DNA of 64,000 nucleotides from Chthoniobacteraceae bacterium (GTDB lineage: Bacteria > Verrucomicrobiota > Verrucomicrobiia > Chthoniobacterales > Chthoniobacteraceae). The position numbers were made by a program, and so were the translations under genes. The notes under the pieces were generated by a model, which made no database searches, was not told the DNA's origin, and was given only the letters and a program-made list of their open reading frames with translations. Location of the stretch: positions 1 through 64,000 of the forward strand of contig CANJNZ010000006.1 of the NCBI GenBank assembly GCA_947476045.1, read 5' to 3'. Of the stretch, positions 1-64,000 are shown piece by piece; within the stretch, counting starts at the first letter, position 1; every line of letters begins with the position of its first letter.

Positions 1-330
1 AAAGAATGTAGCGGCCGGAGTTCATGGGCCGGCATCGTCCACGGAGCCACTCCGAAATTCAAATGCGTGACATCCATTTTCATGCGCAACTCACGCAAAC
101 TTCGCTGCTAACAAAACACCGACCGCGCATCAACCGGACACCCGTGAAATGAAGAATGAAAGCCTGCTGGGCATTCAACTTAGATAGCTTTTTCGGTGCC
201 GCCAGCGCAAAAAACTTACACGGGTGCCCCCTCGCCTTCACAGCCTGAATATCACGAAACCAATAATTTACACCCAAGCGGGCGCGCCGTTTGCTGAAAG
301 TCGCCACCAACCCATCTTCGTAATACCTTC
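1..330. other. No supported gene at window start
   Basis: I see no gene that I can defend here. A 76-codon minus-strand frame (80-310) begins with TTG, has no recognisable motif and no convincing ribosome site, and is probably chance. The stretch may be the intergenic region upstream of the gene that starts at 331. Confidence 0.4.
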
Positions 331-798
331 ATGAATTCAGGTGCCAGACCCGCTCCGAAACCACCCGCAAAAAAACAACTCGCAGAGGCAGAAACCAAAC
401 TAAAGAGCGAAGCTGAGGCCATCGAAAAACTTCGGGTTCAACTTTCGGCACAGGGCGCGTCTGCAGACAAGAGTCAACTGGCGGAGTTCGCCATGCGCCA
501 GAAGGCATATCTCGACGAAAAGATAAATTTTGAAAAACTCAAGCGGGGTGCGGAATTCAGCACCACAGAACCCGCCAAGCCCCGGGCCACAGCCCCGCCT
601 GCCCCGAAAGCCATGTCGGCTCCCGTGCAAAAACCAGCCCCAGCAATCGGTGAAAAGATACCGAAAAGCGTAAACGTCAGGCCCCGAATACCAGAAATCT
701 CGCGCACAAAAATGGCGCCCGTTCCCGCAGCCAAAAAATCCTTTCGAAGCTGGGTTTTCTGGCTGCTGCTTGCGGCTGCTGCCGGATTGATCCTCTGA
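331..798 (+). CDS. Small tail-anchored protein with coiled coil, function unknown
   Basis: The 155-residue product is not a family I recognise. It has three visible parts. Residues 14-75 are rich in Lys, Glu, Ala and Gln with heptad-like spacing, likely an alpha-helical coiled coil. Residues 80-135 are a Pro/Ala/Lys-rich linker. The last 18 residues form a hydrophobic helix beginning SWVFWLLL. This looks like a tail-anchored membrane protein with its bulk in the cytoplasm; there is no N-terminal signal peptide. It ends about 70 bases before the aldolase gene on the same strand, so the two could be co-transcribed. The codon usage and the ordered architecture make it more likely real than chance, but no function can be assigned. 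Confidence 0.6.
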   Translation: MNSGARPAPKPPAKKQLAEAETKLKSEAEAIEKLRVQLSAQGASADKSQLAEFAMRQKAYLDEKINFEKLKRGAEFSTTEPAKPRATAPPAPKAMSAPVQKPAPAIGEKIPKSVNVRPRIPEISRTKMAPVPAAKKSFRSWVFWLLLAAAAGLIL

Positions 799-866
799 CT
801 GATGCGGTAGCCGCCCCTCGCTATCCTCTTGCAGTGCGCGCATAATTTTCCCCACCCTCCCGTCGC

Positions 867-1700
867 ATGAAAGACTACCGCTTCAAACGACTTTTCAACC
901 CGCAGACGAATCGCTGTTTCGACGTCGCCGTGGATCATGGGTTTTTCAATGAACCCACATTTTTGCAAGGTATTGAAAATCTCGCCGAGGCGGTGAAGAC
1001 GCTCGTCGCCGCGGCGCCTGACGCCATCCAGCTCACCATCGGGCAGGCGCACTATCTGCAATCGCTCCCCGTGCGCCCCAAGCCCGCGCTCGTCCTACGC
1101 ACGGACGTGGCAAATGTCTATGGCGCCAACCTCCCGCGCGCCTTGTTTTCGCGGATGATTGATAACGCCGTCGAGCAGGCTGTGCGTCTCGATGCTGCCT
1201 GTGTGGTTGTAAATCTCTTCCGCATCCCCGGCGAACCCGAAGTGACCGACCAGTGCATCGAAAACATCATCAAGCTCAAGCCCCAGTGCGAGCGCCACTG
1301 TATGCCGCTGATGATCGAGCCGCTGGTCTTTCAACCAAACACCAAAGCCGGCGGCTACATGGTGGACGGCGACCTTCAAAAAATCACCCCGCTCGTCCGG
1401 CAGGCGTGTGAGCTGGGCGCGGACATCATCAAAGCCGACCCGACGGACGATGTGGACGTGTATCACAAAGTCATCGAGATCGCGGGGCGCATCCCAGTGC
1501 TCGTGAGGGGCGGCGGAAAAGCGAGTGACACGGAAATTCTGACCCGCACCGAGAAACTCATGAAGCAAGGCGCGGCTGGAATCGTCTATGGTCGCAATAT
1601 CATCCAGCACAGCGACCCCGCCGGCATGACGCGCGCGCTGATGTCCATCGTCCACGAAAGCGCGACAGCTGAAGCGGCGGCCAGACACATTCGCAAATAG
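867..1700 (+). CDS. Class I (DhnA/DeoC/LacD-type) aldolase
   Basis: A 277-residue cytoplasmic TIM-barrel aldolase that resembles the DhnA-type class I fructose-bisphosphate aldolases and the related LsrF-like thiolases. The family forms a Schiff base between a lysine and the substrate carbonyl. The candidate lysine lies in GADIIKADPTDD (about residue 192). The phosphate-binding end is seen as PVLVRGGGKAS and then GAAGIVYGRNI near the C terminus, which matches the usual last two barrel strands. The N-terminal DVAVDHGFF also fits the family. Length is normal. The true substrate (fructose 1,6-bisphosphate, a deoxy-phosphosugar or another ketose) cannot be decided from sequence. It is convergent with the receiver gene downstream. 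Confidence 0.85.
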   Translation: MKDYRFKRLFNPQTNRCFDVAVDHGFFNEPTFLQGIENLAEAVKTLVAAAPDAIQLTIGQAHYLQSLPVRPKPALVLRTDVANVYGANLPRALFSRMIDNAVEQAVRLDAACVVVNLFRIPGEPEVTDQCIENIIKLKPQCERHCMPLMIEPLVFQPNTKAGGYMVDGDLQKITPLVRQACELGADIIKADPTDDVDVYHKVIEIAGRIPVLVRGGGKASDTEILTRTEKLMKQGAAGIVYGRNIIQHSDPAGMTRALMSIVHESATAEAAARHIRK

Positions 1701-1739
1701 CGACCATCCGCTGAATTTGCCCAATTACCAAAGACCCGC

Positions 1740-2135
1740 TCAGGAGTTCTTGGAGACAGCGTTTGCCGACATTTCCTCCAGCAAATTTTTCAATGAAAAC
1801 GGCTTCCGCAAAACGGTTCCATTGATGCTGTTGATAAATTCGTTAAACCCTTGGGATTTGCGATAGCCAGTGATGAAAATGAACCGTTTGCAAAGCGCCG
1901 GACATATCCGTTCGACGGCACGATAAAACATGTCCCCGGAAAGATTCGGCATCATCACATCACAGACCACCAGCGCGAAATCGCCCGTCAACACTTCGCG
2001 GATGCCTTCTCCCCCATTTTGAACCGCAACGACTGAGAAGCCATTGGCTGCCAGATAGCCTCCCACAATTTCCCTGAAATATGGGTCATCCTCCAATAAC
2101 AACACCCGCACTTTTCCCTGACTTGTGGAAGTCAT
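1740..2135 (-). CDS. Single-domain response regulator (receiver only)
   Basis: A CheY-like receiver domain with no output domain. The acidic pocket is seen as LLLEDDP (residues 13-18), the phospho-accepting Asp is D59 in VVCDVMMP, and the conserved Lys is in LRKPFS close to the C terminus. I place the start at the Met of MTSTSQGK, which gives 131 residues and begins just before the first beta strand. The frame stays open upstream to 2411, but that extension has no recognisable domain; it could be a linker from a once-larger hybrid protein. No histidine kinase is nearby, so this is an orphan regulator that probably acts by protein contact. Confidence 0.75.
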   Translation of the reverse strand: MTSTSQGKVRVLLLEDDPYFREIVGGYLAANGFSVVAVQNGGEGIREVLTGDFALVVCDVMMPNLSGDMFYRAVERICPALCKRFIFITGYRKSQGFNEFINSINGTVLRKPFSLKNLLEEMSANAVSKNS

Positions 2136-2530
2136 AAGATTCAAGTCGCGCTCATTCCCGCTTATCGCAACTGCGGTTGGCTCTTGCGCATCATTGCCTA
2201 CGGAGGCATCTCCCGAAATCGGGTCATCTGTAGCACTGGTCAGTTTTTCGAAGATAGTATTCACTGTGTAGGATGGAGGCGTCGGCTTTCGCCAATACCT
2301 GGGCGCAAAACTGAGAACGCAACAATCATACCGTCCACCTATCCTAAATCTTGTTTCCATCCAAATCCGTGCGTTTTTAAGGGATATCCCGGCTTGGGGC
2401 ATCGCGCTCAATCACATCACTCCCTGATGAATCCACTGCTCCACTTATGCCCCAAACTGTGCCAGCAGGACACTTGACGGAAAAACCAGACCCGCCAGCA
2501 TTCCGCCTTCTTTCAATCAAACTCACCACC

Positions 2531-3181
2531 ATGAACCGCCGCATATTTCTCGTCGCACTCATCCTCACCGCCAGCACCTTCGCATTTGCCGACGGACTGC
2601 CGAAAATCAAAGTCGCCTGCGTGGGCGATAGCATCACTGAGGGAGCAGGCGTGCACGACCCCAACAAAAAATACCCCGCGCAGCTCGGCGTCATGCTCGG
2701 CGCGAATTACGACGTGAAAAACTTCGGCGTGAGCGGCAGCACCATGCTCGATAATGGTGAAAAACCTTACAAAAAAGAGGCGGCTTTCACCAATGCCATC
2801 GCATTCGCGCCGGATATTGTCGTGATCAAGCTTGGCACGAATGACAGCAAGCCGTGGAACTGGGCGAAAAAAGACGGCTTTGCAGAATCGGCGAAGACAC
2901 TCGTGGACGCTTTTCGGAAGGCAAATTTCAAAGCCAAGATTTACCTCTGCTACCCGGTGCCGGTCATCGCGCAGGGCAACTGGGGCATTAACAATGAAAA
3001 GGTGAAGGGCGAAATCATCCCGCTCATCAAACAAGTGGCGACGGAAAAAGGCACGGCCATCATAGACACCTACGCCGCGCTGGATGGAAAGCCCCAGCTA
3101 TTCCCCGACCGCGTGCATCCCAACGACGAAGGCGCCGGACTCATCGCCAAGACGGTGTTTGAAGCGATTAAGAAAAAGTAG
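2531..3181 (+). CDS. Exported SGNH/GDSL-family hydrolase
   Basis: A 216-residue secreted esterase or lipase-like hydrolase. The N terminus (MNRRIFLVALILTASTFAFA) is a signal peptide cleaved near residue 20, which is why I start at 2531 rather than at an earlier in-frame ATG at 2447. The SGNH blocks are in order: GDSITEG with the nucleophile Ser34, then GVSGST with the oxyanion Gly, then GTND with the oxyanion Asn, then DRVHPN carrying the catalytic Asp-His pair. Members of this subgroup often deacetylate carbohydrates, but this cannot be shown here. It is convergent with the PqiA-like gene, with only 15 bases between stop codons. Confidence 0.9.
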   Translation: MNRRIFLVALILTASTFAFADGLPKIKVACVGDSITEGAGVHDPNKKYPAQLGVMLGANYDVKNFGVSGSTMLDNGEKPYKKEAAFTNAIAFAPDIVVIKLGTNDSKPWNWAKKDGFAESAKTLVDAFRKANFKAKIYLCYPVPVIAQGNWGINNEKVKGEIIPLIKQVATEKGTAIIDTYAALDGKPQLFPDRVHPNDEGAGLIAKTVFEAIKKK

Positions 3182-3196
3182 GGGGAGCCTACGCTC

Positions 3197-3898
3197 TCAC
3201 TTCCGCTCGCGCATGAGGGCGAGGGCTGCCTGCTGGGCGGCGAGGGAGACGATGCAGTAAGCGGAGAACCAATAAAAACCGGGGCCGTATTCGGTCTCGA
3301 AATGGATGGGCTGACCGACATCAACGCTGTTTTTCGCGCCGAGATATGCTGTATAGATCGCGACGACGAAAACGTCCGCCATGCTCCATTTGCCGATAAA
3401 ATTGATGAAACCGAGCGCCTTTTCCCTGTGCTCAGCGGGAGCGTGGATGGCGTAGAAAAAGAGCGCCACTTTTCCAAACGGGACGCACACACTGAAAAGG
3501 AACAGCAGCGTGGCAGCCCAATATCCGCCGTGCTCGAATAGGTAGCGGATGGTGACGAGGATGGTCTGCTTTTGCTCATACACCGTCGTCGCAGCGAGTT
3601 GGTCGCGCGCGCCTTCGAGTTTGCCGCGCACGATGACGCCTGCGAGCCGGCCGATGAAATCGCTAAGTTCCTTGTCGTCGAATTTGGCGAGGGTATTTTG
3701 ATTAAGGAACGTGCGGATGTAAGCGAGGCGCTCAGGCGGGATTTGCGCACCGGCGATGTTGTCCACAGTGCTGCCGATGCTTTCGACATCGAGCACGCCA
3801 CGGATGGTGAGCGCGTTTTGTGTGAGCCCCGGCCACAGCAGCACAAGCGTGAGGACGATGAGCGCCATGGCGAGGCGGTAGCGGGCGGCGAGGGTCAT
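3197..3898 (-). CDS. PqiA-family inner-membrane protein
   Basis: A 233-residue membrane protein with four hydrophobic segments: one at residues 8-28 and three in the C-terminal half. The motif PFGKVALFFYA followed by FINFIGKWSMADVF is typical of the PqiA (paraquat-inducible protein A) domain, which in proteobacteria works with MCE-domain proteins in lipid transport between membranes. The N-terminal half contains a soluble insertion of about 80 residues between the first membrane segment and the PqiA core. No MCE partner is present in this window. It follows the type III polyketide synthase gene on the same strand after 47 bases and may be its operon tail, so a role in moving a lipid product is possible but is inference. 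Confidence 0.75.
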   Translation of the reverse strand: MTLAARYRLAMALIVLTLVLLWPGLTQNALTIRGVLDVESIGSTVDNIAGAQIPPERLAYIRTFLNQNTLAKFDDKELSDFIGRLAGVIVRGKLEGARDQLAATTVYEQKQTILVTIRYLFEHGGYWAATLLFLFSVCVPFGKVALFFYAIHAPAEHREKALGFINFIGKWSMADVFVVAIYTAYLGAKNSVDVGQPIHFETEYGPGFYWFSAYCIVSLAAQQAALALMRERK

Positions 3899-3945
3899 GG
3901 CTATTCGCTAGTCGTGCAAAGGCGTCTCGTCGAGGCTTGGGAGGT

Positions 3946-4965
3946 TCATCGCTCCAAAGTGCAGGCGTGGCATGCGAAGCCTGCGCCGAACGAAACGAGC
4001 CACAGATGATCCGGTGTGCTGCCATTTGCTGACAGCGCGCGCTCGGCGGCGAAAAGCACGGATGGACTGCTCATGTTGCCGCACACACGGAGCACTTCAT
4101 CCGCCTCGGTGAGAGCGTGGCCGGGCAATTGTGCGCGAATGGCCGACAGAACATCGCGACCTCCAGCGTGACTGATAATCGTCGGCGCAGCGTGTCCGTT
4201 TGTGCCGGGATAAAGACTCGCGACCGCCTGCGCTGCGACTTCGGGCACTGCGCGATGGAGCTGGTTGCACAGCTTGCCGCCACGATTCACAAAACGGATT
4301 TTTTCCCGTTCCGCAGGCAAGTGCAGCGAACGGAAATCGCCGAAGCGCCAGCCAGCATCGGCGCTGCCATCGAGCACGACTGCCGCCGCGCCATCGCCGA
4401 AAAGACAAAGACTGACGAGCACGCCGGGATCATCGTCTACATAAAAAGCGGCGGAGCAAATTTCCACAGCCACGACTGCGGCGCGATGGCCGGGGTGTGC
4501 TGCTAAATAATTACTCGCAGCGCGCAACGTGGGAATCGCAGCCCCGCAACCAGCGCCTGTGACATCCATGAGATATGCAGCGGGAGAGAGTCCTGCCGAT
4601 TCCGCAATGTGACTGCTTAATCCCGGGCAAAGGTAGCCCGTGCAGGTGCAGACAAAGAGCGCATCCACCGCCCCTACATCCGCCTTGAGCATCGCTGCGC
4701 TGAGTGCCTGCGCTCCGAGTTGCACCGCTTCACGCTCAAAGGCCTCGTTCAAATCCTGCGCGCTGCGATCAAAGATATCATCCAGACTTTCGGCGGCAAA
4801 ATGCCGCTTTTCGATCCCTCCATCGCCAAGCAACACACGTTCGAGAATATCGCGAGAACGTGGTTTCAATCCGCGCACAAAACGCGCATCGCGTAAAGAC
4901 TCCCAGCACTCCCGCTGCGTCCATGAGCGTTCAGGAAGTGCGGTGGCGATGCTGGCAAGTGTCAT
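3946..4965 (-). CDS. Type III polyketide synthase (chalcone/stilbene synthase family)
   Basis: A 339-residue homodimeric-type ketosynthase that condenses malonyl-CoA units on an acyl-CoA starter. The Cys-His-Asn triad is visible: Cys140 in VTGAGCGAA, His266 in IISHAGG, and Asn297 in VCGNMSSPSVLF. The LFGDGAAA stretch (residues 188-195) is also characteristic. The protein is slightly shorter than the usual 350-390 residues. It is preceded on the same strand by an FAD oxidoreductase and a methyltransferase, a trio that recalls the srsABC phenolic-lipid cluster of Streptomyces griseus (type III PKS, methyltransferase, flavoprotein). The product could therefore be a methylated alkylresorcinol, pyrone or quinone-type lipid; the starter unit is unknown. 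Confidence 0.9.
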   Translation of the reverse strand: MTLASIATALPERSWTQRECWESLRDARFVRGLKPRSRDILERVLLGDGGIEKRHFAAESLDDIFDRSAQDLNEAFEREAVQLGAQALSAAMLKADVGAVDALFVCTCTGYLCPGLSSHIAESAGLSPAAYLMDVTGAGCGAAIPTLRAASNYLAAHPGHRAAVVAVEICSAAFYVDDDPGVLVSLCLFGDGAAAVVLDGSADAGWRFGDFRSLHLPAEREKIRFVNRGGKLCNQLHRAVPEVAAQAVASLYPGTNGHAAPTIISHAGGRDVLSAIRAQLPGHALTEADEVLRVCGNMSSPSVLFAAERALSANGSTPDHLWLVSFGAGFACHACTLER

Positions 4966-5039
4966 GGTGCGGAGAGTCAGTAGTTAAATCATCGGCGCGA
5001 TGCGCGAACAATCTCTCGTGACTTGCTCCACGCTCCGCG

Positions 5040-6050
5040 TCATCGGACTTTGCGATAGAGCGTTTCAAAGCGCACGACACCGAGCGCGATCAGCATCGCA
5101 GCGAATTTTCGCCCGAGCCGATGCAGCAAGAGCGATTGGAGCAGCCGCGCCCAACCAAGCCTCCGTGCGAAGAGTCGGCGATGTGCGAATCGGATTTTTA
5201 CCGAAGCTTCGTCCCACTCGATAACACCAGCGCTCCACCGGACGAGAGGCTCCACAGCAGCGAGCGCGCTTTGAAATGCCATGGTCATCCCGTTTCCGGT
5301 GAAAGGCGGAATCATTGCGGCAGAGTCACCGATGGTGACGCGCCCGTTGTCGCGTTCTCGCTGCCATCCGAGGGAAAAATGGCTCACTCCTTTCAACGAG
5401 CCCTCGACAGGGCGCGCATCGCACAATCGCTCTGCCAGCCGTATGAGGCCCGCGTCGCGTGTCGCCGCGATGAGCGCGTGCCCGCCGCTCACCGCTTCGC
5501 GTCGGCGGAAAAGTCCGCACGCATTCACCCGATCATTTTCCACGCGCGTGAGGCCGATGTAGCCGCCGTCATTGAGATGAATTTCCAAATCCGCTTCGAG
5601 CGCGAGGTCGTCGAAATGCGCTTTGAGACCGAGCCATTCGGATTCCCCTTTCATGCGACCCGCCGCCCATACAATGCCTTCGTCGTCGCCCTCGAATCGC
5701 TCACCGCAGCGCAGTTCGCCGCCGAGTTTGGTGAATCTTTCAGCGAGCGCGGCATCAAGAAAATAGCGGCTCAGCCCGTAGGCGGGCGCGGGCAACGTGC
5801 GCGACCACATCGGGCGCTCGCCATCAAACCACGAAGTGGTTGTGTGCCGCTTTGCGTTGGCAAAAAGGTCACGGATACCGAGCGCATCGAGTTCTGTTTC
5901 GGCGATGCCGGAGATGAATTCTCCGCACACACGATGGCGCGGATAGCTGGCGGCCTCGATGAGTCGCACCTGCACGCCGCGCAATCGCAGCGCGATGCCG
6001 AGCGAGAGACCCGCAAGACCGCCGCCTGCGATGGTGATCTGGCGGTTCAT
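5040..6050 (-). CDS. FAD-dependent oxidoreductase/monooxygenase of the polyketide cluster
   Basis: A 336-residue flavoprotein of the geranylgeranyl-reductase / aromatic hydroxylase superfamily. The FAD-binding Rossmann motif GGGLAGLSLG follows directly after the start, the motif RHRVCGEFISG lies near residue 42, and the second FAD motif is GDSAAMIPPFTGNG in the C-terminal third. I start at the ATG at 6050 because it overlaps the stop codon of the upstream methyltransferase by four bases (ATGA), a typical translational coupling. It probably hydroxylates, oxidises or reduces the product of the adjacent type III polyketide synthase. About 75 bases separate it from that gene. Confidence 0.85.
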   Translation of the reverse strand: MNRQITIAGGGLAGLSLGIALRLRGVQVRLIEAASYPRHRVCGEFISGIAETELDALGIRDLFANAKRHTTTSWFDGERPMWSRTLPAPAYGLSRYFLDAALAERFTKLGGELRCGERFEGDDEGIVWAAGRMKGESEWLGLKAHFDDLALEADLEIHLNDGGYIGLTRVENDRVNACGLFRRREAVSGGHALIAATRDAGLIRLAERLCDARPVEGSLKGVSHFSLGWQRERDNGRVTIGDSAAMIPPFTGNGMTMAFQSALAAVEPLVRWSAGVIEWDEASVKIRFAHRRLFARRLGWARLLQSLLLHRLGRKFAAMLIALGVVRFETLYRKVR

Positions 6051-6691
6051 GGGCGCTGCGCGCATAGGCGATACGCGCCAAGGAGTGTCGTGTCCGTTTT
6101 ACATTTCCACCCGTCGAGACCGAGCGCGTGCGGCAGTTCATTACTAAGAAAACCTGCGCGAATACTGATCCGCATATCGTGCCGTGTGACACGACTCAGC
6201 AGTGCGAGCACAGAAAGCAACGCACCCTGCACGAGATGCCGTCGCCGACGCGCAGGCTCGCTGGCGAGGACGACCCGGCATTTTGCTGACAGACGCGCAC
6301 CAAGCTGAGCGAGGGAGGCGGGATCAAAGTGGTGGAGAAATAAATTTGCCACCACGATCTCCGCCTCGGGCCACGCAGAAGCGAGCACATCGCCTTGCAT
6401 CCATACCGATTCGCAGGGCCAGCCGGCTGGTCGCGGGGCTAGATCGAGGCCGGTGATCTGCTGCGCTTCGCAGACGCCGGCGGCGAGGAGTCGCGAGCCA
6501 AAAGCACCACCCCCCGCTCCCAGCTCCAGCACTCTCCAGCCGGGCCGAATGCAGTGGCGCACTTCGCGCGCGAGCCAGCGGTGATTGCCCATGATGGCGT
6601 TGATGAGCCGCAGTTCGCGACGACTGCGCATCGCGGCGGGATCGCAAGCGGGCAGCGTGTCGAGGATTTCGGGCTGGACTCGGCGTTGCAT
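6047..6691 (-). CDS. SAM-dependent methyltransferase of the polyketide cluster
   Basis: A 214-residue class I methyltransferase. The SAM-binding glycine loop is VLELGAGGGAFG, the acidic residue after strand 2 is in TGLDLAP, and the post-strand-4 motif is NLFLHHFDP. The N terminus has the DTLPACDPAAMRSRRELRLIN region seen in small methyltransferases encoded next to type III polyketide synthases. It is the first gene of the three-gene cluster and is translationally coupled to the FAD oxidoreductase. It probably O- or C-methylates a phenolic product. It is divergent from the xylose-isomerase homologue, with 138 bases between the starts, which must hold both promoters. Confidence 0.82.
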   Translation of the reverse strand: MQRRVQPEILDTLPACDPAAMRSRRELRLINAIMGNHRWLAREVRHCIRPGWRVLELGAGGGAFGSRLLAAGVCEAQQITGLDLAPRPAGWPCESVWMQGDVLASAWPEAEIVVANLFLHHFDPASLAQLGARLSAKCRVVLASEPARRRRHLVQGALLSVLALLSRVTRHDMRISIRAGFLSNELPHALGLDGWKCKTDTTLLGAYRLCAQRP

Positions 6692-6829
6692 GGCGAAGCG
6701 TTCTGCGCGGAAGCGACGATGGACGCAAGTGGGACGGCGGCGCTTTGCAAAGTCGTGTGATTTTCTGGAATGACAAAGTGCCGTGTTTCACCCATCGTCC
6801 GCGCCCTTTCACAACCAAACACACACTCT

Positions 6830-7867
6830 ATGTCTCGATACGAACTCAAAAATAAAGTCGGAATGAACGGCCTCGGCGCAGGCGTCTGGAACATCGGCCC
6901 CGGTAACGATCCCTTCGGCGGCCCAACACGTGATGCCATTCCCATGCTCGACCGTCTGCCGATGCTCTCCGATGCAGGCATGACCTACTACGAGGCGCAC
7001 GACGTGGAAATCACCGCGGAGATGGCCCCTGCCGCGGCGAAGCTCGCGCGCAAACTCGGCATGAAGTGCGCAATGTATACACCGTCGTTTTTTGCCGCTC
7101 CAGTTTTCAAGGACGGCGCGATGACTTCCAACAACCCCGCCGTGCGTGCGCTCGGAATGCAGAACGCACTCAAGGCCGTGGACACCACGGTCGTGCTCGG
7201 CGCGAAGACGATGGTCTTTTGGAATGGCCGCGAAGGCTTCGACTTTGTGCTCGCGAAAAACGGACGCGACGCATTCAAGCGCCTCGTGGACGGCTTCAAC
7301 GCCGTCGGCCACTACGCGAAGAAAAACTACGGCACAAAAGTGAAATTCGCCATCGAGCCCAAGCCAAACGAACCCCGCGCCAATATGTATATGGCGAACG
7401 TCGGCGAAGTCCTCTACCTCATCAGCCGTCTCGACAAGGCCGTGCAGCCGCTCTTCGGCGTGAACCCCGAGACCGCGCACTCGCGCATCGCGGGCCTCGA
7501 CTACATCTGGGACATCGAACTCTGCCTCGAAGCCGGCAAGCTTTTCCACATCCACCTCAACGCGCAGGACGGCCAGCGCTACGATCAGGACCTTCCATTC
7601 GGCTACACCGAGCCGCTGAAAGACCTCGCGCTCCTCGTCGTTCTACAGGATGCGAAATATGCGGGCCCGGTTTGCTTCGACGTGAAAGCACCGCGCGTGG
7701 ACGATCCGAAGAATATCTGCGACATCCTCGAAGTCAGTTCCAACAACCTCATGTGGCTGTGGGATCGCGCTCTCAAGGTTGACCGCAAAAAAATCGAGCA
7801 GTTCCGCAAAACGAATCGCCTCACTGCACTCAGCGGCTACCTCGCCCAGTGCCTCTACGGAAAATAG
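6830..7867 (+). CDS. Xylose isomerase family TIM-barrel protein with an altered metal ligand
   Basis: A 345-residue protein close to actinobacterial-type D-xylose isomerases. I start at MSRYEL because the upstream 20 codons are unlike protein. Conserved catalytic elements relative to the Streptomyces enzyme include His57 (EAHDVE), Glu176 and Lys178 (IEPKPNEPR), Glu214 and His217 (GVNPETAH), Asp252 and Asp254 (YDQDL), and the Asp of FDVKAPR. The metal-1 ligand that is normally Asp245 in HIDLN is His242 here (HIHLN). The protein is also about 40 residues shorter than the Streptomyces enzyme at the C terminus, where the dimer-embracing tail lies. It may isomerise another sugar or have altered metal preference. 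No xylulokinase is adjacent. Confidence 0.85.
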   Translation: MSRYELKNKVGMNGLGAGVWNIGPGNDPFGGPTRDAIPMLDRLPMLSDAGMTYYEAHDVEITAEMAPAAAKLARKLGMKCAMYTPSFFAAPVFKDGAMTSNNPAVRALGMQNALKAVDTTVVLGAKTMVFWNGREGFDFVLAKNGRDAFKRLVDGFNAVGHYAKKNYGTKVKFAIEPKPNEPRANMYMANVGEVLYLISRLDKAVQPLFGVNPETAHSRIAGLDYIWDIELCLEAGKLFHIHLNAQDGQRYDQDLPFGYTEPLKDLALLVVLQDAKYAGPVCFDVKAPRVDDPKNICDILEVSSNNLMWLWDRALKVDRKKIEQFRKTNRLTALSGYLAQCLYGK

Positions 7868-7891
7868 ACCCCGCACATCGAAAACTCATCA

Positions 7892-7929
7892 ACCGCCGGG
7901 TGCGCCAACGCGTCCCCAGCGGTTTTTTT
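7892..7929 (+). terminator. Rho-independent terminator of the xylose isomerase-like gene
   Basis: A stem ACCGC...GCGGT, extended inward by GGG:CCC with a small bulge, is followed immediately by seven T residues. It lies 24 bases after the stop codon of the upstream gene, in the right orientation for it. Confidence 0.65.
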
Positions 7930-7944
7930 CTGAAGGCCTCGCAC

Positions 7945-7975
7945 AAAAAAGCCGGGGCACACAAGGCACCCCGGC
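7945..7975 (-). terminator. Rho-independent terminator of the small basic protein gene
   Basis: Read on the minus strand, a perfect 7-bp stem GCCGGGG/CCCCGGC with an 11-base loop is followed by six T residues. It lies 28 bases beyond the stop codon of the small basic protein gene. It faces the neighbouring plus-strand terminator at 7892-7929, so the two transcripts are insulated from each other. Confidence 0.85.
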
Positions 7976-8002
7976 AAATTTTAGAAAAACTGGCTGCAGG
8001 GA

Positions 8003-8158
8003 CTAGGCGTCCGGCTTCGTCTTGCGAAGACCGAGGACTTTATCCCCTGTCTTCCACTGACCACGTTTTTTGAGCACCTCGACACGCTCGAAGCGTTTCA
8101 GAACGTTGCGTTTTGCGGCGATGGTGCTGGCACCTTTGAGACTGCTGTGTTGAGACAT
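8003..8158 (-). CDS. Small basic protein of the Chlamydia/Verrucomicrobia type
   Basis: A 51-residue, strongly basic protein starting MSQHSSLKGAS and ending in VLGLRKTKPDA. The pattern (SL...AKRNVLKRFERVEVLKKRG.W) matches the short basic protein family that NCBI/TIGRFAM describes for Chlamydiae, Verrucomicrobia and relatives and that is suspected to be ribosome-associated. I use the ATG at 8158 because the family starts there; the longer in-frame start at 8227 adds 23 unrelated residues. It is monocistronic, with its own strong terminator. The assignment supports placing the genome in the PVC superphylum. The ribosomal role is a suggestion from the family name and size, not shown here. Confidence 0.8.
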   Translation of the reverse strand: MSQHSSLKGASTIAAKRNVLKRFERVEVLKKRGQWKTGDKVLGLRKTKPDA

Positions 8159-8293
8159 ATACGTTTGGAAAAGAGGCGCGGACACTACCCGCCGACCCCA
8201 CACGCGCAAGCCCAATCTTCTTTTCAAATCGAACGGGATTTTAAGTTGTCACTGAGCCCACCCTCGGTAACTTGCCTCACAACCTCAAGCACC

Positions 8294-9004
8294 ATGAAAA
8301 CACGACTCCGCCCACAGAAAGCATTTACGCTCATTGAGCTAATTACGGTCATCGCCATCATCTCAATACTGATGGCCCTCCTTTTTCCAGCCCTCGGAGC
8401 CGCAAAAGAAAGCGCGCGGCGCACCAAAGCAGGCACCGTGGTCAAAGATATCGTCAACGCCTGTAAGAACTACGCAATCGACTACGGCAAATACCCGCCA
8501 ATCACCACGGCACAGGCTGGCGCTGGAAACAACACCTACATGTCCTTTGGAGACATTCCGGCAGGTAAGGCAAAAGTGGATAACAACCAGCTTTTCTATG
8601 TTCTCCGCGCTATCGCCCTTGGTGAAAATGCGGGCAATGGCGGCACCAAGCCCGCGCACTATCTCAATCCCCGCCAGCAAAAATATTTTGAACAGCCAAA
8701 AGCCACCGATTCCAAGAATCCGCGCGACGGCTTTGTGGACGGCAGCGAGTTTCCCGCAGGAAAAGTGGGCCAACTCATGGATCCGTGGGGCAACGAATAC
8801 TGCATCGTTCTCGATACGGATGGAGACGATGTGATTGACATGAGCGAATTCTTTTCCGATCTCGTTGCTCCCGATAACACCGTTCGTTTTTCAGCCGTTG
8901 CATTTTCGATGGCAAAAGACGGTATACGGGGTGGAAAAGGCTATGAAGGCCTCTTCCGCAAGACGAGTTCCACGCAAGCACCGGATGACATAGTTTCGTG
9001 GTAG
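8294..9004 (+). CDS. Pseudopilin / type II secretion GspG-like exported protein
   Basis: A 236-residue protein with a type IV prepilin leader. The short basic leader MKTRLRPQKA is followed by FTLIELITVIAIISILMALLFP, which has the conserved Phe+1 and Glu+5 and a 20-residue hydrophobic helix. I therefore start at the ATG at 8294, not at the upstream in-frame ATG at 8147. The middle contains YGKYPP, and MDPWGNEYCIVLDTDGD near residue 160 resembles the C-terminal calcium-binding region of GspG-like pseudopilins. It stands alone without other secretion genes, as is common for the many lone pseudopilins of Planctomycetes and Verrucomicrobia. It would be processed by a prepilin peptidase encoded elsewhere. 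Confidence 0.85.
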   Translation: MKTRLRPQKAFTLIELITVIAIISILMALLFPALGAAKESARRTKAGTVVKDIVNACKNYAIDYGKYPPITTAQAGAGNNTYMSFGDIPAGKAKVDNNQLFYVLRAIALGENAGNGGTKPAHYLNPRQQKYFEQPKATDSKNPRDGFVDGSEFPAGKVGQLMDPWGNEYCIVLDTDGDDVIDMSEFFSDLVAPDNTVRFSAVAFSMAKDGIRGGKGYEGLFRKTSSTQAPDDIVSW

Positions 9005-9023
9005 TAATGCCACGCCGCTCAAA

Positions 9024-9094
9024 GCGGGTGTAGTTCAATGGTAGAACGGCAGTTTCCCATACTGCATACGAGGGTTCGATTCCCTCTACCCGCT
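9024..9094 (+). tRNA. tRNA-Gly (anticodon CCC)
   Basis: A 71-base cloverleaf. The acceptor stem GCGGGTG pairs with TACCCGC (one G-T pair) and the discriminator base is T. The anticodon stem GCAGT/ACTGC encloses the loop TTCCCAT, giving anticodon CCC for GGG codons. The T arm is GAGGG-TTCGATT-CCCTC. The CCA end is not encoded. It lies 19 bases after the pseudopilin stop codon and borders a gene-poor stretch that may contain an integrase remnant. Confidence 0.95.
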
Positions 9095-9221
9095 CCCTCC
9101 CCTGTATTCATCATGGTTTCAGGGCGATTTTCGATTTTGAAAGTTGCGACTCAAACAATAACTAAGACAATTCTTTCGATTTAGCACAGTTGTTATCGGA
9201 TTATACCCGCAAGCGGCAGTC

Positions 9222-9305
9222 GGCCCCGGGGATGGCGTGGTGGTGGTCGAGCGGCACTACGCGCACATGTCGCCTAGCGATTCGGAAATCGGGAAGACGC
9301 TATGA
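9222..9305 (+). pseudogene. Possible C-terminal remnant of a tyrosine recombinase
   Basis: Codons just before a stop at 9303-9305 read ERHYAHMSPSDSEIGKTL. The RHYAHMSP part is like the final catalytic-tyrosine box of phage-type integrases (typically RYAHLSP or similar). No other integrase boxes are found upstream, and the 130 bases between it and tRNA-Gly do not encode a recombinase. If real, it is a decayed leftover of an element that used the tRNA as target. The match is short, so chance resemblance remains possible. Confidence 0.3.
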
Positions 9306-9306
9306 C

Positions 9307-9429
9307 ATTCATACGGCTTTTCGAATGCGGAAGATCGAACGGAAGTTTAGGGTGTAATATTTCATCACAAGTTGTTCAATATCTTCGGAATACAAGGCCG
9401 TATCCCGATATAAACACGCCCGTATGAAT
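9307..9429. repeat. 123-bp segment bounded by 10-bp inverted repeats
   Basis: ATTCATACGG at 9307-9316 is exactly inverted as CCGTATGAAT at 9420-9429. The interior is AT-rich and non-coding. It could be the trace of a small non-autonomous element or a chance pair; no target duplication is obvious. Confidence 0.3.
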
Positions 9430-9779
9430 ACCAAATCGTGAAACAATCCAGGCACCAAAAGCAGAAGTTCATCCGCAGATTCCCTGGATACGAAGCGATG
9501 GTGAACATGCCGTCGCCCTCCCCCTCCGTGCCTTTCCGCGTTGAAAATTCTGCATTGCTGCGCTTCCTCACAAACATGGGTTACACCCTCGTCGTGGCTG
9601 GCAGGATGTTCGCCAACGCACGGCTTCCCGCTTACAATGTCGTGATGCTCAACCTGGAGACAATCCTAAGGAAGGGCACCCGTGACACATCCAAGCTTTA
9701 CGAGAAAATGCGGCAGTGCTCCGCCAGCAAAAAATCAAACAGTCATGAATAGCCCGATGCGACGGGTCGGCATTGATGC

Positions 9780-12700
9780 CTATTTCTTCGCGACGCCGAC
9801 TGCGCCGCTCTCGGCGAGTGTGCCGGGTGCGGCGGTCTTTGGCGGAAGGAAGATGAAAAAGCCGCTGGCGGTGTTGGTCTTTTGGAATGCGACACCGGCG
9901 AATTTCACCGCTTTGCCTGTGCCGGGATGCGTGAAGCTGCCGCTCATCGCGCCGGTGGCAGGGACAAAAGCTGTTTTCAACAAAGTCGCTGCGGTGGAGG
10001 CGGCGGTAGCTCCGTGGACGGTGACTTTGCTCTTATCGCTGAGGTTTGCGTCGTTGGAGGTGTTTGTTGTGAGGCCGCCGTCTGCGAGGGTGATGAAGAT
10101 ATTGTCCGTCGTATTTACGAGCGCGCCGGGGACTCCTAGACCGAGGACGGTGTCGGGGTTTGGCGGCGTCGGGTTTTTCGTGCTGGGTTTGGTAGGCACG
10201 AAATATTTCGACGCGATGAAGTCGGTGGTGATGCCGTTGGGCCAGCCGGCGGGATACGGTTTTAGCGGTGCTCTCGCGGCAGATGTATCCGGCTTGAACC
10301 AGATCATTCCGGCGCAGACTGCGTCTGTCTGTGCTTGATTGCTAAAAACAATGTTTCCGCTGATGAAGCCGGCTTTGCTGTAGAGCTGTATGAAGAGCGG
10401 CAATTCGTTGTTCTTGGAAAGCGCGTTCGAGTAGGAGACCGTGGTGCCGTCAGCGAGTTTGCCCAGGACTTTTACCACGCCGGCTGTGGAAACAGTGACC
10501 GCACTGTAGCCGTCTCCCTGTGGGAACGTATTCGTCGCCTTTCCTCCATTGGCGGTGGCCTGGAAAATGGCGGTGTATTTGCCCTTCTCCTTCGTGGCAT
10601 CGAGAATCGTCGCCGGCACATTCAGATAAGGAGCGACAGGAGTTTTTTTTGAGGTGTAAAGCGCGCGATCCGCGTTGGAGATGGTGCCGAACAATGTGGT
10701 GCCGCCAGAATTCTTTAGCGTGCCGGTGACCTTGTTTCCCCCAGTGATGTCGAGGTTGAGTGACAGGAAACCGAGCGAAATATTTGCAGGTTTCGCTTTT
10801 TTCACGAGTTCAAAGGTTGAGGTCAGGGTTTTTCCAAAACGCCCCGCACCGTCCAGAGCGTTGAAGGCTCCGCTGATGGGCAGCGCGACACCGCCGAGTG
10901 TGACCTTGCCAGTGAAGGTGCCTTTCGTGGTGACTTTCACATTGATGAGACCACTGTGGAGTAGCGGATCTGTGGCGGGAGTCAGCAGACCGTTGTAGCT
11001 GCCGCCAAGCTGCGCCAGCGGGACGATGACGGTGCCATCGGTGACGGTGAGCGTGGTGGTGGTCTGGCCGCTGGTGGTCGCTCCCGTGGCGCTCCCTAGG
11101 CTTAGCGTGACCGTTTCGGCGGATTCGACAGCCGCGTCTGCTTTCACGGTGATGTCGAAGCTCTTGGAAGTCGCGTCGCCGGCATTCCAACTGAGTGTGT
11201 TGGAGACGGGCAGCGCATAATCGTCCGGGTTGTTCGCGGTGCCGCCAGTCACGGAGACCACCACGCTGGCAGCGCCAGACGAGCCGCCCGTGCGAGTCAC
11301 TGTGATGGATTTCACCACGGTTCCGCTGGATGGCTCTGCCTGCGTAAACTGCGCGGCACTGAACGCCAATGTGCCCGCTGACTGTGGCAGGTCGTTGATG
11401 GTGGCGACGGCTGTGTTGTTCTGCGAATCGATCGAAAGACCATTGGTTGCACTCTGGAGCTTGAGATTGATCGTCTCCGCACTTTCCGTCAACGCATCGG
11501 CCTTCACGGTGATGTCGAAAGTCTTCGCCGCCGTGTCGCCATTTGCCCAACTCAAGGTGACGGGCGTGCTTAAAGTGTAATCATTTGTGCTGGACGCCGT
11601 GCCTGGACTGTTGCTGTCCACGGTTGCCTCCACTGTGACCGCGCCGGAAGAGCCACCTGTGCGGTTGACAGTGATGGTCATCGCAACCGTTCCGGAGGCA
11701 GGCTCCGTCTGCGAATACGTCGCTGAACTGAACGCCACTGAGCCGACTGGCGGCGGGTCGCTGATGGTGAGTGTTGTGCGAGTGGTCGTCCCGAGTGTGG
11801 CACCCGTGACATTGCTCAGATCGAGAATCACCGTCTCATTGCCCTCGACGAGCGCATCCTGCTTGATGGTCACGTCAAATGTCTTTGCGACGTTATCGCC
11901 GTTCGCCCATGTGAGATGGACGGGCGAGGCTGGCAGCGTGAAGTCCACACTATCCGTCGCCGTGCCTGCGGAGCCACCAGTCACAAGGACAACATCCACA
12001 GCCGCCGCACCTGTAGTGCCGCCCGTGCGGTTCACTGTGATCGTCTTTGTTACATCCCCGCTTGCGCTTTCCGCCTGCGAGTAGGTGGCCGATGCAAAGG
12101 CAACTGTCCCCGGTCCTGTCACGGCTGGCGTAAAGGTCAATGTCCCATCGCTCGCGATGGTAAATGTGCCGACAAAGTCGCCGGGATTTGTGGGCTGTCC
12201 CACCACGTTGGGGTCGAAAGTCATCCGATAGAGGTCTAGAACCGAGTTTGCGACGCCCGTGGTGAAATCACCTTCGCAAGTAGGGTTGAATGCTGCAAAG
12301 CTGATGCCGCCGTTGTTATTGAAGGGCGAGCCACCAGGCTGATAGGAGGCATAGCTGTTGGATACAGAGTTATCCTGACTCACACCTTTTCCGGGGCTGT
12401 TCGCAGTGGAAGTGGACGACGTGTATCTAGCTGCCATGCTCACCATTTTTGAGGTCGTCACTCCTTGGGAGGTATCACTGCCTCGAAGCCATGGCGAGGA
12501 TTGAGTGCCGGGTGAATTTCTCTGCCTGGTGGCGTAGAGAGTTTTTTTGGGGTCATTTCCCACCGGGTCGAAAGAGCCCGAGGTGCCCGAGATGCTCCAC
12601 AAAATATCCGGGCGGTTCTGATACCATTCCTGCGGATTCATTGGGTCTGTCGTGTCCTGCCCAAACACCGCCACGAGATCCGTTGCAATATCTCCAAGAC

Positions 12701-12905
12701 CACTCACGGCAAACGCGCCGGGGGCGGAAGTAAATTGCGAAGCCTGACCAAGGTTTATCACATAGCTCTGGTTCCCGCTCGTGGCACGGAAACCAAGAAA
12801 AAGATCGTCCGCGCTGTAAGAGGTCGCCGTTTGAGCATCGGCACGTTGTGCGATAAAGACAGATGTTGCGAAGGCAAAGGCGGCCAGTAGATTTTTAATT
12901 TTCAT
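9780..12905 (-). CDS. Large exported protein with novel N-terminal domain and Calx-beta repeats
   Basis: A 1041-residue secreted protein. Residues 1-24 are a signal peptide ending ADA. Residues 28-265 form a domain shared with the protein at 14437-17778 (motifs LFLGFRA, VINLGQAS, SGTSG, KTLYATR, SQGVTTSK, YQPGG, NGGISFAAFNP). Then come three Calx-beta-type repeats at about residues 268-385, 390-505 and 510-625 (each with FSSATYSQ.E..SG and a later VTVKADA..E..E.. acidic motif that usually binds calcium). The remaining 400 residues repeat a GSYNGLL / ..GTFTGKV pattern and end in FAGVAFQKTNTASGFF. There is no PEP-CTERM or LPXTG tail. A surface or matrix role is likely, probably calcium-dependent; the exact function is unknown. 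Confidence 0.8.
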   Translation of the reverse strand: MKIKNLLAAFAFATSVFIAQRADAQTATSYSADDLFLGFRATSGNQSYVINLGQASQFTSAPGAFAVSGLGDIATDLVAVFGQDTTDPMNPQEWYQNRPDILWSISGTSGSFDPVGNDPKKTLYATRQRNSPGTQSSPWLRGSDTSQGVTTSKMVSMAARYTSSTSTANSPGKGVSQDNSVSNSYASYQPGGSPFNNNGGISFAAFNPTCEGDFTTGVANSVLDLYRMTFDPNVVGQPTNPGDFVGTFTIASDGTLTFTPAVTGPGTVAFASATYSQAESASGDVTKTITVNRTGGTTGAAAVDVVLVTGGSAGTATDSVDFTLPASPVHLTWANGDNVAKTFDVTIKQDALVEGNETVILDLSNVTGATLGTTTRTTLTISDPPPVGSVAFSSATYSQTEPASGTVAMTITVNRTGGSSGAVTVEATVDSNSPGTASSTNDYTLSTPVTLSWANGDTAAKTFDITVKADALTESAETINLKLQSATNGLSIDSQNNTAVATINDLPQSAGTLAFSAAQFTQAEPSSGTVVKSITVTRTGGSSGAASVVVSVTGGTANNPDDYALPVSNTLSWNAGDATSKSFDITVKADAAVESAETVTLSLGSATGATTSGQTTTTLTVTDGTVIVPLAQLGGSYNGLLTPATDPLLHSGLINVKVTTKGTFTGKVTLGGVALPISGAFNALDGAGRFGKTLTSTFELVKKAKPANISLGFLSLNLDITGGNKVTGTLKNSGGTTLFGTISNADRALYTSKKTPVAPYLNVPATILDATKEKGKYTAIFQATANGGKATNTFPQGDGYSAVTVSTAGVVKVLGKLADGTTVSYSNALSKNNELPLFIQLYSKAGFISGNIVFSNQAQTDAVCAGMIWFKPDTSAARAPLKPYPAGWPNGITTDFIASKYFVPTKPSTKNPTPPNPDTVLGLGVPGALVNTTDNIFITLADGGLTTNTSNDANLSDKSKVTVHGATAASTAATLLKTAFVPATGAMSGSFTHPGTGKAVKFAGVAFQKTNTASGFFIFLPPKTAAPGTLAESGAVGVAKK

Positions 12906-13150
12906 GATTTTGTAAATTGATGGTTAAGTGATTCGAAATTGGATTGAGGGAATGTCTGATAGACGAATACCAGACACTTCCTCACTAAAGCACCATTCCG
13001 TGTCGGAAAAGTGGCTTGAAGGTTACATTTTTGCGACTCTGTTAAGAATATTATGAACTAGGGTCCATGTTGCAGCGCGTTTTCGTGGCGTGTCCGCGTT
13101 ATGGACATCCTGACTGCCAGCATCCCGCTCCATGGGCTTTCACTCTTTGC
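12906..13150. other. Upstream region of the Calx-beta protein gene
   Basis: This is 245 bases of AT-rich, non-coding DNA between a terminator and the start of the gene read leftward from 12905. It should hold that gene's promoter. A short inverted repeat GTCTG...CAGAC lies at about 12956-12977. I see no other motif that I can support. Confidence 0.4.
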
Positions 13151-13185
13151 AAAAAAAAACGGTGCGGGTGTTTCCACCCGCACCG
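13151..13185 (-). terminator. Strong rho-independent terminator
   Basis: Read on the minus strand, an 11-bp perfect stem CGGTGCGGGTG/CACCCGCACCG with a 4-base loop is followed by nine T residues. It lies 26 bases after the stop codon of the binding-protein-like gene, so that gene and the Calx-beta gene further on are separately transcribed. Confidence 0.93.
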
Positions 13186-13211
13186 TTGTTGATTGTTATT
13201 TTGCTAAGTTA

Positions 13212-14354
13212 TTACGGTGTCACGTTGCCGCCGTCGCTAAGACGAGAGACGTGCATCGTGCTGAGTTTGACTGTTGCATCCGTGTTAATGAGCTGGTTTG
13301 CAAGCGCAGTTGCAGTGCTCAGTTTGACACCAGAGAGGCTGGATTTATACATCAAGTGTTCATAGCTCCAGAAGGTGTATTGTCCTTCTGCGAGTGCCGT
13401 TGCCGAATAGGTCACGCCGTTGTAGGCGATTTCCTTTGCACCTGCGGTGATTGCCGTGCCTGCGTCACCCGTGGAGAGGTAGGTGACATAAACGCCACCG
13501 ATACCAGCAAGGCTCGTATTGCCCATTACGCCGGCGAGCGTGCCGCCGCTGCCGTAGCCTGCATTGCCCGTCGAGAAACCAATACCATTGACCGTAGTCG
13601 CGGGCCATGGAACCTGCGACGAAACAGCACCGCCGCTCGCGGTAGGCTGATACTGCAGCACAGTGGCATCCACACCAACACCAGACTCAGCAAATGCCGT
13701 GAGGCGAGTGCCGGAATCGGGATCGCGGCCGATTGCATAAACTTTATATGCGCTATCGGTCGGGACTCCTGTGAATGCGTTTAGTTTGAGCTCACCATTT
13801 TGAAACAGCACTTGCGCCAATTGTGGCGTAATATTGTTCAAAAGAGGAATGCTCAGGGCAGCATCCTTGCTCGCAACCCACTTGAAGGGCACGACGCCTA
13901 CAGTCGTAAAGGTGAGAACCGGTGATTTGAACGGCGTGGCGGCCTGAAAGGTGTCCGACATGGCTACGTCAGGAACCTGAAGGTCTCCACCCGTGGCCGC
14001 GCCTGTTGTTCCAGCCGGCGAAACTGTTGTAGCATCCGTGAGGAAGTCAACAGTGAGGCCTTGTGACACAGTCTGGACGCCGCCCACAGAGCCGCTCCAT
14101 GATGTTTTGATGATTACGTCATTGCCGGCAACTTTTCCGACGAAGATTGCCTTGCCAGCGCTGGTAAACGAAGTTCCCGCATAGGCATAGCTGACTGGTG
14201 TCGGCGTTGTATCAAAAATATTTCTGATGGCCGTGTGAGTGGCGCCGCGGTAAGCCGTGGAACCTGTGATGAGGAGCTTGGTCTGGGCCAGGGCTTCGCT
14301 GTTGAGGGCGAGGCCGGCAAGTCCGGCAAGCATGAGCGTTTTTAGTGTTTTCAT
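13212..14354 (-). CDS. Exported PstS-like periplasmic-binding-fold protein
   Basis: A 380-residue exported protein. The signal peptide ends LNSEALAQ near residue 24. The mature start KLLITGSTAYRGATHTAIRN resembles the first phosphate-loop of PstS-like binding proteins, and VYAIGRDPDSGTRLTAFAE (about residues 210-228) resembles their second ligand loop (usually RxDGSGT). The C terminus ends VSRLSDGGNVTP. No ABC transporter genes are near, and it sits between two large surface-type proteins. Stand-alone PstS-like proteins of this kind are common in Verrucomicrobia; the ligand is not known. It lies 82 bases downstream of the NxxGxxAF protein gene and ends in a strong terminator, so the two probably form one transcript. 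Confidence 0.7.
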   Translation of the reverse strand: MKTLKTLMLAGLAGLALNSEALAQTKLLITGSTAYRGATHTAIRNIFDTTPTPVSYAYAGTSFTSAGKAIFVGKVAGNDVIIKTSWSGSVGGVQTVSQGLTVDFLTDATTVSPAGTTGAATGGDLQVPDVAMSDTFQAATPFKSPVLTFTTVGVVPFKWVASKDAALSIPLLNNITPQLAQVLFQNGELKLNAFTGVPTDSAYKVYAIGRDPDSGTRLTAFAESGVGVDATVLQYQPTASGGAVSSQVPWPATTVNGIGFSTGNAGYGSGGTLAGVMGNTSLAGIGGVYVTYLSTGDAGTAITAGAKEIAYNGVTYSATALAEGQYTFWSYEHLMYKSSLSGVKLSTATALANQLINTDATVKLSTMHVSRLSDGGNVTP

Positions 14355-14436
14355 GTTTTTTATAGGTTGTTTGATTGTTGGATGGTTGATACTGACTTTG
14401 TTTTAGGTTTTGTTGAGTTGTTGTTTGAGTTGATTG

Positions 14437-17400
14437 TTACGGAATGGTTTGTGTGATGATGCCGGTGCTTGGGATGCCAGCATCAATGAATTTGGCACTG
14501 TAGATGACCTGTCGGTTGTTATTGAAGTTGCGTGTTACACCGTTTGAACCTGTGACGGCATTCAGGAAAGTCAGCGATACCACTGTCTTTCCACTGACAA
14601 CATCTCCTTCCTGAACGAGTTTGGTGAGCCGGCCCTGACTGTCGACAGCCCAGATTCCATAGTCGTTTGTTGCAGAGATACCGAAGGCATCGGTTTTCAA
14701 CTGGGCGTAGATAATCGGACCATTGTCCGAAAGAGCCAGTGAGGTGAATGCCTTGAAACGGTTCGCAATATTAGGCGCACCCGGGACCTCATCCACCACG
14801 CTGGTGAGTTTACTCACGCTGCCGGTGGCGGTTTTCCAGAAGATACCTGCATTGGCAACTGTCCCGATTTTGAAGCTACCGGGATAAGCCACTGATCCGT
14901 TGGCAACCAGAGGTTCTCCGAAGGCATTCATCACGCCGCCGCCGATAGAATCACCAAGCCGGGCAATGGGCTGCAATAGCGAACCCTGACCTTTGAAGAT
15001 GCCAATATTATTGGCCGCAGTGACAAAGAGTCCGCTTGGATTTAGCGTTGCATTTACCACTTCGTCCGCACCATCCGCGGCCACAGAAGCCCCGAATGAA
15101 TTAAACGTTGCGGCTGCTATGCTGCTGACTCCGCCGACGGTAGCGCCGGTTTTCTTGAATGGAGTGAGCGTTCCTGCCACGCTGTCCAGCAACGATACGC
15201 TGCCATCTACCAGTTTGGCCTGGAGCGTAACCGCATTGCCGGCGTGTCCGCGCGTCTGGGCGGGCGAACCTGTCACTGGAGTAAGCAGCGTGAAGGAAGC
15301 GACGGGTGAAAGCCCAGCCAGACCGGGAAGAGAGTCTTCTCCTTCACGGATGACTTTGGTGAGCGTGCCATTGCTGTTCATGAATGCAGCTTTGTCATTC
15401 ACTGCCGTGACTGCGGCGCCTGTCCCGGTTTTTAGTGTCGCAGTATAGAGCAGGTTGGAACCCTGCAGGCTGATGTTGCTGATCACTGAAATAATCGCGA
15501 AATCAGACAATGCAGGACTGGATGCCTCGCGGGCTGCAATCGTCAGTGCACCGCCAGTAAACGCATTGGTCAGGACAACCAAGTCGTTTGCCGTGGACAC
15601 TGGTGTCGTGGTAGCGGTGGTGGTGCCAAGGTTTATGAGAGTGGCAAGAAAGGCCACCTTGCCGGATTCGTTGATGACCGGATCAAATACCGTGCCGATT
15701 ACCGCACCGGTGATGGTGCAAGGGCCACCCACATAGGCAACCAGCGTCGGACTGTTGGCCGGGCCGGCAAAAATGCCTTTTCCGGTTTTCGCCGCGATTG
15801 CGGGCTGCGCTCCGTTTGCTGCCACTGCTGGCGAGGACCAAGATGCAAGGAAGGCCACTTGACCTGCGTCATTAATTGCAGGAGCGCCGAAGGAAGTGAA
15901 TTTCGAATTCGCTGCAATTCCAGCCGTCGTTCCGGCTCCGGGAACAGCGTCGCCAGTCGTAGCGGCCGCCGATATCAGAAGCGTGGTTTGGAGTGTTCCT
16001 GCGGTCACGGTAAGCGGGATATTCGTGACCGTAGTGTTGTTCGCCGCGTCGGTGGACGTAAACGTCAGGGTTTGTCCCACAGCTGGAAAATAACCGACTG
16101 GTGGGTTCTGAGTCGTCGTGACAGGATTCGAGAAGTCGGTGATGACCAACTGGCTCCGCAGATCCCCAAGAGGAGTTGTGGAAGAGTAACCGGTGGTCGA
16201 AACCCCAGCGGCGTTTACCACTGGAGGCGTTTTATCGCCAACTGTGATGGACTTGGTGGCAGTTCTTGCATTGTTAAACAAGTCCTGGCAAGAGAACGTG
16301 AGTGTCGCTGGCCCTGGAGGCAGAAGCGTCCCCGGTGCTGGAAGTTGCGTTACTGGCCCAAACGTCGAGAAGTCGGCGACTCCCACTAACGAAGTTTGAT
16401 CCGGCAACACCGTAATGCTGTCGTAGCCGGTGGCTGGAACAGAAGCTACGTTGAGCACAGGAGCGGAGATGTCGCGCACTTTGACCGTGACACCGGTTAC
16501 ATTCGTCACATGACTTTGTGCATCCGTGCAGGTGAAGGTGACTGAATAGTTTTCATCCAAAGCGGTCAGAGCTGTCCCGATTGCGGGAGTCTGAACCGTC
16601 GTCACGGCAGAGGCGTCGGAAATGTCCAGAAAGCCGCGCAGATCCGGCAGTGTTGCATTGACGTCGATGATCTTGCCCGCAAGGCGCGTGGTGCCAACTG
16701 TGGGTGCAGCCGAGTCAACGATGGTTTGACCCTTTGTCACCTGCGATGAGATGACATGGCCATCCGCATCGGTGAATCTTACGGACACATCGTATTTTCC
16801 CTCGGGAAGCGAACCGCTGACGATTTCAGTATTGGCAGTTGGGTTTGTAGGATCAAACGTGATGGTGTGCGCACCAGCCGTTTCGCTGGCTCCTGCGAGC
16901 TGCAGATTGCGCACGGTGCCATTGGCATCAACGAACTCAAGTTTCAGAGACCCCGAAGCGACTCCGGCGGGGAGAGTGAACTGAACAGTCACCGAATTGC
17001 TGGAAGGCGTATTGGTGAACTGTGCCGAAACTTTGCTCGCCTTTGCGGGAGCGGTGAAGCTGAGCGTGCCGTCTGTATTGAGGGTGAATGTCCCCACATA
17101 TTGACCGGCACCGCTGCCGGGAGTCATGCGGAACAGCTCAACTGCGGAAAACGTCCCATCAAAGGTGCTTTCTGTAGAAGGATTGAATGACGCAAAGCTG
17201 ATGCCGTTGTTGTTGCCAACGGGTGTGCCGCCGGGCTGAAACGATCCATAGCTATTGACGTCCGCCTTGTTTTCAATCGCGCCGCCGTTCGACGAAAGTG
17301 TATATGTCTGATAACCTGTCGCAAAGCTGCCGAGCTTGCTGGTGGTCACGCCTTGTGAGGTGGGACTCTGCCTGGTCCATGCCGTAGGATGGCCGGTGGC

Positions 17401-17778
17401 GACGCCACCCGTGGAAGGGACTGCGCGCGTCGCATAGAGGGTCTTTGCGGGGTCGCCGCCAGCGCCGGAAATGCCGGAGGTGCCGGTAATACCCCAGACA
17501 ACGTGTCCATCCGTCCAAGAATTGCCGAATTGAGCTTTGAGGTCTGTTTCGGTAGCTGAGGTTCCGGCGACCACGTCGACGGTTCCGGAGATGGACCTGT
17601 AAGTAGAAGCCTGGCCGAGGTTGACCACGACGTTCTTGGTGGAGCCGGTGCCTGATGGTGCGCGGAAGCCGAGCAGCAAATCGCCAGTTGAATAGTTCGC
17701 CGCGTATGCAGCCTGTCCGACGAGGGTCACGGCGACTATTGCCGCGAGTGATTTAGTCAAAATGTTGTTGTTTTTCAT
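14437..17778 (-). CDS. Large exported protein: novel N-terminal domain, HYR-like region, NxxGxxAF-type repeats
   Basis: A 1113-residue secreted protein. Residues 1-27 are a signal peptide ending AYA. Residues 28-250 carry the same domain as the protein at 9780-12905 (LLLGFRA, VVNLGQAS, TGTSG, KTLYATR, SQGVTTSK, FQPGG, NNGISFASFNP). Residues 255-600 are beta-sandwich-like with recurring DAQSH/DLFNN/DAANN-T-T motifs, like HYR-type Ig domains. The last 500 residues have repeats of the form PAINDAGQVAFLA, VINESGKVAFLA and LALSDNGPIIYA, characteristic of the 'NxxGxxAF' tandem-repeat proteins. The end (NFNNNRQVIYSAKF...) is closely matched by a gene fragment at 43267-43440. It is probably a cell-surface or matrix protein. 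Confidence 0.8.
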   Translation of the reverse strand: MKNNNILTKSLAAIVAVTLVGQAAYAANYSTGDLLLGFRAPSGTGSTKNVVVNLGQASTYRSISGTVDVVAGTSATETDLKAQFGNSWTDGHVVWGITGTSGISGAGGDPAKTLYATRAVPSTGGVATGHPTAWTRQSPTSQGVTTSKLGSFATGYQTYTLSSNGGAIENKADVNSYGSFQPGGTPVGNNNGISFASFNPSTESTFDGTFSAVELFRMTPGSGAGQYVGTFTLNTDGTLSFTAPAKASKVSAQFTNTPSSNSVTVQFTLPAGVASGSLKLEFVDANGTVRNLQLAGASETAGAHTITFDPTNPTANTEIVSGSLPEGKYDVSVRFTDADGHVISSQVTKGQTIVDSAAPTVGTTRLAGKIIDVNATLPDLRGFLDISDASAVTTVQTPAIGTALTALDENYSVTFTCTDAQSHVTNVTGVTVKVRDISAPVLNVASVPATGYDSITVLPDQTSLVGVADFSTFGPVTQLPAPGTLLPPGPATLTFSCQDLFNNARTATKSITVGDKTPPVVNAAGVSTTGYSSTTPLGDLRSQLVITDFSNPVTTTQNPPVGYFPAVGQTLTFTSTDAANNTTVTNIPLTVTAGTLQTTLLISAAATTGDAVPGAGTTAGIAANSKFTSFGAPAINDAGQVAFLASWSSPAVAANGAQPAIAAKTGKGIFAGPANSPTLVAYVGGPCTITGAVIGTVFDPVINESGKVAFLATLINLGTTTATTTPVSTANDLVVLTNAFTGGALTIAAREASSPALSDFAIISVISNISLQGSNLLYTATLKTGTGAAVTAVNDKAAFMNSNGTLTKVIREGEDSLPGLAGLSPVASFTLLTPVTGSPAQTRGHAGNAVTLQAKLVDGSVSLLDSVAGTLTPFKKTGATVGGVSSIAAATFNSFGASVAADGADEVVNATLNPSGLFVTAANNIGIFKGQGSLLQPIARLGDSIGGGVMNAFGEPLVANGSVAYPGSFKIGTVANAGIFWKTATGSVSKLTSVVDEVPGAPNIANRFKAFTSLALSDNGPIIYAQLKTDAFGISATNDYGIWAVDSQGRLTKLVQEGDVVSGKTVVSLTFLNAVTGSNGVTRNFNNNRQVIYSAKFIDAGIPSTGIITQTIP

Positions 17779-17868
17779 GGTGTTGTTATTGAGTGGTTGT
17801 TGGTTATTTTTGTAGGTGTCTTAGTTTAGATTTGTGGTTTTTTGTGATTCTTTGGGCGTATGTCGGTT

Positions 17869-17880
17869 GGAATTAATTCC
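17869..17880. promoter_or_regulatory. Perfect 12-bp palindrome GGAATTAATTCC
   Basis: The sequence is a perfect dyad in the divergent promoter region about 90 bases upstream of the leftward gene. It could be a regulator-binding site; no regulator can be named. Confidence 0.3.
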
Positions 17881-17986
17881 GACCCCCTTCCTACAAATCT
17901 CCCCACGATCCAGCAACCGCTTTACTGTAAAGGTTAGGTGTCCCCCGTGTTTCGAATATGCCACCAATGTGACGATGTGCGCATGG

Positions 17987-18001
17987 GTGTGTATTACACA
18001 C
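17987..18001. promoter_or_regulatory. Palindrome GTGTGTA-T-TACACAC
   Basis: Two 7-base arms are exact reverse complements around one central base, within the divergent promoter region and about 220 bases before the rightward gene. It has the shape of a dimeric repressor or activator site. The regulator is unknown. Confidence 0.35.
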
Positions 18002-18220
18002 TGCTTTTGCGGCTTTCAGGTGCGTATTATGTTACAATAATTGGTCGCCGCTAATTGTGGCACTGTTCCTGTAATGGCTTCGAGAACCGTATATTGTTTT
18101 AAAAGAACAGCGTGATTTAAAAAACGATAACTCGGGTGGGAATGGGCAAAAAGTGAGGCGGTGTTTTTATGCATTGAAAGATCTCGCCTGCGCGAAGCTT
18201 CCGCGCTCTTTTGCCGAGGG

Positions 18221-20383
18221 ATGGAAGAAAAAAAATCCAATAAACGCATTTCGATTTTGCTTTGCCTGCTGCTCGTCGGAATGGTCGTGTTTACCTTCGG
18301 TGAAGGTGGCTGGTTCGAGTTCAATCATTACGATGATCCTCAATGGATTTCCGAAAATTCCAAGGTGCAGGCGGGATTAAGCAGGGAGGGAGTGCATTAT
18401 GCATTCAACTCGAATATCCTTGGACATTGGGCACCGCTGACCGTGCTCAGCCACATGGCGGCCTGTCAGGCATTTGGCACAGGGGCCGGGGCGCATCATC
18501 TCGTCAATGTAGGGCTGCACGCCGTGGGCGCTGTGCTTCTTTTCTTATGTCTGTGGAAATTGACCGGGGCGATGTGGAGAAGCGTGGTGGTCGCTGCATT
18601 TTTTGCGGTGCATCCGCTGCGGGCTGAATCGGTGATGTGGATTACCGAGCGCAAGGACGTGCTGAGTGGTATTTTCTTTTTTTTTACCGTCCTTGCTTAT
18701 GCAGGGTGGGCACGCCGGGGAGGCGCGTTGCGCTACATACTGGTGCTCACGCTCTTCGTTTGCGGTCTGATGTCAAAATCGATGCTGGTGACTTTGCCAT
18801 GCGTATTGGTGCTACTGGACTTCTGGCCGCTTGGCCGGATCACAAGCAGGATCGGCGCTGTGAGGTGTATCGCTGAGAAGCTGCCGATGTTTGCGCTCGT
18901 TGCAGTCATGTCGATTCTTCAAATCCGATTTGTGGAAACGTTTTTGACGCCGGTGAGCCAGCTCGGCTGGTCTGCGCGCATTGGAAACGCTGTCGTCTCC
19001 TACGCTATTTATCTGGGGCAGCTTTTTTGGGCGGATGATCTGGCGGCGTTTTATCCCCACCCCGGTGTGCCCCCGATGTGGCAAATAATCGTGAGCGCTG
19101 TTGCCCTCCTGACAATCAGTGGGATCGTTTTCCGCCATGGCGGGACACACCGCTATTTGTGCGTGGGCTGGCTGTGGTTCCTCGGTATGCTTTTTCCGGT
19201 GATTGGGCTGATACAGCCGGGTGAGATCGCACGGACAGATCGTTATACCTACCTACCGCAGCTCGGGCTACTCATCATGGTGATATGGGGACTGGCCGAT
19301 CTGACCCGTAGCTGGCAAAGACGCAGATTGTTGCTTTCCGGCGCGGCATCTATCGCTCTTTTAACTGCAATCATCACGACGCGGAAGCAGGCTGCGACGT
19401 GGCGGAACGACGATACCATGTGGTCACACGCGCTAGCCGTGACGAAGGACAACCACATCGCACACAATGGCCTCGGCTGCGTCGAACTGCAAAAAAAGAA
19501 TTACCCTGCGGCCATCGCTCATTTTAGCGAAGCGGCAAGAATTCAGCCCAGATACTGGCGGGCACATGCCAACCTCGGCGCTGCATTTCTTGAGGCAGGG
19601 GATACACAACGCGCGATTCAAGAGGCCGATATCGCGTTGCGCATGAATACGGGGGAAACTGCCATGGAGTTCGGGCGGAGATTCAAGTCGGCAGGGCTTT
19701 TGCCTGCAGCCGCCCTTTGTTTTCAGAAAGCGCTCGAGGCCCACCCCAGGGACGAGGAAGCGGAGCTGGAACTGGCCTTTGTGCGGGCAAAGAGCGGGAC
19801 TCTCGAGGAGGCTGTGCAGTCCTATCAATCCGTTCTAAAGCGACATCCCGACAAGCTCCAGGCTCTCATTGAACTGGGCCAGCTTTTCACTCGAATGGGC
19901 CGCATTGACGAAGCAGTTCCGCTCTATGAGCAAGCACTCGCGCAAAAATCAGACGATGCTATCGTATTGAGCGCATTGGCCACGGCACGTCTCAAGCAGG
20001 GCCACTCTTCCACAGCTGTTGGTCTTTATCGCAGGGCGCTGAAAAGCAAACCCGACCTTGCCGATGCTCAGGCAAACCTTGCGTGGTTGCTCGCCACTTC
20101 CGTGGACGATTCCCTTCGCAACGGAAAGGAGGCCAAGGAATGGGCACGCCGTGCGAATGATGGCGCAGGTGGTTCCAATCCATCTATCCTCCGCATTCTC
20201 GCCGCCTCGCACGCGGAAGCAGGCGAATATGTCGAGGCCGTGGCCACCATCGAAAAAGCATTGGCCATCGCCAGACCGATGGGCGATGCAAACCTCATTG
20301 GCCGTCTCGGCGTGCAAAAGGAACTTTACCTTTCCAACAAGCCCCTCCGTGTGCCAATCCAGCCTGCCGTCACCAATCACTGA
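18221..20383 (+). CDS. Multi-pass membrane GT-C-like protein with C-terminal TPRs
   Basis: A 720-residue protein. I start at MEEKKSNKR, which follows a GAGGG sequence and precedes the first membrane helix. Residues 1-400 have about ten hydrophobic segments. The first periplasmic loop carries HYDDPQW, with the acidic pair usual in GT-C (PMT/ArnT-like and TMTC-like) glycosyltransferases, and HPLRAESVMWITERKDVL (about residues 128-145) is a hallmark of this family. Residues 420-700 hold TPR motifs (for example NHIAHNGLGCVELQKKNY and DAIVLSALATARLKQG). Such proteins are presumed to transfer lipid-linked sugars to exported proteins. It is convergent with the giant adhesin gene, whose stop codon is 21 bases away. 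Confidence 0.82.
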   Translation: MEEKKSNKRISILLCLLLVGMVVFTFGEGGWFEFNHYDDPQWISENSKVQAGLSREGVHYAFNSNILGHWAPLTVLSHMAACQAFGTGAGAHHLVNVGLHAVGAVLLFLCLWKLTGAMWRSVVVAAFFAVHPLRAESVMWITERKDVLSGIFFFFTVLAYAGWARRGGALRYILVLTLFVCGLMSKSMLVTLPCVLVLLDFWPLGRITSRIGAVRCIAEKLPMFALVAVMSILQIRFVETFLTPVSQLGWSARIGNAVVSYAIYLGQLFWADDLAAFYPHPGVPPMWQIIVSAVALLTISGIVFRHGGTHRYLCVGWLWFLGMLFPVIGLIQPGEIARTDRYTYLPQLGLLIMVIWGLADLTRSWQRRRLLLSGAASIALLTAIITTRKQAATWRNDDTMWSHALAVTKDNHIAHNGLGCVELQKKNYPAAIAHFSEAARIQPRYWRAHANLGAAFLEAGDTQRAIQEADIALRMNTGETAMEFGRRFKSAGLLPAAALCFQKALEAHPRDEEAELELAFVRAKSGTLEEAVQSYQSVLKRHPDKLQALIELGQLFTRMGRIDEAVPLYEQALAQKSDDAIVLSALATARLKQGHSSTAVGLYRRALKSKPDLADAQANLAWLLATSVDDSLRNGKEAKEWARRANDGAGGSNPSILRILAASHAEAGEYVEAVATIEKALAIARPMGDANLIGRLGVQKELYLSNKPLRVPIQPAVTNH

Positions 20384-20404
20384 AAGCAGAGGGCGACATC
20401 CGCA

Positions 20405-23400
20405 CTACAAAGTGCCCGCCGAGCTTCCGCTGTCGTCGCCGCCGCCGTAGCCGAGGACTTCCACAACGATGATGGATGGAACCTCAGGTGGCGGCGCAGG
20501 ATGATTCTCTTCACGTTTCGGACCCGCGTCTGTCGTGCCTGCAGCACCTGACGTAGGTGCTGGTGGCGGAGGAGGAGCAGAAACGGGCGCCGCCGAGACA
20601 CTCGGTGCCGCCGGCGTGCCTGCGCTGCTGCCAGCGACTTGGATGTTGCTGGTGTTCAACACGGAATTTGCAGCGATGTTCAAGTTGCCAGACACACGGA
20701 TGCCGGCGTCGCCCGCGTCAATCGTTCCTGCGGGAGCAATAAGATCCACATCGCCGGGTTTGACGCCTGCAACAGTCGCCAGAACGCCAATACCGCCACC
20801 GGTGGCAAGACCGGCCAGATCGGTCTGGACATCGGCGCTCTGCGGATCGATCACGACGCGTGTCGGCGGGGCTGATTGCACGGTCTTCGATGCAGCGCCC
20901 GCGGCAATGTCGCCCTTGGATGACCAGATGATTTCGTTCCCGCCACGCAGAGTAAAAATACGTGATGTGCCCACGGTCACGCTCTGGTCCGTGAAGATGG
21001 AAATATTGCCTCCCGATTCAGTAAGAATACCCTGATCCTGCGCCTGTGCGCCCGTGGCATTGAAACCAACAACAAGCCCGCCACCGGGAGCGATAAGGCT
21101 GATGTCGCCACCGCTCTTCGTCTTGATTTCGCGCGAAGTGAGCGAGATGTCGCCCTTCCATTTAGTCTTCGTGGGGAAGAGTGCGTCAATGGCTGAGTAA
21201 CCCGAATCGTAGTTGCCCTTTGTGGAGAAGTCGCGCCCGGCATCGCGCAGCACACGATAGAATATATCCAGCGCGAGGCCTGCCTGTTTTTCCGAGGGCA
21301 GCTTTGTGAACACGTCAGTGGTTCCGGTGTTTTTCGTATCAATTTCGGCGAGGTAGCGATTGATCGTATCAGGCGTGAGCACCTGCTCGGTGAACGTGGT
21401 GAAATCAAGGGCGCTGTTGGCCAGGTCGGTCGGGCCCCCGATTCCCGCGGCGGCGATGATTCCAGCACCATCGAATGGCAGGAATGGATTGCGTGAATTT
21501 CCGATGCTGTAAAGGCCGAGATTAGTGTCGGCGGGCGCGCCCGGATTTCTGCCCACGCCGAGATCGAGATCGCGACCTGCGAGCACTTGAAGCATACCGG
21601 GACCGCTGATTTGCAGGTCCCCTGATTGTGCAGCGACTCCAAAGTTGAGCGCGTTGCCTTCCGTGCGTGCGGTAACAAGCAGCGGAGAATTTGGATTGAA
21701 GGCGACGATGTCGCGTCCGCTTGCAACTACGCTGATGTCGTCCTCGGCGATGTTTTGAATATACAGCCCGATGTCGGTGATGTCGTGACCTGCAAGAATG
21801 CGGGCTGACTTTGATGAAAACAGGGTAAGCCCTGATACGTCGCCGCCTGCGTAAAGGTGGACGGGATCGGTGTCACCGGAGTGGAGAACCCCCGGTGCGT
21901 GGAGAGCCTGTTTGTTCTGCACCGAGCCCTGCGCGCCCAGCGTTGATCCTGATTCGTTGTAAAGCTTATCCACGAATTTCAGGAACTGAATATCGGTGGT
22001 GTTCGCAAAGCGGCTTTCTACGCCAGCAATCGTCTGATAGCCATAGGGAGCACCAATTCCCGGCATGGATGCGGGGTTTGAATCGGAAAGATTGATTTGA
22101 GAAGGGCCCCACACTTTCACGTCCGAGCCATTGATGTTGTTAATGCCGTTGATTTGAAGTCCGTTAATCGATCCCGCGGCGGCGAGATCCACGGTGCCCC
22201 TAGGTGAAGCCGACAAAGTGAGGTCGCCGACGAGATTAATGTCGCCTGAAAACGCCGTGGTTCGCAGCGTGGGAGGTCTCAATGATGTAGCCGCAGCAAA
22301 TGGAGCCATCTTGTCTTCGACGGTGCGCAGCCATGGCTGGTAATAGGCTGCTGTCGGCGTTGCGGTGGACGTGCCCGAGGCCGAGAGCAAAAGCACGTTT
22401 TGCAACCATGCATCTAACAATGGCGTGGAAGAGCCTGCCTGACTGCCTGTGTTTGGCATCGTGGCACTGCTGCGGAAAGTCACATCTCCTGTAAGCGAGG
22501 CGACGCTCACAGAACTGTCCGCAGAGTAGGTGGAAAAATAAGTCTTATACCAGTAGGTGTTGCTGTAACCCTGCGGGAGCAGGAACGCATTCGCCATAGG
22601 ACCCAGTAGCAGGTCTCCACGCGCCTCCACGTCGAAGCTGCTCTTGCCCGCGAACAGCGTCGTGGGAAGCCATGTTTCAGCAGCATAGGGGGCCTCTCTT
22701 GCGATATTGGTCAGTGAGGGCGAGCGCGTAGCGTTAGTGTGGATGCTGAATCCTGCATCGAGTGTGCCGGTGCCGCGCTCGACGTAATACACACCGCCGT
22801 CAATATCGTGGCCAGCGCTTACGATGAGGTCGCCGCCGCCAAGTTCAACAAGTCCCGCGGCATTGGGCACCCCCTTCGGCATTCTTGCGTTGGTCGGAAT
22901 CACGGCATCCACGTTGCTCACATTGTTGCCGGCGATCATGGTCACATTACCGCCGCCGAGTGCGCCTACGCTTTGAAAGAAGTTGCTGAAGTTAACCCAC
23001 CATGTTGTGGATGCAACTTCGCCAAACTTGGAAACACCGAACTGGCCTGTCACCGGATCCACGTAGCCGCGGCGATAGAGCCAGTTTGACGGCAACTCCC
23101 GTTGCGAATCGGGCACCAGCAAATTGGCTGAATTGCGCGTGTAGTGTGCAATGTCGCCCTGGGCGGAAATCGTCACGTTGCCGCCTCCGAGTGTGTATTG
23201 CACGGCATAGGGCGAACGATCCTGAATGGCACCAAGCGCGCCAAGCGGCGAGCCCAGCAAATTGGTGGAGGGTGTATCAAATGTGCCGCCAAGTGTGGGT
23301 TCCGCCACCTGGGTGCCGGCGGTGTAGATGCTCGCGAAAACGTTCAGGAATTGCACGTCCCGCCCGGCTGCAACTTCAATGTCGCCGGTTCCTGTGCGAA

Positions 23401-26400
23401 TCACCTGATAACGCCCGGCAATCACCTTGCTGGCCAAAGCGTTGGGTCCCGGTGTGAACGAGGCATTTGCGCCGCCATTCACTCCAAGCAGTAGCGATCC
23501 CGAGTTATTGCCAAGATTTGCGAGGGGCGCCACCTGTCGGAAATCCGCCGCCCCGAAATCTGCGCCTGCCGCGAGACGATACGACCATGACTGCGTGCCC
23601 GCAGCGAGCAGTTGTGCCTCCCACAATGGCTTCACGCCGGGAATATTTGTGTCGATGGGCGGCGCCCCGAATCCGTCGCTGAGGCTTCCGTTGAAAACGA
23701 GATTCCCCGCCGCACGCAATGTCAGGATGCCCGGCTCGCTGCTCGTCGGACCGAAACGGAACGCGCCGAGTGTGGAGTTTGCCAGATCCCAATCGGCGCT
23801 CAATGTGAGGTTGCCAGTGCGATTGATAATTTCAGCACCGGGCCTGATGTGGAGCACGGACGAGAGGTCTGAGTTGTTTGCAAGCAGTTGTCCCTCAATC
23901 GTGGTGGCGTTGTTTCCAAAAGTGATGCCGCTCGACCTCACGTTGCCCTGCACAGTGCTCGATAGTGCTCCACCGCTCGATGTGAGGTCGAAAATTCTGT
24001 ATCCCTCCACGACGATGCTCGATGCGCCATTAATAGTGCCGTTGACTGGGGCCAATGCGAGGTTAGCCCCCCCTGAGGTTTGCGGTGCGCGTAAATGCAG
24101 CGTGCCCGTGGATTGCCCCAGCCCCGCGACTGCCGCAACCGTGAGATCAATCTTCGAGCCGGACTGGATGTCGAGAATGGCCGCGCTATTGATGTTCCCG
24201 TTGATTTGCGAGCCAGCTTCGAGCGAAACAGTTCCACCTTTGCCTGCGTTGTCAAAACTCTGCGCTGCGACCGAGAGCATCGCTGTCGGCGAGAGTGTGA
24301 CGCTTCCACCAGCGATAAGATTGATAACGCCACCTCGCTCGCCCGATGCATCCACATTACCGGTTACCGTGATGGAACCTGTGTCGGCGGAAATGTTGAA
24401 ACGATGGGCCTTTGCCGCACCGTCGAAGAGCACATCGCCGGAGCGCACGCGGAAACTGCGCGTGTCTGTAAACGAAGCGGCATCGAGAACGGAATTGAGC
24501 GAGACAAGACTCGGCGACTCACCGACATCAATCGAGAAAGAGCCGCCCCTAACTCCCTTGGCAAACATCGTGCCTGCGAGAGTAAAATCACCGTGCGGCG
24601 TGACGACAGAGACGCTGCCGGCATTTCCACCGCCCGCTTCCGCTGCGACTCGCAGAGTGCTGTCCGCCAGGAAGCTCACGGAGCCATTATCAGCGAGCAG
24701 ATTGATTTTTCCACCATCGGTGTATTTCACGAGGTCAAAAAATGTTTGCACCTTTCCACCGACATCAAGCCGCCCGCCGATGCTCACATCCCCGCTCGTG
24801 GCGTGAAGCGTCAGCACTCCGCTTGGCAGCATTATGTCACTATTCTCGATGATGCTTGTGCCCTTCAAAGTCAGGCTCGCACCAAGTCCCGCAGTCTTTG
24901 GCGTGGTCGCGCCGCCTGTTGGTGTTTCAAATGTTAGCGAGCCACCGGCAACGATGGACTGCGTTGCAGAGCGAGCCGCAGTGATGAACGGGGTGTTGGC
25001 GACAATGTCACGCTGCGCGGTAAGCCCGCCCACTCCGCTGATGACCATGCCGGATGAGGCGTCGAGTTCCAGCGTGGTGAACTGGTCCACTTTGAGCTGG
25101 TTTTCACCGAGACGAATGGAGCCGGCATGAAATGCGAGTTTTCCAGATGGAGCCACGATAGGGCCGGGCGCACTGCCGTTTGGTGAGTTATCGAGGAGGA
25201 TGTTGGATGCGAAAATATCCAGCGTGCCTCCTCCATTGTTGAAGCCGCGAATTTCGGCTGCATGCAAAGTCAAACTACCATCTGTGCTGAATCGTCCAGC
25301 GCCGTAGAAGTCGAGTGATGTGTAGCTGAGCAAGGAAAGCACTTTTGAGCCTTGGAGCCCCTTGAGTGTCTCGCCTGCGAGCACCAAGCCTGTTGTCGGC
25401 TGGAGAGTTCCCGGATTGTCGAACTGGATGCTGATTTGACCGCTGTTCAAAGCGATGGATGTGCCGGTGAGTGTCGCGCTCGGATCGAGCGATGTCGCGT
25501 AGGTGGAATCCAGCGTGATGCTGGCACCCGAGATATTCGCGCCTGCGCCAATGGTCATTTTCGGAACTGTCGAATTTCCCAGACCGCTTCTCACGATGCG
25601 CGCCGACGGATCGCTCGATACGCGCAACAGCGTTCCATCACCGCTGCCTGCCACTTTTGCATCACCCAGCAGCAGCGTGTCCGCACGACCTCCGAGTCGG
25701 CCAATTTGCTGAATCTCGGCGCCGGGGGCGAGCGTAAGATTATTTTTTGCAACGAGAATGATTTCTGGTCCGCTGAGCGGAGTGCCGGCGTTGTCCAGTG
25801 TCACGTTTTCGGATTTGACATTGATTGTCGTCCCGTCCGCGCCTTCCTTGCGGGTGCCCCCGATGAGCAGGCTCTCCGCGCCAAATTTACTGAGCTGCGC
25901 AGCATTCAAATTCAGCGTGCCTGCACCTCCGCCGCTTCCCGTTGAACTGATCACGATATCCACCGGGCTGCTGATATCCACCAACCCGCCACGTCCGTGT
26001 CCCATACCCTGGGCGGAGACGGAGCCCTGCAATACCATTGCCGTGCTTGCCTGGAAAACAAGGTGGCCCGCGTCAGTCGGCAGACGTGGAACCGTGGTCT
26101 CATTCTGTATCGCGCCAGTGCGCAGGAAATCATTGGCCTGAACCTGATCGTATTCCGAGCGGTTGCGGACAACTTCCGAGGGCGCGACTTCAAATCGTGC
26201 AACCAATGCCTGGACCGTGCGTTCGGTATTGAGGTCGTTGAAACGGTAGCCGGAAACGAGGCTTGAACCTTCAGCCAATGTAACGGTGCCGTAGGGAGTC
26301 CCGCTTTGCGGCGTGACGAGAAATGCGCCCGGCATCAGTGCATAGCGCGCAGGCAGCAGCGTGTAATCTCCCTCAGGCAATCCGTCGCTCGCACCGAGAT

Positions 26401-29400
26401 GCACTCGGTCGCCGATCTTCAGGCTGCTGTTCAAATAACCCGCATCCCCGCCCAGGTTTGTTGCGTTTGAGCTGGGGTTGAAAGGCGCGAACGGCGTGTA
26501 ATTGGAATCGTAATTTGGGATGACCGCAAAGCTTGTTGAGGACGCAAGAATGTCCTTGCTGCCGCCATTGCCGGCGACCCAGCGATAGGCATAGAGGTCG
26601 CCTCCACCCCGTAGATCAATTGAAGAACCCGGTTGTGTGGCGATTCTTGCCGCCGAGAGGTTCACGTTTTTTCCTGCAACGCCACCAGCGGTGATGTCCA
26701 GTCCAGCAGGGTCAATCCACGCTGTGCCGTTCAGTATGATACCATACGGGATGAGCAACTCACCACCGTCCTGCGGGCCATAGGCTGCCACGGATGTGAC
26801 GCTGCGCGAAGTGAGGGTGAGTTGCCTTGTCGTCGCCACGGTCATGCCGGAAACTGGATCGACAGGACCTGTGCCACTGCCATCCCACCCAAGATTAATC
26901 TGGCCGATCGGTGCACGCAGGATGCCATCCTGTTTTATGGTCGAACCATAAATGTTCAGACTGCCGCCTGCCGATAGCGGAAGCTGACGACTGCCTGACG
27001 CAATGAGGGTCACCGAGCCACCGTTGGTGGTGTCGCCTGTTTTGTAATCCGCAGCCGTAATCGTGAAACTCACGGCCGTGGGCGGGTAAATTTGTGCCGC
27101 ACGCATCACGATGTCACCCGCGACACTGAGTGCCCCATCGCCACGGATGTCACCGCCATCCGCAAAAAAGTTTGCCCTGCCTATGCCTTGTAACGAAAGA
27201 CTTCCGATATCGATGAGGGTTGCCTTCACCGTGAGGCTGCCCTTTCCGAAAGTTGGATCGATATAGAAGGGGCGCCCCTCAAACAGGAAGGGGCTTTGCC
27301 GGTCTTGTGGCAGTGCCGGCGGTAGGAAAGGAGTGCCGAGGGTGACGTAAGCTGCGCTGAGATTCACTGCGCTGTCTCCGTAGATAACACCGCCATCCGC
27401 CACGGCGAGTGTGCGCCGCGCATTTATCGAGACAGGCCCTGTGAATTGCACGGTTCCCTTAAGTGCCAGAGAGTCAAATCCTCCCCCGGCGAAGCGATCG
27501 ACCGCGAAATAACCAGTGCCGAAAATCGGGTCACCCTTGGCATCCCGCACTGCGTGACCAATTGCTGTCTGCCCCGCAGCATAAAAACTGACGGGAATGG
27601 TTGCGCCGCTTTGCTTGACCTGCATCGTCACTTCAAGAGGGCTGAGCAGGGTGCTCGTGCCCACTGGAGTAAACCGGCCTGACGAAATTACCAGACTTCC
27701 GCCAAGCGCCGTCGGGCCGCCCGCCGCGCCACGCAGTGTCGCATCCGTGAGAAGTTCCTGTGTCCCGCGCAACGTGATGGTGCCTGCGTCGCTATCAACC
27801 CGCGTGGGGACGAAGCGCGAGGCGTATAGCGACGAGTTTATTCCGCTGTTCACGGGTGTCTGAGACGAAGCCATGGACAGCCCGGTTTCCGGCGCCACGG
27901 CAGGAGCAAGGTCGAGTATCGCACTGGCGCCGGATACGTCGAGCACGGCACCTTTTTCCGCGACGATGTTTCCAGACACGCTGATGCTGCCGCCGGGAAG
28001 AACGGAGCCCGTTCGCGCCCCGAAAATATTCGGCGTATATACCGTCGTGCCCGCCGTGGAGAGGAGGCTTTGCGGCCCGAGATTTACCGTTGGTAGCGCA
28101 AACGGAGAAGGGGAAAGTGCCGGGAAATTTCTGCCGCCGGAAATTGAGATGGAGCCGCCGGGCGCGATGACAGAACCGAGCACAGCCGCAGTATCTCCGG
28201 AAATGTTCACACTGGCCTTTGGATCCGTTTGAATGGAGGAGCCTTTGCCCATCATGAAGTCGCCGCGCACGACCAAATCCAACGGGCTTCCCTTGAATGG
28301 ATCCCTCACACCGACTGCGTTGAATGCGAGGCTGACAGGCGTGCGGAGCGCCTGCGGCAGGACCATCGGAATGAGTTTGATCCCGCCACCCGTCGGAGCG
28401 TGGGCTTCAGCGATGTAATTTTGTGCAACGGGCTCTATCACAGTGCCGGGTGCTATCAACACTCCGGGAATATATTCATTGGGATCGGCTGTCGGCATTC
28501 CAAGGCCGCTGAGTGAGAAACTACCAAAGCCGCCCTGATTAAAGAAATCGGGAGTCAGTAGCAGGGTGTCCGGATTGTCCGTCCTGCCGCCGATCTGAAT
28601 CGCCGGCGCGAGGATCGAAAGCGAACCGCCTTTCGCGCCGGAAAATCCTTTCAGTGTGGAGCCGAGCTTTAGCGTGCCCCCTATAACGGATGCAATATTC
28701 GCATCCTGCCCTGCTTTGATGGTGATGCTGCCGCCATTGCCAAAAGTGCGTTTTCCGGTCGGGCTCAAAACAACGCCACCACTCGCATCCATCTCGCTGC
28801 CCGACGCCAAATCCGCGCTATATCCACTCACAGTGATGCTGCCGCCATCCACTACAAGAGGAAGAGTGAGCGCAGTCGGCGAGGTAATCCGATCATCCAC
28901 AATCAACCCCGCCGCGCTCAACGATGCCATCGCGCCGAGTGTGAAACGACCGCGGGCCTGGTCTGGCGATGGCGTTTTGGCCTCGCCGCCCGGAAGCGAA
29001 TTTAATTTTGAGAATGTGTTGGCTGAAACTTGAAAAGCCGAAAGGCTGATGCTGCCGCCGGGAACGGAAATATTTCCTTCAATGTCGACGTTCGCCCCTT
29101 TGAGCGAGACCGTTCCCTTCGCGAATGCGTTCATCATCACTCCGGCTGGCACTGAAATGTCGCCGTCGCTATTGTCCACGATGAGTGTTCCGAATCCATA
29201 CGCGCCGACCAGATCAGGTGAGAGAACGACGTTTTTCAATCGCTCCTGCTTCAGTGCCTGCGGTTCTCCGGCGTCGTTCAGCGAAAACGGACCGACTGGC
29301 GTCAGATTCGCGTTGCTTTGAAAAACAATATCAGGGGGGGTGGGTGAATAATAAGGCAGCGTTACAATTGATGGATCCTGCGCCTGAAATGTGAGGGAGA

Positions 29401-31828
29401 GGGAACTCATGGCGGGCGGTTCCGTGCGCTGTCTCGGGCCAACGATTGTGCTGCCAAGCAATGTCCCGTCGAGCGCCATGGAAGGCGCCGAGATGGTGAT
29501 GGAGCCGCCCCGTGCTCCCTCGGTGTAGCCCTGCTCGTAGCGGATGGCTGTCAGCGGTAGTGTGTTCGCGAATGTTTTCGTGACACTGTATTTCGGATGA
29601 TTGACTGTGTAAGTGGCCGTGTAAATCCCTTCATAAACACGATCCGGCGTGGCCTGCGAAACATCCACGATGCGCCCGTCGAGAATAACGCGCGAGGTTT
29701 CCACCATCGCACCCGTGTAATTGATGTAACCGCCGGACACATCCACTGCCGAGCCCTTCAGCATGACGATCGAGCCGCCCGCGCTGAGCTTCACGCTGCC
29801 GCCGTCCACGGTGAGTTGTGCTGCCGTCCGCTGGATGATTCCGACATAACCGCGCGCATCAGCCAGAGGCGTGCCGACCCATGTGTAGCCGCCTAATCCA
29901 CCATTCAGCGTAGTATCCCACGGGCCGTGGATGCGCAAGTCGAGCATCAGCGTATTTCCACGGAACGGGCCGTTGCGCTGGACCGGCGAATCGGCCACCT
30001 CGGAACCGAGGACTTTAACCGCAAGAATGTTCTCCGTCACCGGCGCCTCCACTGCGGTTGACCCGGCGACGCTGATGTGTGCGCCTTCATCGAGGTAAAT
30101 CTGGCCGCCCGAGGCAATGAACTGGCTGATGGGTTTCGTAGTGGAAGGTGTGAACTTCCATGTGCCCGCGCTTACATCCACGACTGCGTTCGGAGCGATC
30201 AACATGGAATTATTTGCAAAATGCACTGCCTGGCCCTGCACGACGACCTGGGAGCGCAGGGCGAGTTGCGTGCCCACGACCTTCTGTGAGCTGTCCGCTT
30301 CAGGGAGTATTTGTGACACACTATCCGGCCCAAAAGTCACGGTGCCTGCATTTCTGGACAAAAACGGCGGCACGTTTGGTAGATTGATCGGGTCGTATGC
30401 TACGTTGCCGACTGCGTTGTAATTTGCGCGAAGATCAATGCGCCCGTTCAGCGAAACCGATGTGGAACTGGCGATGACCCCAAGCTGGTTCACATTCATG
30501 CCCGTCATCGTTACGTTCGCGCGCGGCGCATCGAGCAGACCGGTATTTGTCACGGTGCCCGCGTAGCGCGCGGGCGCGGGCACTGGCGGTTGACCTTCCA
30601 CAGGCGCGGGTGCGGGCCTGGCGACTGCACCGACAAAAACATCGAGACCACGCAAGGTCGGGTCGCTTGATAAATGCGCGGAGACGCCCACTTGCAGTCC
30701 CGCTGCAAGGATGGCCTGCCCGTCCGGCGTGGAGATCGTCCCTTCGTTTCTCACGTTTGGCCCGATGAGCGCGACGCGTCCGCCAACATGCTCCGGCGTC
30801 GTGGGGCTGTTGATGACTGCGCCCTTTTGAACGACGACATCACCCAGCTTTCCGCCCAGTGTATTGGGCGCGGGCGGCGGCGTGAATGCCGGCGTTCCAT
30901 TTGCGCCGGATTCGAGCGGCAATGCTGAAAACAGGAACTGGACATCGGGGTTATTGAGCAGGCCGCGCGCTATCAGGTTGTCATTGATTGGCAGCGATGA
31001 AGCGAAGAGGCCGTGCAGATTGATCTGGCTCGTGCCGCCGAAAAGAATGCCGTTCTGGTTGATGAGATAGACTTGGCCGGGCGCTTCGATCCTCCCGAGG
31101 ATTTGCGACGGCTGGCCGGATGGATCGGTGATTTTGTTAAATGCTGTCCACTGTGTCTTGTTGGCCTTGCCTGCACTTTGATCGAATCGCAGCGTCGTAT
31201 CTTTGCTGATGTTGAACGTTTTCCAGTTCAGCACTGCCTGCGGTTTAAGCTGGCGAATGGTTACTAGCGCCTTGCCGTTCTTTTCTGTTTGTGACGGCAG
31301 ACCAGCACCTACCCAGAGTTTCGCGTCTTCGCCGACCTGTGGATTTGCGAGATCTGCGGGAACACCGGGTGCAACTTGAAGCCCACCCACTCCGAGTCCA
31401 TTCGGAACAGCAGGCAGAGTCCTGCCGGCAAAACTCAGCACAGGTTTCGCAGCTGCTGCCGTGCGCGCAGCGTCCTGCATCGCCTTGACAGAATTTATCG
31501 CCTGCGTCGTTCGCGCAAGAGTGTCCTCGGCGTTTTGTTTTGCAGCCACGGCTGCCGCGTTGATGGTGCCCCCCTGCTGAGCACCGCCACTGCGCCCGCC
31601 AAGCGTCGTGCCACCACGCAGGATGTCGCCCGCATAGGCGCCTGCACTTCCGAAAAGAACCAGCGCAGCCGCGAGTGCGATACGCGACGAAATACGCGGA
31701 ACGCCAACACCAAAGCAGGCAAACGGCTGCTGCGGTCCCACAGCACGGCCTGTGTTCCTTTGCTGTTCACGCAGGTATGCAGAAAGAGGGATTTCCAGCG
31801 GGTTTTCGTTGGGCTGTTTGCTCGTCAT
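20405..31828 (-). CDS. Giant filamentous-haemagglutinin-like exoprotein (TpsA)
   Basis: A 3807-residue secreted adhesin of two-partner secretion. An extended N-terminal signal (basic region, then hydrophobic residues 50-66 ending GAYA) is followed by an Ala/Gln-rich helical insert (85-128). The TPS secretion domain then starts near residue 165, with NWKTFNI (201-207) and NQNGILFGG (257-265) as its recognition motifs. The next 3000 residues are beta-helix-type repeats with many GGSI.I.A, DG..V and G.V.L.A units. The C-terminal part resembles the DUF3739 region of similar proteobacterial proteins (YAGGDVSGLTL, LAGHDITDIG, ASGRDI). It ends with a Pro-rich linker and VEVLGYGGGDDSG. No toxin-like tail is seen. 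It is the last gene of a nine-gene operon that also encodes its likely transporter. Confidence 0.93.
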   Translation of the reverse strand: MTSKQPNENPLEIPLSAYLREQQRNTGRAVGPQQPFACFGVGVPRISSRIALAAALVLFGSAGAYAGDILRGGTTLGGRSGGAQQGGTINAAAVAAKQNAEDTLARTTQAINSVKAMQDAARTAAAAKPVLSFAGRTLPAVPNGLGVGGLQVAPGVPADLANPQVGEDAKLWVGAGLPSQTEKNGKALVTIRQLKPQAVLNWKTFNISKDTTLRFDQSAGKANKTQWTAFNKITDPSGQPSQILGRIEAPGQVYLINQNGILFGGTSQINLHGLFASSLPINDNLIARGLLNNPDVQFLFSALPLESGANGTPAFTPPPAPNTLGGKLGDVVVQKGAVINSPTTPEHVGGRVALIGPNVRNEGTISTPDGQAILAAGLQVGVSAHLSSDPTLRGLDVFVGAVARPAPAPVEGQPPVPAPARYAGTVTNTGLLDAPRANVTMTGMNVNQLGVIASSTSVSLNGRIDLRANYNAVGNVAYDPINLPNVPPFLSRNAGTVTFGPDSVSQILPEADSSQKVVGTQLALRSQVVVQGQAVHFANNSMLIAPNAVVDVSAGTWKFTPSTTKPISQFIASGGQIYLDEGAHISVAGSTAVEAPVTENILAVKVLGSEVADSPVQRNGPFRGNTLMLDLRIHGPWDTTLNGGLGGYTWVGTPLADARGYVGIIQRTAAQLTVDGGSVKLSAGGSIVMLKGSAVDVSGGYINYTGAMVETSRVILDGRIVDVSQATPDRVYEGIYTATYTVNHPKYSVTKTFANTLPLTAIRYEQGYTEGARGGSITISAPSMALDGTLLGSTIVGPRQRTEPPAMSSLSLTFQAQDPSIVTLPYYSPTPPDIVFQSNANLTPVGPFSLNDAGEPQALKQERLKNVVLSPDLVGAYGFGTLIVDNSDGDISVPAGVMMNAFAKGTVSLKGANVDIEGNISVPGGSISLSAFQVSANTFSKLNSLPGGEAKTPSPDQARGRFTLGAMASLSAAGLIVDDRITSPTALTLPLVVDGGSITVSGYSADLASGSEMDASGGVVLSPTGKRTFGNGGSITIKAGQDANIASVIGGTLKLGSTLKGFSGAKGGSLSILAPAIQIGGRTDNPDTLLLTPDFFNQGGFGSFSLSGLGMPTADPNEYIPGVLIAPGTVIEPVAQNYIAEAHAPTGGGIKLIPMVLPQALRTPVSLAFNAVGVRDPFKGSPLDLVVRGDFMMGKGSSIQTDPKASVNISGDTAAVLGSVIAPGGSISISGGRNFPALSPSPFALPTVNLGPQSLLSTAGTTVYTPNIFGARTGSVLPGGSISVSGNIVAEKGAVLDVSGASAILDLAPAVAPETGLSMASSQTPVNSGINSSLYASRFVPTRVDSDAGTITLRGTQELLTDATLRGAAGGPTALGGSLVISSGRFTPVGTSTLLSPLEVTMQVKQSGATIPVSFYAAGQTAIGHAVRDAKGDPIFGTGYFAVDRFAGGGFDSLALKGTVQFTGPVSINARRTLAVADGGVIYGDSAVNLSAAYVTLGTPFLPPALPQDRQSPFLFEGRPFYIDPTFGKGSLTVKATLIDIGSLSLQGIGRANFFADGGDIRGDGALSVAGDIVMRAAQIYPPTAVSFTITAADYKTGDTTNGGSVTLIASGSRQLPLSAGGSLNIYGSTIKQDGILRAPIGQINLGWDGSGTGPVDPVSGMTVATTRQLTLTSRSVTSVAAYGPQDGGELLIPYGIILNGTAWIDPAGLDITAGGVAGKNVNLSAARIATQPGSSIDLRGGGDLYAYRWVAGNGGSKDILASSTSFAVIPNYDSNYTPFAPFNPSSNATNLGGDAGYLNSSLKIGDRVHLGASDGLPEGDYTLLPARYALMPGAFLVTPQSGTPYGTVTLAEGSSLVSGYRFNDLNTERTVQALVARFEVAPSEVVRNRSEYDQVQANDFLRTGAIQNETTVPRLPTDAGHLVFQASTAMVLQGSVSAQGMGHGRGGLVDISSPVDIVISSTGSGGGAGTLNLNAAQLSKFGAESLLIGGTRKEGADGTTINVKSENVTLDNAGTPLSGPEIILVAKNNLTLAPGAEIQQIGRLGGRADTLLLGDAKVAGSGDGTLLRVSSDPSARIVRSGLGNSTVPKMTIGAGANISGASITLDSTYATSLDPSATLTGTSIALNSGQISIQFDNPGTLQPTTGLVLAGETLKGLQGSKVLSLLSYTSLDFYGAGRFSTDGSLTLHAAEIRGFNNGGGTLDIFASNILLDNSPNGSAPGPIVAPSGKLAFHAGSIRLGENQLKVDQFTTLELDASSGMVISGVGGLTAQRDIVANTPFITAARSATQSIVAGGSLTFETPTGGATTPKTAGLGASLTLKGTSIIENSDIMLPSGVLTLHATSGDVSIGGRLDVGGKVQTFFDLVKYTDGGKINLLADNGSVSFLADSTLRVAAEAGGGNAGSVSVVTPHGDFTLAGTMFAKGVRGGSFSIDVGESPSLVSLNSVLDAASFTDTRSFRVRSGDVLFDGAAKAHRFNISADTGSITVTGNVDASGERGGVINLIAGGSVTLSPTAMLSVAAQSFDNAGKGGTVSLEAGSQINGNINSAAILDIQSGSKIDLTVAAVAGLGQSTGTLHLRAPQTSGGANLALAPVNGTINGASSIVVEGYRIFDLTSSGGALSSTVQGNVRSSGITFGNNATTIEGQLLANNSDLSSVLHIRPGAEIINRTGNLTLSADWDLANSTLGAFRFGPTSSEPGILTLRAAGNLVFNGSLSDGFGAPPIDTNIPGVKPLWEAQLLAAGTQSWSYRLAAGADFGAADFRQVAPLANLGNNSGSLLLGVNGGANASFTPGPNALASKVIAGRYQVIRTGTGDIEVAAGRDVQFLNVFASIYTAGTQVAEPTLGGTFDTPSTNLLGSPLGALGAIQDRSPYAVQYTLGGGNVTISAQGDIAHYTRNSANLLVPDSQRELPSNWLYRRGYVDPVTGQFGVSKFGEVASTTWWVNFSNFFQSVGALGGGNVTMIAGNNVSNVDAVIPTNARMPKGVPNAAGLVELGGGDLIVSAGHDIDGGVYYVERGTGTLDAGFSIHTNATRSPSLTNIAREAPYAAETWLPTTLFAGKSSFDVEARGDLLLGPMANAFLLPQGYSNTYWYKTYFSTYSADSSVSVASLTGDVTFRSSATMPNTGSQAGSSTPLLDAWLQNVLLLSASGTSTATPTAAYYQPWLRTVEDKMAPFAAATSLRPPTLRTTAFSGDINLVGDLTLSASPRGTVDLAAAGSINGLQINGINNINGSDVKVWGPSQINLSDSNPASMPGIGAPYGYQTIAGVESRFANTTDIQFLKFVDKLYNESGSTLGAQGSVQNKQALHAPGVLHSGDTDPVHLYAGGDVSGLTLFSSKSARILAGHDITDIGLYIQNIAEDDISVVASGRDIVAFNPNSPLLVTARTEGNALNFGVAAQSGDLQISGPGMLQVLAGRDLDLGVGRNPGAPADTNLGLYSIGNSRNPFLPFDGAGIIAAAGIGGPTDLANSALDFTTFTEQVLTPDTINRYLAEIDTKNTGTTDVFTKLPSEKQAGLALDIFYRVLRDAGRDFSTKGNYDSGYSAIDALFPTKTKWKGDISLTSREIKTKSGGDISLIAPGGGLVVGFNATGAQAQDQGILTESGGNISIFTDQSVTVGTSRIFTLRGGNEIIWSSKGDIAAGAASKTVQSAPPTRVVIDPQSADVQTDLAGLATGGGIGVLATVAGVKPGDVDLIAPAGTIDAGDAGIRVSGNLNIAANSVLNTSNIQVAGSSAGTPAAPSVSAAPVSAPPPPPAPTSGAAGTTDAGPKREENHPAPPPEVPSIIVVEVLGYGGGDDSGSSAGTL

Positions 31829-31892
31829 GTGATGGCTACGGCTACAGACGCCTGAAAATTGGCGGTTTCACGTTACGCTTTGCAGTCACGTG

Positions 31893-32597
31893 TTACGGTT
31901 TTGCGGCGGCGGTTTTGCTCCCGGCAGGTTTCCCATCAGCAGGGCGGTCATTTGGCGATGGTTTTTGTGTCGTTCCATCGAGCTTGATGCGTTGTGTAGC
32001 GAGGTCGCCGCCGAACTCATCCACCATGCTCTGCAAACGTGCGCGCGTGATGCCGACGAATGGCTCACGGGCAGTGAGTGCAGTGCCGAGACCGAACTTT
32101 TCGTAGCGACTGAGCACTTCATTGCTGATTGCGAACATCTTCGCGTTTTTCGAGCGATGATCCGCAACAGTGTCCTTGAGCACACGGTTTTCAGCGGCGA
32201 GCTTGGAACGCTCGGCTTCGGTTTTCTTTGCCAGTGTGTCCGCGTGTTTTCCGAAACTGTCCGCCTTCACGAGTAAGTCCTTCGTCGCGGAAATTTCCTT
32301 TTCCCGCGCAGCGATATCGGCGTTCAACTTCTCCGCTTGTTCCTTTGCGGCCTGCTTATCCCCATCCGTGGTTTTGACGAGTTTCGCGAACGCCTCTTCG
32401 CTGGTCTTCAGCTTCGCTTCGAGTTCTGTCTTTTCGTTCTGCAATGTCACCTGCGCAGTCTCCGCAGCGTTGAGTCGGAGCGTGAGGGACTTGAGCTGCT
32501 CGCGCATCCGCGCCTCGTTGGGAGACGGGCTTTGCTGTGCGTAAATGCCAGTAGCGCCGAAGAAGAGGACGCTGGTCAAAATGGTGATGATTTTCAT
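31893..32597 (-). CDS. Exported coiled-coil protein of the secretion operon
   Basis: A 234-residue periplasmic protein. I start at the ATG at 32597 because it begins a signal peptide (MKIITILTSVLFFGATGIYAQQ) and lies only 2 bases beyond the porin stop codon; the frame extends upstream within the porin gene without sense. Residues 35-165 are almost entirely heptad-like (Leu/Ala with Lys/Glu/Gln) and predict a long coiled coil. A conserved-looking block YEKFGLGTALTAREPFVGITRARLQ follows, then a Pro/Lys/Ala-rich tail. I do not know the family. Position between the porin and the adhesin suggests a periplasmic chaperone, spacer or tether for the secretion route, which is inference. Confidence 0.75.
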   Translation of the reverse strand: MKIITILTSVLFFGATGIYAQQSPSPNEARMREQLKSLTLRLNAAETAQVTLQNEKTELEAKLKTSEEAFAKLVKTTDGDKQAAKEQAEKLNADIAAREKEISATKDLLVKADSFGKHADTLAKKTEAERSKLAAENRVLKDTVADHRSKNAKMFAISNEVLSRYEKFGLGTALTAREPFVGITRARLQSMVDEFGGDLATQRIKLDGTTQKPSPNDRPADGKPAGSKTAAAKP

Positions 32598-32599
32598 GT

Positions 32600-34603
32600 T
32601 TAGAATTTCCCGGTGAAGTCCACGTAAAGCGTGTCGTTGCTGAATGGCGGGCCTGCGATTTCCGTCGCTGTCACCCAGCGCACACCGAACGCGGTGCGCG
32701 GTGAAACTGCCCAGGTTCCCCAAAGTCCGTAGCCCTTGAGATTGGTTCCGCCGCCGCCGAAATCGGAGTCGTTGAAGCCATCCACCACGGCATCGGACTC
32801 GATGTATTTGTAATAAACGCCTGCCTGCCAGTCACCGCGCTTTTGAAGCGCCGCAGCGCCTGCGCGAAGACCGAGCATCCATGCCGTGTCACCGCCTGCG
32901 TAGCTGCCAGGAGTGCCTTTCGCGCTAATCGGCGCGCGATTGTTGATGCCGAGCGCGTTGAGGCGATCCCGATCAAAGCCAAGGTTTTTAATGTATTCTC
33001 CGGTGAGCGAAATCTGGCATGGCTCAAAGCCATTGTAATCGAGACGTGCCGTGAACGCGAGCGGTTGGAATTTCGTCGCAAGACCGAAGTATTGAAACTG
33101 GTTCGATGTGCCGAAGTTATTGCTCGCATTCGGGATGATGCGGCGTAGCGGCATGTAGGTGTTTCCTTTCTGGGCGAAGGACGGACGCGTGTTGTCGGTG
33201 TCGCCGGCATCGCTACTCGTGAGCGGTGTGTAGGGCGTGGACTGCTCGCCTTCTGCGCCGTCGAATTGATAATACGCAGCCGCTGTTTTGAGCGTAAGAT
33301 GCTTTGTCAGCTTCCAATCAGTGCCGAGCTGTGCGCCGTAAAGATACTTGTCGGTGCTGTCGAATTTCGCGGGCTGGTTGGATGAGAAATTGAAGTCTGT
33401 ATTGAAAATCGGGAACACACCGAGCGTTGCAAACGGAGTGACGCCCTTCGCGATGCGATAGCGGCCTTGGATTGCCAGTCCATCGAAACCGAGATCGTCG
33501 TCGTATATGACGTCCGTGGCGAAAAACGGATTGTCACCCCGGCCTCCAGTGATTGCGATACGGCGGTCGGGATCGGCTCCCGCTTCGTATTTGAGGAAGG
33601 CGCGATCCAGCCAGATGGCGTATTTACTGAAATTTCCACCCGATGCGCCGAGCGATTGGTTTGGCGAAACTGGCGAGCTGTCCTGGCCGGTGCCAATGCG
33701 CACGCCTGCGGTGAAGCCGTCGCCCATGTCCACTTCCGCGCCGAGCCTCAAGCGGATGCGGTAACGCTGGCGATCTTGATCCACGTTGAGCTGGGGCGAA
33801 AAAACGGTGCCGCTCACGTCGAAAGGAGCGCCGGTATTGATCGCCTGGAAATTCGGGAATGCACCCGTGTTGTCGTTACCAACCGGGAAATAACTTCCCT
33901 CGTAGCGGAGACGGATGTCGCCCTTGACGCGGAATTTGGAAACCCAGTCCGGCAATTGATACGGAGCGTTCCAGTGCTCGGATTTCGCAGCCGCCATGAC
34001 TTCCTGTCGCAAGTCGTCGCGGATTTGTTTTTTCACCATGTCGGGGATAAATGGAATGCGCAGCGCATCCTCCGGCGATGGGTCGGCTGGCAAAACCTTG
34101 TCCATCTTTGCCTGCTCCACGACAGCCTGCGCTGCGGTGAGCGCATCGGACTGTGCCTGAGTGCGTGCGATGGCGGTGTCCTGTTCCGCTTCGCGAATCA
34201 ATTCGTCGGCTTCCTCCTTGGTGATGTGACCCTTTTTCACCATAAGCTTGAGCAAATTTACGGCAAAGGTTTGCGAAGGGCCGTTGGCTTGATTTCCGAT
34301 CAGATCAGGCTGCGGAGCTGCGGCGGGTGGCGGCACAGATTGTTGCTCCGTTGGTTTTGCAGCGGCATCGGCTGGTGCCGCGCCGTCGGCAGGCTTTGCT
34401 TCCGGCGCTGACGTCTTCCCAACTGGCGCATCGGTGGAAACTGCGGCTGGCTCGCCAGTTTTCGGAGCCGGATCATTCTGCGCGTAAGTTGCTCCGACAG
34501 GGAGTGCTGGCTCGACGGGTTTGCCTGCGTTTGCAGTCGCGCAAATGGATGACGCCAGTGCGACGATGAGATGCGGACGAAGTGAGTGTTTTGATTGAGA
34601 CAT
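32600..34603 (-). CDS. Putative outer-membrane porin of the secretion operon
   Basis: A 667-residue outer-membrane beta-barrel of the 'putative porin' (Porin_5-like) type. Residues 1-26 form a signal peptide ending ANA. Residues 30-105 are Pro/Ala-rich. Residues 110-200 hold an alpha-helical periplasmic part with LLKLMVKKGHITKEEADELI, a motif common at the N terminus of these porins. From about residue 215 the chain has alternating amphipathic strands (FRVKGDIRLRYEGSYF, RYRIRLRLGAEV, TPFATLGVFPIF) and it ends with DTLYVDFTGKF, a C-terminal aromatic typical of barrel insertion. Start and signal peptide agree. It follows tonB by 23 bases and could be the TonB client, although no TonB box or plug domain is evident. 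Confidence 0.85.
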   Translation of the reverse strand: MSQSKHSLRPHLIVALASSICATANAGKPVEPALPVGATYAQNDPAPKTGEPAAVSTDAPVGKTSAPEAKPADGAAPADAAAKPTEQQSVPPPAAAPQPDLIGNQANGPSQTFAVNLLKLMVKKGHITKEEADELIREAEQDTAIARTQAQSDALTAAQAVVEQAKMDKVLPADPSPEDALRIPFIPDMVKKQIRDDLRQEVMAAAKSEHWNAPYQLPDWVSKFRVKGDIRLRYEGSYFPVGNDNTGAFPNFQAINTGAPFDVSGTVFSPQLNVDQDRQRYRIRLRLGAEVDMGDGFTAGVRIGTGQDSSPVSPNQSLGASGGNFSKYAIWLDRAFLKYEAGADPDRRIAITGGRGDNPFFATDVIYDDDLGFDGLAIQGRYRIAKGVTPFATLGVFPIFNTDFNFSSNQPAKFDSTDKYLYGAQLGTDWKLTKHLTLKTAAAYYQFDGAEGEQSTPYTPLTSSDAGDTDNTRPSFAQKGNTYMPLRRIIPNASNNFGTSNQFQYFGLATKFQPLAFTARLDYNGFEPCQISLTGEYIKNLGFDRDRLNALGINNRAPISAKGTPGSYAGGDTAWMLGLRAGAAALQKRGDWQAGVYYKYIESDAVVDGFNDSDFGGGGTNLKGYGLWGTWAVSPRTAFGVRWVTATEIAGPPFSNDTLYVDFTGKF

Positions 34604-34626
34604 TCGAGTTCGGTAAAATTGTGAGA

Positions 34627-35379
34627 TTAGTTCGGACGGCGTGCGCTGAGACGCATTACGATGGGCATCGGCATATCGCTCGGTGGCGGCTGGCTGAGTT
34701 GCAACCCGTTGAGAACTTCGTCGCGAATTGCAGCGTCGAGCGCGCTGTCGCCAGTCGAGGAACCGAGCGTAGCGCGTGTCACTCGTCCCGTGGAATCAGC
34801 CCAAATTCGCACTTCGATCTTCATGCTCGCCATGCGTGTGCGTGGGTTGTTGCGCAGTGCGTCTGTGATCCGCGCCTGCACCTGTGCAGCGTAGCCACCG
34901 AACTTCGATTTATTGTTCGTGACTGGACGCTTGAAAAAAGTGTTTCGATTTCCAGCAGCGATCTGAATGCCACCGCTAGCCGGTCCTTTCACAGCCGTCG
35001 CAACAGCAGGCTCTGGTGGAGCCTCATCTTCTTTCTCCTGCTCCTCCTTCACCATCTCCTCCTTCATTTGTGTGGGTGGTGGTGGTGGCGGTGGTGGTGG
35101 TGGCGGCGGAGGCGGAAGAACCGAAACCATCGTGACGTTCTCCTTTTTGCCACCGCCCGTCTCGGCCTTGGAGAAGACTTTCACTGCAAAAATGATCCCT
35201 GTGATCGTGAGTCCGCTGACGATGAGCGGAGCGAGCCATTTCCGAAAGCCGGTCGCTTTCTCATCCTCATCACCCCAGTCGTCATGGGCGTCCGGAGCAG
35301 GCACCGCCTTCGGCGCATGTTGCGCAACGGGCTTTTCGAGTGTCGCGATATTGCCTTCGTTATCGTGGGTTGAGTTCAT
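34627..35379 (-). CDS. TonB-family energy transducer
   Basis: A 250-residue TonB-like protein. It has a 48-residue cytoplasmic N terminus, one membrane helix (about residues 49-69), a run of about 14 prolines (89-102) and an acidic/basic Glu-Lys stretch that would span the periplasm. The C-terminal domain (about 160-250) reads GGYAAQVQARITDALRNN, then IEVRIWADSTGRVTRATLGSSTGD, then ALDAAIRDEVLNG, the order found in TonB C-terminal domains. The long cytoplasmic N-terminal extension is unusual against E. coli TonB, which has a very short one. It lies directly after two exbD genes in the secretion operon and should carry energy from that complex to an outer-membrane partner. Confidence 0.9.
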   Translation of the reverse strand: MNSTHDNEGNIATLEKPVAQHAPKAVPAPDAHDDWGDEDEKATGFRKWLAPLIVSGLTITGIIFAVKVFSKAETGGGKKENVTMVSVLPPPPPPPPPPPPPPTQMKEEMVKEEQEKEDEAPPEPAVATAVKGPASGGIQIAAGNRNTFFKRPVTNNKSKFGGYAAQVQARITDALRNNPRTRMASMKIEVRIWADSTGRVTRATLGSSTGDSALDAAIRDEVLNGLQLSQPPPSDMPMPIVMRLSARRPN

Positions 35380-35392
35380 GGGAATAGATGTG

Positions 35393-35803
35393 TCAGCGGC
35401 GGGCTCCTGATGTCGCGAGGCCGACTTGTTTGATTCCGAGTTTCACAACGACGCCTAGTGCGTCCGTGACTTTTTCATACTGCGTAGCGCTGCTGCCTTT
35501 GATGATTACGGGCACGTCCGGATTCTCAGCCTTCGCCTGCGTGAGTCGCATTTCCAGCGAAGCGAGTGTGACCGGCTCCTTGTCAAAATACATCGCCCCC
35601 GCGTCATCCACGCTGATGACTTTGAGTTTGCTCTTCTCATCCGTTTTTTTCTGCGGCGCATTGCTGCCACGAGGGATGCCGGCTTTGATTCCCTGAATCG
35701 TCGCCGTGGTCATCAGGATGAAAATGACCAGCAGCACGTAGGCGAGATCGAGCATCGGTGTGATGTTGATGTCGTCGTAAGGTTTGTCGTCTTGAACTTG
35801 CAT
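35393..35803 (-). CDS. ExbD/TolR-family protein, second copy
   Basis: A 136-residue biopolymer-transport protein with one membrane helix and a periplasmic domain. The membrane aspartate that carries protons in ExbD is Asp19 in ITPMLDLAYVLL. The first 31 residues are identical to those of the neighbouring upstream copy, and the DNA at the two starts is nearly identical too, whereas the periplasmic parts have diverged (VISVDDAGAMYFDKEPVTL here). This points to tandem duplication followed by separation of the soluble domain, or to repeated conversion of the membrane part. Only 8 bases separate the two genes. Confidence 0.93.
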   Translation of the reverse strand: MQVQDDKPYDDINITPMLDLAYVLLVIFILMTTATIQGIKAGIPRGSNAPQKKTDEKSKLKVISVDDAGAMYFDKEPVTLASLEMRLTQAKAENPDVPVIIKGSSATQYEKVTDALGVVVKLGIKQVGLATSGARR

Positions 35804-35811
35804 CGTCGTGG

Positions 35812-36213
35812 TTATTTCGAGGCTTTGGTTGCGATTCCGACCTGCGTGATGCCGACCTGGCCGATGACGTTGAGCACGTCCATGATCGCCTGATACTGCG
35901 CTACGCGGTCGCCTTTAAGAATGATGGGCACGTTGGGATACTCCGCCTTGATTTGCGCGAGCCGTGATTCGAGCTCGCCGAGGGTGACGGGCGTTGTATC
36001 GAGGAAAACTTGCCCTGCACCATTGATGGTGATCCCCTTCGCCTTTTTCTCAGCAAGACTCTTGGTGGCCTCGCTGCCCGCAGGCAAATCAGCTTTCAAA
36101 CCCTGCACCGCCGCTGTGCACATGAGAATGAAGATGACGAGCAGCACGTAGGCGAGATCCAACATCGGAGTGATGTTGATGTCGTCGTAAGGCTTGTCGT
36201 CTTGAACTTGCAT
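35812..36213 (-). CDS. ExbD/TolR-family protein, first copy
   Basis: A 133-residue ExbD-type protein with the same N terminus as its downstream neighbour and the conserved membrane Asp19. The periplasmic domain reads GITINGAGQVFLDTTPVTL and then YPNVPIILKGDRVAQYQ, as expected of the ExbD fold. It follows the ExbB fusion gene by 20 bases. With that protein and TonB it should make a proton-driven motor in the inner membrane. Two different ExbD chains could form a mixed dimer in the ExbB pore, as reported for some systems, but that is inference. Confidence 0.93.
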   Translation of the reverse strand: MQVQDDKPYDDINITPMLDLAYVLLVIFILMCTAAVQGLKADLPAGSEATKSLAEKKAKGITINGAGQVFLDTTPVTLGELESRLAQIKAEYPNVPIILKGDRVAQYQAIMDVLNVIGQVGITQVGIATKASK

Positions 36214-36233
36214 GGCGTGGTGTTCCTTTCTGT

Positions 36234-38069
36234 TTACTCGCCCTTGTCCTTGTAAAATTCGGCCATCTTCGTGACGAACTCATCAATGAAGATGTGCATG
36301 TCGTCCTTCGCGTCCTTCACGCGCGAGAGAATGTAGTTGTAGCCAAATAGCGAAGGAATAGCGACGGCGAGACCGGCGACGGTCGCGAGCAACGCAGCAG
36401 CGATACCGGGCGCGATGGCGTTCACGTTCACTTCGCCGGCGGCGGCCACGGCGGCGAAGGTAATCATCACACCGACGACTGTTCCGAGCAGACCGAGGAA
36501 CGGGCCGCCGGAAATGCAGATGGTGAGCAGCACGATCAGCTTGTTGATTTTCTGCGTCTCGCGAACGAGCCCGCCGTCGAGCGCAGCGCGGATTGCCTGA
36601 ATGCTGCGGCCTGCGAGACCGCGACGCACTCCCACTTCGCGATCCACGGCCATACGGTGGCGGATTTCTTCCACGCCGATGTGGTAGATGCGATACACCG
36701 ACGAACGGCGCAGGCTTTTTGCGTTCTCTTTGGTCACGCGCCCGCCGAGCGATTTGGAAGTCTCAACGTCATCGCTATCGAGAACGGTGAGGTCGGATGC
36801 AACATGGCGCCACTCCCGCATGAAAATCTCATTTCCCTTCGCAATTCCGTTCAAATAACGCGTTTTGCTGACCATCACATACCAGCTCATCACCGCCATG
36901 ATCGCGAGGATGATGATGACCGCCCAACCGTCAAAAGTGAGGTTGGCGATGATGACGGCGAACGTGCCGGTCGTCAGCCAGCTCAGCCAATTGGTTGGCT
37001 TCTCATCGGCGCCAAGCAAGATGGTCTTCGGGCCTTTCTCGCCGCCTTGCGAAGCTGCTGCGAGTCCGATCCAGCCAGCGGGGCGTGCGACTTTGTGGAT
37101 TTGCAGTTCGTCCAGTTCACCAGTGAATGGTGTTGCTCCAGAAGTTTTATCGCCGCCGAGGATGAAATTGCCGTTGATGGCGGGAAGGCCCGCCCCGACA
37201 GCGTTGGCGACTTCGCCATTTACGAAAAGCGTGGTCTTTGTGCCATCGCTCATCACTGCGATGTGTGCCCAGGAACCTGGCTGCAAGGGCTGCGGTGCAG
37301 CGGCGCGCTGGCCGGAAATTTCGACATAGGGCGCGCCTTTATCCACGCCGACTACGAATGAGTTTTTGTCGTCGCGGCGACTGAGGATGACGCCATTTGG
37401 CTGCGTTGCCTTCGCCCACACGGTGATCGTCGTTGGCGAATTACCCGTCCACACCAGCGAGCCGGATGCGGCAATCGGCACGTTGATTTTCCCGTTGAAA
37501 GCGACGCCGCTGCCGATTTGCGCACCGTCGAGTTTTCCGCCTGCGGATTCTGTGGTGTTGTTGCTCTTCGTGGAGTCACCGGCGTTCTGTCCGCTCTCAT
37601 TGAAATGGAATACGAGCACGGTGTCCGCGTCGAAGCTGCCCTTTGCATCATCAGCCTTCGCCGCCTTCGCATCGTTCGAGCCAAAATACATCCAGAACGT
37701 CGTTTTTGCGTTTGGTTTTACGTCGGGCAGCTTCACCCACACGTAGGCTTCGCCCATCAACGCATCAATTTTTTCGACGTGATGCGTGAGCAGCGTCTTG
37801 CCGTCCTCGGCAACAAAACGGAGGTCGCTCAAATCTTCCTTTGCCAGCGGATAGCCATCGCCGAAAAGTCGCACGAGCACCGTGCTCGCACCGATGGGCT
37901 CGGCGACATTTCCGCCAGCCGCCGTGGTGTCCACGGTGACTTTCTTGCGCATCGTCCACGCGCCATCCCACCAGTCACCGGCATGGGCGGCTGCACTGAG
38001 CAAAAGCCCGGCGACAGCGACGGCCATCAGTTTCATCCAGTTTGTTTTCGTTGTGCGTGCGATTTCCAT
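36234..38069 (-). CDS. DUF2341-LamG-ExbB fusion: proton channel with large periplasmic lectin-like domain
   Basis: A 611-residue protein that joins an ExbB/TolQ/MotA channel to an exported domain. Residues 1-30 are a signal peptide ending AHA. Residues 32-135 match DUF2341 (WWDGAWTMRKKVTVD, then VWVKLPDV, FWMYFGS). Residues 145-340 are a LamG/concanavalin-like domain (ITVWAKA, GSWAHIAVMSDGTKTTLFVNGE, GELDELQIHKVARP). Three membrane segments follow at about 382-402, 512-543 and 553-575, with GGPFLGLLGTVVGVM and APGIAAALLATVAGLAVAIP as the ExbB/TolQ hallmark. The usual ExbB has no such periplasmic N-terminal part. It starts 30 bases after the TpsB stop codon, tying the motor to this secretion route. 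Confidence 0.92.
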   Translation of the reverse strand: MEIARTTKTNWMKLMAVAVAGLLLSAAAHAGDWWDGAWTMRKKVTVDTTAAGGNVAEPIGASTVLVRLFGDGYPLAKEDLSDLRFVAEDGKTLLTHHVEKIDALMGEAYVWVKLPDVKPNAKTTFWMYFGSNDAKAAKADDAKGSFDADTVLVFHFNESGQNAGDSTKSNNTTESAGGKLDGAQIGSGVAFNGKINVPIAASGSLVWTGNSPTTITVWAKATQPNGVILSRRDDKNSFVVGVDKGAPYVEISGQRAAAPQPLQPGSWAHIAVMSDGTKTTLFVNGEVANAVGAGLPAINGNFILGGDKTSGATPFTGELDELQIHKVARPAGWIGLAAASQGGEKGPKTILLGADEKPTNWLSWLTTGTFAVIIANLTFDGWAVIIILAIMAVMSWYVMVSKTRYLNGIAKGNEIFMREWRHVASDLTVLDSDDVETSKSLGGRVTKENAKSLRRSSVYRIYHIGVEEIRHRMAVDREVGVRRGLAGRSIQAIRAALDGGLVRETQKINKLIVLLTICISGGPFLGLLGTVVGVMITFAAVAAAGEVNVNAIAPGIAAALLATVAGLAVAIPSLFGYNYILSRVKDAKDDMHIFIDEFVTKMAEFYKDKGE

Positions 38070-38099
38070 GTGAGTCGTTCGTAAAAAAAGTGATGTGGT

Positions 38100-39812
38100 T
38101 TAAAAGTCCGCCCACAGGCGGAAATTGACGCGCGTGTCGTGCGCTTGCGTGGTGCCTATCGTGGTGAGCGGCAGGGCCAGTTCGACGATGCCGTGGAAGT
38201 GATCGAAGAACTCCACTTCGCTGCCGATGCCGAAGCTCGCTAAGCGGTAGGAGGAATCCTGCTCCGGCAAAGTGTCGTGCAGCGTGAGCGTCCCGGCGTC
38301 TGCAAAGGCGTAGAATCGCCATTCGTTGCCCGTGCTTTCTTCGACCTCCTCCTCCACCCCTTGGAGGTTCTTCTTCTTCACCATACGCTTTGTTTTCAAA
38401 AGCGACGGAGTGCGGAGTTCAAATGTGCCGAAAATTGCATTGTCGCCGAGCGCCTCTGCTTCCTTGTAGCCGCGAGCCGTGCCCATGCCGCCGCCGCCAA
38501 ATTGCTCGCTGTTCACCAGCGGCTGATCCGAGGCCTGCCCCTGCAATTTCAAGAACATTTCCCAGCCGCGCCCAAGCTCCTGCGTGTGCGAAATGTCGCC
38601 ACGGAAATAGATGAAATTCCCATCCGCTCCGAAGCGATTGCGATCCAGCTCCGACGCTTCGCTGCCCGTGCCTCGGATGCCGAGCGTGACTCCGGCGCTG
38701 GCGGTCGTTGCGCCTGTATCCACGCGTTTCGTTTTTCCGGGATTTGCCGCGTCCGCCACGTCGCGACTGTGCAGCCATGTTCCATCCCATGTGGCGCTGA
38801 CCGGGTAGTAAGTGATGGGCGTTTTATCCGTCGTGAGGCCGATGGTGACTGCCTGATCAAAGCGCTTCCAATCCAGACCGAGGCTGAACGATTGGTAAAA
38901 GCCATCCTGCGACGGCAAAGTGAACATCCCGCGAAGACCGAAAATTTCCCCGCGCCCAGCAGATGCCACACTGCCAAGCGTCGAAACATTACTGTCCTGC
39001 TTCGTGCCCGTGAGCATGAGGCTGAACGAATCAATGTCGCGGAAACGCCAGAGGTAATATGCGGAGAACACCTTCACCTCGCTCGTGTCCTGCGGCGACA
39101 TCTGGTAGCTCGCACCAATCGTGTGGCCGACCTGCCAGAGGTTTGCGTAACTGAATGATCCACTGAGACGGAGGTCGGTCGTGTTGGCGCTCGCGCGGTT
39201 GTTTAGTTCGACGTTGCCATGAAATGGGGATTTGTCCTTCACGAGCAACTCCACATCGTAAAGCCCGGGTTCGTCTTCGCGTGCTACAAGCTTCGGCTGC
39301 ACACTGCGGTCGGGGTGCTTATTCAATGCCGCGATATCCCGCTGCACGTCGTTGAAATTGATCACTTTTCCCTCCGCTAAAGAGAGCGCCTTGGCCTTGA
39401 TTTCACTCGGCAGGAAATATCGTGCGCCCTTCACGCGAAGGCTCGCCACTTTTCCATCGATGACCTCCAGCAGCACGACTCCACCATTACCGCTCTGCTC
39501 CGCCACCATCTGGACACGCGTTCCGCTGAAACCTTTTCCATCATACACCTTTTGAAGCGCATTAGCCGCGTTCTGAATGTCAGCCACCGTCCGGCCCGGC
39601 CCTAGAAATGGATAGACCGCCTCTTCAATCTCAATACGAGGGATATGCTTCGCCCCGAGAACCCGAAACTCGCGGATGAACATCGTCTTCTCCTGCTCTT
39701 CTGCACTAAGCTGCGTAGTGCAGAGCAGCGCTGAAAGAGCCGACCACAGAGCCACGCGCATCCCCCTGCGGTTTGCAGGCGTAGAGATTTGAAAGCGAGC
39801 GCTCAGGAACAT
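38100..39812 (-). CDS. TpsB/FhaC-family outer-membrane transporter
   Basis: A 570-residue two-partner secretion transporter. I use the ATG at 39812, which starts an n-region followed by a hydrophobic signal ending QLSA near residue 40; an alternative ATG at 39761 gives a more compact signal peptide. POTRA domains follow: FIREFRVLGAKHI...VYPFLGPGRTVADIQNAANALQKVYDGKGF (about 47-105), then the second with VASLRVKGARYF and GKVINFNDVQRDIAALN. From about residue 200 the chain is a beta-barrel (NVELNNRASANTTDLRLSGSFSYANLW is the typical first barrel region), with the conserved GRGEIFGLRG and a C-terminal strand ending LWADF. It is the expected exporter for the giant adhesin encoded at the far end of the same operon. 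Confidence 0.93.
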   Translation of the reverse strand: MFLSARFQISTPANRRGMRVALWSALSALLCTTQLSAEEQEKTMFIREFRVLGAKHIPRIEIEEAVYPFLGPGRTVADIQNAANALQKVYDGKGFSGTRVQMVAEQSGNGGVVLLEVIDGKVASLRVKGARYFLPSEIKAKALSLAEGKVINFNDVQRDIAALNKHPDRSVQPKLVAREDEPGLYDVELLVKDKSPFHGNVELNNRASANTTDLRLSGSFSYANLWQVGHTIGASYQMSPQDTSEVKVFSAYYLWRFRDIDSFSLMLTGTKQDSNVSTLGSVASAGRGEIFGLRGMFTLPSQDGFYQSFSLGLDWKRFDQAVTIGLTTDKTPITYYPVSATWDGTWLHSRDVADAANPGKTKRVDTGATTASAGVTLGIRGTGSEASELDRNRFGADGNFIYFRGDISHTQELGRGWEMFLKLQGQASDQPLVNSEQFGGGGMGTARGYKEAEALGDNAIFGTFELRTPSLLKTKRMVKKKNLQGVEEEVEESTGNEWRFYAFADAGTLTLHDTLPEQDSSYRLASFGIGSEVEFFDHFHGIVELALPLTTIGTTQAHDTRVNFRLWADF

Positions 39813-39885
39813 AGTGCGACAACTTAAAAGCGCTTTCGTGACAGTCGTATGGCAGAGCGGAAACGATCCAGTGAAAGTGAGCGCT

Positions 39886-40575
39886 CTACGCATCCAAACG
39901 GTAGCCGAACCCACGCACCGTCTGAATATGCTCCGCAGCAGAGCCGAGTTTATCGCGCAGGCGGCGCAAATGCGTGTCCACAGTGCGAATCTCGATCTCT
40001 GTCTCCGCCCCCCACACAATCCCTACCAATTCATCCCGAGAGAAAACGCGCCCCGGCTGACGAAACAGCGCGGCGAGCAACTTGAATTCAGCAGCCGTCA
40101 AATCCACGCGCTTCCCCTTCACCTTCACCTCATGCCCATCGAGGTCGAGAATGATATCGCCCACACTTGAATAGCGGACGACCGGCGCAGGTCCCGTGCG
40201 ACGGGACAGGATGGATTTCACACGCAGCGTCAGCTCGCGCGGACTGAAAGGCTTCGTCACGTAATCGTCCGCTCCAAGTTCGAGGCTCACAATGCGATCC
40301 ACTTCATCCTTCCGCGCCGTAAGCATGATAATCGGGATATGCGCAGTGCGCGGTTCACTTTTCAGCGCACGCAAGACATCGGTGCCACTCATGTGCGGCA
40401 TCATCAAATCCAGCACCATCAACGCCGGCTCATTCTTGCGCGCCTTTTCCAGCGCCTCCCGCCCATCGCTGGCGTGCGTCACTTGATAACCCGCCGCCGT
40501 CAGATTCTGCGAAACCAGCTTCACGACATCCTCCTCATCGTCCGCCACCAAAATCTGCTGAATCAAAGCGCTCAT
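39886..40575 (-). CDS. OmpR/PhoB-family response regulator heading the secretion operon
   Basis: A 229-residue DNA-binding regulator. The receiver domain covers residues 6-120, with the acidic pair DDEED (12-16), the phosphorylation site Asp56 in LMVLDLMMP, and the Lys in VTKPFSP. The winged-helix output domain covers about 130-228 (VDLTAAEFKLLAALFRQPGRVFSRDELV, then RTVDTHLRRLRDKLG and the C-terminal hairpin VRGFGYRLDA). I start at MSALIQQ because the family begins there. No histidine kinase is encoded near. It lies 73 bases upstream of the TpsB gene on the same strand and may control the operon; its target sites are unknown. Confidence 0.92.
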   Translation of the reverse strand: MSALIQQILVADDEEDVVKLVSQNLTAAGYQVTHASDGREALEKARKNEPALMVLDLMMPHMSGTDVLRALKSEPRTAHIPIIMLTARKDEVDRIVSLELGADDYVTKPFSPRELTLRVKSILSRRTGPAPVVRYSSVGDIILDLDGHEVKVKGKRVDLTAAEFKLLAALFRQPGRVFSRDELVGIVWGAETEIEIRTVDTHLRRLRDKLGSAAEHIQTVRGFGYRLDA

Positions 40576-40911
40576 GCGAAATGCAGCAGAAGCCCTGCGG
40601 GCAAAATGGCCGCCTGCATCAGCAAGCAGCAAATGACGATGGAAAACGTTTGTAACACCACCGCATTAATGAGCCCCCTTCGTTACAGCCTGATTGCAAG
40701 CGTGTGAAGATATGGCGGCTTCTGTGTTACGACGGAAACCGTCGCGCCAAATGCGGGCGGTGTGTGTTTTGGTGAGTAACTGCTGCAAACAGTGGAGGGC
40801 CAGAGAACAACTTCATAGATGACCGATGTAAGTGGATATACAGCCGTGCCTCACGTTGAAGTTGCGTTCGCACCCGCGCTTCCCTCATACAGGCGGCGTT
40901 CTTTAACCTTC
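40576..40911. other. Divergent promoter region of the secretion operon and the FAD oxidoreductase gene
   Basis: 336 bases between two divergent starts with no gene. On the minus strand three GTAAC/GTTAC cores occur: TCGTAAC at about 40725, CTGTAAC at about 40683, and a GTTACAAACG at about 40645. They could be half-sites for the winged-helix regulator encoded next door, but spacing is not regular enough to claim a box. Confidence 0.35.
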
Positions 40912-42372
40912 ATGCCTCATCTTAAAAAACGGGATTTCATCAAAAGCACAGTCATGGCGTGTGTGGGCGCATCGGTGCTCGGGCCGGAGTCTTTGACGGC
41001 TGCGGAAACGACGACGGAGAAAACGCCGGCGAAGAATCTGGGGAAGGCGAAAAAGATCATCGTGGGTGGTGCGGGGATCGCGGGGATGTGCTGCGCTTAC
41101 GAGCTGATGAAAAAGGGGCACGAGGTCGTGGTGCTGGAGGCTTCGGGCCGGCATGGTGGTCATGTTTTCACGGCGCACGACGGGCTTTCGGACGGTCTTT
41201 ACGGCGACTACGGGCAGGAGCACATCACGAAGCCGGGCTACGAACGGTATTGGGGTTACATCAAGGAATTTGAACTCACGGCGCTGCCGTATCCGCGACG
41301 AAAAAATCTGGTGCGCAGGATTGATGGGAAATTTTACTCGGAGGAAATGCTGAAGGACCCGGCGGTGCTGCGGCAGTTGGGATTCAACGAGCGCGAGGTA
41401 AAGTTTCTCTCGCAGAATCCGTGGTGGGATTTGCCGTCGCTCTACTTCGCGCCCTACCTCGATAAATTCACGGACGAGTATCAGCCGTTCGGCGTGGGCT
41501 ACGATGACTGGGACACGATTCCGATGCGGGATATTTTCAAAAAGGACGGCGCATCGAAGGCAGCGCTCGGTCACATGCACGGCGGCGGCGCTTCGGCGCT
41601 GTATGAATTGTGGATGGCGGCGATCCTGAAATTGCGCGGTGTGCCGCTTTCACCGCCCGAGTTGTTCCGGCTGAAAGGCGGCAATCAAATGCTGCCGAAT
41701 GCCTTCGCAAAACGACTCGGCAAGCGCGTGCAGTTGAACTGCCCGATTGTTTCCATCCAGCACGGCGACACGGGCGTGACCATCACCTACAAGCAGAACA
41801 ACGAGCAGAAGGAGATGTCCGCCGATTACTTCGTGAACTGCATCCCGCTGCCCGCTTTTAAGAACATCCCCGTGCAGCCGGAACTGCCGCAGGAGAGACA
41901 GTTCATCATCGAAAACGTCGCCTACGATTCCTATCAACGCTTCGTCTTTCAGGCGTCGTCCAAGTTCTGGCTCGATGACGGCGTGAGCATCAACATGGAA
42001 CTGGATCATCCCGACCTGTGGGCGACATGGCAGTGCGCCGACGAGGTGGACACGCACCGCGTGATCGTGCTCGGCACGGGGCCGGGAGGGATTTCCCCGC
42101 AGCGCGCACTGGCGGCATTTCGCGAGATGTATCCGGGGAAAAAGGACACCATCGAGCTGGCGATCAGCAAAGACTGGACGAAGGAGAAATTCTCGCCGAC
42201 GTGCGAGCGCATGGCATTTCCGAAGGGCGAGCTTTCCAAATTCTGGCCGCTGCTGATGAAGCCGCATGGCCGCATCCATTTTGCTGGAGCTTATGCCGAC
42301 AACCTCAACTGGGGCACCGAGGCCGCCACGCGCTCCGCGAACCGCGTCGCCAACGAAATAGACAAAGCCTGA
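40912..42372 (+). CDS. Exported FAD-dependent amine-oxidase/protoporphyrinogen-oxidase-like protein
   Basis: A 486-residue flavoprotein. The start at MPHLKKRDFIKST gives a Tat-like leader (a basic KKRDF box then a short hydrophobic stretch), so the folded enzyme is probably exported with its cofactor; the twin basic pair is Lys-Arg rather than Arg-Arg, which weakens this. The dinucleotide-binding motif is VGGAGIAGMCCAYEL, then a Glu after strand 2 in VVLEASGRHGGH. The C-terminal FAD contact is FAGAYADNLNWGTEAATRSANRVA. The family oxidises amines or aromatic precursors; the substrate is unknown. A c-type cytochrome gene follows on the same strand after 148 bases and may be the electron acceptor. 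Confidence 0.83.
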   Translation: MPHLKKRDFIKSTVMACVGASVLGPESLTAAETTTEKTPAKNLGKAKKIIVGGAGIAGMCCAYELMKKGHEVVVLEASGRHGGHVFTAHDGLSDGLYGDYGQEHITKPGYERYWGYIKEFELTALPYPRRKNLVRRIDGKFYSEEMLKDPAVLRQLGFNEREVKFLSQNPWWDLPSLYFAPYLDKFTDEYQPFGVGYDDWDTIPMRDIFKKDGASKAALGHMHGGGASALYELWMAAILKLRGVPLSPPELFRLKGGNQMLPNAFAKRLGKRVQLNCPIVSIQHGDTGVTITYKQNNEQKEMSADYFVNCIPLPAFKNIPVQPELPQERQFIIENVAYDSYQRFVFQASSKFWLDDGVSINMELDHPDLWATWQCADEVDTHRVIVLGTGPGGISPQRALAAFREMYPGKKDTIELAISKDWTKEKFSPTCERMAFPKGELSKFWPLLMKPHGRIHFAGAYADNLNWGTEAATRSANRVANEIDKA

Positions 42373-42401
42373 GCCTGCATGACAGGGGAAACACAGATAG
42401 T

Positions 42402-42481
42402 TCCGCAGATTGCGCAGATGAATGCAGATTTTGAAACGAAGCTGCCCTGCAACATCTGCGATAATCTGCGTAATCTGCGGA
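42402..42481. repeat. Intergenic palindromic repeat made of ATCTGCG units
   Basis: The left arm TCCGCAGATTGCGCAGAT (42402-42419) is the reverse complement, with one mismatch, of the right arm ATCTGCGTAATCTGCGGA (42464-42481). A third unit ATCTGCGAT lies just before the right arm. The transcript would fold into a long hairpin. No T-run follows, so it is not an ordinary terminator. Similar ATCTGCG/AATCTGCGG arrays are familiar to me from intergenic DNA of other bacteria, but I cannot count copies here. Confidence 0.8.
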
Positions 42482-42520
42482 CAAAAAACCTCCTCATTAT
42501 TTAGTCAGCCGCCCGCAAAT

Positions 42521-43249
42521 ATGCGCTTCGCATTTCTTTTCACCATCGGATTGGCGGCCCTCGCATTCCACTGCCACGCCGCGCCGCCTGCGGATTCCAA
42601 AAACAGCGAGCCCGAAGTCATCATCACCGCACCTGCGGACAAGAGCGTGTTTCGTTGGAACGCCGTCGTTCCATTTTCGATCAGCGTCTCGGATGCGGAA
42701 GATGGCAAAACTGAATTCGAGGAAATCCCCGCGAACAAAGTGTTCCTCCACATCGCGTATCTACCGGATGCTTCGCAAAAGGAAAAATACCTCGGCGAAC
42801 TTGCGAAGGCCGACAACGAGCCGCTGCGAAGGATGGGCGCGTCGAACTGCTTCACCTGCCACACCGCCACGACCAAACTCATAGGCCCCTCCTTCGACCT
42901 CATCGCCAAGCGCTACACGCCCACGCCGGAAACCGTGGACGCCCTCGCGAAGAAAATCCTCGCAGGCACCGCCGGTGTGTGGGGCCCCGTCGCCATGCCA
43001 CCGCATCCCGATTTGAAAATCGAGGAGGCCCGGCAGTTGGTGGAGTGGATTTTAAAAAACAACACGGACCCGAATCGCAGTTTCGTCATCGGCTACGAAG
43101 GAGCCTTCCGCACCCGCGAAAAACCCGAAGGCGATTCCGCCAACAGCATCTACGTCCTCACCGCTACTTACAAAGATCGCGGAGCCAAGGACGCCCCGCA
43201 AACCAGCATCGAAGGCCGACACACCGTCGTGCTCAAAAGCGCGCAGTAG
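42521..43249 (+). CDS. Exported c-type cytochrome
   Basis: A 242-residue periplasmic protein. The ATG at 42521 starts a signal peptide (MRFAFLFTIGLAALAFHCHA), so the upstream in-frame ATG at 42422 is discarded. Residues 25-95 form a small beta-sandwich of the sort fused to cytochromes in sugar dehydrogenases (ITAPADKSVFRWNAVVPFSI...SDAEDG). The heme site is CFTCH at about residues 114-118, and the distal Met is likely in VAMPPHP. The C terminus (about 185-242) reads GYEGAFRTREKP...SIYVLTATYKDRG and looks like a further beta-rich part. It probably accepts electrons from the neighbouring exported flavoprotein. Confidence 0.85.
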   Translation: MRFAFLFTIGLAALAFHCHAAPPADSKNSEPEVIITAPADKSVFRWNAVVPFSISVSDAEDGKTEFEEIPANKVFLHIAYLPDASQKEKYLGELAKADNEPLRRMGASNCFTCHTATTKLIGPSFDLIAKRYTPTPETVDALAKKILAGTAGVWGPVAMPPHPDLKIEEARQLVEWILKNNTDPNRSFVIGYEGAFRTREKPEGDSANSIYVLTATYKDRGAKDAPQTSIEGRHTVVLKSAQ

Positions 43250-43266
43250 TTTTACGGAGCCCGCGC

Positions 43267-43440
43267 CTACGGCACCTCGGTGGTGATGATGGCTTGGGAT
43301 TTGTCGGTGAAGGTGGCGAGCCAGACGACTTGCCCGGCGTCGTTGAAGCTGCGCGTCACACCGGTGTTCCCCACGGTCGGGGTCAGCAGGGTGAAGCTCT
43401 TGATCGTTTTGCCGCTGAACGAAACCGGAACGGCATCAAC
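43267..43440 (-). pseudogene. C-terminal remnant of an NxxGxxAF-type exported protein
   Basis: On the minus strand a frame of 57 codons ending at the stop 43267-43269 reads SGKTIKSFTLLTPTVGNTGV, then TRSFNDAGQVVWLATF and IITTEVP. This aligns without gaps in pattern to the last 55 residues of the exported protein at 14437-17778 (SGKTVVSLTFLNAVTGSNGV, TRNFNNNRQVIYSAKF, IITQTIP). The frame runs into unrelated codons and a stop upstream of 43440. No start or signal is available, so it is the tail of a lost gene, not a functional one. Confidence 0.8.
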
Positions 43441-43563
43441 GCGCAAGAGGCAGCGCTGCGCGAAGGCTCAGGCAATGATCACTCACGGCGTGAACACGCG
43501 CCGGATGCAATTCGGAATCAAATCCAGCGAACCGCGATTGCCGGAAAACCCGGCGCAGACGGC

Positions 43564-44142
43564 TTATTTCTCGCGTCCGCTCATCGGCTCGAACGTCTCC
43601 AGCAGCGGCGCGAGATCGATGACTTCGTTTGCGGAAGACTTCAGGCCGCTGCCGAGATTTGCGGACACGGATGCCACCTCCACGCGGATGCCACTGCGCC
43701 TGAGTTGCAGCGCGAGGTAGGCAAAATCAGCGTCGCCGGTCACGAGAATCACCACGTCGGGCTTCATCGCAAAGGAAAGCTCCATGGCATCAATCGCCAT
43801 CATCACGTCCACATTCGATTTGTAGTGCCCTTCCTCACCGGGCGAACCGTCCTTCGTCACCACGAGAAATCCGTTGCTCCGCAGCCAGTGGACGAACTTG
43901 TTCTTCTTCTCGCGTTCGGTTTGCCAGACGGGCATCGCAGGAGGCAGGCCCACGTAAACGACCATCTCGATCACTTCCCTCCCCTTCTCTTCGTTGTTAA
44001 AGAAATCGCGCAGTTTCACCCACTCCATGCTGCGTTTGGCTGCCCACGCGGAACTGATCACGTTGGACTCGTCCACCAGCACCAGCACGCGCGACACACG
44101 CGATTTCACTGAGGTTTGCTCGGCAGTTTTTCGGCTTTTCAT
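43564..44142 (-). CDS. NYN/LabA-family PIN-like nuclease-fold protein
   Basis: A 192-residue cytoplasmic protein of the NYN (LabA/DUF88) family, which has a PIN-like RNase fold. The acidic metal-binding positions are visible: VLVLVDESNV near residue 20, SNVDVMMAIDAME near residue 110, and LVTGDADFAYLALQLRRSG near residue 133. The glycine-rich strand GIRVEVAS follows. Some family members cleave or bind RNA; the target here is not known. The gene stands alone and is divergent from the symporter gene, with 239 bases between. Length is normal for the family. Confidence 0.85.
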   Translation of the reverse strand: MKSRKTAEQTSVKSRVSRVLVLVDESNVISSAWAAKRSMEWVKLRDFFNNEEKGREVIEMVVYVGLPPAMPVWQTEREKKNKFVHWLRSNGFLVVTKDGSPGEEGHYKSNVDVMMAIDAMELSFAMKPDVVILVTGDADFAYLALQLRRSGIRVEVASVSANLGSGLKSSANEVIDLAPLLETFEPMSGREK

Positions 44143-44381
44143 GAGTATAGATTAGATTTTGAAAGAAAAGTGGCGCGGATTCGATGAATGAGCCGTTTCT
44201 GTGAAGATGTAGCGATACCTTCACGCCGGCAAGAACCCATCGTGTGCACGATTTTTTGGCTATGGGCTGGTAATTATTTTGTCTTGCCCGATAAGGTCGC
44301 GTTTTATTCCCAAAAGCACACTCACCTGCCGGGCGTGCGACTCCCAAATTTTCGCTTCTTTATTCAACCAAGTATTCGCCA
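44143..44381. other. Divergent intergenic region
   Basis: 239 bases between the NYN gene and the symporter gene. It must hold their promoters. I find no repeat, RNA gene or coding frame that I can support. Confidence 0.4.
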
Positions 44382-46292
44382 ATGAAAATCACCATCATCG
44401 ACTGGGTCATCGTTGTTGCCTCAATTCTGATTTGTTTCATCCCCGCGCTCTTCTACGGCAAGCGCTCGGGAAAAAATACCGCTGAATTCTTTGCCTCGGG
44501 ACGCGCCGTGCCGTGGTGGCTCGCCGGGCTCTCGATGGTCGCGACCACGTTCTCGTCCGACACACCCAACTGGGTCACCGAACAAGTGCGCAAATATGGC
44601 GTGGCCGGCAACTGGCAGTGGTGGGCGTTCGTGCTCACAGGCGTGGCTACGGTGTTCTTCTTTGCACGACTGTGGAGACGTTCCGGCGTGATGACGGATC
44701 TGGAGTTTTACGAGCACCGCTACTCGGGCAAGGCCGCCTCGGTCGTGCGCGGATTCCGAGCGCTCTATCTCGGCCTGTTTTTCAATTGCTTCATCATGGG
44801 TATGGTGACTCTGGCTGCGTGCAAAATTGCCAACATCCTCTTCGAAATGCCGCCGTGGCAGACCATCCTCATCTGCGGTGTTCTGAATGTCGTCTTCGCC
44901 GCACACTCAGGACTGTGGGGCGTGATGGTCATCGATATGGTGCAGTTCTTCATCAAAATGACTGCGGTTTTCGCAGCGGCGTATTTTTCCCTCAAGGAAG
45001 TCGGCCGCCGTCTCGCGGGCGATGACAGCGCATGGCTGGGGCTCAAGGCACTGGTAGAAAAACTCTCCATGCAGCAGGTGGTGACCCCAAAGGGTGCTGA
45101 GCCCATCATGTCCGCAGTAAATGGCACTGGTCAGCCCTTCCTCGATTTGTTGCCCAATTTCTCGATGTCGGAGCTGGCGTTGATGATCTTCATCCTGCCC
45201 ATCGCGATCAGTTGGTGGGCCAACTGGTATCCCGGCGCCGAACCCGGCGGCGGCTCCTACATCGCGCAGCGCATGCTGGCCTCCAAATCCGAGAAGGACT
45301 CGCTTGGCGGCACGCTCTTTTTCAACGTCGCGCACTACGTCCTGCGCCCATGGCCATGGATCATCACGGGGCTTTGCTCGCTCGTCGTCTATCCCGATCT
45401 GGCCTCGATCAAAACAGCCTTTCCCAATGCCGAAACCAGTCTCATCGGGCACGACTCCGCCTTCCCGGCGATGCTCAAATTTCTCCCTGTCGGCTTTGTC
45501 GGACTGATGATCGGCGGACTGATCGCGGCCAACTCCTCGACCATCCTCACCCATCTCAATTGGGGCTCGTCCTACCTCGTCCACGACTTCTATCGCCGCT
45601 TCATCAACACCAAGGCACCCGAGTCGCACTACGTGAACACGGGCCGTCTCTCGACCGTGCTGCTCTACATCGTTGCCGCTGTGCTGAGCCTCTACATGAC
45701 CTCCGCGCAGCAGGCGTTTCAAGTCCTGCTCTCCATCGGGGCAGGCACGGGAATGATCTATATCGCACGCTGGTTCTGGTGGCGGGTTTCAGCCTGGTGC
45801 GAAATCGTGGCGATGGTGATGTCGCTCGTCACCTCGCTCGCTGTGCCAAAACTCATGCCCAATGCCGATTTCGCAATGGTGACCATCGTGCAGGTCGGCA
45901 TTACGACGCTGGCTTGGCTGATCACCGCTTTCGTAGGGCCGCAGACCGATCGCGCGAAACTCATCACCTTTTACCGCAAGGTCAAAGCTGCGGGTCCCGG
46001 CTGGAAAGCCATCCGCGCCGAGGCTGGCGTATCCGATGCAGAAGTGGCGCAGGAAAATCGCATCGGCGCAGCCTTTATTGGCTGGATCTCCGGCTGCGCG
46101 TTAATCTGGTCCTCGCTCTTTGCCATCGGAAATTTCCTCTACTCGGTCGGTGATCCATCGCGCCTCAAAATGGCCTGGATTCTCACCGGCGTGTTCGCGG
46201 TGAGCGGCTTCATCCTGCTCAAGGTCACCCGCCAGCTTTGGACTGATAGCACGGACTCCGAAGCACGTGCAGCAGCGAAGGAAAAGCACTAA
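44382..46292 (+). CDS. Sodium/solute symporter (SSS family)
   Basis: A 636-residue inner-membrane transporter with about 14 hydrophobic segments. The early motif EFFASGRAVPWWLAGLSMVATTFSSDTPN is the usual start of SSS-family carriers, including the small-residue-rich helix 1 that binds sodium. Later conserved parts are GFRALYLGLFFNCFIMG, DMVQFFIKMTAVF, and LMIGGLIAANSSTILTHLNWGSSYLVHDFYRRF (the sodium-site helix 8 region). Position beside the glycan-degradation genes suggests that it takes up a released sugar, amino sugar or sialic acid; the substrate cannot be fixed from sequence. It is convergent with the DUF5107-TPR gene. Confidence 0.9.
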   Translation: MKITIIDWVIVVASILICFIPALFYGKRSGKNTAEFFASGRAVPWWLAGLSMVATTFSSDTPNWVTEQVRKYGVAGNWQWWAFVLTGVATVFFFARLWRRSGVMTDLEFYEHRYSGKAASVVRGFRALYLGLFFNCFIMGMVTLAACKIANILFEMPPWQTILICGVLNVVFAAHSGLWGVMVIDMVQFFIKMTAVFAAAYFSLKEVGRRLAGDDSAWLGLKALVEKLSMQQVVTPKGAEPIMSAVNGTGQPFLDLLPNFSMSELALMIFILPIAISWWANWYPGAEPGGGSYIAQRMLASKSEKDSLGGTLFFNVAHYVLRPWPWIITGLCSLVVYPDLASIKTAFPNAETSLIGHDSAFPAMLKFLPVGFVGLMIGGLIAANSSTILTHLNWGSSYLVHDFYRRFINTKAPESHYVNTGRLSTVLLYIVAAVLSLYMTSAQQAFQVLLSIGAGTGMIYIARWFWWRVSAWCEIVAMVMSLVTSLAVPKLMPNADFAMVTIVQVGITTLAWLITAFVGPQTDRAKLITFYRKVKAAGPGWKAIRAEAGVSDAEVAQENRIGAAFIGWISGCALIWSSLFAIGNFLYSVGDPSRLKMAWILTGVFAVSGFILLKVTRQLWTDSTDSEARAAAKEKH

Positions 46293-46323
46293 GCTGACAC
46301 CCGCTCGCGAACGGCGCAAATCC

Positions 46324-49300
46324 TCAGAGTGCGAGCGCGGCCAGGATGCGACACTCTGCGGCTTTCAGCGCAGGAGTCAGCGCAGCAGGGCGACCGGCGA
46401 ATAGTTCGGCACCCCATTTGGCGAGATCGCTGCCGGGAGATTGAGCCTGCCAGTCTTTGAGGGCCTTTTCTGCTTCTTCAGCGCATCCAGATTGCTTGAG
46501 GGCGAGGGCGCGCACGAGGTCGCCGATTTCCTGCCCTTTCGGGCGCGCGGGGACGGCGGCAATTTTCTCCAGCGCCTTGCCTGCGGCGTCGGGCGACTTG
46601 AGCGCGAGGTGGCACTGGCTGGCGACCCAGTCTTCGAGGCGTTCATCCAGTTCGCTCGCGAAAGGTTTTCCTGCGCCCAGATTTTCCGGCCACTCGCGGG
46701 CTGCGTCGGTGAGTTTCAGCGCTTCGGCGGAGGCTCCATCTTTGAGTAACGCGATGGCGGAAAGCAGCCGCGCTTCGCGAAGGAGGGCGCGTGCTTCCGT
46801 GGTGCCTTCGGAGGGCAGCACTTCGAGTTTCGTCAGCATCGCATCGGTCTCTTTGTATTTGCCGGTGAGGAGCAGCGACTTGGCGCGCAGCAACGTCAGC
46901 GTGTCGTTCGTCGGAAAGCGCGTTGCATAATCCGTGGCAACGGCCAGTGCGGCGGCAGCGTCATCGTGTTTGAGGTAGTGTCGGGCGAGCATCGCTCCGT
47001 ATCGCCATTGCTTTGGATCGAGTTGTGAGGCGCGCTGGAGATCCTTCGCGGCGTTTTCCTCAATCACCTGCGCACGCGTGGCGTAGAACGGTGCGAATGC
47101 AGGCTTGTCTCCGCAGACGGAAAGGAGTTCGCGCGCTTTCGCGAGATCACCGAGATGCCAATGAATGAGCGCGAGGAAATAGTTCGGCTGCCACGCATCA
47201 CTCTGCTTCGCCGCCCACTCGAAGACAGCGATGGATTCCACACGAAAAGGAAAAACTGACTCGGGTGAGATGTCTTTGGCGGCAGCGAGCGCACTCTTAT
47301 CGCCAAGCAAATATGCAATCCAATACAGCGCCTCAGCATTGGGCGGAGCGAGTTCGAGCACCTTGCCCGCATCGCCGTCGAGACCGACGCTGTGATACCA
47401 AATCGCGAGTTCGAGAAAAGTTTCGCGGGGCAGTTCGTTGCGAATCTGCGACGTGAAATTTTTCGCGCTTCCTTTGTTGCCCGCTGTTTTTTCGTAGTGC
47501 GCGAAGTGATTCAGAGGATCGATCTCCAGCAAGGTCCGCAGCGTGGATTCCGCGCCCGCCATGTCTCCTTTGATGCGTAATGTGCAGGCGATGACTTGCA
47601 GCGCATCGAGATTGCGCGCGTTGGCGATGACACCTTCCCTGGCGGCGGCGATGGCGCGGTCATACCGCTTCTCGCGGAGAAATTGTTTTGCGAGTTCCGT
47701 GTTCGCTGCGCTGCGCCATCCAGGTGCGAGTGCGGCGATGCTAAAAGATTCCTTCGCATCCGAAGCGCGACCGAGCACCGCACTAGCGCGCCCGAACTGG
47801 TAATTCGCCGCCGGCTCGTAGGTATCAATGCTCAGCGCGTGCTTTGAGAAAGCAAGCGCGCCGGAAAAGTCACCACGACGATTTGCGAGAAACGCCATTT
47901 CCACGAGCGCTGGGACGTAATTCGCATCCAATTTCAGGCACGACCGGAACTGCTCCTCCGCCTGGCCATACTCCCGCTGCCGCGTGAACTCCTTGCCTTT
48001 GAGATAGAGACCGTAGAGCGAGCCCCAGTCGAAATTCACAGGCGCACTCGTCGGGCGCGAAAGCACATCATCGTCGCCCGCGACGTAGCGCAGTTTGTCG
48101 CCGCCCACGCACACGCGCAGCGCCTTCGCTGGCGTCGCGAGTGAAAAGCTCTCCTCCACCGTCTTCAGCGGTTTGAGATGCACTTCCCTCGTCGCCAGCA
48201 GATGGTCGCCATCGAAAATCTCGATCTTATCATTCAGCACCTGCGCCGGTGAAATACTCACCATGAGTTTCTCCCCGTCGCGCACCACATTCATCGCGCC
48301 CCACGGACTCGCGCTCACGAAACCCTTCGTCCCTTTCACCGGCATCCAGTGCTCCGTCCAAGTGTCCGTAGCGTAGGGCGAAAACTCCGTGTGCTTGAAC
48401 GGCGACTGCGTGCTGCCCGGCGCGGCCTGATTAAATAGACGCCCAGACTGAATCTCCACGTATTGCCCGTCCGAATCAGTCAGCAACTTCTCCCAAATCA
48501 TCCCCTCCCGCGACAGCCCCCAAATCCAAATCTTCTTCCCGGCCTTGTCGCTATAGGGTGCGTAGTGCGCCACGCCGAAATCCTCATCGTGCCAGTATCC
48601 GCCGAAGAACTCCGAAAGCCGTCCTGCAACGTGATACGACTTGTAGCTCCCGAAATTATTCTTCTCATACCACGCAATCTCACGCCCCTTCTCATCCACC
48701 GGCCACGCATGCGCATCGCCATCATGCCCGATGAAATTCGTCCCCGGATTTATAAACTGCAAATTTCCCGCCGATTTAATCCCCACATTCATCCAAGTGT
48801 AATACGGCTGCTCCATCCCCGACGCATTGTGCCACAGCGAACGCGTCGTGAAACAGGCCTGCTGCGGTGCCAGTTTAATCTCCAGACGCCAAGTGCTCCG
48901 CGTCAGCAAATCCAGCGTGCCCACGATGCAACTCACACTCCCGTCTGCCTCTCGGCGCGTCGTGTAATCCACCGGCGAAAAGCAATTCGGCGTGTGTCCG
49001 AAGATGCCGTAGTTCGGCTCGATGCCTCCACTCGTCCACGGCCCGCGCATCGAGATGTCGCGAAACTTCACCACGTGATTGTCGTAAAGAAACGCCTTCC
49101 CCGTCGTCTTATCAATCGCCGTCCACACCTTCCCCCCGATCTCCGGCAAGATCAGCACCTGCACATATTCGTTGGAAAGCTCCACCACCTTCCACTTCTT
49201 CTGCACCGGCTTGTTCGTAAAACCATCGTAGCGGAAGTAGGGATAAAACCGCGACATCACCGGCACCGGATTCGCATCCGAATACGGATACGTCGTGAAC

Positions 49301-49407
49301 TCCTTTTCGTATTCTTTCACCACACAATCCGCCGCACCTGCACAAGAAATGGTGATTTGAAAAACAAGAACAGCCAGGAGGAGAAAAAGCGAAACGGGAC
49401 GATTCAT
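46324..49407 (-). CDS. Exported DUF5107 protein with C-terminal TPRs
   Basis: A 1027-residue secreted or periplasmic protein. The start at MNRPVSLFLLL gives a signal peptide; a frame start five codons earlier is possible. Residues 30-400 are the DUF5107 domain, a galactose-mutarotase-like fold (SNEYVQVLILPEIGGKVWTAIDKTTG, then GHTPNCFSPVDYTTRREADGS, YYTWMNVGIKS, WGLSREGMIWEKLLTDSDGQYVEIQSGRLFNQ). Residues 470-1000 hold TPR units (YGQAEEQFRSCLKLDANYVPALVEMAFLANRRGDF and many later). Such proteins occur beside carbohydrate-active enzymes, but no reaction is known. It is the last gene of a possible five-gene minus-strand operon that starts at 56776. Confidence 0.83.
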   Translation of the reverse strand: MNRPVSLFLLLAVLVFQITISCAGAADCVVKEYEKEFTTYPYSDANPVPVMSRFYPYFRYDGFTNKPVQKKWKVVELSNEYVQVLILPEIGGKVWTAIDKTTGKAFLYDNHVVKFRDISMRGPWTSGGIEPNYGIFGHTPNCFSPVDYTTRREADGSVSCIVGTLDLLTRSTWRLEIKLAPQQACFTTRSLWHNASGMEQPYYTWMNVGIKSAGNLQFINPGTNFIGHDGDAHAWPVDEKGREIAWYEKNNFGSYKSYHVAGRLSEFFGGYWHDEDFGVAHYAPYSDKAGKKIWIWGLSREGMIWEKLLTDSDGQYVEIQSGRLFNQAAPGSTQSPFKHTEFSPYATDTWTEHWMPVKGTKGFVSASPWGAMNVVRDGEKLMVSISPAQVLNDKIEIFDGDHLLATREVHLKPLKTVEESFSLATPAKALRVCVGGDKLRYVAGDDDVLSRPTSAPVNFDWGSLYGLYLKGKEFTRQREYGQAEEQFRSCLKLDANYVPALVEMAFLANRRGDFSGALAFSKHALSIDTYEPAANYQFGRASAVLGRASDAKESFSIAALAPGWRSAANTELAKQFLREKRYDRAIAAAREGVIANARNLDALQVIACTLRIKGDMAGAESTLRTLLEIDPLNHFAHYEKTAGNKGSAKNFTSQIRNELPRETFLELAIWYHSVGLDGDAGKVLELAPPNAEALYWIAYLLGDKSALAAAKDISPESVFPFRVESIAVFEWAAKQSDAWQPNYFLALIHWHLGDLAKARELLSVCGDKPAFAPFYATRAQVIEENAAKDLQRASQLDPKQWRYGAMLARHYLKHDDAAAALAVATDYATRFPTNDTLTLLRAKSLLLTGKYKETDAMLTKLEVLPSEGTTEARALLREARLLSAIALLKDGASAEALKLTDAAREWPENLGAGKPFASELDERLEDWVASQCHLALKSPDAAGKALEKIAAVPARPKGQEIGDLVRALALKQSGCAEEAEKALKDWQAQSPGSDLAKWGAELFAGRPAALTPALKAAECRILAALAL

Positions 49408-49512
49408 AATCGACAAGCACATTCAGAAAGCGGCGATAAATCGAGGCGGAAACAGGATGACTGCTAACTTTTTTGCGCTGCCATTGTTAGCAAAAGGAAG
49501 TCCGTCGGCGGG

Positions 49513-50223
49513 CTATCGCTTTTCGGGCCAGCAGGCGGCGACGGTGCGCAGCCATTCGTCGGCCATGAGTTGGTGGCCGGAGTAAGTCGGATGGATGCCA
49601 TCCCACATCCAGTGCTCGGCGGGCGCGATCTTGCATGCGGCGTCGAAGGCGGACTGAAAGCGGACGTGGGCGGCGTGGTATTTTACCGCGAGTCTGGCGA
49701 CGATTTGCTGGCGCTGCTGGAGACCGGCGAGCCATGCGTCGTAACCTTGCTTTTTTCCGCCTGTGGGCAGTGTGAAGGGTTCGCAGATGACGAGGCGGAT
49801 GTCCGGATTAGCGGCAACCGTGGTGGCGAGCAGTTTGTCGTAGGCTTGTTCGTAAAGATCGGGCGGGACGTTGGCACTGTGGTCGTTGATGCCGATGAGG
49901 ATGCTGAGGACTCCGGGTTTCAGGTCGAGGGTGTCATGCTGCCAGCGTCTTTCCAAATCGGAGACTTTGTTGCCGCTGATTCCGCGGTTGAGGAAGGTCA
50001 GGTTGCGACTGGCGTAGAGGGTGCCGTATTTTGCTGCGATGATGAACTGGTAACCGTGGCCGAGGATGTGGTTGGGGTCTTCATTGCGTCCGCGGTTGCC
50101 GTCGGTGATGGAGTCGCCCTGAAACAGGATGCGGGTGTCTTTTTGAAAAACGGAGATGGCCGGATCGTCTGCGTGCGAAATGCCAAGCAGTGCGGTGAAG
50201 GCAGCGAATATGGTGAGGCGCAT
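49513..50223 (-). CDS. Exported SGNH-family carbohydrate esterase
   Basis: A 236-residue secreted hydrolase. The signal peptide ends at about residue 18 (LLGISHA). The nucleophile is Ser38 in FQGDSITDGN, the block II Gly is in NRGISGNK, the block III Asn is in LIGINDHS, and the catalytic Asp/His pair is in MWDGIHPTYSGH near the C terminus. The GDSITDG-to-DGIHPT spacing fits the rhamnogalacturonan-acetylesterase-like branch. It sits 69 bases downstream of a GH20 gene and probably removes acetyl groups from the same glycans; the natural substrate is not known. Confidence 0.9.
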   Translation of the reverse strand: MRLTIFAAFTALLGISHADDPAISVFQKDTRILFQGDSITDGNRGRNEDPNHILGHGYQFIIAAKYGTLYASRNLTFLNRGISGNKVSDLERRWQHDTLDLKPGVLSILIGINDHSANVPPDLYEQAYDKLLATTVAANPDIRLVICEPFTLPTGGKKQGYDAWLAGLQQRQQIVARLAVKYHAAHVRFQSAFDAACKIAPAEHWMWDGIHPTYSGHQLMADEWLRTVAACWPEKR

Positions 50224-50292
50224 GGATATTTTTGTGTGTTGCTATGGGGAATAGCGAGCCCCTGCAGTTGAACGCGCCTGCGAGGGCGGAGG

Positions 50293-52554
50293 CTATTCGG
50301 CTTTGAACTTGATGTCGTCCATCCGTTTGCCGCTGGGCGAGAGGATGCGGGCTTTGGCGGTCCAGCCGCCGGTCCAGTTGATTTGTTTAATCAAGAGTTG
50401 GTTCCAGCCTTCGTTGAGCTGGATGTCGGTTTTTTCGCCTTCGCTGAGGTTGCGTTTGGCGTTGGCGCTGTGGATGAGTTTGCCGTTGAAGAAGGTTTTT
50501 TCGCCGTCGTTGGTGGTGGTGAAAAGATGGGCGGGCTGTGCTTTCGGGGAGTAAATCTGGCAGCGGAAGTAGCCGACCATGTGTTCGCCGAAGCCGGGGT
50601 AGCTGCCGAAGTTGACGTTCCAGACGACGTCCGGTGGCTGAGGCTTTTTGAACGGAATCCACGTGGCGGGTTGATTTTTTTCGGGGGCGAATTCGACGTC
50701 GAAGAGGTCTTTGCCGATTTTGCCTTCGACTTTGTAGGGGCCGGAGAGGCTCCAGTCGCTGATCCAGCCTTCGATGTTGATCCAGTCATACTTGGCGCGT
50801 GAGGTGCCGCCGATTTTCTGGTTCCCGAAGTAGAGGGCGCTGTTGAGCATGAAGGTTTTCTCGAACATCAGGGGCTGGGTGTAGACGGGCGAGTCCTGCG
50901 TGGGCTCGGAGTCGTCGAGGGTGTAGTGGATTTTTCCGCCCTGTGGATTGGCGGCAGCGAGGGTGACTTTGAGTTTTCCGCCGAAGACCATGCGTCCGGT
51001 GAGGAAGTTTTGCGCACGGACGACTGCGCCGCCATCCACGCCGTCCATCTGCATTTTCACCGGAGTGGAAAGACGGTCGGCGCGCTCGCGACTCTTTTCC
51101 TTCATGGCTTTGTATTCGGGGGTGTTGTTGATGTTGTCGGGGCCCCATGTGCGCTCGGAACGGTGGGAGACGTTTTGCGCCCAGCCGTTGACGATGCAAA
51201 CGGCACTCATCTGCCACATCATGCTGCTTGCGCCGAGGACGCGGTCGGTGCGTTTGAGGACGGAGCCGTTGCACAGATACATGTTCCAGTTGGGCTCTTC
51301 GTTCCAAGGCACGGTGATGGTGGTCCAGCCCTGTTTTTGGTATTCGTGCGCGACGGCGTTGGGATACCAGATGAGGGGGATGATGTCGTTTTTGAGCCGC
51401 GCGTCGTTGGGGAAGTTTTCGTAGGCGATGGTGAGTTTGCCGTATTTGCGGAGCATGTCGGCCATGCGCTTCATGTGGACGACGTAGATTTCGTAGCCGT
51501 TGCGGACGGACTGTGCGTCGTTGGGAATCGCGTGGCGGCGCTTGTAAATTTGCGCCCTCGGGCCTGCGCCGGTGCCGTTGTTCGCCTCGTCGCAGCCGAT
51601 GCAGAAATAGGGTGCGCTTTTGAAAATGCTGCACATCTCGGCGACGATGGTGTCGAGGCCGAGGTAGAGACGCTCGCTCGCCATGTCCATGCAACCGGGG
51701 CCGTTGAATGGATGACCATAGGCCCGCGCCATTGCCTGATGGTGGCCGGGGGTTTCGAGTTCCGGCACGATGCCAACTCCGCGCGCGGAGGCGAAGGCTT
51801 CGAGTTCTTCCATTTCCTCCCACGTCCACACTTTCGGCGGGACGCCTTCGCAGCATGAACCGTTTTTGCTGCCGAGCTTGGGATATGCCTTCGAGGGCAT
51901 GCTGTAACCCTGATCGTCGCCAACATGCAGTTGGATGTAGCGAACTTTGTAGAGGCGGCAGTTCTCGACGAGGACTTTCAAAGTATCCACCGGGATCCAT
52001 TGGCGCCCGCAGTCAATCATCGTGCCGCTGAAGTCAGCTTGCGGCCAATCCTTCACCTTCATTTGTGGGATGGAATATTTTCCTTGCTGCTCGACGATGC
52101 TCAGCAAAATGCTCGCAGTTCCTTCGCATACGGCGCGGGTGTCCCATCCCTCCACGACCGCCGTGTCGGTGACGGAAATCGTGTGCGCCATGTCGCGCGT
52201 CTTCACGAGTTGCATGTCCTTTGGCGCGAGAATGTCTTCGTCGGCCTGGATGGCGGGGTTGATTTTTAGGACGATGTCTCCCGCTTTCGGGCCGGCATTG
52301 ACCTTCGCCAGCTTGAGATTGGTGAGCGTCCAAATTTCCTCCTGCAACGCGGAGGCGTGTGCTTCGAGCTTCGGGTCGAGCACGACGATCCGGGATTGTG
52401 CAGTGAGAGGCATGGAGCCCGCGCCCATCGTGATTTGCTTCGGCGCTGGGATGATCGTGTGCGCTGCCCCAGCAGCGGAAAGCGGGAGGCTCGTGCAAAT
52501 CAATGCGGTGATTGCGGCCAGCGTCATCATCTGGATTTTCGTGAAAGTTTTCAT
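50293..52554 (-). CDS. Exported GH20 beta-hexosaminidase-like enzyme, divergent active site
   Basis: A 753-residue secreted protein. The signal peptide ends near residue 28 (PLSAAG). Residues 32-165 form the GH20b N-terminal domain and residues 170-490 the GH20 barrel (FSGTMIDCGRQWIPVD; VRYIQLHVGDDQGYSMPS; VPELETPGHHQ). The Asp-Glu pair is Asp322-Glu323, but the usual HIGGDE is CIGCDE here, so two active-site neighbours have become cysteines. After the barrel comes a chitobiase_C-like strand (IHYTLDDSEPTQDSPVY) and a long beta-rich C-terminal domain ending in a sugar-binding-like fold (FRCQIYSPKAQPAHLFTTTNDGEKTFFNG). It probably removes GlcNAc or GalNAc. Likely the third gene of the operon begun at 56776. 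Confidence 0.85.
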   Translation of the reverse strand: MKTFTKIQMMTLAAITALICTSLPLSAAGAAHTIIPAPKQITMGAGSMPLTAQSRIVVLDPKLEAHASALQEEIWTLTNLKLAKVNAGPKAGDIVLKINPAIQADEDILAPKDMQLVKTRDMAHTISVTDTAVVEGWDTRAVCEGTASILLSIVEQQGKYSIPQMKVKDWPQADFSGTMIDCGRQWIPVDTLKVLVENCRLYKVRYIQLHVGDDQGYSMPSKAYPKLGSKNGSCCEGVPPKVWTWEEMEELEAFASARGVGIVPELETPGHHQAMARAYGHPFNGPGCMDMASERLYLGLDTIVAEMCSIFKSAPYFCIGCDEANNGTGAGPRAQIYKRRHAIPNDAQSVRNGYEIYVVHMKRMADMLRKYGKLTIAYENFPNDARLKNDIIPLIWYPNAVAHEYQKQGWTTITVPWNEEPNWNMYLCNGSVLKRTDRVLGASSMMWQMSAVCIVNGWAQNVSHRSERTWGPDNINNTPEYKAMKEKSRERADRLSTPVKMQMDGVDGGAVVRAQNFLTGRMVFGGKLKVTLAAANPQGGKIHYTLDDSEPTQDSPVYTQPLMFEKTFMLNSALYFGNQKIGGTSRAKYDWINIEGWISDWSLSGPYKVEGKIGKDLFDVEFAPEKNQPATWIPFKKPQPPDVVWNVNFGSYPGFGEHMVGYFRCQIYSPKAQPAHLFTTTNDGEKTFFNGKLIHSANAKRNLSEGEKTDIQLNEGWNQLLIKQINWTGGWTAKARILSPSGKRMDDIKFKAE

Positions 52555-52590
52555 AGTCGTCTTCGTGTTCAGAGTTTCGTTGTGCGGGGA

Positions 52591-54435
52591 TTACTTGGTT
52601 TTGGCGGTCTTGCCTCCATCGAGTCGTTTGTAGCCGACGCGCGAGACTGCGCCGACCTGCTTGCCATTGCGGAAGAGCGCGGCGTGAACGACCGCTGTAT
52701 CCTCCAGACTCACCGGCGCGGAATACACCGGCGATTTTTCCGTAGGCTCCGAGCCATCCGTGGTGAAGTGGATTTCACCAGCGGGAATGCCATCGGCGAG
52801 CGCGATCTTCACTTCGGTTTTTCCGTTAAAGGTATAGTTGCCCGTCACCGGCCACGCGCGGTAGCCGACAGGCGCGGCTGTGATGCGCACAGGGAAAAGG
52901 AGCGTCTGAAGTATCGCACGGGTGGCAGCGAGTTTCTTGGTGGACTCAGCGGGGTCGGTCTTCACCGTCGGCGACCACGCGCCGTCCATGTGATCACCGA
53001 TGCTGAGGATGTAACCCTCGGTGCTGGATCCGTTGAGTTTTCCACCGAGGAAATCACTCACCACCGCGCTCGCGCTCATCTGCCACATCGTCGTGGCACC
53101 GCCGAGCACTCTGTCCTGCACGGTGCGAACCGTGCCGTTGCACTCAAACATATTCCATTTCTGCAACTCCGGGCCGCGTTCCCACGGAACGGAAATGATG
53201 GCGTGCCCTTTCTTTTTATTCTCCTCGCTCATCGGATACGGAACCCACGACATGATGACCAAGTCGTCCTTTTGCGATGCATCGAAGATGGTGCCGTTCT
53301 CCCACGCGAGAGTCATCTTCCCGCGTTTGCCGACCATATCAATCATCCGCGCCTGATGCTGCACGATGACATCCGAAATGGACTTCATCCCCTTCGCATT
53401 CATGTAGGCGATGCCTGCGGCTGATTCCTCCAACTCGTAAAAATACGGCTCCTCGCCGCCGATGTGAAAATACGGCGAACTTTTGAAAACGTCGCACATT
53501 TCGCCCACGAGCGTGTCGAGACTCTTATACATTCCGTCATTGATGACGTTCATGATTTTCGGCCCCGCAAAAACCTCTGGCATCGCGCGGCACATGGCGT
53601 CGGCGTGATTTGGCGTTGCGAGTTCCGGCACGAGCGTCACGCCGCGCGCGTCCGCGTATGCGACGAGATCTTTCAATTCTTGCAGACCATAAACAACCGG
53701 GACGATGCCCTCGTGCATCGAAGTATTCTTTGTCCCGAGCTTCGGAAATGCTGTGGACGGAAATGTGAATCCTTCATCGTCCGTGAGGTGCAACTGGCAG
53801 TAGCGCACTTTCCACAAGCGGCACGCCTCGACCACGGCCTTCAACGTATCCACCGGGATACGCTGCCGAGCGACATCCACCATCGTCCCCGTGTAGTCTG
53901 CGTGCGGCCAGTCTTGGACTGTCATCTTGGGCAGCGAAACGTTTCCGCCTTTAGCCGAGATGGCTTGCAGTAGTGTCGCCGTCCCTTCGCAAACCGCGCG
54001 GTAATCCCATCCCTCGACGAGTGCGCTGTTGGCGACCGTGATTGCATGGGCGAAATTTTTCGACGGCGCGACAACCGGCTTTGCCCCCTGCTTTTGCGTC
54101 GCGAGGATGTCCTCGCCTGCCTTGAGCGCCGGGTTGATTTTTAAAACGATGTCGCCGAGCTGAGGCGCTGCGGTGCTGACGTTCACCTTCAGCCCCGTGA
54201 GCGATCCGATTTCATCGGCAAAGATGGCCGCCAGTGGCTGAAGACTCTTGTCCGTGGCTACAATGTTGGTTTTCGCCGTAATCGCCATCTCGCCGCCGGT
54301 GACTTTCAGCACCTTGGGAGTCGGCACAATCAGCGGTGCATCCTGCGCATTGAGGTTGGGAACTAGAAGCCCGACCAGCGCAATAAGCGCAGCGGTGAAT
54401 GAATGCGGGACAATGGTTTTAATCGTGTGAGTCAT
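52591..54435 (-). CDS. Exported GH20 beta-hexosaminidase-like enzyme with Glu-Glu catalytic pair
   Basis: A 614-residue secreted protein. The start at MTHTIKTI is chosen because a signal peptide follows (cleavage near residue 30, NLNA). It has a GH20b domain (34-175), a GH20 barrel (180-520; DYTGTMVDVARQRIPVD, RYCQLHLTDDEGFTFPS) and a chitobiase_C-like tail (GEIHFTTDGSEPTEKSPVYS). The catalytic HIGGDE motif is HIGGEE (Glu328-Glu329): the Asp that orients the substrate N-acetyl group in substrate-assisted catalysis is replaced by Glu. The PELATPNH motif also has Asn for Gly. The enzyme may be altered in specificity, or act on a sugar without an N-acetyl group, or be weak. It is 36 bases upstream of the other GH20 gene. 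Confidence 0.85.
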   Translation of the reverse strand: MTHTIKTIVPHSFTAALIALVGLLVPNLNAQDAPLIVPTPKVLKVTGGEMAITAKTNIVATDKSLQPLAAIFADEIGSLTGLKVNVSTAAPQLGDIVLKINPALKAGEDILATQKQGAKPVVAPSKNFAHAITVANSALVEGWDYRAVCEGTATLLQAISAKGGNVSLPKMTVQDWPHADYTGTMVDVARQRIPVDTLKAVVEACRLWKVRYCQLHLTDDEGFTFPSTAFPKLGTKNTSMHEGIVPVVYGLQELKDLVAYADARGVTLVPELATPNHADAMCRAMPEVFAGPKIMNVINDGMYKSLDTLVGEMCDVFKSSPYFHIGGEEPYFYELEESAAGIAYMNAKGMKSISDVIVQHQARMIDMVGKRGKMTLAWENGTIFDASQKDDLVIMSWVPYPMSEENKKKGHAIISVPWERGPELQKWNMFECNGTVRTVQDRVLGGATTMWQMSASAVVSDFLGGKLNGSSTEGYILSIGDHMDGAWSPTVKTDPAESTKKLAATRAILQTLLFPVRITAAPVGYRAWPVTGNYTFNGKTEVKIALADGIPAGEIHFTTDGSEPTEKSPVYSAPVSLEDTAVVHAALFRNGKQVGAVSRVGYKRLDGGKTAKTK

Positions 54436-54550
54436 CGTAGTGAGGTCTTCGGGGTGATAGTTACTTTGTTTTAAATTGGTTCTTAGGCGGAAACGGCGGG
54501 CGTAATGGTGTGGCGTTCGGGAAAAGGCAATCTCATTGCTGTGTTCGTCG

Positions 54551-56776
54551 CTATTCAAGGCGATACAAGTGTGTTGCTCCGTCTCCCTGTGGCAAAAAGG
54601 TGGTCGCGTTTTCCGCAATGACCCTGCCCGTGAAGAGATTCGTCACCTTGCGCGGCTTGGGTAGCGTGATCGGCTGTATGCAGTCCACGATGTGCAGCGC
54701 GAGCAGTGAGCGATTCATGAAAAGGATGTCGTTGTTTGTCGAATAGACGGAGCATCCCGCGTCGCGGCACATCGTGCGGAAGAGATCCGGGTGATTCGGC
54801 GGTATGGCGAAATAATAGGCCGTGTAGTTTTTGTGACGCTTTACCGCCGCGCCCGGCGTGCCGTCGGGCCAGTAGGCGAGCACCACGGCATCGGGATCAT
54901 CCGGGACAAGGCGCGGGCCGATGACTGCGCCGGAGCCGAGTGTGATCTTGGTCTTCACTTCGCGCAACACGGCGTCGTCATAGTTTTTCGGCGTCAGTTC
55001 TCCGCTGACTCGATGTTCATCGAGTTTGAATTTCATCCCCACGAGTTGTGATGCTGCTTCGACATCGAGGCCTTTGTCCGTGGCCAGTCCGGGATAGCCG
55101 ACAAAAATCAGCGCGCGTCCATCGCACTTGAGCGCCTCGACTGCATCGCGCTGTTTTTTGGAAAGCCAGTTGGCGTTGTAGAAAAAAAGCGTCTTGTATC
55201 GCTCCATCGCCTTGGCGTCCAAGTCGTCGGTCATCAGCCAGTCCATCGGCACGCCGCTGCGATACAATTCACGCGTTGCACGGTCACATTGCAGATCGAG
55301 CAACGGCGGGTAATTGTTCACGTCGTGCATCCGGGCGAGCGGGTGATAAGCAGGGCCAACACCGCTCACGAAGCACGCGACCTCGGCCACACTCGTCATG
55401 TCCCAAGCCACTGCGTCGCGCGCGATTTTCGCCTGCTTTGCAAACTCTGTGACAATCTCCGGTGCATCGAACCAGCCGCCGGTCATGTCGAAATTCCACC
55501 AGCCCGTGCCGTGGATGATATGATGGCAAAACTCGCGCCGCAGCACGTCCACCGACTCCGCCAGATCCTTCAGCGGACGCAGTTCCAGAAGGCCGTTGGC
55601 CGTCCAGCGGATGTTGGAGTGATCCTTAAGCAAGTGTGTGCGGATGTCGGACTCATTAAAATAATACTTCCCCGCGCGCTGCACACTCTCCACCGGCAGC
55701 ATGAATGAACCCGGCCCGCCCGGCCCGCGATTGTCGTAGCTCGTGATGCCCGTGACGAAATCAATGTGCGGACTTTCCAAAAGTCTGCGCAACCCGAGAT
55801 GCCCGTTGGCCGCAGCCGCGTTGACGAGCCCCGTCTGCCACATGAGGTAGCTGCTGAATGCGCCAACGATGCGCTTGCCGCCCGTGGCTTCCTTCACGGC
55901 GGAGCACCATGATAGCTGGCAGTCCGCCACGATGTCCGAAAGACAAAGATCGAAATCTATCGCCAGTTGATCCTTCGCCGGATCGCGCAGGATGCCGGGC
56001 GACCCACGACGCCGTGCAGGCTCCAGCGGCAACTCCACTTTTTCGATCCACGACTGAGCGCCATATTTTTTCGTCAGCCATTCTTTGAAGTAGCGCTTCG
56101 CCGGCGGGCTGTAGTCGGGGACCATCCCCAACTGCGCGCCCCAATACACCCACTCCTCGCTGCCGCCGGAATTGAGCATGTAGCCCAGCACCCGATCCGC
56201 ATACGGACTGTTCTCCACCACTTGCACAAATGCGCGGAGCATTTTTCCGACATCGTCATTCCATTTCTTCGACGCCATCGAGGCCTGACGCGGATTACGA
56301 TAATCAGCAAAAAAAGCTGGCGGCTTGTCTGGATCATTCGCGTAGCGGGTGACTTCGTCCGGGTTTTGATCCGCCCACCACGGAGGTGTGAGCATCGTGT
56401 TCAAGCGCGGAATCATCCACACGTCCTTCGTGTGCTCGCCGAGCCGCTTCGCGTTCATCTCAAACGCAGAGAAATCGTATTTGTCCGGTCCGAGCCAAGC
56501 CGGCCCCGCGCTGATGAAAAAAATCGGGAACCCCGCATCGGCAATGTCCTTCCAGACTTTCAAGCTGCCGTGTCCGTAATAAGACATCCCCGGAATCGGC
56601 TGCCCGTCCACAAAGATCGCCGTGCGGCCCATGTGCGGTTTGATTTCCACACGATGCCCGGCCTTCAGCACAGGTGGCTCGGCCCGCAGCGAAAACATCC
56701 CCATGGAAAGCGGGACTGACGACGCAAGCAGACCCTTCAAAAGTGCGCGGCGGGAAATTTCAGCGGGTTCGATCAT
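54551..56776 (-). CDS. Tat-exported GH42/clan-A glycosidase-like protein
   Basis: A 741-residue protein. The start at MIEPAEISRRALLKG gives a Tat leader (SRRALLKGLLASSVPLSMG), so export in folded form is likely. Residues 45-420 resemble a clan GH-A barrel, close to GH42-type beta-galactosidases: DVWMIPRLNTMLTPPWWA early, the candidate acid/base in NSGGSEEW (Glu207 or Glu208), and the candidate nucleophile Glu in YYFNESDIRTH. Residues 450-640 are a beta-galactosidase-trimerisation-like, glutamine-amidotransferase-fold region (VPMDWLMTDDLDAKAMERYKTLFFYN). A beta-rich tail ends the chain. Family assignment is tentative. It is the first gene of the minus-strand glycan operon and faces the divergent set at 57075. 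Confidence 0.65.
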   Translation of the reverse strand: MIEPAEISRRALLKGLLASSVPLSMGMFSLRAEPPVLKAGHRVEIKPHMGRTAIFVDGQPIPGMSYYGHGSLKVWKDIADAGFPIFFISAGPAWLGPDKYDFSAFEMNAKRLGEHTKDVWMIPRLNTMLTPPWWADQNPDEVTRYANDPDKPPAFFADYRNPRQASMASKKWNDDVGKMLRAFVQVVENSPYADRVLGYMLNSGGSEEWVYWGAQLGMVPDYSPPAKRYFKEWLTKKYGAQSWIEKVELPLEPARRRGSPGILRDPAKDQLAIDFDLCLSDIVADCQLSWCSAVKEATGGKRIVGAFSSYLMWQTGLVNAAAANGHLGLRRLLESPHIDFVTGITSYDNRGPGGPGSFMLPVESVQRAGKYYFNESDIRTHLLKDHSNIRWTANGLLELRPLKDLAESVDVLRREFCHHIIHGTGWWNFDMTGGWFDAPEIVTEFAKQAKIARDAVAWDMTSVAEVACFVSGVGPAYHPLARMHDVNNYPPLLDLQCDRATRELYRSGVPMDWLMTDDLDAKAMERYKTLFFYNANWLSKKQRDAVEALKCDGRALIFVGYPGLATDKGLDVEAASQLVGMKFKLDEHRVSGELTPKNYDDAVLREVKTKITLGSGAVIGPRLVPDDPDAVVLAYWPDGTPGAAVKRHKNYTAYYFAIPPNHPDLFRTMCRDAGCSVYSTNNDILFMNRSLLALHIVDCIQPITLPKPRKVTNLFTGRVIAENATTFLPQGDGATHLYRLE

Positions 56777-57074
56777 CGCCTGACAACCTCCCCTACTCAC
56801 AAATGTTTGAACCATTCTCGATATCACCACGGGCTTCACGAGCGACGGAGCGAAATGTATCAGTAGTGGCTGTATCGGTAAAAATCTTCGTGAGCAAACA
56901 TTCTAAGCTTTCCCTCGCAACATGATTCGTGCAGTTCGTTCCGCTCCTCTGGCATATTGTTTGTGCATTTCGTTTCCAACGGACTGGACAAACAGGGCCG
57001 GGAAGAACAATTCCATCATCGCAAACAATAAGTGCGCTGACGGAAAAACATCAAAACACCAACCCAAGTAAAAA
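56777..57074. other. Divergent promoter region of the glycan-degradation genes
   Basis: 298 bases between the leftward GH42-like operon and the rightward gene set. No gene is supported. It contains a direct repeat (56856-56880), listed separately, that may be an operator serving both sides. Confidence 0.45.
56856..56880. promoter_or_regulatory. Direct repeat TGTATCNGTA, candidate operator
   Basis: TGTATCAGTA and TGTATCGGTA lie 15 bases apart start to start, so they face different sides of the helix by about half a turn. Direct repeats of this size are typical of AraC-type sugar regulators. The site lies about 80 bases before the leftward start. The regulator is not in the window. Confidence 0.35.
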
Positions 57075-57662
57075 ATGAAAACTGCATTCGCAAAAATCGG
57101 CAGCGCCATTCTGGCCAGCCTCACCATCATCGGAATCTCGGCCCAGGCCGCTGACAAAATCGAAGTGAAACTCGATTCCAGCACCGAAGTCGTCGTCGCC
57201 AAAGACATCAACGGCATCCCCGCCAAATCCAAAGTGACCTCAACAGCCACCTACGAGGAATACGCGCTCGCTCCCGTCGTGGACGGCATCAAAAAGCGCA
57301 AAGACCTCGGCTGGCAGGAATGCTCATGGGCATCCGCCGAAGACGACACCGTTCATGCCATCCAGATCGAACTTTCAAAGCCACAGCGTGGCGGCCGCTT
57401 CCAGATCACCTGGGCGTATGACATCCACAACGAAGACAGCGGAAAATTCTGGGTCTCCCGCGACTACGTCATCCAAGTCAAAGACAAAGCCGGTGATCCT
57501 TGGAATACCGTCATCGTCGTGAAAGGCAACCAGTCAATCGTCGCCTGCCACTCGCTGCCAGACACCGCGATTGGCTTCATCCGCATTTATCAACCCGTCG
57601 GCGGCGGACATCCCGATCGTCCGAACATCATGTGGGTCGGCCAGGTCGAGCTTCTCGACTAG
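57075..57662 (+). CDS. Small exported beta-sandwich (F5/8-type-like) protein
   Basis: A 195-residue exported protein. The signal peptide ends AQA near residue 25. The rest reads as one beta-sandwich: VVDGIKKRKDLGWQECSWASAEDD, then HAIQIELSKPQRGGRFQITWAYDIHN, then FIRIYQPVGGGHPDRPNIMWVGQVELLD. The pattern of a surface loop followed by HAIQIELSKP and a final VGQVELLD is like the F5/8 type C (discoidin) fold, which often binds carbohydrates, but it lacks a strong family signature. It is the first rightward gene of the cluster, 35 bases before the metalloprotease, and may bind the same substrate. Confidence 0.75.
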   Translation: MKTAFAKIGSAILASLTIIGISAQAADKIEVKLDSSTEVVVAKDINGIPAKSKVTSTATYEEYALAPVVDGIKKRKDLGWQECSWASAEDDTVHAIQIELSKPQRGGRFQITWAYDIHNEDSGKFWVSRDYVIQVKDKAGDPWNTVIVVKGNQSIVACHSLPDTAIGFIRIYQPVGGGHPDRPNIMWVGQVELLD

Positions 57663-57697
57663 TCGCCACTCGCCCGGTCTTCGCTTTCGTATCGCAT

Positions 57698-59077
57698 ATG
57701 AAACTTCACACCGTTCGCAACTTCCTGTTCGCAACCGGCCTGTTGAGCCTCGCAGTCCTGCCTGCAAGTGCGCAACTCGCCCCGGCCATGACGGTGGACA
57801 ATTTCAAAAACGGCGAAAGCATCCAGTATTCCGCTCCTTTAATCGCAGGCACACTGCCCGACGCCGCCGTTGACTCGGTGACGCTCATCAACGCTTCATC
57901 CAAGCGTCCAACGCGCCAGATGAAGGGCCTCGCGTATAAAGGAAAATTCAAAGTGCTGGCAGACCTCGTCCCCGGAGCGAACGATCTCACGATCACCGCC
58001 GGGACAAAAACGACGAAGCTCAAATTAAGCTTCGTCCCGCAGACGAGCTGCCGCGCTGTTCGTGCGATTTACTACACGAACAACACGGGCGACGCCGGAT
58101 TCCTCAGTCCAATTCCCAACGACAAGCAGGATGTCGTTGGGAAGCTGGGCACCGCCATGCTTCTCCTCCAGAGCTTCACCGCCGACCGCATGAATGCGCA
58201 GGGCTATGGCCGCAAAACCTTCAACGTCGAGTTGGAGCCGGATGGCCGTCCAAAAGTATTCATCATCAAAGGCGATCAGGCCCCCGACACCGGCTTCAAT
58301 GGCGGACTCGTGGACCGCGCCATCGGGCAACAGGCCGCACGTCCACACACGCAATACCTCATCGTCCTCGGTCGCGGCTGCGGCTACACCGCCGTCGGTG
58401 GAAACGGCAAAGCCTTCATGGGCGGCTCCACCATTTACACATGGCCCGACACCCTCCAGCAGGCACAGTCTGCATTCATGGACGCCACGCCGATTGACAC
58501 CGGAAAATTCCATGTGGACGCCGTAGGCCGCGACGTCTTCTGGGCCAACACATCAACAACGATTGGCGCGTGCCTTCACGAAATCGGCCACAGCTTCGGC
58601 CTCCCGCACAGCATGGACGGCCTGTGCATCATGACCCGTGGCATTGACCACTTTAACCGCTTCTTCACCGTCGTAGAGCCGCCATCCAAAGCCAACTCCA
58701 AGACTACCGAATTCAAAGACAGCGACATCGCACGCTTTTGCAAAGTCACCGCCAACAACCTCGCCGTCTCCCGCTACATGGCGCTGAACGAACGCGAATA
58801 CATCAGCGGCAAAACACCCACGATCAAATTTGATCCCGTCAAAAAAGAAATCACAGTCAGCAGTGAAGTCGGCCTCGGCTTCGTCGCACTGGACCCGCCC
58901 TACGGCAATCCCGGCGCAGACTTCTGCATGCCGATTGACCCGAGCAAACCCGCGCCAAAGCAAGTCATCATCACCGAAAAAGACTGGGCGCGATTCGGCG
59001 GGAAGCCCTTCCAAGTCCGCGTCTCCGACATAGACAGCAACGGCAACGTGGATCGCGATCCACTCAAGCCCAAGTAG
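57698..59077 (+). CDS. Exported zinc metalloprotease, HExxHxxGxxH type
   Basis: A 459-residue secreted protease. I start at MKLHTVRN because a signal peptide follows (cleavage near residue 26, PASA). Residues 30-110 form a beta-sandwich prodomain or binding domain. The zinc site is HEIGHSFGLPH (His294, Glu295, His298, His304), and the Met-turn is CIMTRG about 13 residues later. HEIGHSFGLPH...IMTRG...FNRFF resembles the 'putative peptidase family' (Metallopep, PF12044-like) known mostly from fungi; I cannot test this. The C-terminal part (about 385-459) is a beta-rich domain. Beside hexosaminidases and esterases, a role in opening glycoproteins such as mucins is plausible. It should be secreted. 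Confidence 0.85.
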   Translation: MKLHTVRNFLFATGLLSLAVLPASAQLAPAMTVDNFKNGESIQYSAPLIAGTLPDAAVDSVTLINASSKRPTRQMKGLAYKGKFKVLADLVPGANDLTITAGTKTTKLKLSFVPQTSCRAVRAIYYTNNTGDAGFLSPIPNDKQDVVGKLGTAMLLLQSFTADRMNAQGYGRKTFNVELEPDGRPKVFIIKGDQAPDTGFNGGLVDRAIGQQAARPHTQYLIVLGRGCGYTAVGGNGKAFMGGSTIYTWPDTLQQAQSAFMDATPIDTGKFHVDAVGRDVFWANTSTTIGACLHEIGHSFGLPHSMDGLCIMTRGIDHFNRFFTVVEPPSKANSKTTEFKDSDIARFCKVTANNLAVSRYMALNEREYISGKTPTIKFDPVKKEITVSSEVGLGFVALDPPYGNPGADFCMPIDPSKPAPKQVIITEKDWARFGGKPFQVRVSDIDSNGNVDRDPLKPK

Positions 59078-59104
59078 CCGTAGCCGCGCACGAAGGATGC
59101 CTCG

Positions 59105-59261
59105 CACGGAGTTCACGGCGGGCGCGGAGTAGCGATGCGATCCGGGATCTGTGATCGGAAGAGTCGCGCCGCGATACTTGGCGTCGATCGCTGGGCAACA
59201 ACTTCGTGCCTTTTTGTGCGAGCCCATGTAGCGGAAACTCCGTGCCCGCGTGAACTCCGTG
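59105..59261. repeat. 157-bp intergenic segment with 25-bp inverted arms
   Basis: CACGGAGTTCACG-GCGGGC-GCGGAGT (59105-59130) is inverted at ACTCCGTGCCCGCGTGAACTCCGTG (59237-59261) with one indel and one mismatch. The interior has smaller GATC-rich inverted pairs. The segment lies between the metalloprotease and the GH20-GH32 gene and looks like a repeat element or folded RNA rather than a terminator. Confidence 0.75.
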
Positions 59262-59396
59262 AAAGGCACTCCAAAATGCTCTTCGCCTTTCCATCAACCG
59301 AATTCAGATTCCTTCTAAAGTATAACCATTGCGATGGTGATCACCCGCAATTCTCTGCGTCAGCTTTCACCGCCCCTCATCCGTCTCCAAACTCCA

Positions 59397-62300
59397 ATGA
59401 AAAATCTCTGCACATTCCTCTTTGTAATTTGCGTCTCTGCTTTCACCGCGCTGGCAGATGAACCGCCGTTGAAACTGCTCCCGACCCCGAAATCGGTGCA
59501 GTTGGCCGGCGGGGAGATGTCGCTTTCTAAAACCAGCCGTATCGTGGCGACGGATGCGTCGCTCAAGCCGCTCGCGGAAATTTTGTCCGAGGAAATCCTG
59601 CTCGCCACCAAGCTCAAACTCACGCCAGCGGACGGCGAGGCGAAGCCCGGCGACATCGTGCTAAAGCTCAATCCGCAACTGCGCGCGGATGCGGACATCC
59701 TCACGGTGCAGGGTCGCGATGTGAAGAAGGTGCGTGATTACGCGCACGCGATTCATGTGGGAGACATGGCGGTGGTGGAGGGTTGGGACTACCGCGCTTG
59801 TTGCGAAGGAACGGCGACGCTCTTGCAGGCCATGCGACTAAAGGGCGATGCCGTCTCGCTGCCGAAGATGGAGATCAAGGACTGGCCGCACGCGGACTAC
59901 ACCGGCTACATGCTGGACATCGCACGTCAGGGAATGCCGCTCATGGGCCTGCGCGACTCCATCGAGGCGATGCGCTATTACAAAGTCCGCTATCTGCATC
60001 TGCATTTTCACGACGGCAGCGGGTTTTATTTTCCGCTGAAGAAATATCCGCAGGCAGGTTCGCACAATGGGGCGATCAACAATGGCGATGCGTTCAAGTC
60101 ATGGGACTTGGAGGAGTTGAAAAAGACCGTTGCCTATGCCGATGCTCGCGGCGTGACGCTCGTGCCGGAGCTGGAGACGCCGGGACATTGCGAGGCTCTG
60201 ATGGAGGATTTGAAAGTGGGCGACAAGTGGCTGCTCGGCGATCCCGGGATGCACATGATGGACATCGTCAATGATGACATTTACCCGGTGCTGGATGATG
60301 TGGTGAAGGAGATGTGCGAGGTGTTCAAAAGCTCCCCGTATTTTCACATCGGCGGCGACGAAGTGCAGTGGGAGTGGTTCATTGATCGCCCGCACGTGAA
60401 GGAGTTCATGAAGAAGGAAGGGATGCCCGAGAAAGACAAGGGCGGGAAGGACGAGCTGCTGAAACGGCACGCGCTGAAGATGGATGCGATCGTGAAGAAG
60501 TATGGAAAGAAGACGATTTTCTGGGGCGGCTACCAAGGGCCACCGACGGATCCGGCGCTGAAGGATTTGATCATGTATTCGTGGTATGTCGGCGCGCAAA
60601 AGGCGATTGATGCGGGCTTCACCATCATCACCGTGCCGTGGGAAATCCGTGGGCCGCATGAAAAGTGGAACATCTACAGCGCAAACGCCGATATGCTGAA
60701 TCGCAGTGCGAGCGTGCTCGGTGGCGCGCGCGTGGCTTGGGAGCAGAGCGCGGAGACCTACATCAACGCCAGCATCTACGAAGCAATCCGGCAGGAAGGC
60801 ACATGGGCTCCGGACACCGTGACTGCGAGTCTGGACGAACTCAAAGCGCGAGAGAAGACTCTCGCCGAGCGTCTCGCGAAAATTATACGCCCGGTGAAAA
60901 TCGAAGTGCAGGCCGGCAAGTCAGAAAAATCCGAATACGGACGCGATCCCGCTGCTGGCAGGGCGACGATTTCCATGTCGGCCACGTTGCCGCCGAACTG
61001 CAAAATTCATTATACCGTTGATGGCTCGGAGCCGACCGCCAAATCCCCGCTCTACGACAAGCCAGTGCAGACGCTCGGCAGACTGCGAGTTCGCGCGGCG
61101 ATGTTCGACGCGGATGGTCGTTCCGTCGGCGGTTACACTTTCGCGGAGAAATACAATTGGAAGGACTACGAGGAAAATCTGACCACCGGCAAACCCGTGA
61201 AATCATCCGGCATCGCAGGCACTGGCAAGGACGCCGAAGTGCCGGAGAACGCAGCGAACGGCTGGGTCGGCAATGGCAAGATGTGGGGCGCGTGGGATCC
61301 GCCGCAGTGGTGGCAGGTGGACTTGCAAGCCGAGCACGTTTTGGATCGCGTGCATCTTTTCTTCTACGTTCAGGGCGAACGCGCCTTTCAATACAACGTC
61401 GAGCTTTCGACCGATGAGAAGCAGTGGAAAAAGGTGGTGGATCAAAGCGAGAACGATCAACCGGCGACCGGGCAGGGAAAACTCCACACATTTGAGGCCA
61501 CGAAGGCCCGCTATGTCCGCGTGAACATGCTGAAGAACAGCATCCAAAACGCGGTGCAGTTGGAGGAGGTGCGCGTGTATGAGGAGGGCAGACCGGATTC
61601 CTTTGGCAACCTCGCCAACAGTCAGACTTTCAAGGCCGACAAACGCTATCTGGTTTTCCCCCGCCCGAATGGATTGAAAGGAAAGAACAAGGTCTTTGTG
61701 AAACTCGATGGTGAACTTTTCTTCGCCGAGTATGACGCGATGCTCGCGAAATCAGACCCGGATTTCTGGACGTATATTGACTTGAAATTGCATCAGGGCA
61801 AACAGGTCACGGTCAGCGCGACGGGGCCGGACGCGGAGGGAATTGCGCTGGTGAAAATGAGCGACACGATTCCCGGCAAGCATCCGCTCTACCACGAGCC
61901 GGGACGTCCGCAGGTTCATTTCACTCCGCTGCGCGGCTGGCTGAATGATTCCTCGGGGATGTTCTATCTCAACGGCAAGTGGCACTATTACTACATGAAC
62001 ACGCGGTTCGGGAACCAGATGGCCGGCGTGAACAACAACTGGTCGCACGCAGTGAGCACCGACCTGCTGCACTGGACCGAGGAACCGATGCTGCACACGA
62101 TCATTCGCGGCAAGCAGTGCTATTGGACCGGCTCCGCTGCGGTGGATGTGCAAAACGCCACCGGCCTCGGCAAGCCGGGTAAGCCCGCGGTGGTCTTCGC
62201 ATGCAATCAGGCGTCCGATGTGCCGAATCCTTTCACACAATGTTTCTTCGTCAGCACCGACGAGGGCATGACGGCGAAAATTGATCCCGACATGATGTAT

Positions 62301-63311
62301 AAGGCGCTGCCGAAAGAGGACGATCGCCGTGGCGACGGAAGTCGCGACGACATGATCCGCTGGTATGCGCCGGATAAGAAATGGATCCTGCTCATTTACA
62401 ACAAAGCGCAGACACCCGGCGCGAAACGCAGTTTCTTTTTCTTTGAATCGAAAGACCTCAAGACGTGGACGGAGACGAGCGTGCTGGAAGATATGTATGA
62501 GTGCCCGAACTTCGTGCAGATGAATCTCGACAGCGACGCCAGCAAACCGATGTGGGTCGTGTGGGGCGCGTCCACCGAATACCGCGTAGGCAATTTCGAC
62601 GGGAAGAAATTCACACCAATCCACGACGGCGTGTTCCTTGCCCACCATGGCGACTACTACGCCTCGCAGGTTTTCGACAACGCACCGGACGGACGCAAAA
62701 TCCAAATGGGCTGGGGCTGGGTTTGCAACTACAAGACCGAGTTCACGCAGATGGCGACCTTCCCGATGGATCTAAGTTTGAAGAGCACGCCGGAAGGTCC
62801 ACGTCTCTTCGCTGAATTCATTCCCGAGCTCGCCAAACTGCGCGACGGTGGCAGCAGCAAGAAGGATGTCGTCATCAAAGCGGATGCTCCCATGAGTCTC
62901 GGCGACGTGACACAGCCGATGGAAATAGATGTGGAATTTGAACCCGGAACCGCCAAACGCGTGTCCCTCACCGGCGCAGAGCTGAGCGTGAAATGGGACG
63001 CGGAAACGCAGGCCGTGGAAGTGCAGGGTGTAAAGGAGTATAAAGTGACCGTGCCTCGCGACAAAGGCAGGCCCGCGCCAAAAGTGATTGCCGCTCCACA
63101 AAACGGCCGCGTGCGACTCCACGTGCTGCTCGATATTCCCTCGGTCGAAGTCACCACCAACGGTGGCGAGCACTACATCATCAAAGGACGCGATTTCAAA
63201 AAGCTCGGCGAGAAATCCGCGCTGCAAATTACAACCGAGGGCGGCGACGCCACCTTCCGCCGCCTCGATGTCTATCCGCTCAAATCCATCCAGCCTCCCG
63301 CGCCGAAATAA
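59397..63311 (+). CDS. GH20-chitobiase_C-F5/8-GH32 fusion glycosidase
   Basis: A 1304-residue secreted protein. I start at MKNLCTFLFV, which opens a signal peptide ending ALA. Order: GH20b domain (25-160); GH20 barrel (165-510) with the canonical HIGGDE pair Asp321-Glu322 and PELETPGH; chitobiase_C strand (IHYTVDGSEPTAKSPLYD, about 540); discoidin/F5/8 domain (about 600-740, WWQVDLQAEHVLDRV, RYVRVN, QLEEVRVYEEG); then GH32 from about 835 to 1300. The GH32 residues are the nucleophile Asp851 in GWLNDSSG, Asp984 in SRDD (transition-state stabiliser, normally RDP), and acid/base Glu1035 in MYECPN. Spacings of 133 and 51 residues match GH32. Joining hexosaminidase and fructosidase activities is unusual. 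Confidence 0.92.
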   Translation: MKNLCTFLFVICVSAFTALADEPPLKLLPTPKSVQLAGGEMSLSKTSRIVATDASLKPLAEILSEEILLATKLKLTPADGEAKPGDIVLKLNPQLRADADILTVQGRDVKKVRDYAHAIHVGDMAVVEGWDYRACCEGTATLLQAMRLKGDAVSLPKMEIKDWPHADYTGYMLDIARQGMPLMGLRDSIEAMRYYKVRYLHLHFHDGSGFYFPLKKYPQAGSHNGAINNGDAFKSWDLEELKKTVAYADARGVTLVPELETPGHCEALMEDLKVGDKWLLGDPGMHMMDIVNDDIYPVLDDVVKEMCEVFKSSPYFHIGGDEVQWEWFIDRPHVKEFMKKEGMPEKDKGGKDELLKRHALKMDAIVKKYGKKTIFWGGYQGPPTDPALKDLIMYSWYVGAQKAIDAGFTIITVPWEIRGPHEKWNIYSANADMLNRSASVLGGARVAWEQSAETYINASIYEAIRQEGTWAPDTVTASLDELKAREKTLAERLAKIIRPVKIEVQAGKSEKSEYGRDPAAGRATISMSATLPPNCKIHYTVDGSEPTAKSPLYDKPVQTLGRLRVRAAMFDADGRSVGGYTFAEKYNWKDYEENLTTGKPVKSSGIAGTGKDAEVPENAANGWVGNGKMWGAWDPPQWWQVDLQAEHVLDRVHLFFYVQGERAFQYNVELSTDEKQWKKVVDQSENDQPATGQGKLHTFEATKARYVRVNMLKNSIQNAVQLEEVRVYEEGRPDSFGNLANSQTFKADKRYLVFPRPNGLKGKNKVFVKLDGELFFAEYDAMLAKSDPDFWTYIDLKLHQGKQVTVSATGPDAEGIALVKMSDTIPGKHPLYHEPGRPQVHFTPLRGWLNDSSGMFYLNGKWHYYYMNTRFGNQMAGVNNNWSHAVSTDLLHWTEEPMLHTIIRGKQCYWTGSAAVDVQNATGLGKPGKPAVVFACNQASDVPNPFTQCFFVSTDEGMTAKIDPDMMYKALPKEDDRRGDGSRDDMIRWYAPDKKWILLIYNKAQTPGAKRSFFFFESKDLKTWTETSVLEDMYECPNFVQMNLDSDASKPMWVVWGASTEYRVGNFDGKKFTPIHDGVFLAHHGDYYASQVFDNAPDGRKIQMGWGWVCNYKTEFTQMATFPMDLSLKSTPEGPRLFAEFIPELAKLRDGGSSKKDVVIKADAPMSLGDVTQPMEIDVEFEPGTAKRVSLTGAELSVKWDAETQAVEVQGVKEYKVTVPRDKGRPAPKVIAAPQNGRVRLHVLLDIPSVEVTTNGGEHYIIKGRDFKKLGEKSALQITTEGGDATFRRLDVYPLKSIQPPAPK

Positions 63312-63317
63312 CTTCGC

Positions 63318-64000
63318 ATGAAAACACACCATCATTTCATCAAAGCCATCGCGCTCGGCATTCTCGCCACCTGCCCTCTTGTTCAAGCAGCAGAGGACTC
63401 CAAGCCGTCGGTGTTGGAATTGCGGACGTCCTCGTGGCTCTTCAACTCCGCGCAGGCTGCGCACAGCACGCTCACCGCGCAGGCACCACAGGCGGAGTTT
63501 GCGGCACCCGCAAATACGAACGACGGCTTCACAATCAAGCTGACTGCGGATTTGAAAAAGTTCGACGCCGACAAAACCATCCTCGATGTGCCCGGTGTGC
63601 TTAGCGTGCGTCTTCGCAAGCACAGCCCCTCGGATCGAAATCGTCAGAATTATCCGGCCTTCAAAATGCCCGACGGCTCGGTGCCGGTGCTCGAAGCAAA
63701 CCTCACACTTCATTCAGCAGAGCATCCGAAGTGGCAGGGCATGACCATCGGCATCCCGCTCGCGCTGCTCAAACAGCCCGAAGGTAAACACGACATCGTG
63801 CTCAATTTCTCCGGTGTGCGCTGGACGATGGTTGTGGACGGCCAGTTGCTCGATAACGACTTTCCGTTCGGCTATCCCACGTGGGCGGAGAAGAACACAT
63901 GGAAGCTGGACGCGGAGTTTGTGAGCAAGGCGGAGATTTTTCTCCCAGCCATCAAACCCGAGGAGAAACTCGCGAAGACAGGCGAAACTGCGCCTGTCCA
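63318..64000 (+). CDS. Exported LamG-like protein, cut by window end
   Basis: The gene starts at MKTHHHFIKAIALG, 6 bases after the GH20-GH32 stop codon, so the two are surely co-transcribed. The signal peptide ends VQA near residue 24. The 227 residues seen show a jelly-roll-like domain: RTSSWLFNSAQAAHSTLTAQ, then VPGVLSVRLRKH, then GKHDIVLNFSGVRWTMVVDGQLLDNDFPFGYP. This resembles LamG/concanavalin-like domains that precede catalytic domains. The chain continues beyond the window, probably into a glycosidase such as another GH32, but that is not visible. Confidence 0.85.
   Translation, partial: MKTHHHFIKAIALGILATCPLVQAAEDSKPSVLELRTSSWLFNSAQAAHSTLTAQAPQAEFAAPANTNDGFTIKLTADLKKFDADKTILDVPGVLSVRLRKHSPSDRNRQNYPAFKMPDGSVPVLEANLTLHSAEHPKWQGMTIGIPLALLKQPEGKHDIVLNFSGVRWTMVVDGQLLDNDFPFGYPTWAEKNTWKLDAEFVSKAEIFLPAIKPEEKLAKTGETAPV

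Follow-up and report, generated by a model that had tools for sequence, protein, structure and literature searches.

A giant two-partner secretion (TPS) fibre, its exporter and a TonB motor of their own are encoded together in the window (the whole 64,000-nucleotide stretch of DNA that was analysed, from a Chthoniobacteraceae bacterium), and this pairing recurs across two bacterial phyla. The reading that we favour, at about an even chance of being right, is a Ton-coupled TPS in which TonB acts on TpsA at its periplasmic C-terminal tail and governs whether the fibre is completed, anchored or released; we infer the binding step from the sequence of the tail. A broader proposal, made tentatively, is that an energised class of TPS exists, in which related TpsAs have recruited two distinct ExbB-ExbD-TonB motors that grip the TonB-box-like tails of surface fibres of ~1,300-4,600 residues. 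Without a TonB-dependent receptor taking part, the proton-motive force would then govern how such a fibre is completed, tensioned or released. TPS has been described as using no energy source, and a review reports that type V secretion has been reconstituted in vitro in the absence of energy, which speaks against the favoured reading, and that energy-free export of very large proteins is an acknowledged puzzle (PMC5422565). Our analysis suggests that TPS, thought to be energy-free, may be mechanically powered or controlled.

As the initial annotation had described, the block comprises nine genes, all on the minus strand and 2-73 bases apart. ORF coordinates and Pfam families confirmed this layout (gaps of 73, 30, 20, 8, 13, 23, 2 and 64 bases in gene order from regulator to tpsA), and the identities given for TpsB, an ExbB fusion, two ExbDs, TonB, a porin, a coiled-coil protein and a 3807-residue TpsA were right. 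From the spacing we infer that the nine genes are co-transcribed. After the regulator gene (39886-40575, with its ATG at 40575) comes tpsB (38100-39812), which encodes an outer-membrane transporter of the FhaC/ShlB type with POTRA (PF08479, POTRA_2) and ShlB-type barrel (PF03865) matches over cut-off. All parts of a Ton/Tol motor follow, again with Pfam matches over cut-off: an ExbB/TolQ proton-channel subunit (36234-38069; MotA_ExbB) whose N-terminal DUF2341 and laminin-G/concanavalin-like domains were recognised by Pfam and alignment, ExbD 1 (35812-36213), ExbD 2 (35393-35803), and TonB (34627-35379), which has an apparent membrane anchor, a proline-rich stalk and a TonB_2 C-terminal domain. 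Both ExbDs carry the same ITPMLDLAYVLL segment, the Asp of which we take to be the membrane Asp. An alignment of TonB found no match among PDB sequences. The remaining genes encode a Porin_5 outer-membrane protein (32600-34603; 668 bits), a coiled-coil protein with an apparent signal peptide and a C-terminal region conserved in cassettes (31893-32597), and TpsA (20405-31828), with an N-terminal TPS domain (PF05860, 65.6 bits against a cut-off of 33.5) and a C-terminal DUF3739. The window's genome holds 11 ExbD matches, so the cassette motor is not its sole motor of the Ton/Tol type.

Conservation of the block in plasmid records and in other genomes of the phylum indicates that it is not a chance arrangement, and the neighbourhood comparison proposed with the initial annotation thus recovered a conserved cassette. 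Among the 387 genomes sampled from the phylum of the window, 12 have the DUF2341-LamG-ExbB motor; in 11 of them it is full-length and scores at least 645 bits, and in G215 it is cut by a contig end. DUF3739 reaches at least 100 bits in those same 12 (a thirteenth genome, G295, scores only 26 bits), and full-length Porin_5 (at least 580 bits) is present in all 12 and in none of the remaining 375. Co-occurrence of motor and DUF3739 gave a Fisher p of 5e-23, with the 387 genomes taken as independent and kinship ignored. A TPS domain over cut-off was found in 54 of the 387 genomes, 42 of them without the window-type motor; from these 42, only G295 was searched for the second motor type described below, and it has it. 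None of the fetched stretches around 19 control TPS loci contained an ExbB, ExbD or TonB HMM match. The full TpsB-ExbB-ExbD-TonB-porin-coiled-coil order lies on one contig in 9 of the 12 motor genomes, and G313, G369 and G215 hold partial orders that reach contig ends. Porin_5 is as constant as TpsA in these cassettes, an observation that we counted against the main reading.

For the Proteobacteria, counts refer to plasmid records only. Ten of the 11 records with the ExbB fusion hold TpsB, ExbB, ExbD, TonB, Porin_5 and the coiled-coil gene together, bearing out the statement in the initial annotation that DUF2341-ExbB genes adjoin haemagglutinin-like genes in some proteobacteria; in Aquabacterium (L014), tpsA sits between tpsB and exbB. 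A DUF3739-type TpsA C-terminus was found in 16 records, 5 of which lack the motor on that record, a point against the main reading.

A plain TpsB-TpsA-ExbB-ExbD-TonB-ExbD operon recurs in another taxonomic order, that of G295, where its ExbB belongs to another lineage and a porin is usually missing. A branch supported at 100/100 separates window-type from group-2 ExbBs; the latter form a clade (support 96/88) that lies on the same side of this branch as other ExbBs. Group-2 ExbB is present in 30 of the 31 genomes of this order that have a DUF3739-like TpsA, and ExbB and ExbD lie within the fetched locus at 29 of 38 TpsA loci when either strand is counted, and at 26 when only the strand of TpsA is. 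Porin_5 was found on the TpsA strand at 3 of the 38 group-2 TPS loci and on the other strand at a fourth (L126); the G295 operon is without it. Among the 31 TpsA genomes, G394, G489 and G426 have a group-2 ExbB placed without a TpsA nearby; the DUF3739 match of G426 is marginal, and a custom HMM finds no TpsA there (L155).

We had expected all group-2 motors to be part of TPS loci, but this did not hold. In 15 of 45 group-2 ExbB genomes there was no PF12545 match, i.e., no TpsA of this class was detected, and this too was counted against the main reading. Across the 15 group-2 loci of these genomes, several of them short stretches, a TpsA tail was found in L170 only. A Porin_5 lies close to three group-2 motors without a TPS (L165, L166 and L176).

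In both TpsA classes a variable linker leads to a conserved strand-like C-terminal peptide (I.VEVLGYG or GRVTVILP), which, judged by eye, resembles a TonB box; in the window it is IVVEVLGYG, residues 3787-3795 (20444-20470, minus strand). The group-1 pattern is shown by 17 of the 18 TpsA tails of the first set and by 12 of the 14 held out, some of them from near relatives and not all independent, against a background of 0.004-0.012 per 150 aa and none of 15 control TpsAs with a visible C-terminal end. Deviants from the pattern are Aquabacterium L014 (LTVELLSLG) and L116 (FTVRVLGNG). The group-2 GRVTVILP-type pattern was present in 37 of 38 TpsA tails, absent from 50,318 body residues and absent from all 181 frames of more than 390 aa in control loci. 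A G295 tail fitting neither pattern was ruled out: its TpsA, which lies outside the 38 counted, ends in VSRVTVLLP and fits the group-2 pattern. According to a review, soluble proteins also carry TonB boxes (e.g., ETLTV in colicin M), and TonB is bound via strand pairing.

No Plug and no TonB_dep_Rec match was found at E<=0.001 in the window's genome, whereas 12 other genomes tested gave 1-15 matches of each; the genome is 96.8% complete, so a receptor could have been missed. Because the second architecture mostly lacks a porin and no receptor was detected, TpsA or TpsB is favoured as the client of TonB. The earlier alternatives (energised secretion or release, or control of the exoprotein or the porin) are thereby narrowed, short of proof. 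Mirror-tree correlations, in which species kinship was left in, were highest among TpsB, the porin and the coiled-coil protein (0.92-0.94) and lower for TonB (0.46-0.80), and thus neither single out TpsA nor indicate any one TonB partner.

The porin was modelled by AlphaFold with low confidence (mean pLDDT 51) as 16 strands with a disordered and helical N-terminal part and no plug. Foldseek matched this low-confidence model best to the outer-membrane attachment porin OmpM1 of Veillonella (8byt, E 1e-14), and a porin profile found no match among PDB sequences. Its N-terminus carries a conserved segment, [S/P].NVTINLI..LVK.G.LT, after a linker; this segment is modelled as a helix with low confidence and is therefore a weaker TonB-box candidate. 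The coiled-coil protein is predicted as a single helix over residues 26-167 (pLDDT mostly 86-96).

What was called an OmpR-type regulator does belong to that family (Response_reg and Trans_reg_C) and is better named PhoB-like, its best NCBIfam match being the PhoB model TIGR02154 (247.7 bits, under the cut-off of 296.2). This match is in line with the phosphate-starvation control known in P. aeruginosa. In the regulator-tpsB gap, a direct repeat at 39838-39855 (minus strand) agrees with a degenerate Pho-box consensus at 13 of its 14 positions. The strict consensus gave a weak signal (25 tpsB regions, mean 9.28 vs 8.65); the degenerate one, picked after that result, gave p 7.7e-6 for 20 tpsB regions vs 444 genes. 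A Pho-box-like site before tpsB is thus suggestive, and phosphate control of the window cassette is hinted at. The cassette of G013 is adjoined by phoU; a PhoB-like regulator was found in only 7 of 35 stretches, and neighbouring 'TGSTAFR' proteins had no Pfam match.

The association of TPS with a Ton motor is not itself new, as a block of the same type in P. aeruginosa (PA0690-PA0699) has been in print since 2009 (PUMA3/Pdt; PMC2729926, PMC4971064, PMC7035377). By gene order and published annotation, PUMA3/Pdt (pdtA, phdA, pdtB, exbB2, exbD2, tonB4, PA0696-PA0699) shares the TpsB-ExbB-ExbD-TonB-porin order of the window, with PA0697 in the place of the coiled-coil gene and a DUF3739-type TpsA in the window; these publications describe phosphate/PhoB control and call the TPS pair functional. 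The P. aeruginosa locus has a sigma/anti-sigma trio (vreAIR), genes for YbjN and PpiC, an upstream tpsA and one exbD, whereas the window cassette has its own PhoB-like regulator, two exbDs and neither YbjN nor PpiC in the block; VreAIR-type genes were not seen in the subset of neighbouring ORFs scanned. New here are the second TPS-motor operon type, the TonB-box-like tails in both TpsA classes, the PhoB-like regulator with its Pho-box-like site, a window genome without a detected TonB-dependent receptor and, within the phylum sample, the tie of the window-type motor to a strong DUF3739-type TpsA and full-length Porin_5.

In the Ton-coupled reading, phosphate starvation would switch the block on, TpsA would cross the inner membrane via Sec, and its TPS domain would engage TpsB so that the fibre is threaded outward. 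The C-terminal tail would remain periplasmic, where its strand-like peptide could pair with the C-terminal domain of TonB in the fashion of a TonB box. Proton-driven ExbB-ExbD would then pull through TonB on the tail and the adjoining DUF3739 segment, and this force would settle the fate of the fibre: completion, retention at the surface or release. An envelope scaffold or a partner pore may be the role of the porin and the coiled-coil protein. Because TonB should pull inward, control or anchoring at the end of export is favoured over powering of bulk translocation. As the initial annotation had supposed, no description of the mechanism was found in the literature searched.

It may instead be that the motor gates or unplugs TpsB, with energy replacing self-opening, which we consider quite unlikely. 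TpsB accompanies TpsA and the motor in both architectures, and the window TpsB, its N-terminus read by eye, has only ~5 residues between its apparent signal peptide and POTRA1, too few to accommodate a plug helix and linker of the FhaC type. Several further cassette TpsBs are similarly short, but others have some 20-50 low-complexity residues there (also by eye). We considered whether the N-terminus of TpsB contains a TonB box and rejected this: the conserved strand is the start of POTRA1, presumably a generic feature, and cassette TpsBs show no peculiar TonB-box-like segment. Uptake through Porin_5 or its complex, with the TpsA fibre gathering substrate as a phosphorus-scavenging device, is unlikely but draws on the restriction of full-length Porin_5 to the 12 motor genomes, the three TPS-less group-2 motors near a Porin_5, phosphate control and the precedent of HxuCBA. 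That three-gene TPS operon of Haemophilus influenzae likewise has a TonB-linked function, in which HxuA frees haem for a TonB-dependent receptor, although it encodes the TonB-dependent transporter and no motor of its own (PMC5422565). The plugless 16-strand model, of low confidence, is unlike TonB-dependent receptors, and Porin_5 is rare at group-2 TPS loci and missing from the G295 operon.

Signalling is a further, improbable explanation, in which the tail of TpsA is read by TonB and by VreA-like STN/TonB-like proteins, which report completion of export and feed back on expression. VreA-like proteins combining an STN domain with a TonB-like C-terminal segment lie beside sigma/FecR-type genes (L011:13019-13750 and L013:915-1622, the STN of the latter below cut-off), the lone TpsA of L112 has a protein annotated as TonB C-terminal in the VreA-like position, and the FpvA signalling domain is reported in a review to pair with a TonB-box strand. 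However, no sigma, FecR or STN family was found in the subset of window ORFs scanned, and P. aeruginosa VreA is reported to be dispensable for sigma activation (PMC7035377). We give equally little credence to mere co-regulation of phosphate-starvation genes that lie in one operon without being physically coupled. In its favour, phosphate control has been documented for P. aeruginosa and is hinted at for the window, but the TPS link is kept although the motor lineage differs, and the motor-linked TpsA classes keep their conserved tail peptides.

The FHA/FhaC (type Vb) TPS has the TPS domain, POTRA and ShlB-type barrel in common with the window, which differs in its linked Ton motor, DUF3739, conserved C-terminal peptide and lack of plug-helix room in TpsB. 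Secretion of PopC in Myxococcus likewise requires TonB-ExbB-ExbD (PMC6434023), but it uses Oar, a plugged TonB-dependent transporter of 22 strands (PMC11658791), of a kind absent from the window cassette and not detected in its genome. With a motor-tied TpsA in a genome in which the usual TonB clients were not detected, action of TonB on an exported TPS protein becomes directly testable. In P. aeruginosa, exbB2-exbD2-tonB4 was described in 2020 as a still-uncharacterised putative TonB system (PMC7035377), and insertion in the PAO1 tonB homologue PA0695 left VreI-induced virulence in zebrafish unchanged, secretion not being the readout (PMC2729926); the Ton-coupled reading suggests a function for these genes.

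The nine closely spaced minus-strand genes described in the initial annotation were recovered by ORF and family analysis at 20405-40575, with intergenic gaps of 2 to 73 bases and in the order response regulator, TpsB, DUF2341-LamG-ExbB, ExbD, ExbD, TonB, Porin_5, coiled-coil protein and TpsA. The 3807-residue TpsA has an N-terminal two-partner secretion (TPS) domain and a C-terminal DUF3739 domain (PF12545). Eight named relatives of the ExbB fusion come from metagenome bins that carry the labels Spartobacteria, Chthoniobacteraceae, Verrucomicrobiota or Prosthecobacter, which points to the phylum Verrucomicrobiota. Four profiles (ExbB fusion, DUF3739, Porin_5 and TPS domain) were run against a single fixed set of 387 genomes from this phylum. 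The ExbB fusion was full-length at 645 bits or more in 11 genomes and truncated by a contig end in another (G215); these same 12 genomes had DUF3739 at 100 bits or more (genome G295 scored 26 bits) and Porin_5 at 580 bits or more (next score only 127 bits). The association between the motor with the ExbB fusion and strong DUF3739 was pronounced (Fisher p 5e-23, uncorrected for kinship), and the full order TpsB-ExbB-ExbD-TonB-Porin-coiled-coil lay on one contig in 9 of the 12, the remaining 3 showing parts. Because the TPS domain exceeded its cut-off in 54 genomes, including all 12 with the motor, TPS without a window-type motor is common in this sample; strong DUF3739 without such a motor was not found there. 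From 20 control TPS loci we set aside one (L109) as a cassette-type TpsA; 16 of the other 19 had TpsB and none matched ExbB, ExbD or TonB within the fetched stretch, several stretches ending at contig ends.

Relatives covering 80% or more of the ExbB fusion were present in 11 of 72,556 plasmid records, from Alpha-, Beta- and Gammaproteobacteria, bearing out the initial suggestion of a wider association in proteobacteria. TpsB, ExbB, ExbD, TonB, Porin_5 and the coiled-coil gene occurred together in 10 of these (our own HMMs), with tpsA between tpsB and exbB in one (L014) and tpsB reading in two frames in another (L018). The exception, from Methylomagnum (L015), has an ExbB-ExbD-TonB-coiled-coil block, from which a DUF3739-type TpsA is separated by about 17 kb. 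Sixteen plasmid records contain the C-terminal part of this TpsA class: every one of the 11 with the motor, plus 5 that lack a motor in the same record. The association of the motor with TPS genes is already known, since the published Pseudomonas aeruginosa locus shows it: a single promoter transcribes phdA, pdtB, exbB2D2, tonB4 and PA0696-PA0701, under the control of PhoB and a sigma factor (PMC4971064), and exbB2-exbD2-tonB4 is termed a putative, still uncharacterised TonB system in PMC7035377. We found no description of the motor's role in the open-licence papers that our searches reached, in line with the earlier remark that the mechanism seemed undescribed.

A second architecture was identified in the order of G295, whose operon reads TpsB-TpsA-ExbB-ExbD-TonB-ExbD (TpsA frame of 1,515 residues); its surroundings gave no match to DUF2341, the porin or the coiled-coil gene. 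DUF3739 matched at E<=0.001 in 31 of 146 genomes of this order, always weakly (23 over the cut-off). We fetched 39 of these group-2 loci and located TpsA by HMM in 38. On the TpsA strand, TpsB was present in 34 of the 38, ExbB with ExbD in 26 (29 counting either strand), TonB in 24, Porin_5 in 3, and DUF2341-LamG or the coiled-coil gene in none. In a whole-genome search, group-2 ExbB scored at least 376 bits in 30 of the 31 DUF3739-bearing genomes, the exception being a fragmented assembly (G420); in several the motor lay 10-15 kb from the TpsA locus or on another contig. Fifteen further genomes had this ExbB without a DUF3739 match, which argues against a strict link; among their loci, the TpsA tail appeared only in L170 and Porin_5 was nearby in three. 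In the ExbB tree a branch with 100/100 support splits the window type from the group-2 type, a clade (96/88) that lies with other ExbBs; related TpsA classes are therefore tied to two distinct motor lineages.

Both TpsA classes end in a conserved peptide. In cassette TpsAs, DUF3739 is followed by a linker that varies and is often rich in Ala, after which comes the consensus PS.I.VEVLGYGG, 12 to 55 residues before the C-terminal end (IVVEVLGYG at residues 3787-3795 in the window). A loose form of this pattern matched 17 of the 18 tails from which it was derived and 12 of 14 held-out tails, although some of the tails share a record or belong to near relatives; the two misses were a wrongly fused frame (L114) and a near match (L116). 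Within these proteins, 0.004-0.012 occurrences of the pattern would be expected per 150 residues, and the motif was absent from the C-ends of all 15 control TpsAs in which that end was visible. Group-2 TpsAs have an acidic-then-lysine-rich linker followed by GRVTVILP, which leaves 0 to 14 residues before the C-terminus. This type of pattern was found in 37 of 38, and for the remaining locus (L126) another frame ends GRVTVLLPE; it did not occur in 50,318 body residues or in 181 frames >390 aa of control loci. In our judgement, both tails look like edge strands that could pair with the TonB C-terminal domain in the fashion of a TonB box. For TonB boxes, local structure is described as mattering more than individual side chains, the soluble colicin M has the box ETLTV, and in FpvA the strand of the TonB box is paired to the signalling domain (PMC11658791).

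The window's genome (96.8% complete) had 11 ExbD matches and no match at E<=0.001 to either Plug or the TonB-dependent-receptor barrel, both of which were present in all 12 other genomes tested. A receptor may possibly have been overlooked, but the cassette TonB most likely acts on something else. Our favoured model, to which we give an even chance, is that TonB would work on the TpsA C-terminal tail as export finishes. Here DUF3739 would be a stopper and the porin and coiled-coil protein a scaffold, and the direction of the TonB force is one that we infer.

Uptake mediated by the porin seems rather unlikely. The low-confidence structural model of the porin is a plugless 16-strand barrel whose closest fold is the attachment porin OmpM1. 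Three loci (L165, L166 and L176, the last with Porin_5 on the other strand) place a group-2-type motor near a Porin_5 gene without TPS genes, and are the strongest hint of a motor-porin link. Slightly less probable is TpsB as the client of TonB: by eye, the window TpsB seems to have no room for the plug helix and linker of FhaC, which would fit either a gate or a tail handled by TonB. A signalling role is improbable, and we rate mere co-regulation equally low; some of these alternatives may hold together with one another.

With regard to regulation, the window response regulator best matched PhoB (247.7 bits against a cut-off of 296.2), as did those adjoining the cassettes of G013 (239.4 bits; phoU is also beside this cassette) and L009 (204.7 bits). 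Because a similar regulator was found in only 7 of 35 stretches compared, one of the 7 being distant in sequence and place, most cassettes lack a regulator of their own. A Pho-box-like repeat (13 of 14) lies within the 73-base gap ahead of tpsB in the window. Across 20 non-redundant loci, the regions upstream of tpsB had higher scores than the regions upstream of 444 other genes did (p 7.7e-6), a result that we treat as a lead as the consensus was relaxed after an initial look; upstream regions of tpsA, the porin and exbB had no raised score. Together with PhoB control in P. aeruginosa (PMC4971064), this lead suggests that a phosphate-starvation system spans two phyla. A further link to phosphate is a pair of annotated alkaline phosphatase genes (one of them PhoX) a few kb past the Methylomagnum motor block (L015:17806-22293).

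Several further observations concern neighbouring or related genes. VreA-like proteins with an STN match (below its cut-off in L013) and a TonB-like C-terminal segment at L011:13019-13750 and L013:915-1622, and another annotated as TonB C-terminal only (L112:3009-3755), adjoin TpsA/sigma/FecR-type genes and are possible sensors of the TpsA tail. Variant ExbBs nested in the cassette clade (L073, L075, L071, L077 and L078, from G178, G251, G307, G316 and G268) have a different N-terminus and no TPS genes nearby; in G178 and G251, ORFs of 1,200 aa that carry a Plug domain occur about 8 kb off, an arrangement that looks like redeployment of the motor. A 1,028-aa frame at L080:8105-9052 (G000 contig C82) matches DUF2341-LamG in a genome with no ExbB match. 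The cassette tpsB in two frames (L018:3707-5247) belongs to a Klebsiella pneumoniae plasmid record, whose peptidylprolyl isomerase gene has a short annotation. Downstream of the window block, large secreted-looking proteins (14437-17778, DUF7453; 9780-12905, Calx-beta) resemble in style those adjoining other cassettes. Secreted-looking 'TGSTAFR' proteins, which had no Pfam match, also adjoin several cassettes (window 13212-14354; L061:2466-3974, L063:3430-4746 and L059:834-2213), the latter three being 36-41% identical to that of the window.

Follow-up and report, generated by a model that had tools for sequence, protein, structure and literature searches.

The closest known system to the locus described here is the PUMA3/pdt locus of Pseudomonas aeruginosa, which has the gene order pdtA-phdA-pdtB-exbB2-exbD2-tonB4-PA0696 (PMC7035377, PMC4971064, PMC2729926), and of which the exbB2-exbD2-tonB4 genes have been described as a putative TonB system that awaits characterisation (PMC7035377). 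The pdtA and phdA promoters of P. aeruginosa contain pho boxes that are bound by PhoB, and the phdA box drives pdtB, exbB2, exbD2, tonB4 and PA0696 onward (PMC4971064); an insertion in tonB4 (PA0695) gave no virulence phenotype in zebrafish, and neither did tpsA (PMC2729926). At the protein level, DUF2341 and DUF3450 have been reported as N-terminal appendages of non-flagellar GIT-type A subunits with a function that was called open, and while the DUF2341 class described here is tied to the two-partner secretion (TPS) of DUF3739 exoproteins, the passages considered from that source give no gene context (PMC12505986). Both the presence of DUF2341 on ExbB-type A subunits and the pdt-type gene set are thus already known and unexplained, as far as described in those passages (PMC12505986) and for the P. 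aeruginosa genes (PMC7035377). New are the linkage to DUF3739 exoproteins across phyla, the absence of receptors, the C-terminal motif of TpsA and the substitution in the third transmembrane helix (TM3) of the channel.

Two other systems share part of this organisation. The Vibrio protein TtpC is ExbB-like with a large periplasmic part, and like the fused ExbB it represents a Ton system with an added part, but TtpC serves siderophore uptake, works beside a normal ExbB and carries another appendage. It is an extra essential component of the Vibrio TonB2 system (PMC6957404). The Hxu haem system also pairs a TPS exoprotein with an outer-membrane protein, in this case a haem receptor, according to the parts of the source considered (PMC4873976), although Hxu has the classical receptor HxuC and targets host haem, whereas the locus described here has a plugless porin and what is very probably a dedicated motor.

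The window, i.e. the whole stretch of 64,000 nt that was analysed, derives from a Chthoniobacteraceae bacterium (Verrucomicrobiota), and its features are listed in Table 1. A sequence-only reading of the window had claimed a fusion of an ExbB proton channel to DUF2341 and LamG domains, with a signal peptide and a large periplasmic part ahead of the ExbB helices. A Pfam search found all three domains above their gathering cut-offs, the minus-strand reading frame (38069-36234) starts with ATG and has no internal stops, and a signal-like segment at residues 12-30 is followed by about 350 residues up to TM1. With the usual ExbB topology, in which the N-terminus is out, this span between signal peptide and TM1 would be periplasmic. 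The C-terminal part, for which a match to ExbB had been anticipated, matches TolQ/ExbB by sequence and has the predicted three-helix fold of this family (Z ~17-18), while hydrophobic stretches within residues 524-574 fit TM2 and TM3 by hydropathy. As the full-length AlphaFold model has a low mean pLDDT of 61, only its domain matches were used. The architecture therefore bears out the description of a motor subunit with a large periplasmic head.

The same reading had raised the possibility that a frameshift or assembly error had merged two separate genes, and indeed the genome is a draft of 123 contigs. However, the same fusion is present in G174, a genome of the same class that consists of one contig, and on complete plasmids from other phyla. 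We rejected a split gene in view of these orthologues in complete records, and because the full architecture recurs in more than 20 Verrucomicrobiota loci as well as on proteobacterial plasmids, the probability that the fusion is an artefact is negligible.

Table 1. Features of the fused ExbB gene and its surroundings in the 64,000-nt window.
Feature	Position	Strand	Basis
PhoB-like response regulator gene, immediately upstream	39886..40575	-	best NCBIfam model PhoB, 248 bits, below cut-off of 296
Pho box CTGCCATACGACTGTCAC, 14/16 consensus positions	39838..39855	-	sole match in window at <=3 mismatches
TpsB, ShlB/FhaC-type transporter with POTRA; ATG at 39761 probable	38100..39761	-	Pfam ShlB, POTRA_2; start from L009/L010 alignment
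DUF2341-LamG-ExbB fusion, 611 aa, motor A subunit	36234..38069	-	intact ORF, Pfam, full-length orthologues
Probable signal peptide, residues 1-31, cleavage site estimated	37977..38069	-	hydrophobic segment 12-30, then AHA-GD
DUF2341, residues 79-158	37596..37835	-	Pfam PF10102, 56 bits, E 5e-15
LamG/concanavalin-like domain (Laminin_G_3), residues 205-334	37068..37457	-	Pfam PF13385, 65 bits, E 8e-18
TM1 of channel, residues 383-401	36867..36923	-	hydropathy; C-terminal (cytoplasmic) flank K/R-rich
MotA_ExbB channel core, residues 486-591	36297..36614	-	Pfam PF01618, 89.5 bits vs cut-off of 22.9, E 2e-25
ExbD copy 1, Asp19 conserved	35812..36213	-	Pfam PF02472
ExbD copy 2	35393..35803	-	Pfam PF02472
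TonB-like protein, poly-proline linker and TonB_2 C-terminus	34627..35379	-	Pfam PF13103
Porin_5 outer-membrane porin with N-terminal helical segment	32600..34603	-	Pfam PF16930, 668 bits
Secreted/periplasmic coiled-coil protein	31893..32597	-	orthologues in most loci
TpsA, 3807-aa filamentous haemagglutinin-type exoprotein, TPS and DUF3739 domains	20405..31828	-	Pfam PF05860, PF12545
TpsA C-terminal motif PSIIVVEVLGYGG, TonB-box-like	20441..20479	-	conserved near TpsA C-terminus in two phyla

The proton path of ExbBD has been assigned to a triad of D25, T148 and T181 (PMC12965293). In the family alignments, T530 (TM2) and T563 (TM3) are invariant in all 30 fused ExbBs and Asp19 is kept in all 29 ExbD orthologues; this threonine pair, the ExbD aspartate and the three-helix fold are shared with ExbB/TolQ of known structure. 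The fused proteins differ from these by the extra periplasmic residues, and also at the position of the TM3 glutamate of TolQ (GIAEAL), which aligns with A558 of the window protein (approximately 36396-36398, minus strand) and is Ala, Ser or Gly in 30/30 fused ExbBs. This glutamate is common in the MotA/TolQ/ExbB family and was not treated as family-defining, and a literature search on it found no paper with the terms used; at the same position, the canonical paralogues L003, L004 and L006 from the own genome have Glu, and L001 has Gln. With the triad present and the TM3 glutamate replaced in every member, the fused channel looks active, yet distinct enough to form its own subfamily.

On the minus strand, the genes are ordered PhoB-like regulator, TpsB, fused ExbB, ExbD, ExbD, TonB, Porin_5, coiled-coil protein and TpsA, and directly upstream of the operon the PhoB-like regulator is accompanied by a gene resembling FAD oxidoreductases; no ECF sigma/anti-sigma genes were noticed next to them. 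The eight genes from TpsB to TpsA look like a single operon, since they are separated by short gaps only (30, 20, 8, 13, 23, ~2 and 64 nt, in this order). The succession of TpsB, ExbB, ExbD, TonB and porin is common to this locus and the pdt locus, as is a Pho box (near-consensus here, PhoB-bound in pdt), whereas the locus described here differs in having two ExbDs, a tpsA gene that closes the operon and an adjacent PhoB-like regulator, and in the absence of YbjN and PPIase genes from the operon. The tandem ExbDs (35393-36213) are identical over their first 31 residues (85/93 nt) and have diverged over the rest, and many relatives have a single ExbD. The TonB of the operon is a TonB_2 match and is absent from the PF03544 TonB_C matches, hence a PF03544 search is uninformative on this protein. 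The coiled-coil protein matched no Pfam family above cut-off; it contains a REPF.G..R motif and is itself conserved in most loci, and PA0697 of P. aeruginosa may be its counterpart.

The fusion is not unique to the window. Full-length relatives were found throughout the order (43-94% identity). Further ones, with 36-49% identity across 92-94% of the length, are located on 11 plasmids or chromids from alpha-, beta- and gammaproteobacteria; in the five complete plasmids that were checked (Klebsiella, Methylosinus, Cupriavidus, Aquabacterium and Methylomagnum), Pfam identified all three domains. The order TpsB-ExbB-ExbD (one or two)-TonB-Porin_5-coiled coil-TpsA is kept in approximately 25 Verrucomicrobiota loci, and with small changes in Methylosinus, Cupriavidus, Aquabacterium and Klebsiella; a single Methylomagnum plasmid has the three parts (motor genes, TpsB-TpsA pair and porin) at separate places. 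In Methylosinus, vreAIR-type ECF sigma/anti-sigma genes adjoin the module. The Klebsiella plasmid locus consists of TpsA, TpsB, ExbB, ExbD, TonB, porin, a hypothetical gene, YbjN, PPIase, a second hypothetical gene and LysR, with an ECF sigma gene upstream. Since the fused head is present in this locus and almost every gene is in the same place as in the P. aeruginosa pdt locus, PA0693 by analogy probably carries a DUF2341-LamG head as well. The whole module is present on a Klebsiella quasipneumoniae plasmid which is predicted to be conjugative (L037), and a K. pneumoniae plasmid (H11) holds the fusion, the exoprotein and the porin.

With regard to co-occurrence, the fusion and a DUF3739 exoprotein were both found in the identical five of 144 near-complete genomes of the phylum, an overlap with a chance probability of ~2e-9 when the genomes are treated as independent, which through shared ancestry they are not. 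Among 38 nearer relatives, the exoprotein was present in 21 of the 24 genomes in which the fusion is complete or partial versus none of the 14 that lack it, and the three fusion genomes lacking the exoprotein (G005, G006 and G032) have fragmented assemblies, with 280-750 contigs each. The 11 fusion plasmids all hold the DUF3739 exoprotein TpsA and the porin, the latter being found on 12 plasmids in total. The link of the fused ExbB with the exoprotein is thus supported by strict gene order and by co-occurrence; DUF3739 was not named anywhere in the literature searched.

A search of the own genome (a 96.8%-complete draft) for the TonB-dependent receptor barrel (PF00593) and plug (PF07715) gave no matches, while the positive controls E. 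coli, Caulobacter and Bacteroides all did. With no receptor barrel or plug found in the genome, this is a motor without a visible classical client. The fused protein could have been an ordinary extra ExbB for the TonB-dependent receptors of the cell, with a merely decorative head, as its adjoining genes encode ExbD and TonB and there are eight MotA_ExbB matches in the genome. We rejected this explanation because no receptors were found in the draft genome, and this together with the near-perfect co-occurrence with DUF3739 exoproteins makes it very improbable. The short gaps within the operon, the conserved gene order, the co-occurrence, the lack of receptors and the invariant proton-path residues all argue that the fused ExbB is instead the dedicated motor of its module, which we consider very likely. 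Our preferred reading goes further, with a probability of roughly 0.6: the fused ExbB would supply the channel (A subunit) of a Ton motor dedicated to a pdt-type TPS module, and act on an outer-membrane client belonging to that module. Also in favour of this reading are the Pho box at tpsB, the PhoB-bound pho boxes at the pdt promoters and the conserved C-terminal motif of TpsA.

The Pho box CTGCCATACGACTGTCAC precedes tpsB, and with up to three mismatches allowed it is the one match observed in the window versus 0.27 expected. In the 4.37-Mb genome, two Pho boxes were found with up to two mismatches, compared with none for a reversed control pattern. From these sequence features, phosphate starvation probably induces the operon via PhoB. 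The box at tpsB is clear only in the closest relatives L009 and L010 and weak or absent in other orthologues, so that a Pho box as a general trait of all orthologues is not supported. The second genomic Pho box (L081, G000 C47:1358-1375) is located ~65-82 nt ahead of the probable start codon (ATG) of a Porin_O_P gene, which resembles genes for phosphate-selective porins.

In the preferred reading, we infer that five ExbB chains surround ExbD, and proton flow via T530 and T563 of ExbB and D19 of ExbD would set the TonB encoded by the operon in motion across the periplasm. The client would be an outer-membrane part of the module rather than a classical TonB-dependent receptor, either TpsB with the exoprotein, which we prefer, or Porin_5. 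On the periplasmic side, the motor would be ringed by a lectin-type collar of the five DUF2341-LamG heads, which could dock the client or a neighbouring glycan, and thereby target or gate the motor. For the client itself our choice is a tentative one, with TpsA/TpsB somewhat short of even odds, and with the porin and something else altogether each being less likely than that, and about equally so.

TonB boxes are DTIVVTA-like strands, and the C-terminus of TpsA contains a Pro-rich stretch and the motif PSIIVVEVLGYGG, which resembles such boxes and hence is a candidate client site. In generalised form this motif, PSIxxVEVLGYGG, reads P-S-(I/V/T)-x-x-V-(E/R/Q)-(V/I)-(L/I/V)-G-(Y/F)-G with some drift, and it is found near the C-terminus in most of 26 exoproteins from Verrucomicrobiota and alpha-, beta- and gammaproteobacteria. 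In HMW1, HxuA and the FhaB prodomain the C-terminus is retained in the periplasm (PMC5422565), and by analogy an exoprotein C-terminus held there could be reachable by TonB. With regard to TpsB, a TonB box was also considered and rejected, as there was no conserved candidate near its N-terminus. One could envisage two-partner secretion driven by the proton-motive force, in which TonB grips the PSIxxVEVLGYGG strand of the periplasmic TpsA C-terminus and pulls, holds or releases it, with the lectin-headed ExbB ring docking the secreting complex, but this detailed version is in our view distinctly unlikely. Several observations count against the preferred reading or its client: the literature search found no experiment tying ExbB2/TonB4 to PdtA secretion, the channel is without the TM3 glutamate of TolQ, and the linkage of Porin_5 is nearly as tight as that of TpsA, which leaves the choice of TpsA/TpsB as client tentative. 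Type V secretion has also been described as independent of an electrochemical gradient (PMC5422565).

Secretion could instead be passive, with the exoprotein acting as a surface binder of a phosphorus-bearing substrate and Porin_5 as a Ton-powered entry port, similar to the pairing of a TPS exoprotein with a haem receptor in HxuA/HxuB/HxuC, as far as the source describes it in the parts considered (PMC4873976). Such nutrient capture fits with the operon having a Pho box and an adjacent PhoB-like gene, with the presence of the porin on the same 11 plasmids, and with Methylomagnum having alkaline phosphatase genes close to the fusion. However, the absence of plug matches from the whole genome means that the porin has no plug, its conserved N-terminal NVTINLI segment runs into a probable helix and is not a clear TonB box, and the porin of Methylomagnum does not adjoin the motor genes; we therefore regard nutrient capture as possible but rather unlikely.

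Returning to the fused motor subunit of the preferred reading, the window protein is 67% identical to its proteobacterial counterparts in TM2-TM3, 42% in DUF2341 and 34% in LamG. When folded alone, the head gave a mean pLDDT of 71.6, and the model matched AbnA domain 4 and CBM40-type lectin domains (Z 15-18), mainly on its LamG part; matches to toxin domains were discarded as reflecting the shared jelly-roll fold only. The sequence-only reading had also suggested that the head could contact the exoprotein, glycan or peptidoglycan directly. The lectin-type fold of the model is compatible with glycan binding but is no proof of it, and the heads probably make up a ring in the periplasm that serves for docking or binding. 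The sole other DUF2341 match found in the genome is a secreted 1026-aa protein (L052:596-3676, G000 C82), which combines DUF2341-LamG with a SASA carbohydrate esterase domain and the gene of which, judged by eye, adjoins a hexosaminidase-like gene. This is consistent with the head being a module borrowed from glycan-active exoenzymes.

In Ton/Tol motors, anchoring is usually ascribed to the ExbD/TolR side. The DUF2341-LamG head might nevertheless serve as an anchor, binding peptidoglycan or another periplasmic glycan and so holding the motor in place, which would agree with the similarity to carbohydrate-binding domains and with the esterase domain on the other DUF2341-LamG protein. Against this, a common fold reveals no ligand, LamG is less conserved than DUF2341 in the Proteobacteria, and no known peptidoglycan-binding family was matched, and we consider an anchor improbable.

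Type V secretion is taught as being powered by nothing beyond folding, and the module raises the question whether such export or uptake is powered. A motor which travels with one class of TPS across at least two phyla, and which occurs here in a genome with no detectable TonB-dependent receptors, hints strongly that either some two-partner secretion is powered, or TonB has clients other than classical receptors.

Elsewhere in the window there are several GH20 hexosaminidase genes (50293-54618, minus strand, and 59334-63311, plus strand), one of which is fused to a GH32 domain (1325 aa), and a type III polyketide synthase-like gene is located at 3946-4965 on the minus strand.

Follow-up and report, generated by a model that had tools for sequence, protein, structure and literature searches.

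The fused gene and its neighbourhood

The window analysed here is a stretch of 64,000 nucleotides from a lake-dwelling Chthoniobacteraceae bacterium (contig CANJNZ010000006.1). Towards its end an open reading frame scan finds 1304 uninterrupted codons (59397-63311, + strand) that join a GH20 to a GH32 enzyme. An alternative upstream start is possible at 59334 and would yield 1325 aa; the opposite strand of the gene also has long open stretches. The features of the locus are as follows.

50293-52554, - strand: GH20 paralog a, 753 aa (Pfam)
52591-54618, - strand: GH20 paralog b, 675 aa (Pfam)
59397-63311, + strand: fused GH20-GH32 gene, 1304 aa, signal peptide at about residues 1-20 (open frame, Pfam, 98% identical copy in a second genome)
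59472-60638, + strand: GH20b and GH20 catalytic domain, residues 26-414, with D321-E322 at 60357-60362 (Pfam; predicted model)
60972-61124, + strand: CHB_HEX_C_1 domain, residues 526-576 (Pfam, E 3.3e-10)
61230-61565, + strand: F5/8 type C domain (discoidin, CBM32-like), residues 612-723 (Pfam, E 4e-18; phmmer)
61593-61622, + strand: fusion junction, residues about 733-742, reading YEEG up to the join and RPDSFGNLANSQTFKADKRY after it (ends and starts of stand-alone paralogs)
61629-61892, + strand: small beta domain ahead of GH32, residues 745-832 (beta strands in the predicted model; conserved in GH32 relatives)
61917-63275, + strand: GH32 N and C domains, residues 841-1293, with D851, D984 and E1035 (Pfam; predicted model)
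63318-64000, + strand: next gene, a 689-aa secreted protein that continues beyond the window and equals L010:7319-9388 (sub-threshold GH32N match)

The chain runs from a signal peptide through GH20b, GH20, CHB_HEX_C_1, F5/8C (discoidin) and a small beta domain to GH32. All six Pfam matches exceed their curated cut-offs: Glyco_hydro_20b (residues 26-163), Glyco_hydro_20 (168-414, E 3.8e-37, 128.9 bits versus a cut-off of 22.3), CHB_HEX_C_1 (526-576), F5_F8_type_C (612-723, E 4e-18, 66.2 bits versus 28.2), Glyco_hydro_32N (841-1130, E 2.2e-38, 133 bits versus 22.1) and Glyco_hydro_32C (1144-1293, E 8.6e-5, 23.1 bits versus 21.9). The phmmer matches of the F5/8C domain include CBM32 chains such as 2jd9. 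The small beta domain has no Pfam match of its own and occupies the DUF4980 position of other GH32 proteins. Pfam and the open frame agree with the original prediction of GH20 and GH32 catalytic domains on one 1304-residue secreted chain, and the discoidin domain that it had placed between the two catalytic parts is recovered at 612-723.

The GH20 half carries HIGGDE at 317-322, which supplies D321 and E322; this pair, R177, H264 and W376 show little or no variation across 29 aligned relatives. The predicted model of this half (pLDDT 84.6) has the chitobiase 6yhh as its best PDB match (Z 36.0, 440 residues, rmsd 2.7) and suggests an ordinary GH20 fold, a TIM barrel. The mechanism is presumably substrate-assisted and retaining, with D321 positioning the acetamido group and E322 serving as the acid. 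GH20 beta-N-acetylhexosaminidases (6yhh FjGH20, 7cbn Am0868, 8pxu Akkermansia) have GH20b, the TIM barrel, the HIGGDE pair and the equivalents of Arg177, His264 and Trp376 in common with the fused protein, whereas the latter adds an F5/8C domain and then a GH32 module, and its stretch aligned to GWDE reads WGGY.

Several neighbours deserve mention in their own right. In GH20 paralog b the motif corresponding to HIGGDE reads HIGGEE (HMGCED in a relative, L094), so that the catalytic Asp-Glu pair of this paralog is changed although the gene is retained. Within the same GH20 cluster a 762-aa frame (54551-56839, - strand) shows a Tat-like signal and no Pfam match. The 689-aa protein, encoded between the fused gene and a stand-alone GH32 gene, has no RDP motif. 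Further away (20405-31828 and 32600-40019, both - strand) a 3807-aa frame lies near a Porin_5, a LamG-ExbB fusion and a ShlB/POTRA protein, a neighbourhood that is possibly a two-partner secretion system.

Origin and conservation of the fusion

How did the two enzymes come to lie on one chain? The same genome encodes GH20-CHB-F5/8 proteins without GH32 (on C18, C2 and C58) that are 47-55% identical to the N-terminal half. Stand-alone GH20-F5/8 paralogs terminate in VRVFEAGKP, LRVYEEGK or VNAWEPGK, each followed by a stop, where the fused chain reads VRVYEEGRPDSFG. The mature chain of the stand-alone GH32 starts at the position matching the fusion junction. This secreted enzyme (576 aa, C6:65394-67124), encoded two genes and 2.1 kb downstream of the fused gene, is 58-61% identical to the fused C-terminal half, and the fusion has nothing equivalent to the signal peptide of this enzyme. 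A GH20-CHB_HEX-F5/8 gene reads in frame, with no stop, into that part of a GH32 gene which encodes the mature chain, so that one signal peptide serves both enzymes. The GH32 tree groups the three fused domains in a single clade (100/99), next to which stands the stand-alone type (97/93); fused and stand-alone members together make up a seven-member clade whose stem is long, at 1.34 changes per column. The fused GH20 half is nested among GH20-F5/8 paralogs. The simplest explanation is thus one fusion event and, judged by its relatives, the gene is derived from two neighbouring kinds of gene, one of the GH20-F5/8 type and one of the GH32 type.

The entire fusion is present in G001 (CAIYUV010000247.1), at 98% identity over residues 1-1304, on a contig from the uncultured Spartobacteria MAG Umea_bin-08385, which represents a second species of the genus. 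In a third MAG a contig (L034, CAMBUD010000075.1) begins within the fused gene and, at 85% identity, reads across the join without a change of frame, with the F5/8 domain reduced to about 45 residues and the GH20 half off the contig. The complete fusion is known from only two species of one genus, L034 covering the junction and the GH32 side. The original prediction had named a missing stop or an assembly join as its weak point; this is rejected, because the whole fusion recurs in a second MAG and the junction in a third contig. G001 retains the upstream GH20 genes and differs in the region directly after the fused gene, the 689-aa gene and the GH32 gene lying on a different contig. The MAG of L034 (G424) is labelled Planctomicrobium piriforme, and its label or binning is doubtful, since its genes are closest to this Spartobacteria cluster.

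Between the genomes G000 and G001 the fused gene shows 165 nucleotide differences and only 30 amino-acid differences. The GH20 half has a dN/dS ratio of 0.068 and the GH32 half one of 0.048 (NG86 method, dS 0.15-0.20); by this measure both halves are under purifying selection and are kept so in two species, and decay of one half is rejected. Third-position GC is level across the join, with no step. Inspection of the junction sequence found neither a signal peptide nor a convincing internal start, which argues against separate translation of the GH32 half.

How widespread is the architecture? Among the matches listed from 384 genomes of the class, 388 of the phylum, 392 of Planctomycetota and a 97-genome sample of relatives, samples that overlap, with two candidates scored for each genome of the phylum, no GH20-GH32 protein was found outside this clade. 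The architecture is rare in the sampled class, phylum and Planctomycetota genomes. A literature search by title or abstract found no published GH20-GH32 protein, and the architecture appears to be new, built from known parts. Twenty long GH32 frames of the class, considered as further fusions, held no GH20 by similarity; on Pfam scanning, long GH32 frames resolved into GH32-GH32, GH172-GH32, sulfatase-GH32, WD40-GH32, Ig-/LamG-GH32 and other combinations. Long GH20 frames in G425 and other genomes held no GH32 by similarity, and a 1038-aa GH32 frame in G425 proved to be a stand-alone GH32 in a 744-codon frame plus upstream noise. G425, a Lac Pavin Planctomycetota MAG (the genome of L035), has 102 matches to the fused protein across many contigs; most are GH20 and GH20-CHB-F5/8 proteins and amount to a very large GH20 expansion.

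Active site of the GH32 half

The GH32 half contains WLNDSSG at 848-854 (D851), SRDDM at 982-986 (D984) and YECPNF at 1034-1039 (E1035), and these three carboxylates align with the known GH32 catalytic triad of nucleophile, RDP Asp and ECP Glu. Inactive residues in this part, raised earlier as a reason for doubt, were not found, and the catalytic residue numbers first given (Asp321-Glu322, Asp851, Asp984, Glu1035) were exact on recheck. The predicted model (pLDDT 88.8, pTM 0.91) matches the endo-inulinase 3sc7 (Z 40.3, 442 residues, rmsd 2.4), the exo-inulinase 1y4w (Z 39.5) and 8i12 (Z 39-40), and points to an ordinary GH32 fold of propeller and sandwich. The five-bladed propeller, the beta-sandwich and the triad are common to GH32 inulinases and levanases (8i12, 1y4w, 3sc7, 9h8i, BT1760), whereas the fused GH32 has DSSG for DPNG, RDD for RDP and a loop 1 that is two residues longer and has no equivalents of Gln57 and Trp65.

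That the motifs are altered had been claimed from the start, and the comparison sharpens the claim: of the 43 GH32 domains compared across these genomes, the three fused copies alone carry DSSG and RDD, and RDP is present in 39. The fused GH32 has neither the complete WxNDPNG nor the complete RDP consensus, which are typical of the family rather than defining, and retains the catalytic D and the RD letters as well as the ECP and (F/W)(S/T)G motifs. The unfused stand-alone paralog of the same genome reads WLNDPSG and RDP.

Loop 1 has diverged further. Its typical form is LFFQHNPxGxxWGN; the fused copies read YYYMNTRFGNQMAGVNN and the unfused sisters SYANTRFSNLMAGPNN. The rewritten loop of the fused GH32, YYYMNTRFGNQMAG, has no Gln or Trp, and alignment with 1y4w finds the equivalents of Gln57 and Trp65 absent. 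The loop is rewritten and the conserved Gln lost in all seven clade members, unfused sisters included. Gln57 of the exo-inulinase contacts fructose. Trp65 points into the exo-inulinase pocket, and the endo-levanase BT1760 likewise has a loop 1 without Trp (PMC6560043). The original prediction added that this part may cleave something other than fructan; because of the BT1760 precedent, an altered linkage or an endo-acting enzyme would explain the loop 1 change just as well as a different sugar.

Proposed function, substrate and related fusions

What might the fused protein do? We consider it probable that this is a genuine, once-formed fusion whose product is a secreted two-headed glycosidase. 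Going by their residues, both halves are likely to be catalytically active, and DSSG, RDD and the rewritten loop 1 could mean that the GH32 half is weakly active or acts differently. The N-terminal half would remove terminal beta-linked N-acetylhexosamine, and the F5/8 domain may anchor the chain on a glycan. The C-terminal half would act as a retaining GH32 glycosidase, with D851 as nucleophile, D984 as stabiliser and E1035 as acid/base, on beta-fructofuranosyl or closely similar linkages in a pocket that is changed relative to inulinases. Tethering would most likely serve a heteroglycan or particle that holds both sugars, for example a fructose-bearing bacterial or algal exopolysaccharide. 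We infer that the halves may act jointly on one glycan and that the GH32 specificity may have changed. The fuller claim, that the protein is dedicated to depolymerising in two steps an aquatic glycan not yet described, made of N-acetylhexosamine and furanoside, and that its GH32 half has a new specificity, we regard as doubtful.

It is somewhat unlikely that the halves do not cooperate, the fusion merely saving an export signal while separate glycans of the digested biomass are attacked. Joining seems easy in this group, since GH32 is fused to many other partners within the class (GH32-GH32, GH172-GH32, sulfatase-GH32), and unfused GH20 and GH32 paralogs exist in the same genome; yet the fusion is retained whole with both halves conserved, and the closest GH32 partner lies in the same locus. 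We would also call unlikely a scheme in which the GH32 half belongs, together with its unfused sisters, to a subfamily that cleaves another furanoside or related sugar instead of beta-fructofuranosides, with RDD and DSSG as tuning. The loop 1 and Gln changes in seven of seven clade members, the long stem branch and the restriction of DSSG and RDD to fused copies fit it, but the three catalytic carboxylates, the RD of RDP, ECP and (F/W)(S/T)G are all retained, and the nearest folds are all fructan enzymes. That assembly or binning wrongly joined two adjacent genes is scarcely credible: the tails of the GH32 genes are indeed repeated (80% identity across about 200 bp), and contigs of G001 take a different course at this tail, but the junction lies 1.7 kb upstream of it, G001 has the same frame and protein sequence there, L034 is continuous, and silent differences separate the copies.

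Enzyme fusions often reveal bonds that co-occur in glycans found in nature. If hexosaminidase and fructosidase are a conserved pair, they would indicate an undescribed lake polysaccharide with fructose and amino sugar, and the clade offers a small, testable GH32 group with an altered active site. The original prediction held that the two activities are not known on one glycan; this is contradicted by the capsule of E. coli K4, whose GalNAc-GlcA backbone bears fructose as a branch (PMC5317027). A chondroitin-like (K4-type) substrate is nevertheless unsupported here: GH88 is absent from the genome and PL8 has no match in it, the latter a weak absence as control genomes gave no PL8 match either. 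GH20 is overrepresented in Verrucomicrobia MAGs from Lake Mendota (PMC5615132).

Other glycosidases have been placed ahead of GH32 in related bacteria. In the same genus and family GH172 (DUF2961) is fused to GH32 (L045:1725-4973 and L062:1-3261); these proteins carry the same small beta domain as the GH20-GH32 fusion and differ in that their first module is GH172 instead of GH20. A described GH172 member also acts on fructosides. In Bifidobacterium dentium DUF2961 and GH32 genes lie in one operon (PMC8605356). Finally, a 1729-aa frame at L054:4388-9574 (- strand) joins sulfatase domains to GH32.
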